Below are positions 1-64,000 of a stretch of DNA of 64,000 nt, piece after piece. A program made the position numbers and the translations under genes. Source of the DNA: Halomonas sp. GT (GTDB lineage: Bacteria > Pseudomonadota > Gammaproteobacteria > Pseudomonadales > Halomonadaceae); the NCBI RefSeq assembly GCF_002082565.1, contig NZ_CP020562.1, positions 1,426,001 to 1,490,000 on the forward strand, read 5' to 3'. Positions within the stretch are counted from its first letter, which is position 1; every line of letters begins with the position of its first letter. The notes under the pieces were generated by a model. The model saw only the letters and a list, made by a program, of their open reading frames with translations, was not told the origin of the DNA and did not search any database.

Positions 1-1
1 G

Positions 2-418
2 ATTACCCACATCGGCGGCCACGGTGCAGGTCAGACGTGCAAAGTGGCTAACCAGATTGTGGTAGCACTGACCATTGAAGCAGTAGCAGAAGGGTTGCTG
101 TTTGCCTCTAAAGCAGGTGCTGATGTCGCTAGAGTGCGTGAATCATTAATGGGCGGTTTAGCTCAATCGAAAATCCTCGATGTTCATGGCGAGCGCATGA
201 TCAAACGCACCTTTGAGCCTGGGTTCCGCGTTCGTCTGCACCAGAAAGATCTCAACTTAGCGTTAGAAGGTGCCAGGACGTTAAACCTGTCATTGCCAGG
301 CACCGCCAATGCACAGCAGTTGTTCCAAGCGTGTGCCGCCAACGGGGGCGAAGATTGGGATCACGCAGGTATTGTGCGCGCTTTAGAAAAGCTGGCAGAC
401 CATGAGGTTGGCCAGTAA
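2..418 (+). CDS. glxR: 2-hydroxy-3-oxopropionate (tartronate semialdehyde) reductase, 3' part
   Basis: This is the C-terminal 138 residues of a beta-hydroxyacid dehydrogenase; the N-terminal Rossmann domain lies outside the window. The open frame runs in from the left edge through GGHGAGQTCKVANQ, the conserved helix carrying the catalytic Lys of the GlxR/GarR family, so the GTG at 44 is an internal Val codon and not a start. The all-alpha C-terminal domain follows (AGADVARVRESLMGG, then KDLNLALEGAR). The enzyme reduces tartronate semialdehyde to glycerate in the cytoplasm. The glycerate 2-kinase just downstream on the same strand supports this over other family members. The family is usually about 290-300 residues, so roughly half is present. 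GarR or 3-hydroxyisobutyrate dehydrogenase cannot be excluded from the fragment alone. Confidence 0.85.
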   Translation: MTHIGGHGAGQTCKVANQIVVALTIEAVAEGLLFASKAGADVARVRESLMGGLAQSKILDVHGERMIKRTFEPGFRVRLHQKDLNLALEGARTLNLSLPGTANAQQLFQACAANGGEDWDHAGIVRALEKLADHEVGQ

Positions 419-431
419 CGCGCCTTTGTCA

Positions 432-470
432 GGCAGGCCAGCGTCTGTTGGTCTGCCATTAAGTTCTTTT
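432..470 (+). terminator. Rho-independent terminator after glxR
   Basis: Stem GGCAGGCC (432-439) pairs with GGTCTGCC (450-457) with one G-U pair. The loop is ten bases and the stem is followed shortly by a T-rich stretch. It lies 13 bp after the glxR stop and may only partly separate glxR from the kinase gene. Confidence 0.5.
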
Positions 471-575
471 TACTGAGTTTTAAGTTCTTTTTATTGAGTT
501 TTAAGTTCTTTTACTAAGCTTTCAAAGCTCTTTGCTTATGTTCTTTTCTAAGCTCCTTTCTGAGCCCTTTTCCTG
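460..575 (+). repeat. Degenerate T-rich tandem repeat before the glycerate kinase gene
   Basis: A roughly 20-bp motif of the form TAAGTTCTTTTTACTGAGTT recurs about five times with growing divergence. The first copies differ by one or two bases and later copies decay into AAGCTCTTT or AAGCTCCTTT forms. It fills the spacer between the glxR terminator and the kinase ribosome-binding site. No function is evident. Confidence 0.6.
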
Positions 576-598
576 ATCCCTGCCCGAGGAGTCTTTTG

Positions 599-1921
599 AT
601 GAATTCCCTTGTTCGCTTGGCGCCTTTTACCAGTGAAGAGGCAACCCGACAGTGGCTGACTCAACTGGCCGAAACGGCCATTGCTGCCGTGCATCCCGAT
701 AGCTTATTAACTGCCCAGTTGCCTGAAAAACCACCAGGCCGAACTGTCGTCGTGGGCGCGGGTAAGGCTGCTGCCGCCATGGCGCGCGCATTAGAGTTGG
801 CGTGGGAAGAACGCGCTCGTGAGTCAGGCGAAGAGGTTGATTTAACGGGCGTAGTAGTGACCCGTTACCAGCATGGTGCAGCCTGTCGCTATATCGATGT
901 ACTGGAAGCCTCTCATCCAATGCCTGATGCGCTGGGTGAGCAAGCCGCTAAGCGCATGCTTGATGAAGTAAAAGGCCTGGGTGAAGACGATCAAGTGATC
1001 GCACTTATCTCCGGCGGCGGCTCCGCGTTAATGACCCTGCCGGCGGACGGTATTTCGTTAGAAGACAAACAGGCTCTTAATAAGGCGCTGCTTCGATGTG
1101 GTGCACCGATCCGTGAAATCAACACCGTAAGGCGCCACTTATCGGCGATTAAAGGCGGGCGGTTGGCCACTGCTGCGCACCCCGCGCAAGTGGTGACGTT
1201 ACTTATTTCGGATGTTCCTGGTGACGTGCCTTCATTAATTGCCTCAGGCCCGACGCTGCCGGATAACACAACGTCGTTAGATGCGTTGGCAATATTAAAC
1301 CGCCATGAGATTGAGGTGCCTGAGCACGTGAAACGCCATTTAATGGCCGATCATCGTGCGCCTCAGACCTGGAACCAAGGATTTGCACGGGATAAGTCGA
1401 CTATCCTAGCCCGTGCGCGGGACGCACTGAAGGCCGCCCAACTCAGTGCCGAAGAGAGTGGTTTAGAGGTAAGAGTGTTAGGTGATGATCTTGAGGGAGA
1501 AGCAAGAGATTTAGGCATTGCCCAGGGGCGTATGGCGTGCAAGTTGCAGGCTGAAATTACTCGTCCGCTGCTGGTACTGTCAGGCGGCGAAACGAGCGTT
1601 ACCGTGCGTGGTAATGGTCGAGGAGGGCGTAACGTTGAGTACCTGCTGGGGCTTTTTGATACGCTAAAAGGATGTGATGGCATTTATGCGATTGCCATTG
1701 ATACCGATGGAATCGATGGCTCTGAAGATAATGCAGGCGCGTTAATTGGGCCTGAATGCTGGCAGCGGGCTAAGGCATTAACGCTTTCTGCACAGGATTA
1801 CCTTGCCCGTAACGATGCGTACAGTTTCTTTGACGCGTTAGATAACCTCGTGGTAACGGGGCCAACCCGAACCAATGTTAACGATTTTCGAGCGATTCTT
1901 ATTCTACCCAACCCGTCGTAA
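599..1921 (+). CDS. Glycerate 2-kinase, MOFRL family
   Basis: Encodes 440 residues. The ATG at 599 is preferred over the TTG directly before it because AGGAG sits at 587-591. The N-terminal DUF4147-type domain carries ALISGGGSALM near residue 140 and the INTVRRHLSAIKGGRLA segment typical of GckA/TtuD glycerate kinases. The C-terminal MOFRL domain carries LSGGETSVTVRGNGRGGRN near residue 330 and AIDTDGIDGSEDNAGA near 370. These proteins were often labelled hydroxypyruvate reductase (TtuD), but the fold is that of an ATP-dependent kinase making 2-phosphoglycerate from glycerate. With GlxR immediately upstream it would complete the route from glyoxylate through tartronate semialdehyde and glycerate to glycolysis. 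Length is normal for the family. Confidence 0.9.
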   Translation: MNSLVRLAPFTSEEATRQWLTQLAETAIAAVHPDSLLTAQLPEKPPGRTVVVGAGKAAAAMARALELAWEERARESGEEVDLTGVVVTRYQHGAACRYIDVLEASHPMPDALGEQAAKRMLDEVKGLGEDDQVIALISGGGSALMTLPADGISLEDKQALNKALLRCGAPIREINTVRRHLSAIKGGRLATAAHPAQVVTLLISDVPGDVPSLIASGPTLPDNTTSLDALAILNRHEIEVPEHVKRHLMADHRAPQTWNQGFARDKSTILARARDALKAAQLSAEESGLEVRVLGDDLEGEARDLGIAQGRMACKLQAEITRPLLVLSGGETSVTVRGNGRGGRNVEYLLGLFDTLKGCDGIYAIAIDTDGIDGSEDNAGALIGPECWQRAKALTLSAQDYLARNDAYSFFDALDNLVVTGPTRTNVNDFRAILILPNPS

Positions 1922-2044
1922 GGCTGTGGTTGTGCCCGTATATCGACCCGATTACCCGTTAAGGCATTGTTTTGCGTGGTTCTGAGTGGTTGTCTGAGGG
2001 GTAAACATGATAAGTTTCGTCGAGGTTCATTAGAGAGTTAGGCC

Positions 2045-2776
2045 ATGACCCTCGGCTGGCACAAGAAAGGTTTTACCAAAACGAAAGAAGGTCGCGTTAG
2101 CGATCAAGATATTGTTGAACACATCCGGTCTGCGGTACTGATGCAGCGACTGGCACCGAATACAAAACTGCCTGAAGTCACCATCGGCGATGTATTTGGC
2201 GTCAGCCGTTCAGTGGTGCGTAAAGCGTTAACACGGCTTGATGCTGAACATGTTATCGACCAACGGCCGAACCAGGTTGCCCGCGTCAGAGCGCCTTCGA
2301 TTGACGAAACGCGAGAGACGTTTTCTGCGCGTAGGTTAGTGGAAGGTGAGATTGTCTCACTGTTGGCGGGTAAGCTGGATGTGGCGACTTACAAGGCGTT
2401 AGAGAAGCAGGTCGCCCTTGAAAAGCAGGCGTTTGAAAACAGTGACGAACCGTCACGCATTGAGCATTCCCTCAACATTCATCACCTCCTTGCGCAGCAT
2501 GCCCCTAATCGTATCTTGGGTGCGATGTTGACCGATCTCGTCTTGCGAACGTCAATTGTCATCGCTCTCTATAAGCGTCCGGGCTTGTCTTCTTGCTACT
2601 TGGAAGGCGATCATGCGAACTTGCTTGGGCACTTGGCGAGTGGTGATGCACAGGCGGCTAAGCAGGCGATATACACGCACCTTAATAGCTTAGAGTCTTT
2701 GCTGGTACTGTCGTCTCAAGAGCCAGAAAACGACGATTTGATGACTATTCTAGGCGGTAAATCTGTTAGGGCGTGA
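2045..2776 (+). CDS. GntR-family regulator, FadR/FCD subfamily
   Basis: A 243-residue transcription factor. Residues about 20-85 form the winged helix-turn-helix (VFGVSRSVVRKALTRLDAEH), and residues about 95-230 an all-helical FCD effector domain. His and Asp residues typical of the metal site are visible in HSLNIHHLLAQH and EGDHANLLGHL. The ATG at 2045 has a weak purine-rich GAGAG upstream. The gene follows glxR and glycerate kinase on the same strand after 123 bp, so regulation of glyoxylate or purine-derived carbon use is a reasonable inference. The palindrome at 8031-8046 between uraD and the tsx-like gene has the form expected for this subfamily and is a candidate target. The ligand is unknown. 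Confidence 0.8.
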   Translation: MTLGWHKKGFTKTKEGRVSDQDIVEHIRSAVLMQRLAPNTKLPEVTIGDVFGVSRSVVRKALTRLDAEHVIDQRPNQVARVRAPSIDETRETFSARRLVEGEIVSLLAGKLDVATYKALEKQVALEKQAFENSDEPSRIEHSLNIHHLLAQHAPNRILGAMLTDLVLRTSIVIALYKRPGLSSCYLEGDHANLLGHLASGDAQAAKQAIYTHLNSLESLLVLSSQEPENDDLMTILGGKSVRA

Positions 2777-2852
2777 TTCGCTAGCCCTAGGTTTTCGATA
2801 ACCCTGGGTTTTCGCGAACAAAATAGATTTCAATCCTCCAAACTGATGTCTC

Positions 2853-2880
2853 AAAAAAGCGGCGCCCATTGGGCGCCGCT
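2853..2880 (-). terminator. Terminator of the aceEF operon
   Basis: A perfect 10-bp stem (AGCGGCGCCC with GGGCGCCGCT, loop ATT) lies 20 bp past the aceF stop. Read on the minus strand it is followed by six T residues. It also separates aceF from the convergent GntR gene. Confidence 0.9.
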
Positions 2881-2900
2881 TGTGGCTTACTCAGAGACGA

Positions 2901-4631
2901 TTACAGCAGTAATCGGCGTATATCCGTCAGCACATCGGCCAGGAAGGCCGTAAAGCGGGCGGCATCCGCACCGTTAATCGCCCGGTGATCGTAGGAAAGC
3001 GATAGCGGCATCATTAAGCGCGGCTGGAAGGCACTGCCATCCCACACCGGTTTCATCTGCGCTTTCGACACCCCCAGGATCGCCACTTCCGGTGCATTAA
3101 CGATCGGTGTGAACGCGGTTCCACCAATAGAGCCAAGGCTCGAAATGGTGAAGCAGCCACCGGTCATCTCGTCGCGCTTAAGCTTCTTGGTTTGCGCTTT
3201 CTTGCAGAGCTCCGCCATCTCCTTGGCAATCTCAATCAAGGATTTTTTATCGGCGTTGCGCACTACCGGCACCATCAGACCATCAGGTGTATCCACGGCA
3301 ATCCCAATATGCACGTAGTTTTTCCATACCAGCGTTTCGCCGTCACCTTTCAGGCTGACGTTGAACTGGGGGAACTTACGCAGTGCAAAGGCACAGGCTT
3401 TAACCATAAACGGCAACGGTGTCAGCTTGGCGCCTTGGGCTTCGGCCTCGGCTTTCATGGCTTTACGGAAGCTTTCGAGCTCGGTAATGTCGGCCTCGTC
3501 GAACTGCGTCACGTGAGGCACATTGAGCCAGCTGCGGTGCAGATTCGTCGCGCCCATCTTGAGCAGGCGCCCCATCGGCTTCTCTTCTACGTCGCCAAAC
3601 TGACTGAAGTCGACGTCCGGTATCGCGGGAATGCCAGTACCACCACTTGCTGCTGGGGCAGTCGCTGTTTGTGCTTTACCTTGGTTGGCTATGGCCTGTT
3701 TCACGTAGGCCTGTACATCTTCTTTCAGCACCCGGTCTTTCGGGCCACTAGGCTTAACAAGACTAAGATCAACATTTAGTTCACGTGCCAGCATGCGTAC
3801 TGCTGGGCCTGCATGCACCAGCTTACTATCCCGTGGCTGATCATCAGCGATTTGTGCTTCCGGACTCGGGGTGCCTTCAGGAGAAGGGGCTTGTTTTGCT
3901 GGTGCTTCAGCGACAGGTTCTTCAACGGCAGACTCTTCAACAGCCGCTGCTTCCGACGCGCTGCTGGTTTGGCTAGCGGCTTGCGCTTGCGGCGCGTCTG
4001 CGCTGTCGTCACTACCCTCGCCAGCGATTTCCATCTGGCCGATCACGTCGCCTTCCGAGACGGTATCGCCTTCTTTCACCGTAAGCGCAACGATCTTACC
4101 ACCGTGCGGGCTGGGTACATCCATCGAGGCTTTATCCGACTCGAGGGTGATCAAAGTGTCTTCAGCGTTGACCTCATCGCCAGCGCTGACCGCGACTTCG
4201 ATGATTTCAACGTTGTCTGAACCACCCAAGTCCGGCACTTTAATATCGACCGTTTGCTTGCCGCCACTGGCTTTTTTAGCGGCTGGGGCTTGCTCTTTAG
4301 TCGGTTCTTTCGGTTTGTCTTCTTTCGCTGGCGCGTCGTTGGGCTGGCTGTCAGACGCGGGGGCTGACGTCTCTTCGCCACCGTCTGCGCCACCTTCAAC
4401 CTCCAGCTCAACGATGTCGTCGCCTTCAGAGACGGTATCGCCTTCTTTCACCAGCACTTTGAGCACCTTGCCGCCTTTCGGGGCCGGGACGTCCATGCTG
4501 GCTTTGTCAGATTCCAGGGTGATTAGGGTGTCTTCCGCTTCAATGACGTCGCCTTCTGACACCGCAATCTCGATGATTTCGACATCGGCATCGCCACCGA
4601 TATCGGGAACTTTGATGATTTCGCTACTCAA
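2901..4631 (-). CDS. aceF: Pyruvate dehydrogenase E2, dihydrolipoamide acetyltransferase
   Basis: The 576-residue core of the pyruvate dehydrogenase complex. It transfers acetyl groups from lipoate to CoA. Two N-terminal lipoyl domains each carry the ESDKASMDVP lipoylation motif (near residues 40 and 155), joined by Ala/Pro/Glu-rich linkers. A peripheral subunit-binding domain follows near residues 275-315 (AVRMLARELNVDLSLV). The catalytic domain ends with SYDHRAINGADAARF, containing the active-site His; Asn in place of Asp after DHR.I also occurs in other E2p enzymes. The start is taken as TTG at 4631 because GGAAGGAG lies seven bases upstream and the product then begins SSEIIKVPDIGG. An upstream ATG in frame would add 13 atypical residues. 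It is downstream of aceE, with a 58-bp gap. Confidence 0.95.
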   Translation of the reverse strand: MSSEIIKVPDIGGDADVEIIEIAVSEGDVIEAEDTLITLESDKASMDVPAPKGGKVLKVLVKEGDTVSEGDDIVELEVEGGADGGEETSAPASDSQPNDAPAKEDKPKEPTKEQAPAAKKASGGKQTVDIKVPDLGGSDNVEIIEVAVSAGDEVNAEDTLITLESDKASMDVPSPHGGKIVALTVKEGDTVSEGDVIGQMEIAGEGSDDSADAPQAQAASQTSSASEAAAVEESAVEEPVAEAPAKQAPSPEGTPSPEAQIADDQPRDSKLVHAGPAVRMLARELNVDLSLVKPSGPKDRVLKEDVQAYVKQAIANQGKAQTATAPAASGGTGIPAIPDVDFSQFGDVEEKPMGRLLKMGATNLHRSWLNVPHVTQFDEADITELESFRKAMKAEAEAQGAKLTPLPFMVKACAFALRKFPQFNVSLKGDGETLVWKNYVHIGIAVDTPDGLMVPVVRNADKKSLIEIAKEMAELCKKAQTKKLKRDEMTGGCFTISSLGSIGGTAFTPIVNAPEVAILGVSKAQMKPVWDGSAFQPRLMMPLSLSYDHRAINGADAARFTAFLADVLTDIRRLLL

Positions 4632-4659
4632 GGTCGCGCTCCTTCCAAATCGGATCGAG

Positions 4660-4681
4660 CCGGCGGGCATCTGCCCGCCGG
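4660..4681 (-). other. Intercistronic hairpin between aceE and aceF
   Basis: CCGGCGGGCA and TGCCCGCCGG form a perfect 10-bp stem with a two-base loop between the aceE stop and the aceF ribosome-binding site. It has no T-run, so it is more likely an mRNA stabiliser or processing element than a terminator. Confidence 0.7.
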
Positions 4682-4689
4682 GCAGCGGT

Positions 4690-7362
4690 TTAGCTGGTCA
4701 GCGGGTTCGGCTTGTTGGCGTCAATGCCATACTTCTTCAGCGCCTCGCCGACGTGCTTGCGATCAAGCTCACCACGGTCTGCCAGCGCACGTAGCGCCGC
4801 CACGGTGACGAAGTAGCGGTCTACTTCAAAGAAGTAGCGCAGCTTCTCGCGGGTGTCGGAACGGCCAAAGCCGTCCGTGCCCAGCACGGTGTACTCGCTC
4901 GGCACCCAGGCACGCACCTGGTCGGCGTAGAGCTTCATGTAGTCGGTGGAGGCAATCACCGGGCCGTCACGTCCTTCCAGGCACTTCGTCACGTGGGGCT
5001 TATTGCCCTCAACGTCCGGGTTCAAGAAGGCTTCACGCTCCAGCAGAAGGGCTTCGCGACGCAGCTCGTTAAAGCTGGTCACGCTCCAGATATCCGCGCC
5101 AATGCCCCAGTCGTTGGCCAACAGCTCCGCAGCCGCTTCGACTTCGCGCAGGATGGTGCCGGAGCCCAGCAGTTGCACGCGGCCTTTATCGCCCTGCGTT
5201 TCGTTGAGCAGATACATGCCTTTGACGATATCGTCGGTGGGCACGGTCTCAAGCGCGGGGTGTTCGTAGTTTTCGTTCATCACCGTCAGGTAGTAGAAGC
5301 AGTTCTCTTTGTCGGAGAACATGCGCTTCAAACCATCCTGGAGGATGACCGCCACTTCGTGGGCGTAGGTCGGGTCGTAACTGCGGCAGTTGGGGATGGT
5401 GGAGGCTTGAATCAAGCTGTGGCCATCCTGGTGCTGCAGACCTTCACCGTTGAGCGTGGTACGCCCGGCGGTGCCGCCAACCATAAAGCCGCGGGCTTGC
5501 AGGTCACCGGCGGCCCAGGCCAAGTCACCAATGCGCTGGAAACCGAACATCGAGTAGTAGACGTAGAACGGCAGCAGGGTGACGTTGTTGTTGCTGTAGG
5601 ACGTCGCGGCGGCAATCCATGCGGACATGGCACCGGCCTCACTAATCCCTTCTTCGAGAATCTGGCCTTTCTGATCCTCGCGGTAGAACATGATCTGGCC
5701 TTTATCGACCGGCTCATACTTCTGACCTTCCGAGGTGTAGATCCCGAGCTGACGGAACATGCCTTCCATGCCGAAGGTACGCGCTTCGTCAGGAATAATC
5801 GGGACGACATGTTTGCCGAGCTTCTTATCCTTCACCAGACCGTTCAGAACGCGCACGAACGCCATGGTGGTCGAGACTTCGCGCCCTTTGGAACCCACCA
5901 TTTGCGAGGCAAAGGTTTTGTCTTCCAGGCTGGGGATCTCCAGCGCTTCAAAGTCACTGCGGCGGCTCGGCAGGTAGCCGTTTAAGCGTTCCCGCTGCAG
6001 GTGCATGTACTTAAGCTCGGGAGAGTCTTCTTCCGGCTTGTAATAGGGCACATCTTTAAGCTGCTCGTCGGTGAGCGGAATACCAAAGCGGTCGCGGAAT
6101 TTACGCAACGCCTCGTACTCCATGCTCTTGACCTGGTGGGCTTCGTTGGCGGCTTCGCCATCGCCACTGCCCATGCCGTAGCCTTTGACGGTATGCGCCA
6201 GAATGACCGTGGGCTTACCGTTGGTCTGGTTGACCGCTTCGTGGTAGGCCGCGTAGACCTTGAACGGGTCGTGGCCACCGCGGTTGAGCTTCCAGATGTC
6301 TTCATCAGACAGGTCGTTGACCATCGCTTCGGTTTCGGGGTACTTACCGAAGAAGTGCTCACGGGTGTACGAGCCGCCGTTGGCCTTGTAGTTCTGGTAC
6401 TCACCGTCGACCGCTTCATCCATGCGTTTTTGCAGGATGCCTTTCTTGTCCTTCTCGAACAGCGGATCCCAGTGACGCCCCCAGACGACCTTGATGACGT
6501 TCCAACCGGCACCACGGAATACGCCTTCGAACTCGTCCATAACGCGGGAGTTGCCGCGTACCGGACCGTCCAAGCGCTGCAGGTTGCAGTTGATGACGAA
6601 GATCAGGTTATCGAGGTTTTCACGACCCGCCAGGGAGATCGCGCCCAGTGACTCCGGCTCATCACACTCGCCGTCGCCCATAAAGCACCAGATCTTGCGG
6701 TCGTACATGTCTTTCAGCTCACGGTGATGCAGGTACTTCATCACGTGGGCTTGGTAGATGGCCTGAATCGGGCCAAGGCCCATGGACACCGTGGGGAACT
6801 GCCAATAATCCGGCATCAGCCACGGGTGCGGGTAGGAAGACAGGCCATCGCCGTCGACTTCGCGACGGAATTTGTCCATCTGCTCTTCTGATAAACGGCC
6901 TTCCAAGTAGGAACGCGCGTAAATACCCGGGGCAACGTGGCCCTGGATGTAAATCAGGTCGCCTTCAAAGTCGCCTTTGGGGGCGCGGAAGAAGTGGTTA
7001 AAGCCAACATCGTACAGTGTGGCTGACGACATAAAGCTGGCAATGTGGCCACCCAGCCCGGGGTTGGCGCGGTTATTACGGATGACCTGGGCAATGGCGT
7101 TGTAACGAATCAACGACCGAATGCGGCGCTCCATAAACAGATCGCCGGGCATCGGTGCTTCGCGATGCACAGGGATCGTATTCCGGTGCGGGGTTGTCAC
7201 CGAGAAGGGCACCTTCATCCCGTCCCGGCGCAGGCGATCCGCCAAGCGGGTCATCAGGTAGCGGGCACGATCTTCGCCCTCACGATCCAGTACTGATTCC
7301 AGGGATTCCAGCCACTCCGTGGTTTCGAGCGGATCGAGATCTTCTCTTGTCTCCAGACGCAT
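4690..7362 (-). CDS. aceE: Pyruvate dehydrogenase E1, homodimeric type
   Basis: An 890-residue thiamine diphosphate enzyme that decarboxylates pyruvate and acetylates the E2 lipoyl groups. The ThDP/Mg motif begins GDGECDEPES near residue 230 and ends in VINCNLQRLDGP about 30 residues later. The active-site loop region GRTTLNGEGLQHQDGHS is conserved. The length matches the homodimeric E1 of enteric bacteria (about 887). The ATG at 7362 is chosen because CGGAGAG lies just upstream and MRLETREDLDPLET is the expected N terminus; the open frame extends 20 codons further without a plausible site. It is the first gene of the aceEF operon. No dihydrolipoamide dehydrogenase gene follows in the window, and no PdhR-type gene is directly upstream. 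Confidence 0.96.
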   Translation of the reverse strand: MRLETREDLDPLETTEWLESLESVLDREGEDRARYLMTRLADRLRRDGMKVPFSVTTPHRNTIPVHREAPMPGDLFMERRIRSLIRYNAIAQVIRNNRANPGLGGHIASFMSSATLYDVGFNHFFRAPKGDFEGDLIYIQGHVAPGIYARSYLEGRLSEEQMDKFRREVDGDGLSSYPHPWLMPDYWQFPTVSMGLGPIQAIYQAHVMKYLHHRELKDMYDRKIWCFMGDGECDEPESLGAISLAGRENLDNLIFVINCNLQRLDGPVRGNSRVMDEFEGVFRGAGWNVIKVVWGRHWDPLFEKDKKGILQKRMDEAVDGEYQNYKANGGSYTREHFFGKYPETEAMVNDLSDEDIWKLNRGGHDPFKVYAAYHEAVNQTNGKPTVILAHTVKGYGMGSGDGEAANEAHQVKSMEYEALRKFRDRFGIPLTDEQLKDVPYYKPEEDSPELKYMHLQRERLNGYLPSRRSDFEALEIPSLEDKTFASQMVGSKGREVSTTMAFVRVLNGLVKDKKLGKHVVPIIPDEARTFGMEGMFRQLGIYTSEGQKYEPVDKGQIMFYREDQKGQILEEGISEAGAMSAWIAAATSYSNNNVTLLPFYVYYSMFGFQRIGDLAWAAGDLQARGFMVGGTAGRTTLNGEGLQHQDGHSLIQASTIPNCRSYDPTYAHEVAVILQDGLKRMFSDKENCFYYLTVMNENYEHPALETVPTDDIVKGMYLLNETQGDKGRVQLLGSGTILREVEAAAELLANDWGIGADIWSVTSFNELRREALLLEREAFLNPDVEGNKPHVTKCLEGRDGPVIASTDYMKLYADQVRAWVPSEYTVLGTDGFGRSDTREKLRYFFEVDRYFVTVAALRALADRGELDRKHVGEALKKYGIDANKPNPLTS

Positions 7363-7465
7363 AGAGGTCTCTCCGAATGACGATAAAAGGTAAGCCTCAC
7401 AGCCTGAAGGGCCGAGCACCACAGGTCAGGCTGAAAGGAAAATACAAGCGCTAAGCGCGTGAGAA

Positions 7466-7999
7466 TTACGCTGCCTCGGCCGCACGCATGTGCAGGCGAA
7501 AGCGCGCTATCTGGATGATTTGCTCAATAGCGGTTTGACGCTCGGTAGCGGCGTCGTTTTCAAGACGCTTTTCGAACGCATAAAGGATGGCGTGTCGATC
7601 AAGCCCTTTAACAGCAATCACGAAGGGGAAGCCGAACGTATCTTGATAGGTCTGATTCAGGCGTTGAAAGCGCTCAAACTCTTCAGTTGAACACTGATCT
7701 AGCCCTGCACCTGCCTGCTCACGGGTGGAATCCTGGGTTAGCTCACCCGCCAGAGCCGCTTTCCCGGCAAGGTCTGGGTGAGCACGAATGACAGCAATTT
7801 GCTGATCAATATCAGCACGTTTAAGCACATTGCCCATGCAGTCAGCTAGTACATCTGGGTCATCGTGTTGGTCGGTAAACCCCTGTTTCCAAGCGGTTTC
7901 GGCTACCCAGGGTGAATGTTCAAAGATGTCCCCGTAATGCTCAAGAAAGGCGTCTAAGCCGAGGCGGCTGGGGCGAGCTGATTTTAAAATCCGCGACAT
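7466..7999 (-). CDS. uraD: 2-oxo-4-hydroxy-4-carboxy-5-ureidoimidazoline (OHCU) decarboxylase
   Basis: A 177-residue cytoplasmic enzyme that converts OHCU, the product of 5-hydroxyisourate hydrolysis, to S-allantoin in urate breakdown. Family signatures are FEHSPWVAETAW near residue 28, RAHPDLAGKAALAGELT carrying the catalytic His, STREQAGAGL, and FGFPFVIAVKG. The ATG at 7999 is chosen because GGAG lies six bases upstream and the family is usually about 165-175 residues. Longer frames add a non-conserved leader. No HIU hydrolase, urate oxidase or allantoicase is next to it here. The neighbours are aceE (same strand, 103 bp downstream) and a divergent nucleoside porin, which fits a purine theme. 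Confidence 0.92.
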   Translation of the reverse strand: MSRILKSARPSRLGLDAFLEHYGDIFEHSPWVAETAWKQGFTDQHDDPDVLADCMGNVLKRADIDQQIAVIRAHPDLAGKAALAGELTQDSTREQAGAGLDQCSTEEFERFQRLNQTYQDTFGFPFVIAVKGLDRHAILYAFEKRLENDAATERQTAIEQIIQIARFRLHMRAAEAA

Positions 8000-8030
8000 T
8001 GTATTCTCCATTTGTATTTGTTTATCTGTT

Positions 8031-8046
8031 TTATTGTATACAATAA
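8031..8046. promoter_or_regulatory. Candidate GntR/FadR-type operator
   Basis: TTATTGTATACAATAA is a perfect 16-bp palindrome in the 198-bp divergent region between uraD and the tsx-like gene. The core TTGTATACAA matches the general FadR-subfamily operator shape (T.GT..AC.A). It lies 31 bp upstream of uraD, where it could block transcription. Confidence 0.55.
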
Positions 8047-8197
8047 ATATGTCCAAATGTACTCTAGGAAGTGCCGTTTCTGCAAAAAAATCGCTATCGC
8101 ATCCGTGAGAAGCGGGCATAACGGCGTTAGAAAGGCCTTTACAGAGGGGCTCTTAGAAAGATGTCTAAAAACAAAATCAAACAACAAAGGGTTTTGC

Positions 8198-9064
8198 ATG
8201 TTGAAGAGCAAACGAGCAGTGACAACGTATCTGGCGATAGGCGTTTCTCTTAGCGCTATCTCGGTAAGTGCCCAGGCAGCGACATGGAGCGATACGTTCG
8301 TGGGTTATCGCTATGGAACGCAGTTTACCGAGCCGAATAACCCAGAGAATATAGAGAAGCATATTCTTCAGTTTACCCATGTTAGTGGTTACTCACTGGG
8401 CCAAAACTTTTTAAATCTGGACGTGCTTCAGTCCAGTAGCCAAGACCCCGCCAATAACAGTGATTCAGGGGCGACTGAAGCCTATTTGGCATATCGGCAT
8501 CAACTCCATGGGGGCGGCGTATTCAATGAGCCCATTGCTTTCGGGCCCGTCAAAGACATGGCGCTGACATTTGGGTTTGACCTAAACACCAAAAATACTG
8601 GCTTTGCACCACGTAAACGTCAGCTAGTGGTGGGGCCAACGTTTAAATTTGATGTGCCGAGAGGTTTTGTGGATCTAAGTCTCTTCTATAGCCGTGAGTG
8701 GAACCACTGCGGCTTGACACCTTGTGGACTGCCACAAAATCAGAACAGCATTTCGTTTGATCCCTATTACCAAATTAACTTAGCCTGGGGTCTGCCGTTT
8801 GAAGCGGCGGCGTTACCGCTAAAATTCCAAGGGTTCTATAACTACAACAGCGAAAAAGGAGACGATTACTTTGGGGAAGCGACCGAGCCAGAGCAGTTAA
8901 TGCGCACCTCGTTGATGCTAGACGTCGGGCAGGTTGCCTGGGGCGCGGAAAACTCCCTATGGGTAGGCATCGGTTATGAGTATTGGCGCAACAAATTCGG
9001 AAACCACAGCCAACCGGGGGTCGATACCGATGCCATGACCTTTAATTTGGAGTGGCACTTCTAA
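8198..9064 (+). CDS. Tsx/OmpK-type nucleoside-specific outer membrane channel
   Basis: A 288-residue outer membrane beta-barrel. Residues 1-26 are a signal peptide (Lys-rich start, hydrophobic core, cleavage after SVSAQA). The mature part begins ATWSDTFVGYRYGTQFTEP, the family signature, alternates short beta-strands throughout, and ends NLEWHF with the terminal Phe needed for barrel assembly. AAAGG lies upstream of the ATG at 8198; longer upstream open frame is ignored because it precedes the signal peptide. Family members bind or pass nucleosides. Divergence from uraD across a shared palindrome suggests joint regulation with purine use. Two Cys residues in a loop (WNHCGLTPCG) may form a disulfide. 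The exact substrate is inferred. Confidence 0.85.
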   Translation: MLKSKRAVTTYLAIGVSLSAISVSAQAATWSDTFVGYRYGTQFTEPNNPENIEKHILQFTHVSGYSLGQNFLNLDVLQSSSQDPANNSDSGATEAYLAYRHQLHGGGVFNEPIAFGPVKDMALTFGFDLNTKNTGFAPRKRQLVVGPTFKFDVPRGFVDLSLFYSREWNHCGLTPCGLPQNQNSISFDPYYQINLAWGLPFEAAALPLKFQGFYNYNSEKGDDYFGEATEPEQLMRTSLMLDVGQVAWGAENSLWVGIGYEYWRNKFGNHSQPGVDTDAMTFNLEWHF

Positions 9065-9085
9065 AACCAACCACCGCTACTGGTT

Positions 9086-9168
9086 TAACCGATACCCCTT
9101 GGCTTGAAAGTGCCAAGGGGTATTTTTTTATGTCTCAGGTGCTTCTTGACTAAGAGCGTTTGAAGAGA
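9086..9168. repeat. Left copy of an 83-bp direct repeat flanking the accessory block
   Basis: Matches 39917-39998 at about 74 of 83 positions with one single-base gap. It begins TAACCGATACCCCTTGGC, covers a complete terminator hairpin and continues about 45 bp beyond it. Weaker similarity (GTGAAGCAGTGG against GTGAAATAGTGG) continues further. Confidence 0.85.
9092..9129 (+). terminator. Rho-independent terminator after the tsx-like gene
   Basis: ATACCCCTTGGC (9092-9103) pairs perfectly with GCCAAGGGGTAT (9112-9123) and is followed by a run of T residues to 9129. Confidence 0.95.
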
Positions 9169-9603
9169 TAGGCCATTATTTTTTGTGAAGCAGTGGTTTT
9201 TAATCGGGCGATTGTTTATTGAAGTTTTACATTCCTGCGGGTTGGTATACAACAATATTAATGCTTATTAATGTCGTAAGTGGTTAATTTTTCCTATATG
9301 TCAGTGTTTAAATATAGTTGTTGATATATGTGTCGTAAAAGTTTTGTTTTTTATTAACTATTGTTCACGTTATTGATGGTGTGCTTTTCCTTGGTGTTAG
9401 ATAGTTATATTGTATATTGGTTAAGGTAGGTTTGGGTAAAGGTGTATTTTTAATGTTAAATTCGGTAAAGATGTCTCGTGGTTTTAAGTTTTTACTGAGC
9501 AGTTGTTAAGAATAGTAAAATTTTACTTTGTGATTGATGAAGTGTGAGAAAAAGAGTAAGGGATGGATTGGGATTTTAGTGTCTGGAAAAGGAGTTCCTC
9601 GAT
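9169..9603 (+). promoter_or_regulatory. AT-rich non-coding leader upstream of the transporter gene
   Basis: About 430 bp with no supported gene. It is strongly AT-rich compared with the flanking genes, rich in TTAA, TATA and T-runs, and holds two TGTCGTAA motifs. It ends in AAGGAG (9589-9594), nine bases before the ATG at 9604. The promoter of the TPS locus must lie here or overlap it, but no single -35/-10 pair stands out. The composition is typical of H-NS-silenced horizontally acquired DNA (inference). Confidence 0.45.
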
Positions 9604-10428
9604 ATGTCTGTTAGGGATAGGTTGCTTACAACTAAAATGAAGGTAAACGTAGTTATTAAGGCTGCTGACGTTTGGTTTTTCGATAGGGATATCGCGGTTA
9701 AAAATAATTATCAAAAATTGAGTTCTTGGTGTCCTGTTTACTTAGGAAGGGCTTGTTTGTGCCTGTTTTTGATGTGTGTTGCAAGTAATGCAGCCGCACA
9801 GAGTTCATTGGATCTTGACAACGAGTCCCTGCGCCAATTTCGGCAGGAGCAAGAAAGATTAAGGCAGCAGCGCGAGCAGCTTCAGCCTCAGAGCGATGTG
9901 CGACTATCTCCCCTGCATGATCCCAAAGTTCCGCTTGTTTTCCCTGCGACAGAGACGCCTTGTTTTGAAATTAGCAGTATCTCTCTTAATGTTATTGACA
10001 GAGGGAGTCGGGACTGGGATTGGCTATATGACTATGTTGATGACCCTCAAGATAGTCAGCCAGTGCTTAGTCGCTGCTTAGGAGCTCAGGGGGTAAGCGT
10101 CATTATGGCTCGCCTGCAGCAAGCGTTGGTTCAGAAGGGCTGGACAACCACACGCATTCTTGCGCCCCCACAAGATTTGTCGTCTGGAGAGTTGCGCCTA
10201 GATATCTTAGAAGGCGTGATTAGTGATATTCGCTTTGCGGAGGAATATGGTCAGCGCGCGACTCTTTTCAATACCATTCCAACCCATGCTGGTCGGGTTC
10301 TAAATTTGCGCGATATTGAACAGGGACTTGAAAATTTCAGACGTGTGCCAACAGTTGAAGCTGATATCTCGATTGAGCCTGGTGAAGAACCAGGTCAAAG
10401 TGAACTGATAATCCGCCACAAGCAGGCT

Positions 10429-10453
10429 TGATGTGGCAACAGTCTTCCGGACA
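10429..10453. repeat. IS terminal inverted repeat, orfB end
   Basis: The outer bases TGATGTGGCAACAG supply an in-frame TGA stop to the interrupted transporter gene. Pairs with 11662-11686. Confidence 0.85.
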
Positions 10454-10458
10454 TATTT

Positions 10459-11307
10459 TTAAGCAGCTACTGGTAGCGCTGACTCATAGTCCACTGGACT
10501 CATATAGCCATTGCTGGAGTGCAGCCGCACCCGGTTATAAAACACTTCGATATACTCGAAGATGACTTGCTTCGCTTCAGCCCGTGTCTTGAAGTCTTCA
10601 TGGTGAACAAGTTCCGTCTTTAGCGTGTGGAAAAAGCTTTCTGACGGGGCATTATCCCAGCAATTTCCCTTACGGCTCATACTGCACCGATAACCATGTT
10701 GCGTCAGCAGCTGCTGGAAGTTGTCCGATGCATACTGGCTTCCGCGGTCGCTATGAACCAGTAATCCGGCATTAGGCCTACGCTTCCAAATCGCCATGGT
10801 AAGCGCATCATTGACCAGCGAGGTCGGCATGCGACTATCCATTGACCAACCTACGACAGCGCGCGAATACAAGTCGATAAACACCGCCAGGTAAAGCCAC
10901 CCCTCCCGTGTCGGTATGTAAGTGATATCCCCCACATAAGCCTGATCGGGCTTCTCCGTGGTGAAGTGTCGATCCAGCAGGTTGGGAGCAACGGGTTTAT
11001 CATGTTTCGAGTTCGTCGTTGCCCTGAACTTGCGCCTTGTTTTGCACGCCAAGCCTTCCTCCTGCATTAATCGGCCAATGCGACGCCGACTGACTGATTC
11101 ATTCTCTTCCGACAGCTTCTGCTGGAGACGTCGCGTCCCATACGTCGCTCGGCTGGCTTGATGGTGCTTATGAATGTTGGCCTTCAACGCTTCATCTCGC
11201 TGGTTTCTCAAGCTGGGCGGCCGTAATTGCCACTCGTAATAACCGCTTCGAGAAACGTCAAACACCCGACACATCAGAGCGATGCTGAATTCGCTCTGAT
11301 GGTGCAT
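10459..11307 (-). CDS. IS3-family transposase OrfB, DDE integrase core
   Basis: A 282-residue catalytic part of the transposase. An HTH_21-like N-terminal segment (residues about 1-95, with [13 protein letters not shown]) is followed by an rve integrase domain. The catalytic acidic residues are visible: Asp in [10 protein letters not shown], Asp in [12 protein letters not shown], and Glu in [12 protein letters not shown], with the usual 35-residue spacing between the last two. It lies in the -1 frame relative to orfA, and the A6G heptamer in orfA (11355-11361) reads directly into it, so the working enzyme is probably the fused OrfAB. No truncation or internal stop is seen. Confidence 0.95.
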
Positions 11308-11321
11308 GATAAAGGTGTATT

Positions 11322-11621
11322 TCAGCGTGATTCTTTGGCGAAGAAGGCTGCCGCCTTTTTTAACAGTTCCCGCTCCTCCTTGAGTCGGGCATTTTCACGA
11401 CGCAGCTGTTTTAGCTCCTCATACAGATGCACGTCATTTACCTGCTTACCGGAGCCTGGCGGTGGTTCGCCGTGAAATTTATTGATCCAGGTATGCAGTG
11501 TATTGACGTTCACCCCCAGTTCTCGGGCGGACTGGGCAACTGGCTGATTCGATTCTATCGCCAGTTTGACGGCACCTTCTCTGAATTCGTCGGTATAAGA
11601 ATTGGTTTTCTTCTGAGTCAT
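11322..11621 (-). CDS. IS3-family transposase OrfA, DNA-binding subunit
   Basis: A 99-residue protein with an N-terminal helix-turn-helix of the HTH_8/transposase_8 type ([16 protein letters not shown], then [15 protein letters not shown]) and a C-terminal leucine-zipper-like coiled coil ([20 protein letters not shown]). It binds the IS ends and, alone, usually acts as a regulator. The frame ends just after an A6G slippery site. The promoter would lie in the right-hand IS end and point away from the exoprotein gene. Confidence 0.93.
11355..11361 (-). other. Programmed -1 frameshift site (A AAA AAG)
   Basis: On the minus strand the orfA codons TTA AAA AAG form the standard A6G slippery heptamer. 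Slipping by one base opens a frame that runs without a stop into orfB, which would give an OrfAB fusion. Confidence 0.85.
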
Positions 11622-11661
11622 GACACACCTCTATAAGCAGGAGATATTACCTGCGTCTGTG

Positions 11662-11686
11662 TGTCCGGGAAACTATAGCCACTTCA
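11662..11686. repeat. IS terminal inverted repeat, orfA end
   Basis: Reverse complement begins TGAAGTGGCTATAG and matches the other end at 20 of 25 bases. The 3-bp GCT duplication follows at 11687-11689. Confidence 0.85.
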
Positions 11687-12736
11687 GCTTTTCCTTTCAG
11701 AGTACATGCATCGGTTGATGATTCAGGCAATGAAAGCACAGGAAAATACCAAGGGGCTTTTACACTCAGCTACGATAACCTTTTGACACTAAGCGACCTG
11801 TTCTACATTACTCTGCAGTCTGAATTAGGAGGTAAAGACCCCGGAGACCGAGGCAACTCTGGGCATGCTTTACATTACTCCGTCCCCTGGGGGTACAGTC
11901 TCCTGTCATTCAATAGTTCTAGCTCTCGATATCATCAAACTATTGCTGGTGCTTTTCAGGACTATGTTTATTCGGGTACAAGCGATCAGCACGATGCACA
12001 ACTTTCGCGTGTCCTTCAGCGTGACCAAGCAGGTAAAACCACAGGCGCTATACGTGCGTTTCACCGGCGCTCAAACAACTACATAGATGATACGGAAATT
12101 GAGGTGCAGCGTCGTGCTGTATCTGGGGTGGATATCAGTCTTGGTCATCGTCGTAGCGTGGGCCCGGGGGTGTGGGAAGCAGTCCTCACTCATCGTAGGG
12201 GCATCGGTGCATGGGGGGCATTGCCCGCCCCCGAAGAAGCATTCGGTGAAGGCACGTCACGTATGCGAATGTGGTTACTGAATGCCAGTGTGAGTATTCC
12301 TTTTGATTTTGTCCATCAGCGTTGGAACTACCACGGTAGCTTTCGTGGACAGTGGCATGAAACCCCTCTAACTCCCCAAGATCGATTTTCTATCGGTGGA
12401 CGTTATTCCGTGCGCGGCTTTGATGGTGTGAGCATGCTCAGTGGTGACAGTGGCCTTTTATTGCGTAACGAAGTTTCCATGCAGCTTGGTCGAAGCCCCT
12501 ACAGCGTGTACTCAGGGTTAGATTGGGGGCGGGTCAGCGGACCCTCTAATCAAATGCAACTGGGTAACGAAATGGCTGGGGCGGTAGTGGGTCTGCGTAC
12601 GCGATGGAACACGGGGCCAGTGCAAAGCAATGTCGATCTTTTCTTAGGTCAGCCACTTCATAAACCTGAGGGGTTCAGAACCGCCAGTCAGGATTACGGA
12701 TTTAGTTTTCATATTCAATTTTGATACGAGAAAACA

Positions 12737-15700
12737 ATGAATAAAAAACTCTACCGACTCGTCTTTAATGCCTCGCGCGGTTGTCTTGTCGCGGTATCAG
12801 AAAGTGCTCTGCGAAAAAACAAGAGCTCTGGACGGAGGCAGGGCGCCGGTATGGGGAGTTCCGCAATTGTGGTGCTGCGTTTGGCCGCTACTTTCGCCTT
12901 GGGGTTAAGTACTTTGAGTAGCGCTTTGGTTCAGGCGCAAATCATGCCTGATTCTGCCGCACCGGGCAACCAACGCCCTACGGTGCTAAGCACCTCTAAT
13001 GATGTGCCGTTGGTCAATATTCAAACCCCAAGTGCTGCTGGTGTAAGTCGTAATACATACGAACAATTTGACGTGGGTGCGCCAGGAGCCGTACTCAATA
13101 ACAGCCGCACTGATGTGCAGACCCAACTTGGGGGGTGGGTGCAGGGAAATCCGTGGCTGGCCAAAGGTGAGGCGCACATCATTCTCAACGAAGTTAACAG
13201 CAATAACCCTAGTCAGCTCAAAGGGTTTATTGAAATCGGTGGGCAGCGTGCCGAAGTCATCATTGCCAACCCTGCCGGAATTGAGGTGGATGGTGCAGGT
13301 TTCATTAATGCTAGCCGTGCCACTCTCACCACGGGTACCCCCTCAATGAACGGAGGTAGCCTCGAAAGTTATCGCGTGCTGCGCGGTACTGTTCGTATCA
13401 ATGGTAAAGGCCTTGATGCCAGTCTGACTGACTATACTGGCATCCTAGCGCGTGCCATTGAAGTCAATGCTAGCATTCATGCGCAAGAGTTGGACTTAGT
13501 GACGGGTGAGAATAATATTGATGCTAGTAGCCCAAACAATATTCAGCCAAGCTCTGGCACTGGTGCTGCGCCAGCCTTTGCACTGGATGTGGGTGAGTTA
13601 GGAGGTATGTACGCTGGACAAATTCGGCTAGTAGGAACTGAAGCGGGAGTAGGTGTCCGTCATCATGGGACTATGGCTGCTAGCGCAGGCAATATTCAAA
13701 TCGACACCAATGGTCAACTGAGTTCAACCGGGACTATCCAAGCAGATCAAGGTGATATTGCTATCCGTACCGCGCAAGACCAAAGCTACAGTGGAAGCTT
13801 GCTAGCCGGAGAAAACCTGACGCTGCATAGTGGCGGCAATCACCAGAATGAATACAGTGATAGCAAACTCGGTACCATTGAAAACAGCGGGGTTCTACGT
13901 GCTGGCCAAGAAGCTAATTTGCGTGCGGTCGATTTAAATAATAGCGGCCGGGTAGACGCTCAGCGGCTAGATATAGAGGTAGATAACCTCAGCAATAGTG
14001 GTGACTTGTGGCAAAGTGGTGCCCAGAGCCTTAGTGTCCAAGCCACCAGTCTGGTCAACGAGCAAGATGGGTTTCTAGGGCGTGTGGCATTACCTACACC
14101 AGCCCCTCAGGCTCCGGAATCTTCTGTACAAGTCCCAAGTGGCGATGAAACAAACAGTTCTCAAGTCTCTGATAGCCTGGTTATATCTTCGCAACCCAAT
14201 CCGGACTCTAAGCAAGCTTCAGCTCCGCTTGCATTAGGGACGGTGAAAGTTGGTGATCGCTTGGAAAATTATGCAGATGGGACTCTAGCTGCAAAGGGTG
14301 ATCTTTACGTAAGTACAGGTCAAACATTTAGCAATGCTGGTCACGTTCGCGCTCAAAGCGTGCAGGCTAGCGGCGACTGGTTTGAAAATTCTGCTGGCAC
14401 CCTGCAGGTTGATCATCTCAGTGTTGGAGTAGACACCGTACACCTAAGCGGCGGTGCGGTGTCGGCTGATACCTCCACGCTCAGAAGCAAAAAGCACATC
14501 CAGGAGTCGGAAGCACAGCTTTATTCACATGGTGAGCTCCGCTTGAATTCTCAGCGTCTGAGCAATGCCGGTGAAATTCAGTCTGACGGCACGTCTCATA
14601 TTGCTATAGCCAACAGTCTAACCAACACCGGCACCATTGCGGCGTCCGATGATCTAATCATCGATGCTGTCCGTATTGATAGTAGTGGCACTCTGGCGGC
14701 CGGCTTGAGCAGTAATGGAAATCTCAAACCGTTTGATGCTAATGGTGCTGCACTTCGCGTTACCACGACTAATGACCTGATCGCCACCGGTACTAATTTG
14801 GCTGCAGGCACTCTGACCCTTAACGGCGACAATGTCGATCTGAGTGAGAGTCAGACCAGTGCTTTTGATACGCATATCACTGCCCGTGGTGATATCGACA
14901 CTTGGCAAGCCAGTGTCGTCACCCAGGAAAACTTATTGCTCCATACTGACGGTGCGCTCGACAATACCAAGGGCACCCTGTCCAGCCAGCAAGGCGACCT
15001 GAGTGTCCAGGCACTTAGCCTGAGTAACGAGCAGGGTGAGTTATTGGCTGATAAAGACCTGTCGATTGCTCTAAGAGACACCCTAAGCAACACTGATGGC
15101 GCCATCTACGCTGGCAAAAACGCCACTCTAGACACCACTGCGCTGACCAATACCGGCACCATCACGGCAGCTGATGATTTGACTATTGATGCCGACAGCG
15201 TTGATAGCAGTGGCACTCTGGCCGCTGGTCTGAATAGCGATGGCAGTCTAAAACCGTTTGATGCTAACGGTGCTGAACTGCGCGTCACCGCCACTGGAGG
15301 ACTAAGCACCTCCGGCACTAACTTGGCTGCTGGCGCGTTGACCTTTAATGGTGACCATGTTGACCTCAGCGATAGCCAGACCAGCGCTTATCGCGCTGAT
15401 ATTGCGGCGCGTGGTGATCTGGCGACTTGGCAGGCCAACATTGTTGCTCAAGAGAGTTTATCGCTCCAGTCGGGCGGTGCTCTGGATAACACTGATGGCA
15501 CCTTGTCCAGTGAGCAAGGTGATCTAAGTGTCCAGGTGTTGAGCCTTAAAAACACCGACGGCACCATCTACGCGGGTGGAAACGTCACCCTAGATACCGG
15601 CACACTCACCAACTCAGGCACTATTGCTGCAGCCGATGACGTGACAATTAGTGCTGCCAATGTGCACAGCAGCGGCACTCTAGCAGCTGGCCTGAACCAA

Positions 15701-18700
15701 GATGGCACCCTGAAGGCATTCGCCATCGGCGGCAGGGTTCTCGACGTAACGACCGCCGGCGATCTAACCGCTACAGGTACCAACCTAGCGTCGGGTAATT
15801 TGACGCTGGATGGTGGCAATGTCGATCTGAGTGAGAGCCAGACCAGTGCTTTTGATACGCATATCACTGCCCGTGGTGATATCGACACCTGGCAAGCCAA
15901 TGTCGTTACCCAGGAAAACTTAACCCTGCAGGCTGAAGGTGCGATTGATAACACGGCAGGTACTTTGTCCAGCCAGCAAGGCGACCTGAGCGTACAAGCG
16001 TTGAGTCTGAACAACGAACAGGGCGAGCTGCTGGCAAGTGATGCCTTAGAGGTGGCTCTTAGCGAATCCCTCAGCAACACCGACGGCACCGTCTATGCAG
16101 GCGGCAGTGCCTCCCTCGATGTCAGTATGCTTACTAATACTGGTACTGTTGCTGCAGCGGATGACCTGGCTATTGATGCTGCCAGCGTTACTAGCAGCGG
16201 CACCTTGGCCGCTGGTCTGAATAGCGATGGCAGCCTCAACACGTTTGACGCGAATGGTGCCGGACTGCGTGTTACCACCAGTGGTGATTTGAGTGCTACC
16301 GGCACTAACTTGGCTGCAGGTACGCTTACTCTGGACGGTGAGGCTGTCGATCTGAGTGAGAGCCAGACCAGCGCCTATCGCTCTGGTATTGTGGCGCGTG
16401 GTGATCTGGCGAGTGGGCAAGCCAATGTGGTTGCCCAGAACGACCTATCGCTACAGTCTGGCGGTACACTGGATAACACTGAGGGTACTTTGTCCAGTGA
16501 AGACGGTGATCTAAGAGTGCAGGCGCTGAGTCTGAACAACGATCAGGGTGAGCTGTTAGCAGGCAACAGTCTTGAGGCCACTCTTAGCGACACGCTTAAC
16601 AACACCGATGGTACCGTCTATGCAGGTGGAAATGTCACCCTCGATACCGGCACACTCACCAACTCTGGCACTATTGCTGCAGCCGATGACGTGACGATTA
16701 GTGCTGCCAACGTGCTCAGCAGCGGCACTCTAGCGGCTGGCCTGAACCAAGATGGCACCCTGAAGGCATTCGCCAACGACGGCGGGGTTCTCGACGTAAC
16801 GACCGCCGGCGATCTAACCGCTACCGGTACTAACCTCGCGTCGGGTAATTTGACGCTGAATGGTGAGACTGTCGATCTGAGTGAGAGCCAGACCAGTGCC
16901 TTTGATACGCGTATCACCGCCCGTGGTGATATCGACACCTGGCAAGCCAATGTTGTGACTCAGGAAAACTTAACCCTGCAGGCCGAAGGCGCGATTGATA
17001 ACACGGCAGGTACTTTGTCCAGCCAGCAAGGCGACCTGAGCGTACAAGCGTTGAGTCTGAACAACGAACAGGGCGAGCTGCTGGCAAGTGATGCCTTAGA
17101 GGTGGCTCTTAGCGAATCCCTCAGCAACACCGACGGCACCGTCTATGCAGGTGGCAATGCCTCCCTCGATGTCGGTGAGCTTACCAACACTGGTACTGTT
17201 GCCGCTGCTGATAATGTGACCATTAACGCCGCCAGCATCGATAGCACGGGCACGTTGGCAGCTGGCTTGAACAGCGAAGACGGCACCTTAAAAGCATTTG
17301 CCGAAGACGGTAGCGCCCTTAGCATCATCACTGATGGTGATCTCAGCGCCACTGGTACGAATATTGCGTCAGGCCGCCTGACCTTAGACGGCGACTATGT
17401 CGATCTGAGTAAGAGCCAGACCAGCGCCTACCGCGCTGATATTACGGCTCGAGGTGATTTGGCGAGCGGGCAAGCCAACATCGTCACTCAAGAGAGCTTA
17501 TCACTCCAGTCAGGCGGTGCCCTGGATAACACTGAGGGTACCTTGTCCAGTGAACACGGTGACCTAAGTGTGCAGGTGTTGAGCCTCAACAACACTGATG
17601 GCACTGTCTATGCGGGTGGCAATACCACCCTCGAAGCAGCGGAGACCATTGATAACCGCCGAGGCACGCTATACAGCGAACAGGGCGATTTGAGTCTGCA
17701 GGCGATCAGCCTGGCTAATACAGAAGGCACTGTCTACGCAGGTGGCAACGCCGCCTTGGATACTGATGCACTGACCAATACTGGCACCATTGCCGCCGCT
17801 GATAATCTAGCTATCGACGCTGCCAGCGTCGATAGCAGCGGCACCTTGGCCGCTGGCCTGAGTAGCGATGGCAGCCTCAACACGTTTGACGCGAATGGTG
17901 CCGCACTGCGTGTTACCACCAGTGGTGATTTGAGTGCTACCGGCACTAACTTGGCTGCAGGTACGCTTACTCTGGACGGTGAGACTGTCGATCTGAGTGA
18001 GAGCCAGACCAGTGCCTTTGATACGCGTATCACCGCCCGTGGCGATATCGACACCTGGCAAGCCAATGTTGTGACTCAGGAAAATTTAACCCTGCAGGCT
18101 GAAGGCGCGATTGATAACACGGCAGGTACTTTGTCCAGCCAGCAAGGCGACCTGAGCGTACAAGCGTTGAGTCTGAACAACGAACAGGGCGAGCTGCTGG
18201 CAAGTGATGCCTTAGAGGTGGCTCTTAGCGAATCCCTCAGCAATACCGACGGCACCGTCTATGCAGGCGGCAATGCCTCCCTCGATGTCAGTGTGCTTAC
18301 TAATACTGGTACTGTTGCCGCAGCGGATGACCTGACTGTTGATGCCACCAGCGTTACTAGCAGCGGCACCCTAGCGGCAGGTCTGAGTAGCGATGGCAGC
18401 CTTGGCACGTTTGACGCGGATGGTGCTGCACTGCGTGTTACCACCAGCGGTGACCTGAGCGCTACCGGCACCAACTTAGCTGCGGGATCGCTGACCCTAG
18501 ACGGCGACCATGTCGATCTGAGTAAGAGCCAGACCAGCGCCTACCGCGCTGATATTACGGCTCGAGGTGATTTGGCGAGCGGGCAAGCCAACATCGTCAC
18601 TCAAGAGAGCTTATCACTCCAGTCAGGCGGTGCCCTGGATAACACTGAGGGTACCTTGTCCAGTGAACACGGTGACCTAAGTGTGCAGGTGTTGAGCCTC

Positions 18701-21700
18701 AACAACACTGATGGCACTGTCTATGCGGGTGGCAATACCACCCTCGAAGCAGCGGAGACCATTGATAACCGCCGAGGCACGCTATACAGCGAACAGGGCG
18801 ATTTGAGTCTGCAGGCGATCAGCCTGGCTAATACAGAAGGCACTGTCTACGCAGGTGGCAACGCCGCCTTGGATACTGATGCACTGACCAATACTGGCAC
18901 CATTGCCGCCGCTGATAATCTAGCTATCGACGCTGCCAGCGTCGATAGCAGCGGCACCTTGGCCGCTGGTCTGAGTAGCGATGGCAGCCTCAACACGTTT
19001 GACGCGAATGGTGCCGCACTGCGTGTTACCACCAGTGGTGATTTGAGTGCTACCGGCACTAACTTGGCTGCAGGTACGCTTACTCTGGACGGTGAGACTG
19101 TCGATCTGAGTGAGAGCCAGACCAGTGCCTTTGATACGCGTATCACCGCCCGTGGCGATATCGACACCTGGCAAGCCAATGTTGTGACTCAGGAAAATTT
19201 AACCCTGCAGGCTGAAGGCGCGATTGATAACACGGCAGGTACTTTGTCCAGCCAGCAAGGCGACCTGAGCGTACAAGCGTTGAGTCTGAACAACGAACAG
19301 GGCGAGCTGCTGGCAAGTGATGCCTTAGAGGTGGCTCTTAGCGAATCCCTCAGCAATACCGACGGCACCGTCTATGCAGGCGGCAATGCCTCCCTCGATG
19401 TCAGTGTGCTTACTAATACTGGTACTGTTGCCGCAGCGGATGACCTGACTGTTGATGCCACCAGCGTTACTAGCAGCGGCACCCTAGCGGCAGGTCTGAG
19501 TAGCGATGGCAGCCTTGGCACGTTTGACGCGGATGGTGCTGCACTGCGTGTTACCACCAGCGGTGACCTGAGCGCTACCGGCACCAACTTAGCTGCGGGA
19601 TCGCTGACCCTAGACGGTGACCATGTCGATCTGAGTGAGAGTCAGACCAGCGCTTTTAATGCTCATATCATTGCAAGAAACGCGCTAGGTACTGGCAGTG
19701 CCACTGTTGTTACTCAGGAAAACTTATCACTCCATGTCGCTGGCGTGCTTAACAATGCCGAAGGTACCTTGTTTAGCCAGCAAGGTGACTTGAGTGTTCA
19801 AGCGTTCAGCCTGAACAATGACCAGGGTGAGTTATTGGCCGGTAATGACCTTGAGGCCATCAGCAAAACCCTCAGCAACACCGACGGCACCGTCTATGCC
19901 GGTGGTAACGCCACTCTCGATACTGGTGCGCTGACTAACACCGGCACCATTGCGGCGGCTGATAACCTGACTATTGATTCCGCCAGCGTTACCAGTAGCG
20001 GCACTCTGGCGGCGGGCCTGAATAGCGATGGCAGCCTCAACACGTTTGACGCGAATGGTGCCGCACTGCGTGTTACCACCAGTGGTGATTTGAGTGCTAC
20101 CGGCACTAACTTGGCTGCAGGTACGCTTACTCTGGACGGTGAGACTGTCGATCTGAGTGAGAGCCAGACCAGTGCCTTTGATACGCGTATCACCGCCCGT
20201 GGTGATATCGACACCTGGCAAGCCAATGTTGTGACTCAGGAAAACTTAACCCTGCAGGCTGAAGGCGCGATTGATAACACGGCAGGTACTTTGTCCAGCC
20301 AAGTGGGCAGCCTAAGTGTTCAGGCACTTAGTCTGACAAACGAGCAGGGTACGCTGTTAGCGGGGAACGACTTGTCGGTTGCCCTTAGCGAATCCCTCAG
20401 CAACACCGACGGCACCGTCTATGCAGGTGGCAATGCCTCCCTCGATGTCGGTGAGCTTACCAACACTGGTACTGTTGCCGCTGCTGATAATGTGACCATT
20501 AACGCCGCCAGCATCGATAGCACGGGCACGTTGGCAGCTGGCTTGAACAGCGAAGACGGCACCTTAAAAGCATTTGCCGAAGACGGTAGCGCCCTTAGCA
20601 TCATCACTGATGGTGATCTCAGCGCCACTGGTACGAATATTGCGTCAGGCCGCCTGACCTTAGACGGCGACTATGTCGATCTGAGTAAGAGCCAGACCAG
20701 CGCCTACCGCGCTGATATTACGGCTCGAGGTGATTTGGCGAGCGGGCAAGCCAACATCGTCACTCAAGAGAGCTTATCACTCCAGTCAGGCGGTGCCCTG
20801 GATAACACTGAGGGTACCTTGTCCAGTGAACACGGTGACCTAAGTGTGCAGGTGTTGAGCCTCAACAACACTGATGGCACTGTCTATGCGGGTGGCAATA
20901 CCACCCTCGAAGCAGCGGAGACCATTGATAACCGCCGAGGCACGCTATACAGCGAACAGGGCGATTTGAGTCTGCAGGCGATCAGCCTGGCTAATACAGA
21001 AGGCACTGTCTACGCAGGTGGCAACGCCGCCTTGGATACTGATGCACTGACCAATACTGGCACCATTGCCGCCGCTGATAATCTAGCTATCGACGCTGCC
21101 AGCGTCGATAGCAGCGGCACCTTGGCCGCTGGTCTGAGTAGCGATGGCAGCCTCAACACGTTTGACGCGAATGGTGCCGCACTGCGTGTTACCACCAGTG
21201 GTGATTTGAGTGCTACCGGCACTAACTTGGCTGCAGGTACGCTTACTCTGGACGGTGAGACTGTCGATCTGAGTGAGAGCCAGACCAGTGCCTTTGATAC
21301 GCGTATCACCGCCCGTGGCGATATCGACACCTGGCAAGCCAATGTTGTGACTCAGGAAAATTTAACCCTGCAGGCTGAAGGCGCGATTGATAACACGGCA
21401 GGTACTTTGTCCAGCCAGCAAGGCGACCTGAGCGTACAAGCGTTGAGTCTGAACAACGAACAGGGCGAGCTGCTGGCAAGTGATGCCTTAGAGGTGGCTC
21501 TTAGCGAATCCCTCAGCAATACCGACGGCACCGTCTATGCAGGCGGCAATGCCTCCCTCGATGTCAGTGTGCTTACTAATACTGGTACTGTTGCCGCAGC
21601 GGATGACCTGACTGTTGATGCCACCAGCGTTACTAGCAGCGGCACCCTAGCGGCAGGTCTGAGTAGCGATGGCAGCCTTGGCACGTTTGACGCGGATGGT

Positions 21701-24700
21701 GCTGCACTGCGTGTTACCACCAGCGGTGACCTGAGCGCTACCGGCACCAACTTAGCTGCGGGATCGCTGACCCTAGACGGCGACCATGTCGATCTGAGTA
21801 AGAGCCAGACCAGCGCCTACCGCGCTGATATTACGGCTCGAGGTGATTTGGCGAGCGGGCAAGCCAACATCGTCACTCAAGAGAGCTTATCACTCCAGTC
21901 AGGCGGTGCCTTGGATAACACTGAGGGTACCTTGTCCAGTGAACACGGTGACCTAAGTGTGCAGGTGTTGAGCCTCAACAACACTGATGGCACTGTCTAT
22001 GCGGGTGGCAATACCACCCTCGAAGCAGCGGAGGCCATTGATAACCGCCGAGGCACGCTATACAGCGAACAGGGCGATTTGAGTCTGCAGGCGATCAGCC
22101 TGGCTAATACAGAAGGCACTGTCTACGCAGGTGGCAACGCCGCCTTGGATACTGATGCACTGACCAATACTGGCACCATTGCCGCCGCTGATAATCTAGC
22201 TATCGACGCTGCCAGCGTCGATAGCAGCGGCACCTTGGCCGCTGGTCTGAGTAGCGATGGCAGCCTCAACACGTTTGACGCGAATGGTGCCGCACTGCGT
22301 GTTACCACCAGTGGTGATTTGAGTGCTACCGGCACTAACTTGGCTGCAGGTACGCTTACTCTGGACGGTGAGAATGTCGATCTGAGTGAGAGCCAGACCA
22401 GCGCTCACAGTGCTGAGATTGCCGCCCAGAGCAAACTCGACACCTGGCAAGCCAATGTTGTGACTCAGGAAAACTTAACCCTGCAGGCTGAAGGCGCGAT
22501 TGATAACACTGAAGGGACCCTGTCCAGTCAGCAAGGCGACCTGAGCGTACAAGCGTTGAGTCTGAACAACGAACAGGGCGAGCTGCTGGCAAGTAATGCC
22601 TTAGAGGTGGCTCTTAGCGAATCCCTCAGCAACACCGACGGCACCGTCTATGCAGGCGGCAATGCCTCCCTCGATGTCGGTGAGCTTACCAACACCGGTA
22701 CTGTTGTTGCTGCTGATAATGTGACCATTAACGCCACCAGCGTTACTAGCAGCGGCACCCTAGCGGCAGGTCTGAGTAGCGATGGCAGCCTCGGCACGTT
22801 TGACGCGGATGGTGCTGCACTGCGTGTCACCACCAGTGGTGATTTGAGTGCTACTGGCACTAACTTGGCAGCGGGCTCGCTGACCCTAGACGGCGACCAT
22901 GTCGATCTGAGTAAGAGCCAGACCAGTGCCTACCGCGCTGATATTACGGCTCGAGGTGATTTGGCGAGCGGGCAAGCCAACATCGTCACTCAAGAGAGCT
23001 TATCACTCCAGTCAGGCGGTGCCCTGGATAACACTGAGGGTACCTTGTCCAGTGAACACGGTGATCTAAGTGTGCAGGTGTTGAGCCTCAACAACACTGA
23101 TGGCACTGTCTATGCGGGTGGCAATACCACCCTCGAAGTAACGGAGGCCATTGATAACCGCCGAGGCACGCTATACAGCGAACAGGGCGATTTGAGTCTG
23201 CAGGCGATCAGCCTGGCTAATACAGAAGGCACTGTCTACGCAGGTGGCAACGCCGCCTTGGACACTGAAGCACTGACCAATACTGGCACCATTGCCGCCG
23301 CTGATAATCTAGCTATCGACGCCGCCAGCGTCGATAGCAGCGGCACCTTGGCCGCTGGTCTGAATAGCGATGGCAGCCTCAATACGTTTGACGAAAATGG
23401 CGCTGAACTAAGAGTTACCACCACTGGTGAGCTAACGGCCAACGGCACTAACCTAGCGTCGGGTAACTTGACGCTTGACGGTGACAACGTTGACCTGAGT
23501 GAGAGCCAGACCAGTGCCTTTGATACGCGTATCACCGCCCGTGGTGATATCGACACCTGGCAAGCCAATGTTGTGACTCAGGAAAACTTAACCCTGCAGG
23601 CTGAAGGCGCGATTGATAACACTGAAGGGACCCTGTCCAGTCAGCAAGGCGACCTGAGCGTACAAGCGTTGAGTCTGAACAACGAACAGGGCGAGCTGCT
23701 GGCAAGTGATGCCTTAGAGGTGGCTCTTAGCGAATCCCTCAGCAACACCGACGGCACCGTCTATGCAGGCGGCAATGCCTCCCTCGATGTCGGTGAGCTT
23801 ACCAACACTGGTACTGTTGCCGCTGCTGATAATGTGACCATTAACGCCGCCAGCGTTACTAGCAGCGGCACCCTAGCGGCAGGTCTGAGTAGCGATGGCA
23901 GCCTCGGCACGTTTGACGCGGATGGTGCTGCACTGCGTGTCACCACCAGTGGTGATTTGAGTGCTACTGGCACTAACTTGGCAGCGGGCTCGCTGACCCT
24001 AGACGGCGACCATGTCGATCTGAGTAAGAGCCAGACCAGTGCCTACCGCGCTGATATTACGGCTCGAGGTGATTTGGCGAGCGGGCAAGCCAACATCGTC
24101 ACTCAAGAGAGCTTATCACTCCAGTCAGGCGGTGCCCTGGATAACACTGAGGGTACCTTGTCCAGTGAACACGGTGATCTAAGTGTGCAGGTGTTGAGCC
24201 TCAACAACACTGATGGCACTGTCTATGCGGGTGGCAATACCACCCTCGAAGTAACGGAGGCCATTGATAACCGCCGAGGCACGCTATACAGCGAACAGGG
24301 CGATTTGAGTCTGCAGGCAATCAGCCTGGCTAATACAGAAGGTACTGTCTACGCAGGTGGCAACGCCGCCTTGGATACTGAAGCACTGACCAATACTGGC
24401 ACTATTGCCGCCGCTGATAATCTAGCTATCGACGCCACCAGCGTCGATAGCAGCGGCACCTTGGCCGCTGGTCTGAAAAGCGATGGCAGCCTCAATACGT
24501 TTGACGAAAATGGCGCTGAACTAAGAGTTACCACCACTGGTGAGCTAACGGCCAACGGCACTAACCTAGCGTCGGGTAACTTGACGCTTGACGGTGACAA
24601 CGTTGACCTGAGTGAGAGCCAGACCAGTGCCTTTGATACGCGTATCACCGCCCGTGGTGATATCGACACCTGGCAAGCCAATGTTGTGACTCAGGAAAAC

Positions 24701-27700
24701 TTAACCCTGCAGGCTGAAGGCGCGATTGATAACACTGAAGGGACCCTGTCCAGTCAGCAAGGCGACCTGAGCGTACAAGCGTTGAGTCTGAACAACGAAC
24801 AGGGCGAGCTGCTGGCAAGTGATGCCTTAGAGGTGGCTCTTAGCGAATCCCTCAGCAACACCGACGGCACCGTCTATGCAGGCGGCAATGCCTCCCTCGA
24901 TGTCGGTGAGCTTACCAACACTGGTACTGTTGCCGCTGCTGATAATGTGACCATTAACGCCGCCAGCGTTACTAGCAGCGGCACCCTAGCGGCAGGTCTG
25001 AGTAGCGATGGCAGCCTCGGCACGTTTGACGCGGATGGTGCTGCACTGCGTGTCACCACCAGTGGTGATTTGAGTGCTACTGGCACTAACTTGGCAGCGG
25101 GCTCGCTGACCCTAGACGGCGACCATGTCGATCTGAGTAAGAGCCAGACCAGTGCCTACCGCGCTGATATTACGGCTCGAGGTGATTTGGCGAGCGGGCA
25201 AGCCAACATCGTCACTCAAGAGAGCTTATCACTCCAGTCAGGCGGTGCCCTGGATAACACTGAGGGTACCTTGTCCAGTGAACACGGTGATCTAAGTGTG
25301 CAGGTGTTGAGCCTCAACAACACTGATGGCACTGTCTATGCGGGTGGCAATACCACCCTTGAAGTAACGGAGGCCATTGATAACCGCCGAGGCACGCTAT
25401 ACAGCGAACAGGGCGATTTGAGTCTGCAGGCAATCAGCCTGGCTAATACAGAAGGTACTGTCTACGCAGGTGGCAACGCCGCCTTGGATACTGAAGCACT
25501 GACCAATACTGGCACTATTGCCGCCGCTGATAATCTAGCTATCGACGCCACCAGCGTCGATAGCAGCGGCACCTTGGCCGCTGGTCTGAAAAGCGATGGC
25601 AGCCTCAACACGTTTGACGCGGATGGTGCTGCACTGCGTGTCACCACCAGTGGTGATTTGAGTGCTACCGGCACTAACTTGGCTGCAGGTACGCTTACCC
25701 TGGACGGTGAGAATGTCGATCTGAGTGAGAGCCAGACCAGTGCCTTTGATACGCGTATCACCGCCCGTGGTGATATCGACACCTGGCAAGCCAATGTTGT
25801 GGCTCAGGAAAACTTAACCCTACAGGCTGAAGGCGCGATTGATAACACTGAAGGGACCCTGTCCAGTCAGCAAGGCGACCTGAGCGTACAAGCGTTGAGT
25901 CTGAACAACGAACAGGGCGAGCTGCTGGCAAGTGATGCCTTAGAGGTGGCTCTTAGCGAATCCCTCAGCAACACCGACGGCACCGTCTATGCAGGCGGCA
26001 ATGCCTCTCTTGATGTCGGTGAGCTTACCAACACTGGTACTGTTGCTGCTGCTGATAATGTGACCATTAACGCCACCAGCGTTACTAGCAGCGGCACTCT
26101 GGCGGCAGGTCTGAGTAGCGATGGCAGCCTCGGCACGTTTGACGCGGATGGTGCTGCACTGCGTGTCACCACCAGTGGTGATTTGAGTGCTACCGGCACT
26201 AACTTGGCAGCGGGATCGCTGATTCTGACCGGGGGCCATGTTGACTTGAGCGAGAGCCAGACCAGTGCCTTTGATACGCGTATCACCGCCCGTGGTGATA
26301 TCGACACCGGGCAAGCTAATGTTGTGGCTCAGAAAAACTTAACCCTGCAGGCTGAAGGCGCGATTGATAACACGGCAGGTACCTTGTCCAGCCAAGTGGG
26401 CGACCTAAGTGTTCAAGCACTTAGCCTGAGTAACGAACAGGGTGAGTTATTGGCCGGTAATGACCTTGAGGCCATCAGCAAAACCCTCAGCAATACCGAC
26501 GGCACCGTCTACGCAAATGGCAATGCCAACTTGTATGCCGACGTACTGGCCAACACCGGCACCATCGCGGCGGCCGATAACCTGATTATTGATGCTGGCA
26601 GCGTTACCAGTAGTGGCACTCTGGCGGCGGGCCTGAATAGCGATGGCAGTCTCAACACGTTTGACGAAAATGGCGCTGAACTAAGAGTTACCGCTACTGG
26701 TGAGCTAACGGCCAACGGCACTAACCTAGCGTCGGGTAGCTTGACGCTTGACGGTGAGAATGTCGATCTGAGTGAGAGCCAGATCAGCGCTCACAGCGCT
26801 GACATTGCCGCCCAGGGCAAACTCGGCACTTGGCAGGCCAACATAGTTACCCAGGAAGATTTGTCGCTACAAGCTAACGGCGCGCTGGATAACACCGCAG
26901 GTACCTTGTCCAGCCAAGGGGGTGACCTAAGTATTCAGGCACTTAGTCTGATAAACGAGCAGGGTACGCTGTTAGCGGGGAATGACGTGTCGGTTACCCT
27001 TAGCGAAGCCCTCAGCAACACAGACGGCACCGTTTACGCCGGTGGTAACGCCATTCTCGATACTGGTGCGCTGACTAACACCGGTACTATCGCGGCGGCC
27101 GATAACTTGGCTATCGATGCTGTCAGCGTTGCGAGCAGCGGCACTCTGGCGGCGGGCCTGAATAGCGATGGCAGTCTCAACACGCTTGACGCGGATGGTG
27201 CTGCACTGCGTGTCACCACCAGCGGTGACCTGAGTGCTAACGGCAACAACCTAGCGGCGGGCTCTCTGACTTTGGGTGGTGATAATGTCGATCTGAGTGA
27301 GAGCCAGACCAGCGCTTTTAATGCTCATATCATTGCAAGAAACGCGCTAGGTACTGGCAATGCCACTGTTGTTACTCAGGAAAACTTATCACTCCATGTC
27401 GCTGGCGTGCTTAACAATGCCGAAGGTACCTTGTCTAGCCAGCAAGGTGACTTGAGTGTTCAAGCGTTCAGCCTGAACAATGACCAGGGTGAGTTATTGG
27501 CCGGTAATGACCTTGAGGCCATCAGCAAAACCCTCAGCAACACCGACGGCACCGTCTATGCCGGTGGTAACGCCACTCTCGATACTGGTGCGCTGACTAA
27601 CACCGGCACCATTGCGGCGGCTGATAACCTGACTATTGATTCCGCCAGCGTTACCAGTAGCGGCACCTTGGCCGCTGGTCTGAATAGCGATGGCAGCCTC

Positions 27701-30700
27701 AACACGTTTGACGCGAATGGTGCCGTACTGCGTGTTACCACCAGTGGTGATTTGAGTGCTACCGGCACTAACTTGGCTGCAGGTACGCTTACTCTGGACG
27801 GTGAGACTGTCGATCTGAGTGAGAGCCAGACCAGTGCCTTTGATACGCGTATCACCGCCCGTGGTGATATCGACACCTGGCAAGCCAATGTTGTGACTCA
27901 GGAAAACTTAACCCTGCAGGCTGAAGGCGCGATTGATAACACGGCAGGTACTTTGTCCAGCCAGCAAGGCGACCTGAGCGTACAAGCGTTGAGTCTGAAC
28001 AACGAACAGGGCGAGCTGCTGGCAAGTGATGCCTTAGAGGTGGCTCTTAGCGAATCCCTCAGCAACACCGGCGGCACCGTCTATGCAGGCGGCAATGCTT
28101 CCCTCGATGTCAGTGTGCTTACTAATACTGGTACTGTTGCCGCAGCGGATGACCTGGCTATTGATGCTGCCAGCATTACTAGCAGCGGCACCCTAGCGGC
28201 AGGTCTGAATAGCGATGGAAGTCTCGACACGTTTGATGCTAATGGTGCTGCACTGCGTGTTACCACCAGCGGTGACCTGAGCGCTACCGGCACCAACTTA
28301 GCTGCGGGATCGCTGACCCTAGACGGTGACCATGTCGATCTGAGTGAGAGCCAGACCAGCGCTTTTAATGCTCATATCATTGCAAGAAACGCGCTAGGTA
28401 CTGGCAATGCCACTGTTGTTACTCAGGAAAACTTATCACTCCATGTCGCTGGCGTGCTTAACAATGCCGAAGGTACCTTGTCTAGCCAGCAAGGTGACTT
28501 GAGTGTTCAAGCGTTCAGCCTGAACAATGACCAGGGTGAGTTATTGGCCGGTAATGACCTTGAGGCCATCAGCAAAACCCTCAGCAACACCGACGGCACC
28601 GTCTATGCCGGTGGTAACGCCACTCTCGATACTGGTGCGCTGACTAACACCGGCACCATTGCGGCGGCTGATAACCTGACTATTGATTCCGCCAGCGTTA
28701 CCAGTAGCGGCACTCTGGCGGCGGGCCTGAATAGCGATGGCAGCCTCAACACGTTTGACGCGAATGGTGCCGCACTGCGTGTTACCACCAGTGGTGATTT
28801 GAGTGCTACCGGCACTAACTTGGCTTCAGGCACGCTGATTCTAAACGGCGATAATGTTGATCTAAGCGATAGTCAAACCAGCGCTTACCGCGCAATATTT
28901 GCCGCCCAGGGCGATCTCGATATACGAGCAGCCGCTATCGTCACTCAGGATAGCTTATCGCTTCATACCGCCGGCGCGTTGGATAACACTGAGGGAACGT
29001 TGTCGAGCCAAGCCGGTGACCTGAGTGTCAAAGCGCTAAGCTTGAACAACGAAAAGGGCAGCCTGTTGGCAGGAAATGACCTCAAGGTCAGCCTTAGTGA
29101 AGCCCTGATTAACACAAACGGCTCCGTCTATGCTGGGGGGAACGCTACTCTAGATACCGGTGCATTGGTCAATACAGGTACTATCGCCACGGTAGATGAC
29201 CTGACTATTGATGCTACTAGTGTGGACAGCAGTGGATCTCTGGCTGCTGGTCTGAACCAAGACGGCACTCTGAAAACGTTCGCCGACGGTAGCGGTGCGC
29301 TCAACATAACGACGATAAATGATATAGCGGCCACTGGCATCAACCTAGCTGCAGGTAACTTGACGCTGAAAGGTGACAACGTTGACCTGAGTGAGAGTCG
29401 GACCAGCGCTTACAGTGCTGACATTGCCGCCCGTGGTGATCTTGACACCTGGGAAGCCAACATCGTCAGCCAGGAGAGCTTATCGCTCTATGCCGACGGT
29501 GCACTCGACAATACCAAGGGCACCCTGTTCAGTCATCAGGGCGACCTGAATGCCCAGGCGCGTAGCCTGAACAACGAACAGGCTACGCTGTTGGCGGGGA
29601 ATGACGTGTCGCTTGCCCTTAGCGAAGCCCTAAGCAACGCCGACGGCACCGTCTACGCCGGTGGCAATGCCACTCTCGACGTCAATGCGCTGACGAACAC
29701 CGGCACCATTGCGGCGGCCGATAACCTGACTATTGATGCTGGCAGCGTTGCGAGCAGCGGCACTCTGGCGGCGGGCCTGAAGAGCGATGGCAGCCTCAAC
29801 ACGTTTGACGCGAATGGTGCTGAACTGCGTGTCACCACCAGCGGTGATCTGAGCGCTACCGGCACTAACTTGGCAGCGGGCTCGCTGATCTTGGGCGGTG
29901 ACCATGTTGACCTGAGCGAGAGCCAGACCAGCGCCTACCGCACGACCGTTACTGCCCGTGGTGATTTGACGAGTGGGAAAGCCAATGTCGTTACCCAGGA
30001 AAATTTAACCCTACAGGCTAAAGGCGCGTTGGATAACACAGCAGGTACCTTGTCCAGCCAAGCCGGTGACCTTAGCGTTAAAGCGCTGAGTCTAAACAAC
30101 GAACAGGGCAGCCTGTTGGCAGATAATAATTTGGTGGTCCTCGGCGAAGCCCTAAACAACACTGACGGCACTATTTACGCAGGCGGCAATGCCTCCCTCG
30201 ATGTCGATGTGCTTACCAATGCCGGTACCGTTGCCGCTGCCAATGACCTGACTATTGATGCTACCAGCGTGGACAGCACTGGCACCTTGGCTGCTGGCCT
30301 GAACAGCGATGGCAATCTCGCTGCATTTGATACTAACGGTGCTGAGCTACGCATCACCGCCACCGATCATTTTAGTGCTACAGGGAACAACTTGGCGGCG
30401 GGCCACCTGACTCTGGAAAGTGGCAATGTCAATCTGAGCAATAGCCAGACCAGCGCCAACAGTGCGGCCATTGCCGCGCGTGGTGAACTACGTACTGACA
30501 ATGCCGCGCTCATTTCCCATAGCGATATCGATATTGATGCTCAGAACCTGAATAACATGGGGGGCACTGTGTATGCAGGCAACAATGCCACTTTAGATGC
30601 CGGTGTGCTCACCAACACTGGCACTATCGCAGGGGCCGATAATCTCATCATCGACGCCAATAGTATTGAAAGTAGTGGCACCCTGGCCGCTGGTATGAAC

Positions 30701-33700
30701 CAAGATGGAACCCTAAAAGAGCCTGCCCAAGGAAGCGGTGTACTCAGCGTCATCGCCATCGGGGACTTGAGTTCCTCTGGCACCAACTTGGCGGCGGGAC
30801 GCCTGACGCTTGATGGTAACAATATTGATCTGAGCGGCAGCCAGACCAGTGCCTACAATGCCGACATCGTTGCCCGTGGCGACCTCACCACTTGGCAGGC
30901 TAATGTCGTCACTGAAGAAGAGTTGTCGCTTCGTGCCGCCGGTGCGATTGACAATAAAGACGGTGTCTTGGCTTCCAAGGCGGGTAGCCTAATGATCAAT
31001 ACCCACGGCGTGACAAATACCGGCGGCCTGATGGTAGCAGCCACCGAACTGGGTATCGAGGCCAATAGCGACAATATTAACAATATCAGTGGTGACATCC
31101 TGTCCCAAGGTGACATGAGCCTGTCGACCCACGCCGACATTCTCAACACGGGTGGTATCGTTCAGTCCAATGCGGCTATCAGCCTGAGTGCTAACACCGT
31201 CAACAACCGTCAGACCGGCGAAGATACCCAGGGTATTGTAGGTGATGACGTGCAGATCACTGCCAGCTTCGTCGACAATACCGAAGGACAGGTGCTAGCT
31301 GGGCGCGATCTGACCATCACTGCCGACAGGTTCATCAACAATACGCATGGTAAAATCAACGCTCAGCGTCATCTTAATCTGCAAGATGGTGTGCCCGGTT
31401 CAGACACCCTCCCTGGTGAGCGCAACCTAGTTATCAGCAATGCGGGGGGCGAGATTGTTGCTAATAATGACATCGCCCCAGCGGCTGCCTCTATCACTAT
31501 TACTGCTAAGACGCTGGGTCTGGATGGAACCATGGAAAGCGGCGGTGATATGTCGTTGGATCTAGTGGGCGACCTCAACACCGCCGCTGATCAGCAAGTG
31601 CGCACGGAAGGCGTCTTGAGTTTACGATTACATGGCGAACCCAATGGTAACACCTTTAATAATGCTGGAAAGTGGGAGGGCGGGCGCGGTCTCGCTATAC
31701 ACGCCGATGAGATTCGTAACCAGGCTAGTGGCGAATTACGTAGCAGGGGTGTCACCGCACTAGACGCCGTACAAACAACCAATCGAGGCTTAATCGATGG
31801 GGCTGATACGCGAATCAACAGCCACAAGGTCGACAACGTAGGTACTGGGCGTCTCTATGGTGACCATATTGCCATTGCCGCCAATCACCTTAGCAATCGT
31901 GAAGAAACGGTGGGTGGCCAGACGAAAGCTGCCACGATTGCCGCCCGAGAGCGGCTGGATGTTGGCGCCCAGCATATTACCAACCGTGAGGGTGCGCTGA
32001 TTTTTAGCGGCGGCGATATGGCCATCGGTGGCTCACTCTTCTCTAACTATCAGGCCGTGGCAGACGGCACTGGCAATGCAGCAACGCTCAACAACAACAG
32101 CGCCACCATTGAAAGCTTAGGAGACATGGTGCTGGCGGCCGACACGCTACGCAATACCAATGAGCATTTTGCGATCACTGAGGAGTATCTTGGTGAGACT
32201 ACGTTAACGTTGATTCAGCCAGAGGGCTGGGGCACGGAGTTGATCATTGCTGAGAACGAGCAAGTTTTGAGGCCGCTTCATGGCTGGAGAACGCAGCTTG
32301 ACAACGGGGTGACGCTCGTTTGGCATGATGGAGATAAAAGGCCAGAAACGCTATATTCTGAGTATTACCAAGGGAAGGATTTCTCGGGCTACTACGCCTA
32401 TTACGACGGATCTGAACCAGACATAATTCGTAGTTGGACGCAGTACTGGGTTGACCGAAAAGAGTATGAAAGCAAGGTCGTCTCTAGCGCCCCCAGCCAG
32501 ATTATGGCGGGAGGAAACCTCGGCCTGAGAGGACAACACATACTCAACGATAAAAGCCGTATTATCGTTGGTCGAACTCTGTACGGGGATACGGGTAACC
32601 TGGAAAACAGGGAGGCCTTGGGAGAAAGACGTGTAAGTAACGAAGGCACAGCACGAAAAACTAATCCTTCTGGAGCATCGTTTAGTGGCCCAGACGGAAG
32701 TGGAGGCATCCACTATACAAGACGTCACTGGCACGCTCCAACGAGTTACAACCCGCCTGATGAAGTCACGACCATCAACCTAGGCGTTGGTGAGATAAGA
32801 CAAAACACAGCCGTTTCAGGTACCGGTGTTAGCATTGGTGGTAAAGCTGACCTTGGCACTGCTAGCGGCGTCAGCACCGGCAGCACAGATGCCACCGGTT
32901 CCGCACTGGCGGATCAAAACGCCAGTCACGATACACAGGAGGTGGCTAAGGCGAGTAATAGCACCAACGCCGTGAACACGGAAACCCATGGGGTTAGCGA
33001 AACAACGTTCAGTGCCAACCGCTCAGGCGATGCGACCAACAGCACCAGCGCGGTAAGTACGGATGCCCGCGAGGTGACTGATACATCGTTTAAGGCTAAC
33101 CACTCAGGCAGCGTGGTGAATAGCGCCGACAGCGTGAACACGGAAACTCATGGGACAAGCGAAACATCCTTCAGTGCCAATAGCCCTGGTAGTGTGCACA
33201 GCGCTAATGGAGTGGACACGGATGCTCATGGTGTGACGGGAGCATCGTTTAGTGCCAACAACTCAGGTAACGTGACCAACAGCGCCAATGTCGTAAATAC
33301 AGAAACTCATCGGGTGAGCGAAGCAGCGTTCAGCGCGAATGAAGCTGGCAACGCTGCCAGTAGTGTCAACGCTGTGAACACAGAGGCCTATGGGGCGACT
33401 GGCACGTCGTTCAGTGCCAACGATTCTGGCAACGCCGCCAGCAGTGCCAACGCTGTGAACACGGAAACCCATGGCGCGGCTGGCACACCGTTCAGTGCCA
33501 ACAAGCCAGGCAATGCCACCAACAGTGCCAATGTGGTGAATACGGATGCTCATGGGCAGACCGAGGCATTGTTTAGTGCTAACAGACCGAGCAATGTCAC
33601 CAACAGCGCCAATGCGGTGAATACGGATGCTCATGGACAGACAGACACATCGTTTAGTGCCAATAGCTCAGGTGACGCAACCCGGCGCGCCAATGCAGTG

Positions 33701-36700
33701 AATACGGAAACCCACGGAGCCGCTGGTACTTCGTTCAGTGCCAACAGCCCCGGTGATATAACCCACAGCGCTAATGCGGTGAATACGGATGCTCATGGGC
33801 AGACGAGAGCATCGTTTAGTGCCAATGGCTCAGGTGACGCAACTCGTCGCACCAATGCAGTGAACACGGAAACCCACGGAGCCGCTGGTACTTCGTTCAG
33901 TGCCAACAGCTCGGGCAACGTCACCAATAGCACTAATGCGGTGAATACGGATGTCCATGGAGCGACTGAAGCATCTTTTAGTACCAACACTAATAGTGCG
34001 ACCCATAGCACCAATAGCATCAATACAGATACCCACGAGACCAACAGCGCCTCGTTAACTGTCCCGTCTTCCAGTAGCACTACCCAAGGCAGCGCCGCGC
34101 TCCCCACCGGCAACGCCCCAGTCTATCACACCAGCGCAAGCGAAGGGGCGCAAGCGACAGCAGGCTTGGGAACGCCATCCGCGCCTGCTGTCTTGCTGCC
34201 GACCAGCAGCCTCTTCACCATAGATCCTGGTAGTAACGCGCGTTACCTGGTGGCGACGGACCCCAACTTTACTGATCACCGCCAGTGGCTTTCCAGTGAC
34301 TATCTACTTTCAGCGTTGGCCTACGATCCGGTTCATGCACAAAAACGCCTGGGTGACGGCTTTTACGAGCAAAAGCTCATTCGTGATCAAATCGCCGCGC
34401 TCACCGGCTACCGCTTCCTGGGCGATTACCGCAGCGATGATGCACAATACGCGGCGCTGATGAACGCGGGGGCGACCTTTGCGCATGAACACAAGCTGCG
34501 CCCCGGCATTGCGTTGTCAGCGTCGCAAACCGCCCAGCTCACCAACGATATCGTCTGGCTAGTCACACAAACCGTACAGCTACCCGATGGCTCTACCGCC
34601 ACCGCCCTGATGCCCAAGGTCTATCTGGCCCCGCGCCAGGGTGATCTAGCCGCCAATGGCGAGCTGTTGGGTGGCCATAATGGCACGCTGATCAGCGCCC
34701 GTGATATCGACCTGGCCCTGAGTGGCGACCTCAACAACAGCGGCACCATTGCCGGGCGCAACCTGGTGGATATCAGCGCCCAGAACCTCACCAACAGCGG
34801 CCGCATTCAAGGCGATATCGCGTTAATTGATGCCCGTCAGGACATCACTATCGACGGTGGCAGCATTGCCGCCAATACTGGCATGGCGTTGCAGGCGGGC
34901 GGGGATATCAACATCGCCAGTACGCTCCACAGCGCCACCAACGAGGTCGATGGTAATACCTTCAGCCTGCAAGGCATTGACCGGATGGCCGGGCTTTATG
35001 TCAACGGCGAGGCGGGCAACCTGCTGGCCAGCGCGGGCGGTGCGATTAACCTCACCGCTGCCGAACTACACAACATTGGCAGTGGCGTGACTCAGCTCAC
35101 TGCAGGTAGCGATATCAACCTGGACACATTGGAAGTTGGCCAACGCCACGCCCTTAACTGGGATGCCAACAACTACCATCACCAGAGCCACAGCGAAGAG
35201 ATTGGCAGCGTGATCACCGGCGGCGGGGCGGTGAGCCTCACCGCTGGGCAAGACATTAACCTGCGTGCCGCCACTATTGACGCCCAGGGTGCCCTGGCCC
35301 TGAACGCCATTGGCGGTGATATCACCCTGGAAGCGGGCCAGCGAACGGATAGCCTGGCTGAAGGCCGCCAAACCCGCAGTAGCGGCCTGTTCTCCAGCCG
35401 CACCCGCACCACCCGCACGAGCAGCATCAACACTCAGGCACTAGCCAGCGAGCTAGGCGGCCAGACGGTCACTATGACCAGCGGTCAAGATATCCACCTC
35501 AGCGGTGCCAACGTCCTGGCCGACCAGGATCTAGGGATTCATGCTGGGGGCAGCCTCACCCTGGATGCCGCCCAAAACACTCTGAGCGACAGCCACTTCA
35601 GCGATAGCCGCAAGAGTGGCCTGTTCAGCGGTGGGTTTGGCATTAACATCGGCAGCCAGCGGCAGATGACCGATGCCACCAATACTGCCACCTTCGTTGC
35701 CCCCACCACCGTGGGCAGCATTGGCGGCAACGTTACCCTCACCGCAGGCGACACCTACACCCAGATCGGTTCTGACGTGCTGGCCCCCAGCGGCGATATC
35801 CTGATTGGTGCCAACACGGTCAACATCCTCGAAGGCCGAGAGACCCGTAGCAGCCAGACCGAACAGCGCTTCAAACAAAGCGGGCTAAGTCTCTCCCTCA
35901 GCAGCCCCGTGATAGACACCGCCCAACGCCTCGAGGGCCAGTTCCAGGCCGCTGGCGACACCCAGAGCCCGCGGATGCAAGCCCTGGCGGCGGCCAATAG
36001 CGCCCTGGCGGTGAAGGATATTCAGCAACAGCTGCAAAACGGCAACACCACCGACCTCAGCCTCAACATCAGCCTGGGCTCCAGCCAAAGCCGCAGCAAC
36101 AGCGAAGCGAGCAGCAACACCGCCCTGAGCTCGACGATCACTGCCGGTGGCGACCTCGCCATTCACGCGCTCGGCCAAGGAGACGGCGAAGGCAACATCA
36201 CCGTACAAGGCAGCCAGCTGGACGCGGGCAACCAGCTTCAGCTCAACGCCGCCCAGGATATCCACCTGCTGGCCAGCGCCGATGCCGTCTCCCAGCGCGA
36301 CAGCCACAACAGCAGCAGTGGCAGCATTGGGCTGGGCATCGGCACGAATGGCATTGCCCTCAACCTGGACGCCAGCCGCGCCAAGGGCCACGGCAACGGT
36401 GACAGTACCTTCTTCAACAACACCCAGCTCAGCGCCGGTAATCAGGTCATCCTCACCAGCGGCGGCGACACCACCCTGCAAGGTGCCGTGGTCAGCGCCC
36501 CGCAAATCAGCACCCACATCGGCGGCGATCTGACCATTGAAAGCCTGCAAGACACCGCCACCCACAACGAACGCCACCAAAGCAGTGGCGGAAGTCTCAG
36601 CATACCGCTGATCGGCGTAGGGCAGGTCACCGCCAGCCTCAACGCCAGCCGCACTAAGCTCAACAGCGACTTCCAAAGCGTCAATGAGCAAAGCGGCCTG

Positions 36701-38212
36701 CGCGCTGGCGACGGCGGCTTCCAGGTCAACGTCGGCGGCACCACCAAACTCACCGGCGGTGCCATCACCAGCACACAAACCGCCATTGACAACGACCGCA
36801 ACCGCTTCACCACCGCCGGGCAAACCGCCAGCGAAGCAATAGAAAGTGGCGCACTCACGTTAACCGACCTTGCCAACAACGCCACCTATGAAGCGGAAAG
36901 CACCAGCGTTGGCCTCAGCAGTGGTGACAAGGGTACCGGTGAAAGCAGCACCGGCCTCTCCGGCATCGGCACCGGCCGCGACGACGGCGACGCCAGCAGC
37001 ACCACCGAATCCGCCATCAGCGGCCTGGCAGGCAACCAAGACGCCCGCACCGGCGACGCAGACACCGGCATTGCACCGATCTTCGATGCAGAAAGCGTCA
37101 GAAAAGACGTCCAGGCCCAGGCCGAGATTACGCAAGAGTTTGGGTCACGGGCGAGCAAGTTAGTGGGCGACACCGCCCAGGCCAAGCTCGAAGAAGCGCA
37201 GATCAAACGCCTGCAAGCCCAACAGGCTCAGGCCGCGGGTGACACAGAACGTGCCAACCAACTCAACGCCCAGGCTGATCAACTGCAAAGCGACTGGGGT
37301 GACAACGGCACCCAACGCCTCGCCGCCCACACCGCCATCGGCGCACTGACCGGCGGAACTCAAGGTGCCACGGGGGCCGCCGTGGGTACCCTCAGCGCCC
37401 CGGCCATCGCGAGTGCCCTGAAAAACGCCGGCCTCGACGACACCCTCACCGACGGCCTCACGGCACTGGCCAGCACCGCTGCCGGTGCAGCTACGGGCGG
37501 CACCCAAGGCGGCGCGGCGGCGTTTAATGAGGTGGTGAATAATTATCTGACCAACCGTGCCATTAACCAGGAGCTGGAGCGATTAACTTCGGAGGACTCG
37601 GCACTGGATCCAGAACTAAAACGCCAACTGGTTGAGCATCAGCTATTGAATGGCCTGCAGGAAAACGCGCCGTTGGATGACTGCCGCGTAGTTGGCAGTG
37701 ACTGCAGCCCACAACTGGATGAGATAACGGCAACGTTCGAGCTGTTGCAAGATCCCAATACACGGGAACAGCTTGGCGGTGATCTCACCGATGCCCTCAT
37801 CGAGCGTCAATTGAATGATCTAGTCGCCACCCTAGAAAGTGTTGACTGGTCACAAGACCCGGACACCATCGCCCGCGCTGAATGGATAGGCCAGCGTGTG
37901 CGCAACATTATTGATATATGTGCTGTGTTTCCAACAGGGGCAGCCTGCCGAGGGGTGTCTCTGGGAATGACTGGCTCGGATGTGACTGAGAAGGTATTAG
38001 ATGGAGATGGTAGTGGAGCGTTGATACAAGCTACAGCAGCAGCTGCTAACCCGGTTGTTGGAAAGGCAGTCTCAGGAAGTGCCGAAAAAACTGGCGTGTA
38101 CTCCGAGGAGTTCCTTGAATGGATGAGGAATATTTATGGAGCTGGCACCGAGAAAATCATTCAGTGGATATATGACGAAACGCAGTCCGCGCCTGATACA
38201 GACGACGAGTAA
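12737..38212 (+). CDS. Giant TpsA/CdiA-like filamentous exoprotein, 8,491 residues
   Basis: A single open frame of 25.5 kb, roughly 0.85 MDa. Domains in order: an extended signal peptide (ESPR) starting MNKKLYRLVFNASRGCLVAV with cleavage near residue 67 (LVQA); a TPS secretion domain (about 68-330) with NPAGIEVDGAGFIN near 178, a variant of the usual NPNGI; FHA-type beta-helix to about 620; 31 repeat units of about 175-196 residues (about 620-6055); further haemagglutinin-type repeats; a Tyr/Trp-rich segment (about 6485-6590); a 27-residue repeat tract (about 6743-7115); a conserved CdiA/FhaB block DPNFTDHRQWLSSDYLL with KRLGDGFYEQKL (about 7174-7220); FHA-2 repeats (about 7290-8050); and a pretoxin region with VVNNYL at 8266 in place of VENN. 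The last 222 residues are the variable C-terminal region, and no known toxin fold was recognised. The start lies 12 bp after the transporter gene. Whether it is a CDI toxin or only an adhesin is unproven. Confidence 0.9.
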   Translation: MNKKLYRLVFNASRGCLVAVSESALRKNKSSGRRQGAGMGSSAIVVLRLAATFALGLSTLSSALVQAQIMPDSAAPGNQRPTVLSTSNDVPLVNIQTPSAAGVSRNTYEQFDVGAPGAVLNNSRTDVQTQLGGWVQGNPWLAKGEAHIILNEVNSNNPSQLKGFIEIGGQRAEVIIANPAGIEVDGAGFINASRATLTTGTPSMNGGSLESYRVLRGTVRINGKGLDASLTDYTGILARAIEVNASIHAQELDLVTGENNIDASSPNNIQPSSGTGAAPAFALDVGELGGMYAGQIRLVGTEAGVGVRHHGTMAASAGNIQIDTNGQLSSTGTIQADQGDIAIRTAQDQSYSGSLLAGENLTLHSGGNHQNEYSDSKLGTIENSGVLRAGQEANLRAVDLNNSGRVDAQRLDIEVDNLSNSGDLWQSGAQSLSVQATSLVNEQDGFLGRVALPTPAPQAPESSVQVPSGDETNSSQVSDSLVISSQPNPDSKQASAPLALGTVKVGDRLENYADGTLAAKGDLYVSTGQTFSNAGHVRAQSVQASGDWFENSAGTLQVDHLSVGVDTVHLSGGAVSADTSTLRSKKHIQESEAQLYSHGELRLNSQRLSNAGEIQSDGTSHIAIANSLTNTGTIAASDDLIIDAVRIDSSGTLAAGLSSNGNLKPFDANGAALRVTTTNDLIATGTNLAAGTLTLNGDNVDLSESQTSAFDTHITARGDIDTWQASVVTQENLLLHTDGALDNTKGTLSSQQGDLSVQALSLSNEQGELLADKDLSIALRDTLSNTDGAIYAGKNATLDTTALTNTGTITAADDLTIDADSVDSSGTLAAGLNSDGSLKPFDANGAELRVTATGGLSTSGTNLAAGALTFNGDHVDLSDSQTSAYRADIAARGDLATWQANIVAQESLSLQSGGALDNTDGTLSSEQGDLSVQVLSLKNTDGTIYAGGNVTLDTGTLTNSGTIAAADDVTISAANVHSSGTLAAGLNQDGTLKAFAIGGRVLDVTTAGDLTATGTNLASGNLTLDGGNVDLSESQTSAFDTHITARGDIDTWQANVVTQENLTLQAEGAIDNTAGTLSSQQGDLSVQALSLNNEQGELLASDALEVALSESLSNTDGTVYAGGSASLDVSMLTNTGTVAAADDLAIDAASVTSSGTLAAGLNSDGSLNTFDANGAGLRVTTSGDLSATGTNLAAGTLTLDGEAVDLSESQTSAYRSGIVARGDLASGQANVVAQNDLSLQSGGTLDNTEGTLSSEDGDLRVQALSLNNDQGELLAGNSLEATLSDTLNNTDGTVYAGGNVTLDTGTLTNSGTIAAADDVTISAANVLSSGTLAAGLNQDGTLKAFANDGGVLDVTTAGDLTATGTNLASGNLTLNGETVDLSESQTSAFDTRITARGDIDTWQANVVTQENLTLQAEGAIDNTAGTLSSQQGDLSVQALSLNNEQGELLASDALEVALSESLSNTDGTVYAGGNASLDVGELTNTGTVAAADNVTINAASIDSTGTLAAGLNSEDGTLKAFAEDGSALSIITDGDLSATGTNIASGRLTLDGDYVDLSKSQTSAYRADITARGDLASGQANIVTQESLSLQSGGALDNTEGTLSSEHGDLSVQVLSLNNTDGTVYAGGNTTLEAAETIDNRRGTLYSEQGDLSLQAISLANTEGTVYAGGNAALDTDALTNTGTIAAADNLAIDAASVDSSGTLAAGLSSDGSLNTFDANGAALRVTTSGDLSATGTNLAAGTLTLDGETVDLSESQTSAFDTRITARGDIDTWQANVVTQENLTLQAEGAIDNTAGTLSSQQGDLSVQALSLNNEQGELLASDALEVALSESLSNTDGTVYAGGNASLDVSVLTNTGTVAAADDLTVDATSVTSSGTLAAGLSSDGSLGTFDADGAALRVTTSGDLSATGTNLAAGSLTLDGDHVDLSKSQTSAYRADITARGDLASGQANIVTQESLSLQSGGALDNTEGTLSSEHGDLSVQVLSLNNTDGTVYAGGNTTLEAAETIDNRRGTLYSEQGDLSLQAISLANTEGTVYAGGNAALDTDALTNTGTIAAADNLAIDAASVDSSGTLAAGLSSDGSLNTFDANGAALRVTTSGDLSATGTNLAAGTLTLDGETVDLSESQTSAFDTRITARGDIDTWQANVVTQENLTLQAEGAIDNTAGTLSSQQGDLSVQALSLNNEQGELLASDALEVALSESLSNTDGTVYAGGNASLDVSVLTNTGTVAAADDLTVDATSVTSSGTLAAGLSSDGSLGTFDADGAALRVTTSGDLSATGTNLAAGSLTLDGDHVDLSESQTSAFNAHIIARNALGTGSATVVTQENLSLHVAGVLNNAEGTLFSQQGDLSVQAFSLNNDQGELLAGNDLEAISKTLSNTDGTVYAGGNATLDTGALTNTGTIAAADNLTIDSASVTSSGTLAAGLNSDGSLNTFDANGAALRVTTSGDLSATGTNLAAGTLTLDGETVDLSESQTSAFDTRITARGDIDTWQANVVTQENLTLQAEGAIDNTAGTLSSQVGSLSVQALSLTNEQGTLLAGNDLSVALSESLSNTDGTVYAGGNASLDVGELTNTGTVAAADNVTINAASIDSTGTLAAGLNSEDGTLKAFAEDGSALSIITDGDLSATGTNIASGRLTLDGDYVDLSKSQTSAYRADITARGDLASGQANIVTQESLSLQSGGALDNTEGTLSSEHGDLSVQVLSLNNTDGTVYAGGNTTLEAAETIDNRRGTLYSEQGDLSLQAISLANTEGTVYAGGNAALDTDALTNTGTIAAADNLAIDAASVDSSGTLAAGLSSDGSLNTFDANGAALRVTTSGDLSATGTNLAAGTLTLDGETVDLSESQTSAFDTRITARGDIDTWQANVVTQENLTLQAEGAIDNTAGTLSSQQGDLSVQALSLNNEQGELLASDALEVALSESLSNTDGTVYAGGNASLDVSVLTNTGTVAAADDLTVDATSVTSSGTLAAGLSSDGSLGTFDADGAALRVTTSGDLSATGTNLAAGSLTLDGDHVDLSKSQTSAYRADITARGDLASGQANIVTQESLSLQSGGALDNTEGTLSSEHGDLSVQVLSLNNTDGTVYAGGNTTLEAAEAIDNRRGTLYSEQGDLSLQAISLANTEGTVYAGGNAALDTDALTNTGTIAAADNLAIDAASVDSSGTLAAGLSSDGSLNTFDANGAALRVTTSGDLSATGTNLAAGTLTLDGENVDLSESQTSAHSAEIAAQSKLDTWQANVVTQENLTLQAEGAIDNTEGTLSSQQGDLSVQALSLNNEQGELLASNALEVALSESLSNTDGTVYAGGNASLDVGELTNTGTVVAADNVTINATSVTSSGTLAAGLSSDGSLGTFDADGAALRVTTSGDLSATGTNLAAGSLTLDGDHVDLSKSQTSAYRADITARGDLASGQANIVTQESLSLQSGGALDNTEGTLSSEHGDLSVQVLSLNNTDGTVYAGGNTTLEVTEAIDNRRGTLYSEQGDLSLQAISLANTEGTVYAGGNAALDTEALTNTGTIAAADNLAIDAASVDSSGTLAAGLNSDGSLNTFDENGAELRVTTTGELTANGTNLASGNLTLDGDNVDLSESQTSAFDTRITARGDIDTWQANVVTQENLTLQAEGAIDNTEGTLSSQQGDLSVQALSLNNEQGELLASDALEVALSESLSNTDGTVYAGGNASLDVGELTNTGTVAAADNVTINAASVTSSGTLAAGLSSDGSLGTFDADGAALRVTTSGDLSATGTNLAAGSLTLDGDHVDLSKSQTSAYRADITARGDLASGQANIVTQESLSLQSGGALDNTEGTLSSEHGDLSVQVLSLNNTDGTVYAGGNTTLEVTEAIDNRRGTLYSEQGDLSLQAISLANTEGTVYAGGNAALDTEALTNTGTIAAADNLAIDATSVDSSGTLAAGLKSDGSLNTFDENGAELRVTTTGELTANGTNLASGNLTLDGDNVDLSESQTSAFDTRITARGDIDTWQANVVTQENLTLQAEGAIDNTEGTLSSQQGDLSVQALSLNNEQGELLASDALEVALSESLSNTDGTVYAGGNASLDVGELTNTGTVAAADNVTINAASVTSSGTLAAGLSSDGSLGTFDADGAALRVTTSGDLSATGTNLAAGSLTLDGDHVDLSKSQTSAYRADITARGDLASGQANIVTQESLSLQSGGALDNTEGTLSSEHGDLSVQVLSLNNTDGTVYAGGNTTLEVTEAIDNRRGTLYSEQGDLSLQAISLANTEGTVYAGGNAALDTEALTNTGTIAAADNLAIDATSVDSSGTLAAGLKSDGSLNTFDADGAALRVTTSGDLSATGTNLAAGTLTLDGENVDLSESQTSAFDTRITARGDIDTWQANVVAQENLTLQAEGAIDNTEGTLSSQQGDLSVQALSLNNEQGELLASDALEVALSESLSNTDGTVYAGGNASLDVGELTNTGTVAAADNVTINATSVTSSGTLAAGLSSDGSLGTFDADGAALRVTTSGDLSATGTNLAAGSLILTGGHVDLSESQTSAFDTRITARGDIDTGQANVVAQKNLTLQAEGAIDNTAGTLSSQVGDLSVQALSLSNEQGELLAGNDLEAISKTLSNTDGTVYANGNANLYADVLANTGTIAAADNLIIDAGSVTSSGTLAAGLNSDGSLNTFDENGAELRVTATGELTANGTNLASGSLTLDGENVDLSESQISAHSADIAAQGKLGTWQANIVTQEDLSLQANGALDNTAGTLSSQGGDLSIQALSLINEQGTLLAGNDVSVTLSEALSNTDGTVYAGGNAILDTGALTNTGTIAAADNLAIDAVSVASSGTLAAGLNSDGSLNTLDADGAALRVTTSGDLSANGNNLAAGSLTLGGDNVDLSESQTSAFNAHIIARNALGTGNATVVTQENLSLHVAGVLNNAEGTLSSQQGDLSVQAFSLNNDQGELLAGNDLEAISKTLSNTDGTVYAGGNATLDTGALTNTGTIAAADNLTIDSASVTSSGTLAAGLNSDGSLNTFDANGAVLRVTTSGDLSATGTNLAAGTLTLDGETVDLSESQTSAFDTRITARGDIDTWQANVVTQENLTLQAEGAIDNTAGTLSSQQGDLSVQALSLNNEQGELLASDALEVALSESLSNTGGTVYAGGNASLDVSVLTNTGTVAAADDLAIDAASITSSGTLAAGLNSDGSLDTFDANGAALRVTTSGDLSATGTNLAAGSLTLDGDHVDLSESQTSAFNAHIIARNALGTGNATVVTQENLSLHVAGVLNNAEGTLSSQQGDLSVQAFSLNNDQGELLAGNDLEAISKTLSNTDGTVYAGGNATLDTGALTNTGTIAAADNLTIDSASVTSSGTLAAGLNSDGSLNTFDANGAALRVTTSGDLSATGTNLASGTLILNGDNVDLSDSQTSAYRAIFAAQGDLDIRAAAIVTQDSLSLHTAGALDNTEGTLSSQAGDLSVKALSLNNEKGSLLAGNDLKVSLSEALINTNGSVYAGGNATLDTGALVNTGTIATVDDLTIDATSVDSSGSLAAGLNQDGTLKTFADGSGALNITTINDIAATGINLAAGNLTLKGDNVDLSESRTSAYSADIAARGDLDTWEANIVSQESLSLYADGALDNTKGTLFSHQGDLNAQARSLNNEQATLLAGNDVSLALSEALSNADGTVYAGGNATLDVNALTNTGTIAAADNLTIDAGSVASSGTLAAGLKSDGSLNTFDANGAELRVTTSGDLSATGTNLAAGSLILGGDHVDLSESQTSAYRTTVTARGDLTSGKANVVTQENLTLQAKGALDNTAGTLSSQAGDLSVKALSLNNEQGSLLADNNLVVLGEALNNTDGTIYAGGNASLDVDVLTNAGTVAAANDLTIDATSVDSTGTLAAGLNSDGNLAAFDTNGAELRITATDHFSATGNNLAAGHLTLESGNVNLSNSQTSANSAAIAARGELRTDNAALISHSDIDIDAQNLNNMGGTVYAGNNATLDAGVLTNTGTIAGADNLIIDANSIESSGTLAAGMNQDGTLKEPAQGSGVLSVIAIGDLSSSGTNLAAGRLTLDGNNIDLSGSQTSAYNADIVARGDLTTWQANVVTEEELSLRAAGAIDNKDGVLASKAGSLMINTHGVTNTGGLMVAATELGIEANSDNINNISGDILSQGDMSLSTHADILNTGGIVQSNAAISLSANTVNNRQTGEDTQGIVGDDVQITASFVDNTEGQVLAGRDLTITADRFINNTHGKINAQRHLNLQDGVPGSDTLPGERNLVISNAGGEIVANNDIAPAAASITITAKTLGLDGTMESGGDMSLDLVGDLNTAADQQVRTEGVLSLRLHGEPNGNTFNNAGKWEGGRGLAIHADEIRNQASGELRSRGVTALDAVQTTNRGLIDGADTRINSHKVDNVGTGRLYGDHIAIAANHLSNREETVGGQTKAATIAARERLDVGAQHITNREGALIFSGGDMAIGGSLFSNYQAVADGTGNAATLNNNSATIESLGDMVLAADTLRNTNEHFAITEEYLGETTLTLIQPEGWGTELIIAENEQVLRPLHGWRTQLDNGVTLVWHDGDKRPETLYSEYYQGKDFSGYYAYYDGSEPDIIRSWTQYWVDRKEYESKVVSSAPSQIMAGGNLGLRGQHILNDKSRIIVGRTLYGDTGNLENREALGERRVSNEGTARKTNPSGASFSGPDGSGGIHYTRRHWHAPTSYNPPDEVTTINLGVGEIRQNTAVSGTGVSIGGKADLGTASGVSTGSTDATGSALADQNASHDTQEVAKASNSTNAVNTETHGVSETTFSANRSGDATNSTSAVSTDAREVTDTSFKANHSGSVVNSADSVNTETHGTSETSFSANSPGSVHSANGVDTDAHGVTGASFSANNSGNVTNSANVVNTETHRVSEAAFSANEAGNAASSVNAVNTEAYGATGTSFSANDSGNAASSANAVNTETHGAAGTPFSANKPGNATNSANVVNTDAHGQTEALFSANRPSNVTNSANAVNTDAHGQTDTSFSANSSGDATRRANAVNTETHGAAGTSFSANSPGDITHSANAVNTDAHGQTRASFSANGSGDATRRTNAVNTETHGAAGTSFSANSSGNVTNSTNAVNTDVHGATEASFSTNTNSATHSTNSINTDTHETNSASLTVPSSSSTTQGSAALPTGNAPVYHTSASEGAQATAGLGTPSAPAVLLPTSSLFTIDPGSNARYLVATDPNFTDHRQWLSSDYLLSALAYDPVHAQKRLGDGFYEQKLIRDQIAALTGYRFLGDYRSDDAQYAALMNAGATFAHEHKLRPGIALSASQTAQLTNDIVWLVTQTVQLPDGSTATALMPKVYLAPRQGDLAANGELLGGHNGTLISARDIDLALSGDLNNSGTIAGRNLVDISAQNLTNSGRIQGDIALIDARQDITIDGGSIAANTGMALQAGGDINIASTLHSATNEVDGNTFSLQGIDRMAGLYVNGEAGNLLASAGGAINLTAAELHNIGSGVTQLTAGSDINLDTLEVGQRHALNWDANNYHHQSHSEEIGSVITGGGAVSLTAGQDINLRAATIDAQGALALNAIGGDITLEAGQRTDSLAEGRQTRSSGLFSSRTRTTRTSSINTQALASELGGQTVTMTSGQDIHLSGANVLADQDLGIHAGGSLTLDAAQNTLSDSHFSDSRKSGLFSGGFGINIGSQRQMTDATNTATFVAPTTVGSIGGNVTLTAGDTYTQIGSDVLAPSGDILIGANTVNILEGRETRSSQTEQRFKQSGLSLSLSSPVIDTAQRLEGQFQAAGDTQSPRMQALAAANSALAVKDIQQQLQNGNTTDLSLNISLGSSQSRSNSEASSNTALSSTITAGGDLAIHALGQGDGEGNITVQGSQLDAGNQLQLNAAQDIHLLASADAVSQRDSHNSSSGSIGLGIGTNGIALNLDASRAKGHGNGDSTFFNNTQLSAGNQVILTSGGDTTLQGAVVSAPQISTHIGGDLTIESLQDTATHNERHQSSGGSLSIPLIGVGQVTASLNASRTKLNSDFQSVNEQSGLRAGDGGFQVNVGGTTKLTGGAITSTQTAIDNDRNRFTTAGQTASEAIESGALTLTDLANNATYEAESTSVGLSSGDKGTGESSTGLSGIGTGRDDGDASSTTESAISGLAGNQDARTGDADTGIAPIFDAESVRKDVQAQAEITQEFGSRASKLVGDTAQAKLEEAQIKRLQAQQAQAAGDTERANQLNAQADQLQSDWGDNGTQRLAAHTAIGALTGGTQGATGAAVGTLSAPAIASALKNAGLDDTLTDGLTALASTAAGAATGGTQGGAAAFNEVVNNYLTNRAINQELERLTSEDSALDPELKRQLVEHQLLNGLQENAPLDDCRVVGSDCSPQLDEITATFELLQDPNTREQLGGDLTDALIERQLNDLVATLESVDWSQDPDTIARAEWIGQRVRNIIDICAVFPTGAACRGVSLGMTGSDVTEKVLDGDGSGALIQATAAAANPVVGKAVSGSAEKTGVYSEEFLEWMRNIYGAGTEKIIQWIYDETQSAPDTDDE
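14600..30900 (+). repeat. 31-unit long tandem repeat array inside the exoprotein gene
   Basis: Thirty-one occurrences of the block built around SSGTLAAGL.SDGSL, each preceded by TNTGTIAAADNL and followed by ATGTNLAAG, then VDLSESQTSA. Unit lengths cluster at 525 bp (175 codons) and 588 bp (196 codons). The longer form adds a second YAGGN..L segment with IDNRRGTLYSEQGDLSLQ. Outer units are more diverged and central units nearly identical, the pattern expected from unequal exchange and gene conversion. Confidence 0.93.
17401..26241 (+). repeat. 1,113-bp higher-order repeat, seven copies
   Basis: A short unit plus a long unit (525 + 588 bp) forms a 1,113-bp period. Copies begin with the same CGATCTGAGTAAGAGCCAGA at 17401, 18514, 20677, 21790, 22903, 24016 and 25129. 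All spacings are exactly 1,113 bp except one of 2,163, where two other units intervene. Stretches of the first two copies that I compared differ by single bases over long runs. A larger 3,276-bp offset also relates 17143 and following to 20419 and following. Confidence 0.9.
32965..34098 (+). repeat. 14-copy 81-bp tandem repeat inside the exoprotein gene
   Basis: A 27-residue unit of the type NAVNTETHGAAGTSFSAN plus about nine variable residues, repeated about 14 times. Copies alternate irregularly between a TETH and a TDAH form. The spacing of TACGGATGCTCATGG at 33541 and 33622 confirms the 81-bp period. It is rich in Asn, Ser, Thr and Ala and lacks the beta-helix pattern of the flanking regions. 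Confidence 0.9.
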
Positions 38213-38260
38213 TACCGCGATGGTAAAACGAGTTAGTCAACACCGGGGTGGGCACAAACA

Positions 38261-38614
38261 ATGACAGAAAAACAGTTTCAGATATTTTGCAAGGTGATTT
38301 ACCGGGTAACAGTGATGACGTTAATGCTGCAAATTGTGGCGTGTGGCATGATGTTCTGGATGTTTTGGCGGGGCATGCCGGAGTACCAAGATGTGTTGAT
38401 GGGGTTGGCAGGCTCCATAATTTGGTCATTAATGCTCTTGAGTTCAAAAAAAACGCTCTTTAAACGTAAAGAAGTTAAAATGGGCACTTTGGGCGATTCA
38501 GGCATTATGCACTCACTGGGTGCGAATATCTTTTGGTGGTGTGGCTACCACTTTTTTGAACTGTTTTTTGTGCTATATGCAATCTGGCTTTATATAAAGG
38601 TGGTGTGGCTTTGA
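38261..38614 (+). CDS. Small membrane protein, candidate immunity protein
   Basis: A 117-residue protein that I do not recognise. Three hydrophobic segments are evident: residues about 11-35 (VIYRVTVMTLMLQIVACGMM), about 46-62, and about 88-115 with many aromatic residues. A basic loop (SSKKTLFKRKEVK) separates the second and third. It starts 48 bp after the giant exoprotein gene on the same strand, the position held by cdiI in CDI loci, and base composition becomes AT-richer from the end of the exoprotein gene into this gene. An inner-membrane immunity protein would fit a toxin that acts on the membrane. That role is inferred from position and topology only. Confidence 0.6.
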   Translation: MTEKQFQIFCKVIYRVTVMTLMLQIVACGMMFWMFWRGMPEYQDVLMGLAGSIIWSLMLLSSKKTLFKRKEVKMGTLGDSGIMHSLGANIFWWCGYHFFELFFVLYAIWLYIKVVWL

Positions 38615-38697
38615 GTTCTACCTTTGACCGCCCACTGCCGTTCAACACTGTGGCCAGCATTGGAGGTGGCACATTGTTTGGTCACGCCATGAAATAA
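38611..38697 (+). other. Short open frame, possible orphan exoprotein tail remnant
   Basis: A 28-codon frame from a TTG that overlaps the preceding stop codon reads STFDRPLPFNTVASIGGG then TLFGHAMK and stops. It has no start of its own with a ribosome-binding site. Orphan C-terminal fragments are common downstream of CDI genes, but I cannot match this peptide to a known module. Confidence 0.25.
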
Positions 38698-38711
38698 CAC
38701 CCTCAACCGAC

Positions 38712-38733
38712 GCAGCAACACGGACGTTGCTGC
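38712..38733. other. Small hairpin between the CDI-like locus and the rpn gene
   Basis: GCAGCAAC (38712-38719) pairs with GTTGCTGC (38726-38733) around a six-base loop. There is no T-run, so terminator function is uncertain. Confidence 0.4.
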
Positions 38734-38868
38734 ATTGATTGGCAGGGAAGGCACGGAATGTCTTGCCTGGCGGTAGCGTGGTGATAAAAGGGCTCAGCCT
38801 ACTGGAAAGCGCTGCTGATCATCGCCCGCCATGGTATTCTGCCACTATAGAATTAACAGGGACGCGTT

Positions 38869-39838
38869 ATGGCCATCCACCACCACGATACCGGCTACAA
38901 GGAACTGTTCAGCCACCCTGAGTTCGTTGAGCAACTGATTGAAGGCTTTGCCCCGCCTAATTGCCGGGTTAATGAACTTCACGACGCTCAAGAAGCACAG
39001 TGGCCATTACATCACACCGCTGTTCGAAGAGAAGATCGAAGACGTGGTGTGGTCGGTGGAAGTCACTTGGCAGGGCATGACGCAGCGGGTGTTTCTATAC
39101 ATTTTATTAGAGTTCCAGTCAGCGGTTGATCGCAGCATGCCGATTCGGCTGATGCACTACGTCGCCTGCTTTTACAGTGAATTACTCAAACAGAAGGTCA
39201 TCACCCCCAGTCAAGGCCTGCCACCGGTGTTTCCGGTGGTACTGTACAACGGCTCCAAGCCCTGGACAGCCCCGCTGGATATCTACGAGATGGTGCAGCC
39301 GGAACCGCCGAGCTTTCTGCAGGTCTATCAACCGCGCCTGCGCTATTTTCTGGTTGATGAAGGGCGTTATACTAACGAAGAATTGGGCTTACGCCAGACA
39401 CCGCTCAGCGGTGTATTCGGTGTGGAAAATGCCGGTGAAAGTTGGGAAGCCCTACAGAACGCTGTGGATCGGGTCGTCGCCATTATTCAGGCTGACCCCA
39501 ATAAGGAACGCATCGACCGGATTATCACCCGCTGGCTCAAGCGACATTTGTACCGGCTGGGCACAGAGGTCAACCTGGATCGGCTTGACAGCCTGATGGA
39601 GGATAAAGACACGTTGGCAGAGATAGAGAACCTGGTCAAGAAAGAACGCCTGGAAGGACGGCAAGAAGGACGTTTGACTGAAGCGCGCGAGGTAGTACGC
39701 ACCCAGCTCACATTCAAGTTTGGTGAGGTGCCTGACTGGGTAGAAGCGCAGCTTGTGCAAGCCGATCATGACCAGTTGAAAGTCTGGATGCGTGATGTAC
39801 TGTTCGCCAATCGCCTGGATGATATGTTCAAGCGCTAG
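38869..39838 (+). pseudogene. Rpn/YhgA-family recombination-promoting nuclease, frameshifted
   Basis: The N terminus MAIHHHDTGYKELFSHPEF, typical of Rpn (PD-(D/E)XK type, formerly Transposase_31) proteins, is read from ATG 38869 and reaches EGFAPP at 38958. From about 38960 the homologous reading continues in another frame (IAGLMNFTTLKKHSGHYITP) to the stop at 39836-39838. The junction CCTAATTGCC fits loss of two bases (or gain of one). The catalytic-type motif LLEFQSAVDRSMPIRLMHY and the C-terminal helical region (VVRTQLTFKFGEVPDW, ending NRLDDMFKR) are intact in the second frame. The downstream frame alone could start at 38939 but would lack the N-terminal nuclease strand. Family members cut DNA and promote RecA-independent recombination. 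Confidence 0.8.
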
Positions 39839-39842
39839 CATT

Positions 39843-39857
39843 CTTACAGCCTGTAAG
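39843..39857. repeat. 15-bp inverted repeat after the rpn gene
   Basis: CTTACAGCCTGTAAG, a 7-bp palindrome with one central base, just after the stop. There is no T-run and its role is unclear. Confidence 0.4.
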
Positions 39858-39916
39858 CCATCGACCGGGTAGTAGGCCTGCGCGTCGAACTGAAAAACGA
39901 GGCGATGTTGCTGACG

Positions 39917-39998
39917 TAACCGATACCCCTTGGCCCGAAAGTGCCAAGGGGTATTTTTTATGTTTCAGATGCTCCTTGGCTAAGTGCGCTTGAAGAGA
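39917..39998. repeat. Right copy of the direct repeat flanking the accessory block
   Basis: Matches 9086-9168 at about 89% in the same orientation, covering the terminator hairpin and sequence beyond it. The two copies are 30.8 kb apart and enclose the CDI-like locus and the rpn gene. Confidence 0.85.
39923..39959 (+). terminator. Rho-independent terminator in the right repeat copy
   Basis: ATACCCCTTGGC (39923-39934) pairs with GCCAAGGGGTAT (39943-39954) and six T residues follow. The stem is identical to the one at 9092-9123; only two loop bases differ. Confidence 0.92.
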
Positions 39999-40115
39999 GG
40001 TCACTGTTTTAAGTGAAATAGTGGTGATAAATAACTAGGATAATATCGTCAGCCCCCGATGTTCATCATGTGGCGTTTATATCGATGTAAATCACAGGGA
40101 GTGTGAACATATTCT

Positions 40116-40571
40116 ATGAAAGCTTTCTCTATTATCTTGTTACGCATTTTAGCGCTGTATATTGCGCTTAATCCGCTACTTGCCCTAGCGCCGATGCTGT
40201 TTGGCCCAGGCTCGACAGAATCATATGACGAGTGGTTAGTCACCCTGATAGCAATGATTGTTATGCCTCTTATTGTCGGCGCTGTACTTTGGCTAGTGGC
40301 AGAACCGCTGACTAATAAAATTCATCCAGCTAATAACGCTGACTCTCAGTTATCACTGCACGAACTAGGCTTAGTCCGTGCAGGTAGTTTTCTGATAGGT
40401 GTTTATCTCACTTTGCAACATATTGGCACAGCGATTAGTCAGTGGATCTGGTCAGGTAGTATTGCCTATGGTTCTCTCGTCGTCATTGCTCTTGGTGTGG
40501 GCTTGATAGTGGGAGTCAATTTTATCGGTGAGCTATATAAGAAGATAAAGTATGCGGGCAGTGGTTTGTAA
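40116..40571 (+). CDS. Small integral membrane protein of unknown function
   Basis: A 151-residue protein, not recognised. Four hydrophobic segments are visible: residues about 5-28 (IILLRILALYIALNPLLALA), 42-64 (LVTLIAMIVMPLIVGAVLWL), 88-110 and 120-140 (SLVVIALGVGLIVGVNFIGE). It ends with a basic KKIKYA tail. GGGAG lies about 14 bases before the ATG, so translation initiation may be weak. It stands alone just outside the right flanking repeat, with no same-strand partner closer than the HAD gene 194 bp downstream. No conserved catalytic motif is apparent. Confidence 0.65.
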   Translation: MKAFSIILLRILALYIALNPLLALAPMLFGPGSTESYDEWLVTLIAMIVMPLIVGAVLWLVAEPLTNKIHPANNADSQLSLHELGLVRAGSFLIGVYLTLQHIGTAISQWIWSGSIAYGSLVVIALGVGLIVGVNFIGELYKKIKYAGSGL

Positions 40572-40765
40572 GTGCTAAATATAGGTAATCACTGTGCTGT
40601 AGAGCATAAGATCAGGCAAAAGCTTAACCATGCCTACTGCTATGATTCGACCATTCTACCCAAGCGTTACCGAGTGTGTGCTGGGCATCTGGCTAGAAGT
40701 CCCCACTGTCGATCTTTCGGTTGGCTTTGCCTTGGGTTTTAAACACGCTATTTCTAGGAGGTCTT

Positions 40766-41449
40766 GTGGCACTTCGCGCAATTTTGCTAGATCACGATGG
40801 GACGATCGTCAGTTCTGAACACATCCATTTTCAAATGTGGATACATATTCTGAGCCAATATGGCGTTGAATTGTCTGAGCTGCAGTACAGAACCCACTAT
40901 GCAGGCCTACCAACGCGCGCCAATGCCCTGGATATGGTACAGAGGTTTGGGATTGATGCGTCCCCTGATCAACTGATAGAAGCGAAGAACGCCGCGACGC
41001 AGGACTACCTTGCTAGCCAGGCATTCCCGTTAATGCCTGGCGTACGAGAGGCTATTGCTTACTTCCACAGTGCGGGTTTGAAGCTGGCAGTGGTGACAGG
41101 CGCTAGTGCAAATGGTGTTCAAAAAACGCTGCAGGCCAATGGGTTTGAAGATAAGTTCTCTACGATTGTTTCTAACGATGATGTCCGAGACAGCAAGCCC
41201 GCACCTGAATGCTATCTCCTGGCTCTTCAACGGCTTGGCGTTGCTGCGGATGAATGTCTCGCCATTGAAGATACACAACATGGTCTTGAAGCCGCCTTTC
41301 GAGCTGGCATAAGCTGCTTGGCACTACCCACGGAAATGTCTAAACAGCAAAACTTTCATTCAGCGACAGCGGTTCTTAGTGGTATGGCTGAAGCCGTTGA
41401 GTATATACGCCATGCCTATGGCGTAGAGAGCAACTCTGCGCCTGTTTAA
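40766..41449 (+). CDS. HAD-superfamily hydrolase, beta-phosphoglucomutase-like
   Basis: A 227-residue cytosolic phosphatase or phosphomutase of HAD subfamily IA. Motif I is ILLDHDGTIVSSE with the nucleophile Asp followed by the second Asp two residues on, motif II is AVVTGAS, motif III is the Lys in DSKPAPECY, and motif IV is AIEDTQHGLEAA. A helical cap lies between motifs I and II. The GTG at 40766 is chosen because AGGAGG (40756-40761) lies just upstream; the open frame extends 15 codons further without a site. The substrate is unknown. Family members act on sugar phosphates, phosphoglycolate or related compounds, and genes immediately next to it give no clue. Confidence 0.85.
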   Translation: MALRAILLDHDGTIVSSEHIHFQMWIHILSQYGVELSELQYRTHYAGLPTRANALDMVQRFGIDASPDQLIEAKNAATQDYLASQAFPLMPGVREAIAYFHSAGLKLAVVTGASANGVQKTLQANGFEDKFSTIVSNDDVRDSKPAPECYLLALQRLGVAADECLAIEDTQHGLEAAFRAGISCLALPTEMSKQQNFHSATAVLSGMAEAVEYIRHAYGVESNSAPV

Positions 41450-41539
41450 ATCGAACGCCTAAGGGTAAAGGGGGCTTTAGGCTTTCTAGCCAGAGCTGGC
41501 TAGCCATTCGTTAAAGCGCTGTTTGTAAGGAGAGCATAA

Positions 41540-41905
41540 ATGCATTTTCAAGCCATTCCGATTATACGAATTTTTGATGAATCTAAAGCCAAGGCGTTCT
41601 ATCTTGAGTTTTTGGGGATGTCGCTTGATTGGGAGCATCGCTTCGAAGCAGACTTTCCTGTCTATATGCAGGTATCCCGAGGTGATCTGGCTTTTCACCT
41701 CAGTGAACACTCTGGGGATTGCTCCCCTGGCGCTAAAACGTTTGTGAATACTGATGATCTTGAAGGCTTGTACCGCGAGATTTTAGCCCGTGGTTACAAG
41801 TTTAGCCGACCGGAAATAACCACAGCTCCGTGGGGCGATAGGGTGTTTGAAGTGGTAGATCCGTTTTCCAACAGAATATTGTTCAATGAGCCTACAGCAG
41901 CTTAG
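41540..41905 (+). CDS. Glyoxalase/bleomycin-resistance-fold protein (VOC superfamily)
   Basis: A 121-residue protein with one vicinal-oxygen-chelate domain made of paired beta-alpha-beta-beta-beta modules: IPIIRIFDESKAKAFYLEFL at the start and WGDRVFEVVDPFSNRILF at the end. The latter is the usual closing strand pair with a metal-ligand-type Glu. AAGGAG lies upstream of the ATG. The length is typical of the bleomycin-resistance/glyoxalase group. The fold is shared by drug-binding proteins, glyoxalase I and dioxygenases, so the reaction cannot be read from the sequence. It is 90 bp downstream of the HAD gene and 56 bp upstream of the GFA-family gene on the same strand. Confidence 0.85.
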   Translation: MHFQAIPIIRIFDESKAKAFYLEFLGMSLDWEHRFEADFPVYMQVSRGDLAFHLSEHSGDCSPGAKTFVNTDDLEGLYREILARGYKFSRPEITTAPWGDRVFEVVDPFSNRILFNEPTAA

Positions 41906-41961
41906 CTCTCGTCGGCATCACAAGAGCAACTGTCATGGGGCTAACGGTAAGGGAGTTTGCG

Positions 41962-42357
41962 ATGAAAGGAACATGTCTTTGCGGTTCCATCGAAGTGACT
42001 GCGCCTAACCACGAGCAGGTCAGTGTTTGTCATTGCTCACTATGTCGGCGTTGGTCGGGTGGGCCTATGTTCGCTGTGCATTGTGGTGGTCCGGTAGAAT
42101 TCTCTGGTGCTGAGCCTACCGCTTACCGCTCGTCTGAATGGGCGGAGCGAGGATTCTGTGCAACCTGCGGGACGCATCTGTTCTATCACCTGCTACCCAG
42201 CAATGAGTATATTCTCCCAGCAGGCCTGTTCCAGGATCAGACGTACCAGCTTACCAGCGAAATATTTATTGATGAGAAGCCCGGTTATTACGAGTTTAAT
42301 AACCAAACAGAAAAAATGACCGGACAGCAGGTCTTTGAGCAATTTACGCCGGATTAA
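41962..42357 (+). CDS. GFA-family protein (glutathione-dependent formaldehyde-activating enzyme-like)
   Basis: A 131-residue zinc protein. The GFA/CENP-V fold is shown by three Cys clusters: GTCLCGSIE at residue 2, VCHCSLCRRWSGGP near 25-38, and GFCATCGTHLFYH near 67-79. These ligands hold the two zinc ions of the family. The ATG at 41962 is preferred because GGGAG lies about seven bases upstream and the family begins with MKGTCLC; a longer frame from 41935 adds nine unconserved residues. The name comes from the Paracoccus enzyme, whose role in formaldehyde activation is disputed, so the function is uncertain. It ends before a strong bidirectional terminator facing pgi. Confidence 0.85.
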   Translation: MKGTCLCGSIEVTAPNHEQVSVCHCSLCRRWSGGPMFAVHCGGPVEFSGAEPTAYRSSEWAERGFCATCGTHLFYHLLPSNEYILPAGLFQDQTYQLTSEIFIDEKPGYYEFNNQTEKMTGQQVFEQFTPD

Positions 42358-42425
42358 TTTAGTCGGCTAGGGGCTTCTGATTGCCTCCAGCCAGTGACGA
42401 TACTGGCATCAAAGATCAAATCAAA

Positions 42426-42459
42426 AACGCCTTGGCTGAACAGCCAAGGCGTTTCTTTA
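42426..42459. terminator. Bidirectional terminator between the GFA gene and pgi
   Basis: AACGCCTTGGCT (42426-42437) and AGCCAAGGCGTT (42442-42453) form a perfect 12-bp stem with a four-base loop. T-rich tails occur on both strands, serving the two convergent genes. Confidence 0.93.
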
Positions 42460-42483
42460 TCTAACGTTTACCTAACTCTCCGC

Positions 42484-44148
42484 TTAACGCTTCTTCCTAG
42501 CAGGCTTCTTATCAGCGCTGGCTGGCGCGCTTTGCTTTGCGTTGCTGTCGCCGGGAAAGTGGGCGCGTACCAGTTCCAACAAACCCTGGGTGGAGGTATC
42601 GAAGTCGGCGGCGTTGGTGTCGATGCGCTCGCTGATTTCACCGGCAATGCGTTTGCCAAGCTGCACACCCCACTGATCAAACGAGTTGATGTTCCAGATA
42701 ACACCCTGCACAAACACCTTGTGCTCGTAGAGGGCAATCAGCGCGCCTAGGTTTTTTGGCGTTAGCTCATCAAGCAAAAGGGTGCTGGAAGGCCGGTTAC
42801 CGGGGCAGCTGTAGGGGTCGTGCTGGCTAAGTTCTTTGCTGTCCCCTTGGCTGCCTTCCATAAAGGCGTTGGCTTGGGCGAGCATATTGGTGAGCAAGGC
42901 GAAGTGGTGGTCTTCCACGCCGGGCTCGGGTTTCAGCGAGGCAATAAAATCGATTGGCACGTAGCGGGTGCCCTGGTGTAGTAGCTGGAAGAAAGCGTGC
43001 TGACCGTTGGAGCCTGTTTGCCCCCAGACAATCGGGCCGGTTTTGTAGTTAACCGGATGGCCAAAGATATCGACTGACTTGCCGTTAGACTCCATATCCA
43101 ACTGCTGCAGGAATGAAGGTAGTTGGTTCAAGGCTTGATCGTAGGGCACGATAGCCTGGGTTTCGGCGCCAATAAAGTTGATGTACCAGATACCAATCAG
43201 CGCCATCAGAACGGGCATATTCTGTGAGAAGGGCGCCTCGATAAAGTGGCGGTCCATCTCATGAGCGCCTTCCAGCAGCTCGATAAACCCTTCAAAACCA
43301 ACCGAAAGCGCAATCGGTAGGCCGATAGATGACCACATGGAGTAGCGACCGCCCACCCAGGCCCAAAACTCGAACACGTTCTCTTCACGAATCCCGAACT
43401 CCATCGCCGCTTTGCGGTTAGTGGAAGCGGCAATAAAGTGGGCGCCTACGTCGGCATCTTCACCGGCATTTTCCACGAACCAGCGCCGTGCGGTTTTGGC
43501 GTTAAGCAGGGTTTCCTGGGTAGAGAAAGTTTTGGTGGAAACGATAAACAGCGTGGTCGCCGGGTCTAGTCGTGAAAGCACCTTCTGAATATGGGTGCCA
43601 TCGACGTTGGAGACGAAGTGGAAGTGCAGTTCCGGGTGGCGGTATTTGAGTAGCGCGCGTACGGCCATGTTGGGGCCAAGGTCTGAGCCACCAATGCCAA
43701 TATTGACCACGTCTTTGATGCGTTGGCCGTTATAGCCTTTCCACTCACCGCTTCTAACCGCTTCTGAGAACTGCTTGATTTGTTCCCGGGTGCGATTGAT
43801 TTCCGGCATGACATCGTTGCCGTCTACATGTACCGGTTCATCGCTTAAATTGCGTAGTGCGGTATGCAGTACCGGGCGATTTTCGGTGACGTTGATAATG
43901 TCGCCAGAGAACATCTGTGCGCGACGCTGAACCAGGGCAGAGTGGTCGGCCAGCTCAAGCAGTTTGGCAAGCACTTCATCAGAGACGTGATGCTTGGAGT
44001 AATCCAAGAATAGGCCGCCCACCCGTAAGCTCATTTTTTCAAAGCGCTGCGGGTCATTGGTGAAGTAATCACGAATGCGGTCGTTGGCGGTTTTGTCGCG
44101 CAGGCGTTCAAGTGCCTGCCAAGTAACGCTGCGGGTGAGTTGAAACAT
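42484..44148 (-). CDS. pgi: Glucose-6-phosphate isomerase
   Basis: A 554-residue cytosolic enzyme that interconverts glucose-6-phosphate and fructose-6-phosphate. Sugar-phosphate-binding motifs are conserved: NIGIGGSDLGPNMA near residue 150, SNVDGTH near 205, STKTFSTQET near 230, GQTGSNGQHAFFQLL near 377, and VIWNINSFDQWGVQLGK near 500 carrying the catalytic Lys. The length is normal apart from a Lys/Ala-rich C-terminal tail. The gene is monocistronic, between a bidirectional terminator and the fru operon terminator. A HexR-like inverted repeat lies 87 bp upstream. In a Halomonas-type cell with an Entner-Doudoroff pathway it may run mainly in the gluconeogenic direction (inference). Confidence 0.97.
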   Translation of the reverse strand: MFQLTRSVTWQALERLRDKTANDRIRDYFTNDPQRFEKMSLRVGGLFLDYSKHHVSDEVLAKLLELADHSALVQRRAQMFSGDIINVTENRPVLHTALRNLSDEPVHVDGNDVMPEINRTREQIKQFSEAVRSGEWKGYNGQRIKDVVNIGIGGSDLGPNMAVRALLKYRHPELHFHFVSNVDGTHIQKVLSRLDPATTLFIVSTKTFSTQETLLNAKTARRWFVENAGEDADVGAHFIAASTNRKAAMEFGIREENVFEFWAWVGGRYSMWSSIGLPIALSVGFEGFIELLEGAHEMDRHFIEAPFSQNMPVLMALIGIWYINFIGAETQAIVPYDQALNQLPSFLQQLDMESNGKSVDIFGHPVNYKTGPIVWGQTGSNGQHAFFQLLHQGTRYVPIDFIASLKPEPGVEDHHFALLTNMLAQANAFMEGSQGDSKELSQHDPYSCPGNRPSSTLLLDELTPKNLGALIALYEHKVFVQGVIWNINSFDQWGVQLGKRIAGEISERIDTNAADFDTSTQGLLELVRAHFPGDSNAKQSAPASADKKPARKKR

Positions 44149-44234
44149 AGAGGGCGGTCCTGTTGTTTTAGATCATTATTAAGTGACGAGCGCTATATTG
44201 CTGGCTCGTGCTTTGTACTATTTATGGCTCTATT

Positions 44235-44251
44235 TAGGTAAAAATACTACA
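44235..44251. promoter_or_regulatory. Candidate HexR-type box upstream of pgi
   Basis: Read toward pgi the site is TGTAGTATTTTTACCTA, an imperfect inverted repeat that resembles the pyk/gap site TAGTAATTTTACTACA at 53283. HexR is inferred from the motif shape. Confidence 0.4.
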
Positions 44252-44356
44252 TAAAACCCCAGTTTAAGCAACTGTTAAGCGATTTGGGGTTAAAAAAATC
44301 AGTAATAAACCGTTGCTGGTATGGAGTTGAGGAGGGATATGCGTAGCAAAATAGGC

Positions 44357-44382
44357 GCTGAGCAGGTAGCAACCTGCTCAGC
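44357..44382 (-). terminator. Terminator of the fruBKA operon
   Basis: GCTGAGCAGGT (44357-44367) and ACCTGCTCAGC (44372-44382) form a perfect 11-bp stem with a four-base loop, just past the fruA stop. The T-run on the minus strand is short (TATTTTG). Confidence 0.7.
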
Positions 44383-44398
44383 ACTGGCGTTCAAACGT

Positions 44399-46135
44399 TT
44401 AGCTGGTAACGACGACGTGTGCGGCGCCGCGTTTGATAAAGGCATAGCCTAAGCCGGTTACCAGCGAGCCGATGATAATCGCGCCGAGGTAGAGCAACGC
44501 TGGGGTAATAGCGTTGGGGATTAGCAGAACAAAGATACCCCCGTGAGGTGCCATTAGTTTTGCGCCTACCAGCATGGAAAGCGCGCCGGTGATCGCACCG
44601 CCCACCATGCACGCGGGGATAACCCGCAACGGGTCTTTCGCCGCGAAGGGAATGGCCCCTTCACTAATAAAGCAAAAGCCGAGTACAAACGAAGCTTTGC
44701 CTGCTTCCCGTTCTGGTTCAGAAAATTTATTGCGCGCTACGAAACTGGCAATACCCATGCCAATCGCTGGCACCATGCCTGCCGCCATAATGGCTGCCAT
44801 TGGGCCGTAGGTTTCTGACGCTAACAGGCCCACGCCAAAGGTATAAGCTGCTTTATTGACGGGGCCGCCCAAGTCGAAGCACATCATTGCGCCCAATAGA
44901 ATGCCCAGCAGCACCGCGTTAGTAGAGCCCATCGAGGCCAGGAAGCTGGTCAGCGCATTCAGCAATGCTGCGACAGGTTCGCCAATCACATAGATCATCG
45001 TCAGGCCGGTGACCAGACTAGCCACCAGCGGGATAATCAGAATAGGCTTGAGCGATTCAACGCTGGAGGGCAGCTTAACGTAGCGGGTAACCGCGAGGGC
45101 TACGTAGCCTGCCAGAAAGCCTGCCAAAATACCGCCAATAAACCCGGAGCCAATGTTGGCCGCCAACATCCCGCCAATCATGCCTGGGGCGATGCCGGGG
45201 CGGTCGGCTATGGAGTAGGCAATGTAGCCTGCCAGCACAGGAATCATTAGCGCGAAGGCGGTACCACCGCCAATTTGCATAAGCGCAGCGGCCAGCGTGC
45301 CTTCCTGCTCAAAGGCTTCAATACCGAAGACAAACGAGAGCGCAATCAGCAAGCCGCCCGCTACCACCATAGGCAGCATGAACGAAACGCCAGTGAGTAG
45401 GTGCTTATAAACGCCTTTCTCTTTAACGCTCTTATTGGCGTTGCCCGAACCGCTGTTGGCGTTTTCTACGCTAGCATCAACAAGGGCGGCTTCCAGAGTG
45501 GGACGTGGCTTTTTTAGTGCATTGCCGGTTGAGGTGCGGTAGATACGCTTGCCTGCAAACCGCGCTGGGTCAACGTCGATATCGCAGGCCAGTACGACCA
45601 CGTCGGCGTCGGCGATCTCTTCTTCGGTTAAATGATCCTGAGCGCCCACTGAGCCTTGGGTTTCCACGCGAATGGCATGCCCCATGGCTTTGCCTGCTTC
45701 GGCTAGCGCTTCAGCGGCCATAAAGGTATGGGCAACGCCGGTGGGGCAAGCGGTAACAGCGACAATCTTCTTGCCACCCGTGTTGCTCGCCGGAGTAGCA
45801 GCAGCTGTAGGGGTTGCAGGAGCAGTGTAAATCGGTGCTTCACGCTTGGCTTGAGCTAAAAAGGCGCTGGGGTCGGGCAGGGCGCTGGCAATCGGCGCCT
45901 GGAAAAGTCGCTTGCCTTCAAAACGCTCCGGGGCGGGAACGTGATCGGCGGCCACCACAATTAAATCGGCATTAGCAATTTGCTCGGCGGTGGCAGCCTG
46001 CAGCGGCGCAATCTCGCCGTGCATTTCCACATGAGCGCTCCAGCCCATCCGTGTGGCCGCTTGTTCAAGGCGCTTGGCGGCCAAAAAGGTGGTCGCCATG
46101 CCGCTGGGGCAGGCGGTAATCAGAATCAGGTTCAT
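44399..46135 (-). CDS. fruA: Fructose PTS permease, EIIB'BC
   Basis: A 578-residue inner-membrane permease that imports fructose as fructose-1-phosphate. The N terminus has a degenerate IIB' domain (TACPSGMATTF, Cys9), then an Ala/Pro/Thr linker, then the functional IIB domain with the phospho-accepting Cys130 in TACPTGVAHTFMAAE. The IIC domain from about residue 225 has eight or more hydrophobic segments, GGGTAFALMIPVLAGYIAYS and the GGPVNKAAYTFG loop. The IIB'-IIB-IIC order is the same as in E. coli FruA. The start overlaps the fruK stop by four bases (ATGA), which indicates translational coupling. It is the last gene of fruBKA, followed by a hairpin terminator. Confidence 0.96.
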   Translation of the reverse strand: MNLILITACPSGMATTFLAAKRLEQAATRMGWSAHVEMHGEIAPLQAATAEQIANADLIVVAADHVPAPERFEGKRLFQAPIASALPDPSAFLAQAKREAPIYTAPATPTAAATPASNTGGKKIVAVTACPTGVAHTFMAAEALAEAGKAMGHAIRVETQGSVGAQDHLTEEEIADADVVVLACDIDVDPARFAGKRIYRTSTGNALKKPRPTLEAALVDASVENANSGSGNANKSVKEKGVYKHLLTGVSFMLPMVVAGGLLIALSFVFGIEAFEQEGTLAAALMQIGGGTAFALMIPVLAGYIAYSIADRPGIAPGMIGGMLAANIGSGFIGGILAGFLAGYVALAVTRYVKLPSSVESLKPILIIPLVASLVTGLTMIYVIGEPVAALLNALTSFLASMGSTNAVLLGILLGAMMCFDLGGPVNKAAYTFGVGLLASETYGPMAAIMAAGMVPAIGMGIASFVARNKFSEPEREAGKASFVLGFCFISEGAIPFAAKDPLRVIPACMVGGAITGALSMLVGAKLMAPHGGIFVLLIPNAITPALLYLGAIIIGSLVTGLGYAFIKRGAAHVVVTS

Positions 46136-47103
46136 CGCGTGGCTCCCTCGGTGATAGTGTCGTCAAGACGCCGTACCAAAGTCTGTTGTTGGAGTAAGTC
46201 AAAGTCGTCGGCGTGGGGGGTGCCCACGCCGACGTGGCGAACCGCTTCGGCAGAGAGTGCCGTTGCGAAGCGAAGGGTGTCTTGTGGGGCGAAGTCGCTG
46301 AGCAGCCCATGAAGCATGCCAGCCAAAAAGGTATCGCCCGCACAAACGGTATTGGTGGCGTTCACGCTAGGTGGGGTAGATTGCCAGGTGCCCTGTGAAC
46401 TAACCCATAAAACGCCCTCTGAGCCTGCGGAGATCAGTGCGTGCTCGATGCCGCTGGCGTGCAGTCGCTCGGCGGCGACCTGGCGCTGTTGATTTGAATC
46501 TAGCGCGCTGCCAGCCCAGTCAGCGAGTTCCGTTTCGTTAGGTTTTACAGCCGCAGGCTGAGCAGCAATGGCGGTCAGCAGTGCCGGGCCACTGGTGTCT
46601 ATCCAAAGTGGTACGCCATAGCTTTTTAGGGTGGTTAGTAGCTCAGCAAACAGCGGCTGATCAATACCTGGAGGAAGACTACCGGCAACGACGACCGCTT
46701 GGGGCGGAGCGAGGCGCTGAAATAGATCGTCTAGGGTAGTTCGTAAGGCATCTAGATGGGTAGCCTCAATCGGCATGCCGGGGCCGTTAATATCAGTGAC
46801 GCGGCCACTCTGTTCCGCCAGCTTGGCGTTAATGCGTGTGCTGCCGGGTACTCGTACAAAGGCATCTTCCACGCCGTAGTGGGGGAATGCCAAGCTGAAC
46901 GGCGCGTCGTTATCCTGGCCGAGAAAGCCGCTAACAATCACTTGATGGCCTAAACTGGCCAGCACGCGTGCTACGTTAACGCCTTTGCCCGCGGCTTCTA
47001 ACTGGGCGCTGTGGGGGCGGTTCACATGACCGAGTGTCAGCGTTTCAAGGTTGAACGCTAAATCCAGCGCGGGGTTGAGTGTAATGCACACTATCTGGGC
47101 CAT
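46132..47103 (-). CDS. fruK: 1-phosphofructokinase
   Basis: A 323-residue PfkB/ribokinase-family enzyme that phosphorylates fructose-1-phosphate to fructose-1,6-bisphosphate. The N-terminal signature is ITLNPALDLAFNLETL and GKGVNVARVLASLG, the central one VVAGSLPPGI, and the C-terminal one NTVCAGDTFLAGMLHGL with the catalytic Asp. Cys replaces the more common Gly before AGD, a change I would not expect to abolish activity. It sits between fruB (1-base TAATG overlap) and fruA (4-base overlap), so the three genes are tightly coupled. The length is typical. Confidence 0.95.
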   Translation of the reverse strand: MAQIVCITLNPALDLAFNLETLTLGHVNRPHSAQLEAAGKGVNVARVLASLGHQVIVSGFLGQDNDAPFSLAFPHYGVEDAFVRVPGSTRINAKLAEQSGRVTDINGPGMPIEATHLDALRTTLDDLFQRLAPPQAVVVAGSLPPGIDQPLFAELLTTLKSYGVPLWIDTSGPALLTAIAAQPAAVKPNETELADWAGSALDSNQQRQVAAERLHASGIEHALISAGSEGVLWVSSQGTWQSTPPSVNATNTVCAGDTFLAGMLHGLLSDFAPQDTLRFATALSAEAVRHVGVGTPHADDFDLLQQQTLVRRLDDTITEGATR

Positions 47104-49970
47104 TAGCGGGCCTCCAGGGCGTCACGCACCTCATCGCTGGTGGCTTTACTCAGTGCTAATTGGGCAGTGGCTTTTGCATCGGCAAGATCAAATTCACGCA
47201 GGCGAGCTTTGACTAGCGGAATTTGTCGCGCACTGACGGAAAGCTCATCAACGCCTAACCCTACCAGGACTGGCACGGCCATGGCGTCCGAGGCTAGCTC
47301 GCCGCATACGCCGACCCATTTGCCGTGGGCATGGGCGGCATCGACGGTCATTTGAATCAAACGCAGCACGGCGGGGTGCAGGCCATCGGCCTGGGCAGAA
47401 AGCTCTGGATGGCCGCGGTCGATGGCCAGGGTGTACTGAGTTAAATCGTTAGTGCCAACGGAGAAGAAGTCCACCTCGGCCGCCAGCGTAGGTGCTAGCA
47501 GTGCGCTGGAGGGTACTTCGATCATCACGCCCAGTTGCACATCAGTGGCGCGCTGCTGTGGTGGGATTTCGCTAAGCAGGCGGTCATAGATGACGTTGGC
47601 GGCGCGGAATTCAGCGACATCCTTAACCATCGGCAGCATGATGCGTAGCGGACGGCCGACAGCTGCCATCAGCAGCGCGCGGATTTGTGTTTCCAGCACT
47701 TCCGGTTCGGTCAGCGCTAAGCGAATGCCGCGTAGGCCAAGGAAAGGATTGTCTTCCTGGGGAACCGGCCAGTAGGGCAGCGGCTTGTCGCCACCCACAT
47801 CCAAAGTACGCGCGACCAGCGGACGGCCATCCAAGGCATCGGTGGCTTCGCGGTACTCGGCAATTTGGGTGGCTAGGTCCGGTGCGCTTGAGTAGGCCAT
47901 AAACAGGAATTCGGTGCGCAGCAGGCCAACACCTTCGGCACCGCGTTCAACCGCATCGGCGGCGTGGGCGGTGTTACCAAGATTGGCTGCCACTTCTACC
48001 CGATGACCATCGCGGGTTTGGGCTTGCTCAAAACGCAGCTCCCAGGCATCGGCTTCGCGCTGTTGCTGGTCGAGAAGCTGTTGTTCCGCGCGCTGCAGAC
48101 GCTCTTCGGAAGGCTGGGAGGTAACCCGCCCACGTTCACCATCCAGAATCATCATGCTGCCGTTATGCAACGCCATGACGGCTTCACCGGCGCCGACAAC
48201 AGCGGGAATGCCCAGGGCGCGAGCCAGAATAGCACTGTGAGCGGTGGCGCCGCCGCGCACGGTAAGCAGGCCGCGTACGCGTGAGGTATCCAGGCGGGCA
48301 ACGTCGGAAGGGCCGATGTCATCCATCACCAGAATATACGGGTGGTCAGGCGGCTCGGGCAGTTGGACATCGCACAATACGCCCAGCACGCGGCGGCCTA
48401 CGTCGCGCAGGTCGGCGGCGCGCTCGGCCAGCAGGCGGTCGGCGAGCATTTCCTGAGCGTGGGCGGCGGTTTCAATGGCATTCCACCAACCGGCTTCTGC
48501 TGAACGACCTTCACGAATCGCATCAATGGCAGCGTGGTGCAACTCGGGGTCGTCGAGCATCTCTTCGTGCATCGAGAGAATATCGGCCACTTCACCGCCA
48601 GGGGCGTTGTGCACCAGTGCCTGTAGTTGAGCAGCGCCTTCTTTGAGAGCCACTTTCAGGCGACTAATTTCAAGTTCGGGGTCGCTGGCGTGTTCGGCGT
48701 AGTCGAACTGCATCGGGCGAATCGCAAACACCGGCGCAATGGCTAAGCCCGGCGAGGCGGCAACGCCGGTGTGGGGCGCATCGGCGACTAACGGTTCAAC
48801 GGGCTTGCTCGTGTTAGTCACCGACTTGGCATCAAAGCCGCCGTCGAACGGCGTTACTTTCTCGCCCAAGCCTTCTTCGATCGCAGCGGAAACGGCGTCC
48901 AGTGCAGCCGTTGCCTGCTCACCTTCGGCAGAAAGAATCAGCCACTGACCACGCCGTGCTCCCAAGCCAATCACTTTGGTGAGGCTGGCGGCAGAAACCG
49001 TGGAGGCACTGCCTTCTTCAAGGCGTACGTTAATCGGTATTGATTGCGCGCGGGCGACCTGTACCAGCTGTTTCGCTGGACGAGCGTGCAGGCCATGGGG
49101 GTTCAAGACGCGCACGCGACGAGTCTGAGTGCTGGCGGTTTCGCCCGCCAGCGTGGCCAGCAGCTGTGCGCTGCTTTTGCCCACCAAGCTATCACTTTCG
49201 CCGTTCTCTAGCATGGCTAATAGCTGTTCCAGCAGTGGGCGGTGGGCATCGCCACTGGCCGCTAAACAGAACAGCGCATGGACAGGGTGATCACTATGCT
49301 CAAGTTTAGGATCGGCTGGCGTGGCAACGCCTAGTGAGGGTTGTGTCACCCCTTGGACGTGGCTTGCCAACCAAAATCCCTTGCCCAGCCATTGGGGGGA
49401 AGCACTGGCGATGGCACTAATAAAAGCGTTATCAACACAGCCACTTTGGCGAAGCCGAGCGGCAGCGGCCAGGGCGAGCTCTTGAGGGTCGCGAGCAGGG
49501 AAATTAACGCACAGCGTATCAGCATCCAGGCGCGGCTCAAGCGCTGGCTTGGAAAGTAAACGCGCTACCTCGACAGCCGAACTGGCGCTGGCGAGCTGGT
49601 TGGCGACGCCGTCGCGGTCTAAGACGTGGGTTAATTGACGCAGGATGTCTAGATGTTCGTCATTTTGCGCGGCTATCGTCACCAGAACATAGACCGTCTG
49701 GCCGTCATGCCACTGAACGCCTTTGGGGAACTGCAGCACCCTCACGCCGGTATGTTTTACGTGCTGACGGCTTTCCGGCGTGCCGTGTGGAATGGCAATC
49801 GCATTACCAAGATAGGTTGACGACTGCGCTTCACGGGCATGGAGGCCATCACGGTACTCGGCCTCAACTAAGCCCGCATCCGTTAGCGCCTTAGCGGCGA
49901 TGTCGAGTGCAGCTTGCCAGTCGTCCGCATGGCGGTCGAGCAAGATGTCATCTGGGCCGAGAGTTAACAT
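47103..49970 (-). CDS. fruB: Multiphosphoryl transfer protein, EIIA(Fru)-HPr-EI fusion
   Basis: A 955-residue cytosolic phosphocarrier that carries the whole soluble PTS chain for fructose. The EIIA domain (residues about 5-145) has its phospho-His62 in IAIPHGTPES. A middle domain links to HPr (about 283-372), with active His295 in GLHARPAKQL. Enzyme I begins near 400 (GVAASPGLAIAP), has phospho-His578 in RGGATAHSAILARALG, MIEVPSSALL and FSVGTNDLTQYTLAIDRG in the PEP-binding barrel, and GVCGELASDA carrying the catalytic Cys near its end. AGGAG lies six bases upstream of the ATG. The domain order matches the FruB of Pseudomonas and other non-enteric Gammaproteobacteria, which lets fructose uptake run without a separate EI and HPr. 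Confidence 0.95.
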   Translation of the reverse strand: MLTLGPDDILLDRHADDWQAALDIAAKALTDAGLVEAEYRDGLHAREAQSSTYLGNAIAIPHGTPESRQHVKHTGVRVLQFPKGVQWHDGQTVYVLVTIAAQNDEHLDILRQLTHVLDRDGVANQLASASSAVEVARLLSKPALEPRLDADTLCVNFPARDPQELALAAAARLRQSGCVDNAFISAIASASPQWLGKGFWLASHVQGVTQPSLGVATPADPKLEHSDHPVHALFCLAASGDAHRPLLEQLLAMLENGESDSLVGKSSAQLLATLAGETASTQTRRVRVLNPHGLHARPAKQLVQVARAQSIPINVRLEEGSASTVSAASLTKVIGLGARRGQWLILSAEGEQATAALDAVSAAIEEGLGEKVTPFDGGFDAKSVTNTSKPVEPLVADAPHTGVAASPGLAIAPVFAIRPMQFDYAEHASDPELEISRLKVALKEGAAQLQALVHNAPGGEVADILSMHEEMLDDPELHHAAIDAIREGRSAEAGWWNAIETAAHAQEMLADRLLAERAADLRDVGRRVLGVLCDVQLPEPPDHPYILVMDDIGPSDVARLDTSRVRGLLTVRGGATAHSAILARALGIPAVVGAGEAVMALHNGSMMILDGERGRVTSQPSEERLQRAEQQLLDQQQREADAWELRFEQAQTRDGHRVEVAANLGNTAHAADAVERGAEGVGLLRTEFLFMAYSSAPDLATQIAEYREATDALDGRPLVARTLDVGGDKPLPYWPVPQEDNPFLGLRGIRLALTEPEVLETQIRALLMAAVGRPLRIMLPMVKDVAEFRAANVIYDRLLSEIPPQQRATDVQLGVMIEVPSSALLAPTLAAEVDFFSVGTNDLTQYTLAIDRGHPELSAQADGLHPAVLRLIQMTVDAAHAHGKWVGVCGELASDAMAVPVLVGLGVDELSVSARQIPLVKARLREFDLADAKATAQLALSKATSDEVRDALEAR

Positions 49971-50025
49971 AGGGTTCTCCTGTAAACGCTGTCAGCCAAG
50001 GGTAATGTCTGCAGCGTGATCATGC

Positions 50026-50037
50026 TTAAACGTTGGT
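50026..50037. promoter_or_regulatory. Possible third, weak Cra site
   Basis: TTAAACGTTGGT resembles the left half of a Cra box. It lies 56 bp upstream of fruB. Support is weak. Confidence 0.25.
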
Positions 50038-50061
50038 CGTAGAGCGTTGAGCTTCGCTGGA

Positions 50062-50073
50062 TGAATCGTGTCA
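50062..50073. promoter_or_regulatory. Cra/FruR-like operator, imperfect
   Basis: TGAATCGTGTCA matches the left half of the Cra consensus TGAAWCGWTTCA exactly and the right half partly. It lies in the fruB-cra divergent region. Confidence 0.55.
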
Positions 50074-50094
50074 TCTGTGGTTAGTTGGCTATGC

Positions 50095-50106
50095 TGAATC
50101 GATTCA
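50095..50106. promoter_or_regulatory. Cra/FruR operator, perfect palindrome
   Basis: TGAATCGATTCA is a perfect 12-bp palindrome that fits the Cra consensus TGAAWCGWTTCA. It lies 91 bp before cra and 125 bp before fruB and could control both. Confidence 0.75.
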
Positions 50107-50196
50107 CTTAAAGACACAAGGGTTGTCTTTCTAGACTTTAGTCTGGGTGGGGAGAAACGGCTGATAAACTACACCGGCAACCAGAGGGAGAATTGC

Positions 50197-51174
50197 ATGA
50201 CACTTGCCGACATTGCCCGGCTTGCGGGCGTATCGCGCACCACGGCGAGCTATGTAATTAATGGCCAGGCCGAGCAACGGCGTATTAGTAATGCCACCAT
50301 TGAGAAAGTAATGGCGGTCGTGCGGCAGCATCGCTATCACATTGACCCGCAGGCAGCAGCGCTGCGTCGTGGGGCAAGTCGGCTGATTGGATTGATCGTG
50401 CCGGATCTTGAAAATATCAGCTATGCGCGGCTCGCGAAACGCTTAGAGCGTGGCGCGAGAGAGAAGGGCTATCAGCTGTTGGTGGCTAGCTCAGATGACT
50501 GTGCCGATAGCGAGCGCGCTTTGGCATTGGCGCTTCGCGCGCAGCGCTGTGAGGTGCTTATTACCGCCAGCTGCCTTGCCGAAGAGGACACCTTCTATTC
50601 TGATTTGGTGGATGAAGGCTGGTGCGTTGTGGGAATGGACCGTGGGCTTGCGCCGGCACGTTTTGCTAGTGTCGTCAGTAACGATCAAGACGCAGCATAT
50701 GCGCTAACGCGCTCGGTCATTACGGGTAGCACGCGGCGGGTGGCGTGGTTAGAAGCGATGCCAAGCTTGTCGATCAGTCGTGAGCGGAGGGTGGGTTTTC
50801 AGTCAGCACTACAAGACAGCTCTATCGAGCCGGTTTTACTTAGCGGTACGCACTACGAGCGTAGCGAAGGTGCCCGTCTTGCCGCTCAACTGCTGGATGA
50901 GAAGGGGGGCGCTGACGCGTTGATCACCGCGTCTTATGTGCTGATGGAAGGGGTGTTTGACGTGTTTCTGGAGCGTGGTGGGCTACCAGAAGAGATGCGG
51001 TTGGCCACCTTTGGCGACCACCGCTTATTGGACTTTCTGCCGCAACCGGTGAATTCAGCGTTGCAAGATTATGATCGCATTGCTGAACTCACCCTGCGCT
51101 GTGCCCTGAATGCCATGAACGGTGACTATCAGTGTGGGCAGCAGGTCGTGGCGCGCCACCTGCATACCCGATAA
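50197..51174 (+). CDS. cra: LacI-family catabolite repressor/activator (fructose repressor)
   Basis: A 325-residue DNA-binding protein. The N-terminal helix-turn-helix MTLADIARLAGVSRTTASYV with the hinge helix (residues 1-60) has the shape of Cra/FruR and not of generic LacI: the recognition helix is SRTTASYVINGQ, and the hinge segment is followed by RGASRLIGLIVPDLENISYARL. The periplasmic-binding-protein-like effector domain spans about 62-325. Cra responds to fructose-1-phosphate or fructose-1,6-bisphosphate. It is divergent from fruBKA with two Cra-like boxes between them, which supports a local fructose repressor role. AGAGGGAG precedes the ATG. Confidence 0.92.
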   Translation: MTLADIARLAGVSRTTASYVINGQAEQRRISNATIEKVMAVVRQHRYHIDPQAAALRRGASRLIGLIVPDLENISYARLAKRLERGAREKGYQLLVASSDDCADSERALALALRAQRCEVLITASCLAEEDTFYSDLVDEGWCVVGMDRGLAPARFASVVSNDQDAAYALTRSVITGSTRRVAWLEAMPSLSISRERRVGFQSALQDSSIEPVLLSGTHYERSEGARLAAQLLDEKGGADALITASYVLMEGVFDVFLERGGLPEEMRLATFGDHRLLDFLPQPVNSALQDYDRIAELTLRCALNAMNGDYQCGQQVVARHLHTR

Positions 51175-51227
51175 GCCCCATTGATTCGTTCAGAGCTTGA
51201 GTTGTTAAGACCTTGAGTTGTTAAGAA

Positions 51228-51704
51228 CTATACCGTGCGGGCTTGAGCCCAGGCCTGCGCATCCGGAATAGACATATCGTAGCGTTCACTGAGATAGGGC
51301 GACGACAGTAAAAAGTCGGCGCTCGCCGCATTGCATGCCACCGGCACGTTCCACAGCGCGGCTAAGCGCAGCAGCGCTTTGACATCAGGGTCGTGGGGCT
51401 GAGGGGCAAACGGATCCCAGAAGAAAATCAGCACGTCTAGCTGTTGTTCGGCAATACGCGCGCCAATTTGCTGATCACCGCCTAGCGGCCCGCTCATCAA
51501 CCCCTCGACCTCTAGGCCAAGCGAACTTTTAAGCCGCCCAGCGGTCGTCCCCGTACCAATAAGCGTGTGCTGGCTGAGTGTTTCCTGCCAGCGTGTTGCC
51601 CACTCCAACATTTCGGTTTTTTTGCCGTCGTGGGCAATTAGCGCAATGCGTTTACGCGGTTGCAGCGTACGAACGGCTTGGCGGGGGGGACGTGCGTCGC
51701 TCAT
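51228..51704 (-). CDS. mgsA: Methylglyoxal synthase
   Basis: A 158-residue cytosolic enzyme that converts dihydroxyacetone phosphate to methylglyoxal and phosphate, a bypass used when sugar phosphates build up. The motifs are RIALIAHDGKKTEMLEW (His25/Asp26), GTGTTAGRL (phosphate binding), the catalytic Asp77 in SGPLGGDQQIGARIAE, and FFWDPFAPQPHDPDVKALLR. An N-terminal extension of about 15 residues precedes the usual start. It is 49 bp downstream of pyk on the same strand, so the two are probably co-transcribed and link the phosphate-releasing bypass to pyruvate kinase. No clear terminator follows before the convergent cra gene. Confidence 0.95.
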   Translation of the reverse strand: MSDARPPRQAVRTLQPRKRIALIAHDGKKTEMLEWATRWQETLSQHTLIGTGTTAGRLKSSLGLEVEGLMSGPLGGDQQIGARIAEQQLDVLIFFWDPFAPQPHDPDVKALLRLAALWNVPVACNAASADFLLSSPYLSERYDMSIPDAQAWAQARTV

Positions 51705-51753
51705 GGCATGGCTCTCCAGTTAACATTCCGGCTATTTCAGGTCACAGTTAGAT

Positions 51754-53220
51754 TTACGCTTCTTCAACGGCCAGCACTTTCATGGTGTTGGTGCCGCCGT
51801 GGGCGTTCATGTGGTCGCCGCGGGTAAGAATGACATGATCACCAGGGTGTGCCAAACCATGAGCTTGCAGTAGCTTGACGGCTTCTTGATTGAGTTCTTT
51901 AGGGTCCATGTGAGTTGTGTCGAAGGGAATCGACACGACGCCGCGATAAAGCGCCATGCGCCGTTGGGCAATCGGGCTATGTGCAAGGCCAACAATCGGC
52001 AGGCCAGAGCGAATGCGTGAGGCAATCAGTGGCGTATAACCTGTTGAGGTCATGCAGGCTATGGCGCGTACGCCCGTTAGGTGGTTAGCGGCATACATGG
52101 CAGAGAGGGCAATGGTTTCATCAATGCGCTCGAAGCCTTCATGAATACGGTGGCCTGATGACTGAGCAATACGTTCGCGCTCAGCGCCGAGGCATACCCT
52201 ATCCATCGCTTGAATGGTTTCTACCGGATAGTCACCCGCGGCGGTTTCCGCAGAAAGCATGACGGCGTCTGTGGCATCAAGCACTGCGTTAGCCACGTCG
52301 AATACTTCCGCGCGGGTGGGCAGTGGCGACTCAATCATTGACTCCATCATTTGTGTGGCGGTAATTACCGCGCGGTTAAGCGTGCGAGCATGTTTGATGA
52401 TGCGTTTTTGAGTGCCGATCAATGAGGCATCGCCAATTTCTACGCCTAAGTCGCCTCGGGCGACCATTACGGCTTCAGAGGCTTCGATAATGCCATCCAG
52501 TGTCTCATCATCGGCAACCGCTTCGGCGCGCTCAAGCTTGGCAACCAAACCTATTTCCTTGCCTGCTTCGCCGAGCAGTTCGCGAGCTTCTTGCATATCA
52601 GCAGCACTGCGCGGGAACGATACCGCCAAGTAATCCACCCCGATATCGATCGCAGTGTTTAGGTCTTCTTTATCTTTTTCGGTAAGCGCAGGGGCGGATA
52701 GTCCACCCCCTTGCTTGTTGATGCCTTTGTTATTGGAAAGCTTGCCACCTACATGAACGCGGGTGTGCACTTCTTGATCAATAATCGAGGTGACATCCAG
52801 CACGACACGGCCATCATCCAGCAGTAGTCGGTCACCCGGCGCAACATCGTCAATCAGTGACTTGTAATCACAGCCGACGCGCTCGGCCGTGCCGCTGTTG
52901 GCATCTAGGGCCATGTCGAGCACGAAAGGTTGGCCAATATCCAAGTGAACGGCACCTTCGGCAAAGCGGGATATACGAATTTTTGGCCCTTGCAGGTCAC
53001 CCAGTGCGGCAACGCTACGATTTAGTCGCTGGGCGATCTCGCGTACCTCTTTCAAGCGGCGGCGATGGTCATCTGCGGCGCCATGGGAGAAATTTAGCCG
53101 CACGACATCAACGCCCGCTTTTAGCATGGCTTCCAGGACGCCAGGGCGATCGCTTGCTGGGCCAAGCGTCGCGACAATCTTGGTGCGGCGAAGGGGAGTG
53201 GGAGATGTTGAGCGAGTCAT
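51754..53220 (-). CDS. pyk: Pyruvate kinase
   Basis: A 488-residue enzyme that makes pyruvate and ATP from phosphoenolpyruvate and [23 protein letters not shown] opens the barrel, [17 protein letters not shown] follows, the catalytic Lys is in [12 protein letters not shown] (near 225), [11 protein letters not shown] carries the metal site, and [28 protein letters not shown] complete the core. The C-terminal regulatory domain ends [13 protein letters not shown]. The length suggests the PykA type more than PykF. AGGAGT lies eight bases upstream of the ATG. It is divergent from gap, with a HexR-like palindrome in the shared 211-bp region, and probably co-transcribed with mgsA. Confidence 0.96.
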
Positions 53221-53282
53221 AAAAGTTACTCCTATTGACCATCTTGGCGGTGATTAATTATTGGACTACGATAGCCTTTATA

Positions 53283-53296
53283 TAGTAATTTTACTA
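53283..53296. promoter_or_regulatory. Candidate HexR operator between pyk and gap
   Basis: TAGTAATTTTACTA is an inverted repeat (TAGTAA, TT, TTACTA) in the context TATAGTAATTTTACTACATA. HexR boxes known in Gammaproteobacteria have this form and control gap and pyk. A second, less regular TAGTAA...TTACTG lies at 53375-53391. No hexR gene is in the window. Confidence 0.55.
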
Positions 53297-53431
53297 CATA
53301 TTGGGATGTTATTAGCCTTTAAGGGCAGTTTGGATAGGTAAAAATTGACCTAAAGGCGAATAAATACGTATTTTTAGTAATTTTTTTACTGGATACGCCA
53401 TCGACTACCACTGCTTGACTGAGGTGCCATC

Positions 53432-54436
53432 ATGACAATAAGAGTTGCTATTAACGGATTTGGACGGATTGGTCGTAACGTACTGCGTGCGCTGTACGAA
53501 AATAGCTACCGGGATCGTGTCCAAGTGGTTGCGATTAATGATTTAGGTGATCCTTCCCTGAACTCGCATCTGCTGCGTCACGATACGGTTCACGGCCACT
53601 TTCCTTTTGCCGTTGAGCATGATGCCGAAAGTATTCGTGTGGATGGCGATCGCATCGCGATCTCTTCTGAGCGTGATCCTAGCCTGCTTCCTTGGGCATC
53701 CATGAACATTGATCTCGTCATGGAGTGCACAGGCTTGTTCACTAAGCGAGAAGCCGCTGCCAAGCATATAGAAGCGGGTGCTAAGCGTGTGTTGATTTCT
53801 GCACCCAGCCCCGATGCTGACGCTACTATCGTATATGGCGTTAATGACGATATTTTGACGGCTGAACACACGGTGGTCTCCAATGCGTCGTGCACGACTA
53901 ACTGCTTGGCGCCTGTCGCCAAAGCGTTAAACGATGCTGTAGGCATTGAAAATGGCTTGATGACCACGGTCCATGCCTACACCAACGACCAGAACCTATC
54001 GGATGTTTATCACTCCGACCCTTACCGCGCGCGTAGTGCGACGCATTCGATGATTCCGACCAAAACAGGCGCAGCAGCGGCCGTTGGTTTGGTTTTGCCT
54101 GAGCTGGCAGGTAAGTTTGATGGGTTAGCCGTACGCGTACCGGTGATCAACGTTTCCCTGGTAGATTTAACATTTACGGCAAGCCGCGATACCACCAAAG
54201 AAGAGATCAATGCAATTGTTGAAAAAGCAGCGGCGAACTCGTCTGTGCTAGCGGTTAACGCACAGCCGCTGGTGTCTATTGATTTCAATCATGACGCACA
54301 CTCGTCTACTTTTGATGCTAATCACACCCGTGTGAATGGCCGCCTGGTGAAAATTATGGCGTGGTACGACAACGAGTGGGGTTTCTCCAACCGTATGTTA
54401 GATACCGCCCTTGCCATGCAGAAAACGGCCAAATAG
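53432..54436 (+). CDS. gap: Glyceraldehyde-3-phosphate dehydrogenase, type I
   Basis: A 334-residue glycolytic and gluconeogenic enzyme. [19 protein letters not shown] is the nucleotide-binding start. The catalytic Cys154 is in [17 protein letters not shown] and the assisting His181 in [11 protein letters not shown]. Asp37 in AINDLGD is the residue typical of NAD preference. The end [20 protein letters not shown] is fully conserved. GAGGT precedes the ATG. It is divergent from pyk across a HexR-like site. The stop lies only 14 bp from the stop of the convergent LacI gene, so its terminator hairpin falls inside that gene. Confidence 0.96.
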
Positions 54437-54450
54437 TACCTGGCTGATTT

Positions 54451-55500
54451 TTATGGGCAAGTGTCACCCAGCAGCAACTCTGTTTTGAGTAGCTGCTGGG
54501 TTTTGGGTATCCGACCTAGAATCATTTTTGCCGCCACGCGGCCTTTGCCCGCACTGTCCTGGCGCACGGTCGTTAAACGCGGTGCTCTATATTGCCCTTC
54601 AGCAATGCCATCAAAGCCTGTAATTCTTAGCTCCCCAGGTACGTGAATGCCGCGCTGTTCGGCTAGCGTAAGCGCGGTAAGCGCAATACGGTCTGACATA
54701 CACAGCAACAGATCCGGGCGCTGCTTGGCAGGCAAGTCAAGGATTTCTGTGATTACCGGTGAGCACACGTCAAACACGTTCTCTTCGATATTCCACAGTG
54801 GGATCTGTTCAGCATCAAAGCCATGTTCGGTGAGTGCGGCATGAAATCCGGCCAGGCGCGCACGGCTGATGGTGCTAGTGTCTGGAAGTAGGGTGTGCAC
54901 TTTGGTGACTCGGCCGTTGCAATGCTCTTTTGTCAGGCGAAGATTAATTACCGCAGGCCGCTGTGGCCGCGTTTTTAATGCGTGCTGGGCAAGGTGGTAG
55001 CTCGCGTCTTGGTCATCGATATGAACAGTCGGGCTGCCGTCAATATCAAAATCCACAGACACCAGTGGCCGCTGCGAAGGCAGCTCGCTTAGAAGCTTGT
55101 TATTAGGCATCAGGCCGTAAACGATAAAGCCATCGGCAATGTTTGCGGACCCTGGCGGCTGTGAAGCATGGCCTCGACCAGGCAGTAGTAGCATGGTATG
55201 ACCATGTGCATCGAGTACTTCAGCGACACCGGATAAAAATTCACTGGCGACAGCATCATTGAGGCTGTAGGTCAGGCTTTCGGCAAGAATAACCGCAACA
55301 ATGCTGGAACGCCCAGTACGCAGACTGCGGGCCTTGGCATCTGGACCGTTATACCCAAGGCGTTTGGCCTCGCTTAAAATACGATCGCGCAGAAGTGGCG
55401 AAAGCTGGTCGGGGCGGTTGAAGGCATTTGATATTGTCGCGGTGGAAACGCCGAGTTCTGTGGCAAGATCCTTGAGAGTCATTCTACGATGGGCTGTCAC
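54451..55500 (-). CDS. LacI-family regulator, probable alpha-glucoside operon repressor
   Basis: A 349-residue repressor. The helix-turn-helix MTLKDLATELGVSTATISNA with the hinge (RDRILSEAKRLGYNGPDAKA) occupies residues about 7-65, and the sugar-binding effector domain runs to about 340. The GTG start at 55500 has AGGAT upstream; an internal ATG at 55482 lacks a site. It is the first gene past the aglK-type ATPase on the same strand but behind a strong terminator, so it is probably expressed on its own. The position and the LacI-type palindromes in front of the binding-protein gene suggest that it controls alpha-glucoside use, like AglR of Sinorhizobium. The inducer is inferred. Confidence 0.82.
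   Translation of the reverse strand: MTAHRRMTLKDLATELGVSTATISNAFNRPDQLSPLLRDRILSEAKRLGYNGPDAKARSLRTGRSSIVAVILAESLTYSLNDAVASEFLSGVAEVLDAHGHTMLLLPGRGHASQPPGSANIADGFIVYGLMPNNKLLSELPSQRPLVSVDFDIDGSPTVHIDDQDASYHLAQHALKTRPQRPAVINLRLTKEHCNGRVTKVHTLLPDTSTISRARLAGFHAALTEHGFDAEQIPLWNIEENVFDVCSPVITEILDLPAKQRPDLLLCMSDRIALTALTLAEQRGIHVPGELRITGFDGIAEGQYRAPRLTTVRQDSAGKGRVAAKMILGRIPKTQQLLKTELLLGDTCP
54467..54504 (+). terminator. gap terminator embedded in the convergent LacI gene
   Basis: CCCAGCAGC-A-ACTC (54467-54480) pairs with GAGT-A-GCTGCTGGG (54487-54500), with one A-A mismatch and a six-base loop. TTTT follows on the plus strand only. The whole hairpin lies within the last codons of the LacI-family gene on the opposite strand. 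Confidence 0.8.
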
Positions 55501-55570
55501 GGGCTTCCTATCCTGTTTAATTATTTGAGTGTTATTTTACATCGCAGGCTAATGAATTGAATCTGGCGCA

Positions 55571-55636
55571 CAAAAATACGGCCTTGACGTTGTTTCTACT
55601 ACCTTTGCATAAAGAGGTAGTAGCATCAAAGGCCGT
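55571..55636 (-). terminator. Nested-stem terminator of the alpha-glucoside operon
   Basis: Outer arms ACGGCCTT (55578-55585) and AAGGCCGT (55629-55636) enclose an inner hairpin CTACTACCT/AGGTAGTAG. Read on the minus strand the outer stem is followed by ATTTTTG. It lies 36 bp past the ATPase stop. Confidence 0.8.
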
Positions 55637-55671
55637 TGTTCGCTTAGCAACAGCGCAGTCGATTGTGTTCG

Positions 55672-56778
55672 TTAAGCCGCAGAGCGTGTCTCTGAAAGCA
55701 TCAATGCTGCTCCGCTTTCATCAAATAGGTGCACATGCTCAATGTCAGGCACCAGGGATACTTTTTGGCCTGCTTTCCACTGGCTAGGGGCTTCGCTACG
55801 GTGAATAAGCAGTGTATCGCCCTCTTTTGGTTCTAGGTAGACATAGACCTCATTACCCAGATACTCGACATTGAAAATTTCAAAGCAGTTATCGCCCCTG
55901 GGGGCTTCTAAACGTAGGTGCTCGGGGCGTATGCCTAAGGTAAGCGAGCTGCCCGTGGGATAGGCATCTGCGGCTTGGGGGAGCGCGACTTCTCCCAATC
56001 CTTTTGCAGTCACCCGGCAACCATCTTTTGAACCGCTGGCAAGCTCCGCGGGCATAAAATTCATCGTCGGTGAACCGATAAAACCGGCGACAAACTTGGT
56101 GGCTGGGCGTTGATAAAGCTCATGTGGGCTGCCAACTTGCTCGATATGGCCGCCTTTTAGCACCACGATTTTATCTGCCAAGGTCATCGCTTCGACTTGG
56201 TCGTGGGTCACATAAATCATCGTAGAGCCCAGGCGATTGTGCAGCCTGGCGATCTCGTTGCGCATTTGTACTCGCAGCGACGCATCCAGGTTGGAAAGTG
56301 GCTCATCAAAAAGCAGAATGCGAGGTTCTCGGGCCATCGCACGGCCCATTGCAACACGCTGGCGCTGACCGCCCGACAGTGCTTTCGGCTTGCGGTGCAA
56401 TAGGTCCTCAAGCTGCAAAATTTTAGCGGTACTCATTACCCGTTCATGAACCGTCTCTTTGTCCGTTTTGGCAAGCTTCAAGCCAAAGGCCATGTTGTCA
56501 TAAACAGTCATGTGTGGATAAAGAGCATACGACTGGAACACCATGCCCACACCACGTTCACGTGGGGGAAGGTCATTAACTAACGTATCACCAATGTTTA
56601 AGTCACCGTCGGTGATTGACTCAAGACCCGCGATAAGGCGCAGCAGTGTGGATTTGCCACAGCCGGATGGGCCAACAAAGACGACAAATTCACCATCGCC
56701 AATGGTCAGGTCAACGTCTTTAATAATGTGATCGCGACCAAATACTTTGTTGATCTTTTCAAGCGTAACACTTGCCAT
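55672..56778 (-). CDS. Sugar ABC transporter ATP-binding protein, MalK/UgpC/AglK type
   Basis: A 368-residue ATPase that powers the alpha-glucoside importer from the cytoplasmic face. Walker A is GPSGCGKSTLLRL (residues 36-48), the Q-loop lies in VFQSYALYPHMTV, the signature is LSGGQRQRVAMGRAMA (near 134), Walker B is RILLFDEPLSNLDASLR, and the switch His is in MIYVTHDQVEAMTLAD. The C-terminal TOBE/MalK regulatory domain (about 240-368) contains LGIRPEHLRLE. The length is typical of MalK-type subunits. It is the last gene of the operon, 92 bp downstream of the alpha-glucosidase. Confidence 0.93.
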   Translation of the reverse strand: MASVTLEKINKVFGRDHIIKDVDLTIGDGEFVVFVGPSGCGKSTLLRLIAGLESITDGDLNIGDTLVNDLPPRERGVGMVFQSYALYPHMTVYDNMAFGLKLAKTDKETVHERVMSTAKILQLEDLLHRKPKALSGGQRQRVAMGRAMAREPRILLFDEPLSNLDASLRVQMRNEIARLHNRLGSTMIYVTHDQVEAMTLADKIVVLKGGHIEQVGSPHELYQRPATKFVAGFIGSPTMNFMPAELASGSKDGCRVTAKGLGEVALPQAADAYPTGSSLTLGIRPEHLRLEAPRGDNCFEIFNVEYLGNEVYVYLEPKEGDTLLIHRSEAPSQWKAGQKVSLVPDIEHVHLFDESGAALMLSETRSAA

Positions 56779-56870
56779 GGTTAGCTCCTTGTCGGCCTCA
56801 ATGCTGCATTCCTCGTATCGGGCCGACTATCGTTATTGAATGTTGTTATTGAGTATTGCCATTGATTTGA

Positions 56871-58487
56871 CTAAGCAACGTGCATGAAAGCGGCTTGATA
56901 GGCAGGCAGCGTCAGCACATTGTTTTTACGTGCCGCAGTGAAGCCGTGTCCTTCCAGGTCACCAATGACGTCTAAGGGGAGAGCAGTTTGCAGCTCATTC
57001 CCCGTCAGGTTAAAGACACACAGCACTTTCTCTTGGTCATTTTGACGAATAAAGCCCAACAGCTCCTCGCCAACTTCAATAAGCTGTAAATCACCGTCGA
57101 ACAGCGCGGAGTGCGCTTGGCGGAAAGCCAACATGCGACGCACACCGTTAAGCGTTGAGTACGAGTCTGTTTGCTGTCGGCTAACCGCCAATGGCAGGTG
57201 GCGTTTTTCTACGGGTAGCCATGGTTCAATGGCCGAGAAGCCTGCCTGGGGGCCATCTGTCCATGGCATCGGCGTGCGGCACCCGTCTCGGCCTTTAAAC
57301 TCTGGCCAGAGCACTTTGCCGTAAGGGTCTTGAATGCGCTCGAAGGGCACGTCGGCTTCAGGAAGCCCTAACTCTTCCCCCTGATAAAGGCAGACGCTGC
57401 CGCGTAGGGAAAACAGCATGGCGAGCATCACTTTAGGATAAGCAATGGGATCTTCTTCAGCGCCCCAGCGCGATGCGCTGCGTTCAACATCATGGTTGGA
57501 TGTTGCCCAGCAGGGCCAAGCGTCGCCCGCTAAGTGCTGAAAGCGCTCAATAACATGACGAATATAGCTAGCGGACCGTGGCTTATTGAGCAAGTCAAAG
57601 GTGTAAGCCATATGCAGTTTGTCACCGCCTGCGGTGTACTCCGCCATGCGCTCAAGTGGGTTGTCATCGCCGATTTCACCCACGGTCGTAGTACCGGGGT
57701 ACTCATCCATCAAGGCGCGTAAGTCTTTCAAGAAATCTACGTTTTCAGGGCGACTAATATCGTAGACATGGCGCTGCCACGTGTAGGGGTTAGCCTCTGG
57801 AGCGCCTAGAGTCTTGGATTCGCCTTTTGGCACCGGTGGATTGTCGCGCAGCTCAGCGTCGTGGAAGTAAAAGTTGACGGTATCAAGACGGAAACCATCA
57901 ACGCCAAGGTCCAGCCAAAAGCGCATGTTATCCAGCTGCGCCTGACGGGCTTCCGGGTTGTGGAAGTTGACATCCGGTTGGCTGGTCAAAAAGTTGTGCA
58001 GATAATACTGCTGGCGGCGTGAATCAAAGGTCCAGGCAGGGCCGCCAAAAATAGATAGCCAGTTATTAGGGGGTGTGCCATCGGGCTTAGGGTCTGCCCA
58101 TACAAACCAATCGGCTTTGGGGTTGGTACGATTCTGGCGGCTCTCTTTAAACCAAGCGTGCTGCTCAGAGGTGTGGCTGATGACTTGATCAATCATCACT
58201 TTTAGCCCAAGTGAATGGGCCTTGCCGAGCAGCGCCTTGAAATCATCCAGGGTGCCAAACATCGGATCAACGTCACGGTAGTCGCTGACGTCATACCCGA
58301 AATCCAACATGGGAGACGTGAAGAAAGGCGACAGCCAGACACCGTCAACATTCAAAGAAGCGACGTAATCCAGCTTTTCGGTAATGCCTTTCAGGTCACC
58401 AATACCGTCGCCACGGCTGTCTAGAAAGCTGCGGGGGTAAATTTGATAGATAACGCCGCCGCGCCACCAGGTCAGATTGTCTTGCAT
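56871..58487 (-). CDS. aglA: Alpha-glucosidase, glycoside hydrolase family 13 (subfamily 23-like)
   Basis: A 538-residue cytosolic enzyme that releases glucose from short alpha-glucosides such as maltose or sucrose. The start at 58487 is chosen because AAGGAT lies seven bases upstream and the product begins MQDNLTWWRGGVIYQIYPRS, the family start; the open frame extends 18 codons upstream without a site. Catalytic residues in the GH13 barrel are Asp202 (DGFRLDTVNFY, nucleophile), Glu271 (TVGEIGDD, acid/base) and Asp333 (ATSNHDVERSASR). As I recall, this numbering and length equal those of Halomonas HaG, an enzyme known for transglucosylation and activation by monovalent cations. There is no signal peptide, so substrate must be imported by the ABC system of this operon. 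Confidence 0.95.
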   Translation of the reverse strand: MQDNLTWWRGGVIYQIYPRSFLDSRGDGIGDLKGITEKLDYVASLNVDGVWLSPFFTSPMLDFGYDVSDYRDVDPMFGTLDDFKALLGKAHSLGLKVMIDQVISHTSEQHAWFKESRQNRTNPKADWFVWADPKPDGTPPNNWLSIFGGPAWTFDSRRQQYYLHNFLTSQPDVNFHNPEARQAQLDNMRFWLDLGVDGFRLDTVNFYFHDAELRDNPPVPKGESKTLGAPEANPYTWQRHVYDISRPENVDFLKDLRALMDEYPGTTTVGEIGDDNPLERMAEYTAGGDKLHMAYTFDLLNKPRSASYIRHVIERFQHLAGDAWPCWATSNHDVERSASRWGAEEDPIAYPKVMLAMLFSLRGSVCLYQGEELGLPEADVPFERIQDPYGKVLWPEFKGRDGCRTPMPWTDGPQAGFSAIEPWLPVEKRHLPLAVSRQQTDSYSTLNGVRRMLAFRQAHSALFDGDLQLIEVGEELLGFIRQNDQEKVLCVFNLTGNELQTALPLDVIGDLEGHGFTAARKNNVLTLPAYQAAFMHVA

Positions 58488-58524
58488 GAATAAATCCTTA
58501 ATAAAACGTAAATAGCACCCACGC

Positions 58525-59367
58525 TTAGCCTTTAACTGCACCTGCAGTTAAGCCTGAAACAATGCGACGTTGGAAAATGATGACCAGGATAACCAGTGGC
58601 ACGGTGACGACGACCGACGCGGCCATAATTGGCCCCCAGGGAAGCTCGTAGGCGCTACCACCTGACAACAGTGCAATGGCAACAGGCACGGTGCGCTGGG
58701 CATCAGTGAGTGTGAAGGTTAAGGCGAACAGGAACTCATTCCACGCAGCAATAAAGGCAAGCAGGCCAGTCGTGGCCATGGCAGGCCACATCAGCGGTAG
58801 GAAAACTTTAGTAATCGTAATCCAGGGCGTAGCGCCATCCATGATGGCGGCTTCTTCCAACTCCATGGGCAGTTCTTTCATGAAGGTGGTAAGTACCCAC
58901 ACTGTGAAGGGCAGCGTGAAAATGGTGTAGCTCAGAATGAGGCCAGCGGGATTGTTGTAGAGATTTAGTGCGCGAATCACCTCAAACAAGCCTGAGAGCA
59001 CCGCGACTTGAGGAAACATGGAAACCCCAAGAATAACCAGCATGACAGTAGAGCGACCACGAAAGCGAACCCGGCCCAGCGCGTAAGAGGCGGTGATACC
59101 CAGTAGAAGCGCGATGAAAACAACGCTAAACGCTACGACTACCGAGTTAAAAATCGCACGTATAAAGCTCGACTGGCTAAAAATCTGCGCATAGTTGTCC
59201 AGGTTCCAGTTTGAGGGCCAAAGTTCAACTCGGAAAAGCTCGCTGGAAGGTTTAAGTGAGGTAATGACCGCGTAATAAAACGGGAAAACGGCATACACCA
59301 TAATCAGCGCAATTAAGGCCCAAAAGCCGACGCGCTTGGCAATTTTGGCTAACTGACGTTGGTTCAT
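58525..59367 (-). CDS. Sugar ABC transporter permease, MalG/AglG type
   Basis: A 280-residue inner-membrane permease with six hydrophobic segments, beginning with residues about 12-32 (GFWALIALIMVYAVFPFYYA). The EAA loop that contacts the ATPase is ELEEAAIMDGATPWITITKV followed by FLPLMWPAM (near 185-210). The C-terminal segment is followed by RRIVSGLTAGAVKG, a tail typical of the MalG family. The start overlaps the malF-type stop by one base (TGATG), and the alpha-glucosidase start lies 37 bp downstream. It pairs with the other permease to form the membrane channel of the importer. Confidence 0.93.
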   Translation of the reverse strand: MNQRQLAKIAKRVGFWALIALIMVYAVFPFYYAVITSLKPSSELFRVELWPSNWNLDNYAQIFSQSSFIRAIFNSVVVAFSVVFIALLLGITASYALGRVRFRGRSTVMLVILGVSMFPQVAVLSGLFEVIRALNLYNNPAGLILSYTIFTLPFTVWVLTTFMKELPMELEEAAIMDGATPWITITKVFLPLMWPAMATTGLLAFIAAWNEFLFALTFTLTDAQRTVPVAIALLSGGSAYELPWGPIMAASVVVTVPLVILVIIFQRRIVSGLTAGAVKG

Positions 59368-60353
59368 CAGTCACCTCCTAGTTGTATTTTGTTGCGGCCT
59401 AAATAGAGGTAAGCAACGGTGGCCAGGGCAATAATCAAGAACAACAGCGTAGAGGCGGCACTACCGTAACCAACATCCTGGAACTCAACCAATTGTTGAC
59501 GCGCATAGACTGACATCGACATCGTGCTGGTCGAGTTAGAAGTCAGTACGTAGATCACGTCGAACACCCGCAGGGCATCTAGAAGGCGGAAAATAACCGC
59601 TACCATCAAAGCCGGCGTAATCAGCGGCAGAGTAACTTTGAAGAACACACGCACGGGATGAATGCCGTCTACTTCTGCAGCTTCGTAACAATCTTTTGGC
59701 AACATTTGCAGGGCGGCTAATACCAACAGGGCGACAAACGGAATTGTTTTCCAGACATCAACCATGATGACGGCCCACATGGAGTAAGTAGCGCTAGCCG
59801 TCCAGGCAATAGGATTGTCGATAATCCCAACCGTCATTAGCAGGTGGTTGATGATGCCGAACTGATCGTTGAGCATCCACGCCCACATTTGGGCGGAAAC
59901 GATGGTGGGGATTGCCCACGGAATCAGCACCGCTGCGCGAACAATCGTCCGGCCCTTAAACTCCGCATTTAGAATCAGCGCCACAATGACACCGAAAATG
60001 ACTTCTAAAGAGACAGATACCACCGAAAAATAAACAGTGTTCCAAACAGAACGCCACCAGATAGGGTCGGCAAGAACCCCGAACCAACGGCCATTGTCAT
60101 AGACGAGATAGTTTTCAAACCCGATTAGATTAGCCGCACCTAGGTCCGACAGTGAGGCATCTGTAAAGCTTAGAAAAAATGTTCGCATTAACGGCCAGCC
60201 AGCAACCAGCGTTAATGCAATCAGCATGGGAGCCAAGAACAGCCAAGCCGCTTTGACCCGCTGACGGCGTACTTTAGTGCCGCGATGCCGACGCGCTGGC
60301 GCTGCGGCTGAGCGCGCCTCCAGGGGCGCGCTGTTGTTAGAAGAGGTCGACAT
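59367..60353 (-). CDS. Sugar ABC transporter permease, MalF/AglF type
   Basis: A 328-residue inner-membrane permease. A basic cytoplasmic N terminus (ARRHRGTKVRRQRVKAAW) precedes the first of six membrane segments (LFLAPMLIALTLVAGWPLM). The EAA loop is CYEAAEVDGIHPVRVFFKV followed by TLPLITPAL (near 228-250). The gene lies 14 bp after the binding-protein gene and overlaps the next permease by one base, consistent with one transcript. It lacks the large periplasmic P2 loop of E. coli MalF, as is usual in the AglF/UgpA-like group. Confidence 0.93.
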   Translation of the reverse strand: MSTSSNNSAPLEARSAAAPARRHRGTKVRRQRVKAAWLFLAPMLIALTLVAGWPLMRTFFLSFTDASLSDLGAANLIGFENYLVYDNGRWFGVLADPIWWRSVWNTVYFSVVSVSLEVIFGVIVALILNAEFKGRTIVRAAVLIPWAIPTIVSAQMWAWMLNDQFGIINHLLMTVGIIDNPIAWTASATYSMWAVIMVDVWKTIPFVALLVLAALQMLPKDCYEAAEVDGIHPVRVFFKVTLPLITPALMVAVIFRLLDALRVFDVIYVLTSNSTSTMSMSVYARQQLVEFQDVGYGSAASTLLFLIIALATVAYLYLGRNKIQLGGD

Positions 60354-60367
60354 AGGTGTCTCCGCGG

Positions 60368-61639
60368 TTACCAGTTGCGACGCTTCAGGCGGAGTAGATC
60401 GCCTTCGAGGTCAGCGACGGCGTCAGCGCCAGTTTTAGTGCCTGAAAGCACATCATGTGAGGTGCTGAAGAAGGCGTTGCTGACACGGCCATAGGCATCC
60501 CCAGTAGGTGCTGACGGACGGGCGACGGCGTTGGTGAAGGTGTCGTAAAGGGTGCCGAAGAAAGGTACGGCTTCCAGTACTTCTTCATCTTGGTAAAGCG
60601 CATCGATGGTGGGGTTGTAGGAAGCTTGGATAGCACGACGCTTTTGCTCTTCTTCACCGGCCAAGAAAGCGACCAGATCAGCGGCAAGCTCGGGATGTTC
60701 GCTATAGCGGGATACCGCTAAGTTCCAACCGCCTAAACCGGCTGCACTTTGCCCGTCCTCTCCACCTGCGGGTAATTGGGTGACGCCGACGTTGCCACGT
60801 ACATCACTATCCTCGCTTTGAGCCAGTGACCATGCGTATGGCCAGTTACGCATAAACACGGCATTCCCACCCTGGAAGACGCCACGGGCTTCTTCTTCGG
60901 TGTAATTCAGCACGCCCTCTGGAGAGATATCGCCAATCCATGAAGCTGCTAAATCTAGCGCTTCAGCAGCTTTCTCGTTATTAATGGTTACTTCGCCATT
61001 CTGATCTACCACGGTACCGCCACCGAAGCTTGAAACCCACTCCAGTGCATTGACAGTAAGTCCTTCATAAGCACGACCCTGGAAAACAAAACCCTGCATC
61101 CGATCATTGCCTTCTGCGCGCTCGGCATCTTTGATATCACGCGCGATGTCGGTCAGTTCTTGCCACGTAGTAGGTACGTCATGGCCATGTTTCTCCAGCA
61201 AGTCCTCGCGGTAATACAGAACACCTGCATCGGTAAACCAGGGCATCGCAACTAGGCGGCCATCGATAGTGTTGTTAGTGACAATGGTGTCGAAGTGACC
61301 TGCGGCAGCGTCTTCCCCGAGTACTTCGCTTAGATCGAGCAGGTGATTAGCAAGTAGGCCAGGCCAGACAACATCGATCTGCATGACATCAATGTCGCTA
61401 GAATTGGCGGACAAAATTTGTTGGTAGAGTGACAAGCGTTCAGTAGATGAGTTTGGCGTTGAAACCACATCGACACTGTGCCCAGTCTTCTCTTCCCAGG
61501 CGCTTACACCTTCTTGGCAAAGGGTAAGCTCCGCACCAACAGCTCCACAAGAAATGGTTAACTCAGCCGCTTGGGCAGAGCCTGTGGCGCTAGCGATACT
61601 AGCTAAAGCAATGGCAGAAGTGAGTAATGTCTTTTTCAT
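60368..61639 (-). CDS. Periplasmic alpha-glucoside-binding protein, MalE/AglE type
   Basis: A 423-residue extracellular solute-binding protein (family 1). Residues 1-24 form a Sec signal peptide (KKTLLTSAIALASIASATGS, cleavage after AQA). The mature protein shows the family landmarks WEEKTGHSVDVVSTPNSS, DVMQIDVVWPGLLA, PWFTDAGVLYYREDLLEKHG, GGNAVFMRNWPYAW and GGWNLAVSRYSEHPELA. No lipobox is present, so it should be free in the periplasm. It is the first gene of the operon, and its upstream region holds LacI-type palindromes shared with the divergent porin gene. Substrate preference for alpha-glucosides is inferred from the downstream alpha-glucosidase. Confidence 0.93.
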   Translation of the reverse strand: MKKTLLTSAIALASIASATGSAQAAELTISCGAVGAELTLCQEGVSAWEEKTGHSVDVVSTPNSSTERLSLYQQILSANSSDIDVMQIDVVWPGLLANHLLDLSEVLGEDAAAGHFDTIVTNNTIDGRLVAMPWFTDAGVLYYREDLLEKHGHDVPTTWQELTDIARDIKDAERAEGNDRMQGFVFQGRAYEGLTVNALEWVSSFGGGTVVDQNGEVTINNEKAAEALDLAASWIGDISPEGVLNYTEEEARGVFQGGNAVFMRNWPYAWSLAQSEDSDVRGNVGVTQLPAGGEDGQSAAGLGGWNLAVSRYSEHPELAADLVAFLAGEEEQKRRAIQASYNPTIDALYQDEEVLEAVPFFGTLYDTFTNAVARPSAPTGDAYGRVSNAFFSTSHDVLSGTKTGADAVADLEGDLLRLKRRNW

Positions 61640-61682
61640 AGGGCGTTCCTCGGCGTTTATTGTTGTGGGTAATGGCTGTTAA

Positions 61683-61699
61683 AAGCGCTTGCAGCGCTT
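61683..61699. promoter_or_regulatory. 17-bp inverted repeat upstream of the binding-protein gene
   Basis: AAGCGCTTGCAGCGCTT has 7-bp arms around a three-base centre. It is next to the LacI-type site at 61701 and could be an operator of the same or another repressor. Confidence 0.45.
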
Positions 61700-61700
61700 A

Positions 61701-61714
61701 CTTAAACGATTAAG
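61701..61714. promoter_or_regulatory. LacI-type operator, copy 1
   Basis: CTTAAACGATTAAG has 5-bp arms CTTAA/TTAAG around a central CG-containing core, as in LacI-family operators. It differs from copy 2 at one base and lies 62 bp before the binding-protein start. Confidence 0.6.
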
Positions 61715-61852
61715 TAAGGTGTCAGTTAGCCGTCTCCTCGTGACAAGTTCAATAGCGACTTTTGTCTAATGCCGGTGCATTACTTTTTTCTAACCTAATG
61801 ATCAGTTTAGACATTGGTCGATAATTAGTAATTTCTTGTTGGTTTACTACCT

Positions 61853-61866
61853 CTTAATCGATTAAG
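61853..61866. promoter_or_regulatory. LacI-type operator, copy 2 (perfect)
   Basis: CTTAATCGATTAAG is a perfect 14-bp palindrome with the central CG typical of the LacI family. It lies 152 bp from copy 1, a spacing that would permit looping. Confidence 0.65.
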
Positions 61867-62164
61867 TTCTTTCTACCGTTATTTAGCGGGATAAAACGTA
61901 GTTGCTTTGCAACATAATCTTCTGAATTTGGTTCTCGGTACAGCGTTTAACGTGACTCAGTGGGAGAGTCGTTGGGCGTGTTGATAAGCGGGGCTATCCG
62001 TGCAGTAAAGCGCCAGACTGATGGCTTTGGCTCGAAGGAAGGTTTAAAGCAAAAGCTTACGTTTTCAAGAAAATCTCAAAAATAAAAGATTTAAAACCAA
62101 GTTTTTAAAGCGGCCTTTAATGCATGAGAAATAAGAAGATAGCTTTCAAAGGTACAGTCTTTAA

Positions 62165-63817
<1,653 letters not shown>

Positions 63818-63859
63818 AGCCGCTGCTCGCTAGTGAAAACTGTTTCTCCAATGCTGATT

Positions 63860-63884
63860 GCCCGCGACGTGTCGCGGGCTTTTT
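63860..63884 (+). terminator. Rho-independent terminator after the porin gene
   Basis: CCCGCGAC (63861-63868) pairs with GTCGCGGG (63871-63878), followed by C and TTTTT. It lies after the 13-bp repeat tract. Confidence 0.9.
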
Positions 63885-63917
63885 GTTATGTAAAAGCACT
63901 GATATCGGGAGGCGCTG

Positions 63918-64000
63918 ATGTCGTTACTCCAAGAAAAGCTAAAGGCACCGCCGTTGCCGCTTAGTGTGGTGGCCCGTCCACGTCTAAATGATCATTTCGC
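63918..64000 (+). CDS. MalT-like LuxR-family ATP-dependent regulator, 5' end only
   Basis: Only 27 complete codons are present. The product begins MSLLQEKLKAPPLP, then VVARPRLNDHF, the N-terminal pattern (KL.PP...VVRPRL) of large MalT-type STAND regulators. GGGAGG lies just upstream of the ATG at 63918. Its position next to maltose/alpha-glucoside genes supports a MalT-like role, but the ATPase, TPR and LuxR DNA-binding domains lie outside the window. Confidence 0.6.
   Translation, partial: MSLLQEKLKAPPLPLSVVARPRLNDHF

What the first reader, a model, noticed from the sequence alone, without database searches (positions are those of the whole stretch)
12737..38212. An intact 8,491-residue CdiA/FhaB-like exoprotein gene fills 40% of the window
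One uninterrupted 25.5-kb frame carries ESPR, TPS domain, FHA-1, FHA-2 and a pretoxin region. Typical CdiA proteins are about 3,000-5,600 residues, so this is far above the usual range. By scaling from FHA (about 50 nm for about 2,200 residues), an extended rod well over 100 nm is plausible, which would change the reach of any contact-dependent system.
Basis: partly seen in the sequence, partly recalled or inferred. Interest (0 to 1): 0.75.

Follow-up and report, generated by a model that had tools for sequence, protein, structure and literature searches.

The report
Giant CdiA toxin with broken exporter
A salt-loving bacterium carries an intact, exceptionally long gene for a surface rod that normally delivers a toxin to neighbouring bacteria, but a jumping gene has split the adjacent gene for its exporter, the only clear one of its kind found in this genome, so the weapon is probably not displayed in this strain.

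Summary
Confirmed: window 12737-38212 is one uninterrupted 8,491-codon frame (855 kDa) with ESPR, TPS domain, about 31 FHA-1 units of ~175 aa, FHA-2 motifs and a pretoxin region; VENN is absent and the boundary reads VVNNYL. It is a cdiBAI-type contact-dependent inhibition locus. The last 220 residues are a variable CT with four of the protein's five cysteines; a 117-aa hydrophobic protein 48 bp downstream is the likely immunity protein, because CT and immunity homologues sit side by side twice in a relative. The length exceeds published CdiA, but TPS-domain frames of 18,106 and 29,206 aa exist. The array grew recently: ~2-kb segments repeated at 1.1- and 3.3-kb spacings are 99.4-99.8% identical, while the same units are 90-95% identical to a sibling species. 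It holds the only ShlB match and the only above-cut-off POTRA_2 match in this one-contig genome; three relatives have it intact. A 120-150 nm rod is plausible if exported, but export here is probably lost, leaving an immune strain that does not attack. New member of a known kind.

The parts
9604..10428 (+). cdiB/tpsB, first half: signal region (by eye) and POTRA domains; the frame ends at a stop formed by the first bases of the IS
   Evidence: POTRA_2 and POTRA_3 Pfam matches; 275/275 aa identical to the V. zhaodongensis gene; Cys120 and Cys158
10429..11686 (-). IS3-family element (1,258 bp), transposase genes on the - strand (11322-11621 and 10459-11307), imperfect 25-bp terminal inverted repeats, GCT direct repeat on both sides
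   Evidence: rve/HTH_21 and HTH_Tnp_1 Pfam matches; inverted repeats; flanks read from sequence; second 100% identical 1,258-bp copy at G000:C1:1861050-1862307
11687..12724 (+). cdiB/tpsB, second half: ShlB-type beta-barrel; no signal peptide seen by eye; 11687-11689 is the second copy of the direct repeat
   Evidence: ShlB PF03865 E 1.2e-81; VRGF and GLDWG motifs; 98% aa identity to G080 and G043, 78% to L004
12737..38212 (+). cdiA, 8,491 aa, 855 kDa
12737..12886 (+). ESPR extended signal peptide (residues 1-50)
   Evidence: PF13018 E 3.7e-13
12935..13723 (+). TPS secretion domain (residues 67-329)
   Evidence: PF05860 E 1.5e-52
14687..30676 (+). FHA-1 array: 31 unit anchors, units mostly 174-197 aa, recently amplified in the middle
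   Evidence: AlphaFold beta-helix, mean pLDDT 97.6, for a 546-aa stretch
32174..32956 (+). variable Tyr/Pro-enriched stretch (residues 6480-6740), candidate receptor-binding/YP region
   Evidence: identity to G043 37-73% in 60-residue blocks here, 100% in the block 6400-6459 before it; Tyr 5.0% and Pro 3.8% against 1.2% and 0.85% overall. Function inferred from position only
32972..34099 (+). 27-aa tandem repeats (81-bp period)
   Evidence: 14 motif copies; diverged copies also in G043 (12 by a looser motif)
34274..37153 (+). FHA-2 region (residues 7180-8139)
   Evidence: PF13332, 4 stretches; 15 of 16 sixty-residue blocks 87-100% identical to G043, one 75%
37154..37549 (+). pretoxin region ending in AAFNEVVNNYL (residues 8140-8271)
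   Evidence: shared with G215 and two orphan modules of G043; the G043 main gene has a different stretch here
37550..38209 (+). CdiA-CT (residues 8272-8491): presumed entry domain and toxin domain; Cys 8316, 8323, 8395, 8404
38261..38614 (+). cdiI candidate, 117-aa hydrophobic protein
   Evidence: homologues follow the CT homologue twice in G215; 12 hits including itself; single copy in own genome
38869..39838 (+). broken YhgA-like (Transposase_31) remnant bordering the locus
   Evidence: PF04754 E 6.7e-21 for 38939-39838; its end also found in G043

Best explanation
This is a contact-dependent growth inhibition locus (order cdiB-cdiA-cdiI) in a Vreelandella (Halomonas sensu lato) species. In relatives with an intact locus, CdiB would export CdiA as an FHA-1 beta-helix rod, a central segment would bind a neighbour, and the C-terminal 220 residues would enter and inhibit it, while the 117-aa protein protects kin. 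CdiA is very long because 175-aa units were duplicated in frame at spacings of about 1.1 and 3.3 kb. In this strain an IS3-family element separated CdiB's POTRA half from its barrel half, so CdiA most likely is not exported and is degraded in the periplasm; the strain keeps the immunity gene but probably no longer attacks. Shown: gene anatomy, insertion, no other clear TpsB found, CT-immunity pairing in a relative, recent amplification. Inferred: loss of export, degradation, toxin and immunity activity, membrane-active toxin type, rod length.
For: Domains. The only ShlB match in the genome is the barrel half, open frame 366 aa; the only POTRA_2 match over cut-off is the other half. Terminal repeats, 3-bp direct repeat and an identical second element copy. 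Intact genes in G080 (V. zhaodongensis, 619 aa), G043 (630) and G215 (633). In the genus survey 16 of 18 genomes with a TPS domain have a TpsB open frame of at least 535 aa; the exceptions are this genome and G031, 86% complete, with 200- and 196-aa fragments. The CT differs in the sibling G043 and is followed there by orphan CT modules, one with TNT, E 5.6e-31. CT and immunity homologues adjacent twice in G215; 4 of 6 CT hits share contig length and source with immunity hits. Cysteines only at 16 and in the CT. No CdiA1 secreted without CdiB1 in A. baumannii (PMC6831553, passage).
Against: No expression, secretion or toxicity data. No Pfam family in the CT; its AlphaFold model is unreliable (mean pLDDT 44.9). 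No published pretoxin motif found. No sign of decay in cdiA, so either the insertion is recent or some function persists. One below-cut-off POTRA match (22.2 bits, 793-aa frame) exists; I take it for a BamA-type protein from recall. Insertion and copy number rest on the assembly. No 3-bp direct repeat was seen at the second element copy.
Confidence: 0.8

Rival explanations
1. CdiA is still exported, by another transporter acting in trans, by the two CdiB halves acting together, or because the element is absent in part of the population.
For: BcpB transporters of Burkholderia dolosa can serve other BcpA proteins (PMC10449530, passages). cdiA shows no decay.
Against: No other ShlB match and no other above-cut-off POTRA_2 match in the genome. 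The barrel half follows the element and no signal peptide is seen by eye. CdiB of E. coli and A. baumannii were not interchangeable (PMC7644211, passage).
Confidence: 0.12
2. It is an FhaB-type adhesin rather than a CDI effector; the C-terminus is not a toxin.
For: No recognised toxin family in the CT and no published pretoxin motif; FhaB shares TPS and FHA repeats.
Against: A different CT in the sibling, with orphan CT modules (one TNT), and a small protein conserved next to the CT. Cysteines confined to the signal region and CT, as described for CdiA (PMC9086364 passage).
Confidence: 0.06
3. Repeat number or the insertion is an assembly artefact.
For: Near-identical 2-kb segments; the V. zhaodongensis draft contig ends inside the array.
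Against: Single-contig genome; the two best segment pairs still differ at 4 and 12 sites; a sibling has a similar-size gene in another one-contig genome and a near-identical second record; the element has terminal repeats and a direct repeat.
Confidence: 0.06

Closest known systems
CdiBAI systems (CdiA EC93 and relatives)
   Same: cdiB-cdiA-cdiI order, ESPR/TPS/FHA-1/central variable segment/FHA-2/pretoxin/CT, cysteines confined to the CT apart from the signal region, orphan CT-immunity modules in siblings
   Different: 855 kDa against 180-630 kDa (PMC9086364 passage); VVNNYL instead of VENN; cdiB interrupted by an IS; CT of no named family
Type-II giant CdiA of Acinetobacter (PMC6336857, abstract and passages)
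   Same: length set by FHA-type 20-residue repeat arrays
   Different: 3,711-5,733 residues there; here 175-aa higher-order units with recent duplications
Vreelandella G043 cdiA and Halomonas urumqiensis (G215) cdiA
   Same: related exoprotein and transporter; G043 in the same chromosomal slot; G215 has the same CT type
   Different: 7,539 and 5,475 aa; intact cdiB; orphan CT modules downstream; G043 has a different CT
FHA/FhaB of Bordetella
   Same: two-partner secretion, beta-helix rod (PMC5371414 passage)
   Different: FhaB is a 370-kDa precursor (PMC5371414 passage); no CT-immunity pair of this kind (recalled)
Ionophore CDI toxins (PMC11630599, abstract and passages)
   Same: small hydrophobic immunity protein
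   Different: immunity there is 72-100 residues with a two-helix hairpin; here 117 residues with three hydrophobic stretches; five-helix bundle not established here

Membership tests
cdiBAI locus (by descent) | CdiA with ESPR, TPS domain, FHA-1 and FHA-2 | tested here: met
cdiBAI locus (by descent) | cdiB-type transporter gene directly upstream of cdiA | tested here: met
   POTRA and ShlB halves end 12 bp before cdiA, gene interrupted; uninterrupted at the same place in G080, G043 and G215
cdiBAI locus (by descent) | variable CT after a conserved pretoxin region | tested here: met
   CT differs from the G043 main gene and two G043 orphan modules, matches G215
cdiBAI locus (by descent) | lineage-specific motif closing the pretoxin region (VENN, (E/Q)LYN, LPEN and others listed in PMC9086364) | tested here: inconclusive
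   none of nine spelled-out published motifs occurs in the protein and no PT-VENN Pfam match; NNYL sits at the boundary here and in the aligned relatives that reach it
cdiBAI locus (by descent) | cognate immunity gene directly downstream | tested here: inconclusive
working CDI system in this strain | intact CdiB transporter | tested here: not met
   gene split by an IS; so it is filed as a CDI locus by descent, not as a working system
working CDI system in this strain | toxin delivery and growth inhibition on contact | not testable with these tools
   needs competition assays
Ionophore-type CdiA-CT | C-terminal five-helix bundle with hydrophobic immunity protein | tested here: inconclusive
   AlphaFold all-helical but mean pLDDT 44.9; immunity candidate hydrophobic
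IS3 family element | two transposase frames with rve core, terminal inverted repeats, short target duplication | tested here: met
   the family traits are recalled

The most novel reading that the evidence does not exclude
A lineage in which the CdiA rod is being lengthened by recent in-frame duplication to about 120-150 nm, roughly four times the 30-35 nm estimated for CdiA EC93, so that rod length itself is under selection for reach through a thick surface layer; this strain is a recent defector that lost the exporter but kept immunity, giving a natural pair for measuring the cost and benefit of a giant weapon.
Probability: 0.15. Interest if true: 0.6.

Novelty: new member of a known kind. 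Interest (0 to 1): 0.36.

Why it matters
It extends the size of CdiA-type effectors above the 180-630 kDa quoted in a 2022 review (PMC9086364), shows array growth by recent in-frame duplication, and offers a natural case of an intact effector and immunity gene beside an interrupted transporter. It also warns that an intact giant frame does not mean a working system: the neighbouring gene decides.

Tried and rejected
Reading the 27-aa repeats as unique to this window: rejected; my motif count (14 here, 1 in G043) missed diverged copies that G043 does have (seen; 12 by a looser motif). Record size: rejected for TPS proteins in general, though this one is longer than all 120 listed of 327 relatives (207 not seen; the window's own protein was not among those listed). 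Folding the CT: mean pLDDT 44.9, not used. Foldseek of the repeat model: no PDB match at E <= 0.001; best is the two-partner adhesin EtpA, E 9.5e-3. Promoter scan over 9100-12800: 8 promoter-like sites against 5.3 expected, no conclusion. Pfam matches inside the array: PSD3 (E 9.9e-12) and Rad51 (1.3e-5) pass Pfam's whole-protein cut-off only as sums over repeats, with no single stretch passing; DUF6294 and Tachylectin stay below cut-off; all taken as repeat artefacts. Below-cut-off matches of small frames 38261, 39177 and 40116 were taken as chance.

Full report
Observation. The frame 12737-38212 on the + strand is open from ATG to TAA, 8,491 aa, calculated mass 855 kDa, pI 4.05. Pfam finds ESPR (1-50) and TPS (67-329) at the N-terminus and PF13332 (FHA-2), best stretch at 7780-7948. 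NCBIfam finds the 20-residue FHA repeat in both pieces scanned, residues 1-1000 and 5901-8491. dN/dS is 0.30 against V. zhaodongensis (residues 1-640) and 0.19-0.21 against G043 (three pieces), so the gene has been under purifying selection; this says nothing about the time since the insertion described below.

Where it lies. The genome is a single 4,158,464-bp contig. The organism is therefore taken as a Vreelandella (Halomonas sensu lato) species; the exact species was not established. In sibling G043 the same slot is shared: OHCU decarboxylase and a 307-aa protein on the left (94% and 97% identity), and orf40116 and gpi on the right (95% and 99%), with HAD, glyoxalase (a shorter frame there) and GFA frames between them seen in the frame list.

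The broken transporter. Upstream lie two pieces of a TpsB/CdiB gene. Positions 9604-10428 carry POTRA domains and 11690-12724 the ShlB barrel (E 1.2e-81). Between them, 10429-11686, is a 1,258-bp element with an IS3-type transposase pair (rve, HTH_21; HTH_Tnp_1), imperfect 25-bp terminal inverted repeats and a GCT direct repeat on both sides. An identical 1,258-bp copy lies at G000:C1:1861050-1862307; no 3-bp direct repeat was visible there. Uninterrupted genes exist in G080 (619 aa), G043 (630) and G215 (633). The first half is identical in all 275 residues to V. zhaodongensis with one synonymous difference; the second half differs from V. zhaodongensis and from G043 by 6 nonsynonymous changes each. 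Neither half has an internal stop, so the insertion looks recent (inference). The halves keep CdiB hallmarks: Cys120 and Cys158, VRGF, GLDWG (compare PMC7644211, passages).

No substitute was found. Own-genome searches gave one ShlB match, the barrel half, one TPS domain, and one POTRA_2 match over cut-off, the other half; a second at 22.2 bits is below cut-off in a 793-aa frame. In the genus survey of 82 genomes, 18 have a TPS domain; comparing, 16 of those 18 also have a TpsB open frame of 535 aa or more. The exceptions are this genome (366) and G031 (200 and 196; 86% complete, 6% contamination). In A. baumannii no CdiA1 is secreted without CdiB1, attributed to instability of the trapped protein (PMC6831553, passage). 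CdiB of E. coli and A. baumannii were not interchangeable (PMC7644211, passage), but Burkholderia BcpB transporters show relaxed specificity (PMC10449530, passages).

CDI identity. G043 has a different CT, then a 103-aa protein 30 bp downstream, then orphan modules: one ends in a TNT domain (PF14021, E 5.6e-31), one has a DUF4258 match just under cut-off (24.1 against 25), and a third appears interrupted by transposase-like frames (by eye, not scanned). In the window the CT follows AAFNEVVNNYL (8261-8271). None of nine published pretoxin motifs that I spelled out occurs in the protein. Of 201 genomes of the family searched with the last 161 residues, 2 matched: this one and G215. Database search gave 6 CT hits, 4 sharing contig length and source with immunity hits; one of the four (P0139) covers only 19% of the CT, and 6 of 11 immunity hits other than the window's own have no such partner. 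Contig identity itself was not checked. The only cysteines are at 16, 8316, 8323, 8395 and 8404, matching the statement that most CdiA are otherwise devoid of cysteine outside the CT entry domain (PMC9086364, passage). Identity to G215 is 80-83% from 8140 to about 8380 and 52-65% after it, the pattern expected of an entry domain followed by a faster-evolving toxin domain. The toxin's activity is unknown. A membrane-active toxin is my guess from the hydrophobic partner (PMC11630599, passages), whose known immunity proteins are shorter (72-100 residues).

Size in context. Published CdiA: 180-630 kDa (PMC9086364); Acinetobacter type II 3,711-5,733 residues (PMC6336857), where the repeat region is stated not to be essential for inhibition. 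One search found 327 relatives within its length window; of the 120 listed the longest is 7,500 aa (Janthinobacterium). The class survey (369 genomes, 122 with TPS; match listing cut short by the tool) includes frames of 29,206 (G285) and 18,106 aa (G338). In the genus the next longest open frames are 7,543 (G043) and 4,619 (G007).

How it grew. Unit anchors: 31 here and 24 in G043 by one motif, 15 in G215 by the same motif with one more letter allowed; diverged units can be missed. Within this gene, units 6-9 and 12-14 are 99.7-100% identical to a partner unit, and units 16-20 are 99.1-99.8%; the same units are 90-95% identical to their best G043 match. Edge units 1, 2 and 4 match G043 units 1, 2 and 4 better (90-96%) than any unit in their own gene (71-79%). 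Not every unit fits: unit 21 is slightly closer to G043 (95.2%) than to its own gene (94.1%), and units 22, 23 and 27-30 are below 85% to everything compared. Segment 17108-19125 recurs 3,276 nt later with 4 mismatches in 2,018; 22437-24495 recurs 1,113 nt later with 12 in 2,059; longest exact repeat 1,108 nt. So the middle expanded recently by in-frame duplication, or was homogenised by conversion, which these data do not separate.

Shape. AlphaFold on a three-unit stretch with 55 aligned rows gives a beta-helix with mean pLDDT 97.6; I count 8 rungs per 175 residues from its strand list. Best PDB match is EtpA, a two-partner adhesin, E 9.5e-3. With 4.8 A per 20-residue repeat (PMC5371414, passage), residues 330-6480 would give about 135-148 nm and the array alone about 120-131 nm, against 30-35 nm estimated there for CdiA EC93. 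This is my arithmetic and assumes one straight extended rod and export.

Papers. The papers cited were seen as abstract starts in listings and as passages only. Searches for Halomonas with CDI (3 papers), for CDI with insertion sequence and cdiB (13 papers) and for cdiB/CdiA with transposase, truncated and pseudogene (10 of 21 listed) showed no title or abstract start describing this locus or an IS inside cdiB; I read passages of two of those papers (PMC10449530, PMC6211672), so absence from print is not established.

Verdict.

Noticed in passing
G285:C1:290030-290788 and G338:C1:301724-302407: TPS-domain proteins with open frames of 29,206 and 18,106 aa in small (1.9-2.0 Mb) single-contig genomes of the same class, far larger than this one; nature not examined.
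   Followed up: no
G043 locus, L102 and L111: Orphan CT-immunity array of several kb downstream of the sibling's cdiA, including a TNT-domain module and one that appears interrupted by transposase-like frames; the window lacks this array.
   Followed up: partly
G215, L118: H. urumqiensis carries several repeated orphan CT/immunity-like modules downstream of cdiA.
   Followed up: partly
P0002: A near-identical record of the G043-type protein ends at 7,170 aa because its reading frame departs just after the conserved FHA-2 region.
   Followed up: partly
window 63714-63814: 7.8 copies of a 13-bp tandem repeat at the end of and after a LamB-porin gene.
   Followed up: no
window 38869-39838: Broken YhgA-like (Transposase_31) gene next to the locus in a spot where G043 also has a remnant.
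   Followed up: partly
P0126, P0135: CT and immunity homologues filed under the alga Ectocarpus; probably bacterial sequence in that assembly (inference).
   Followed up: no
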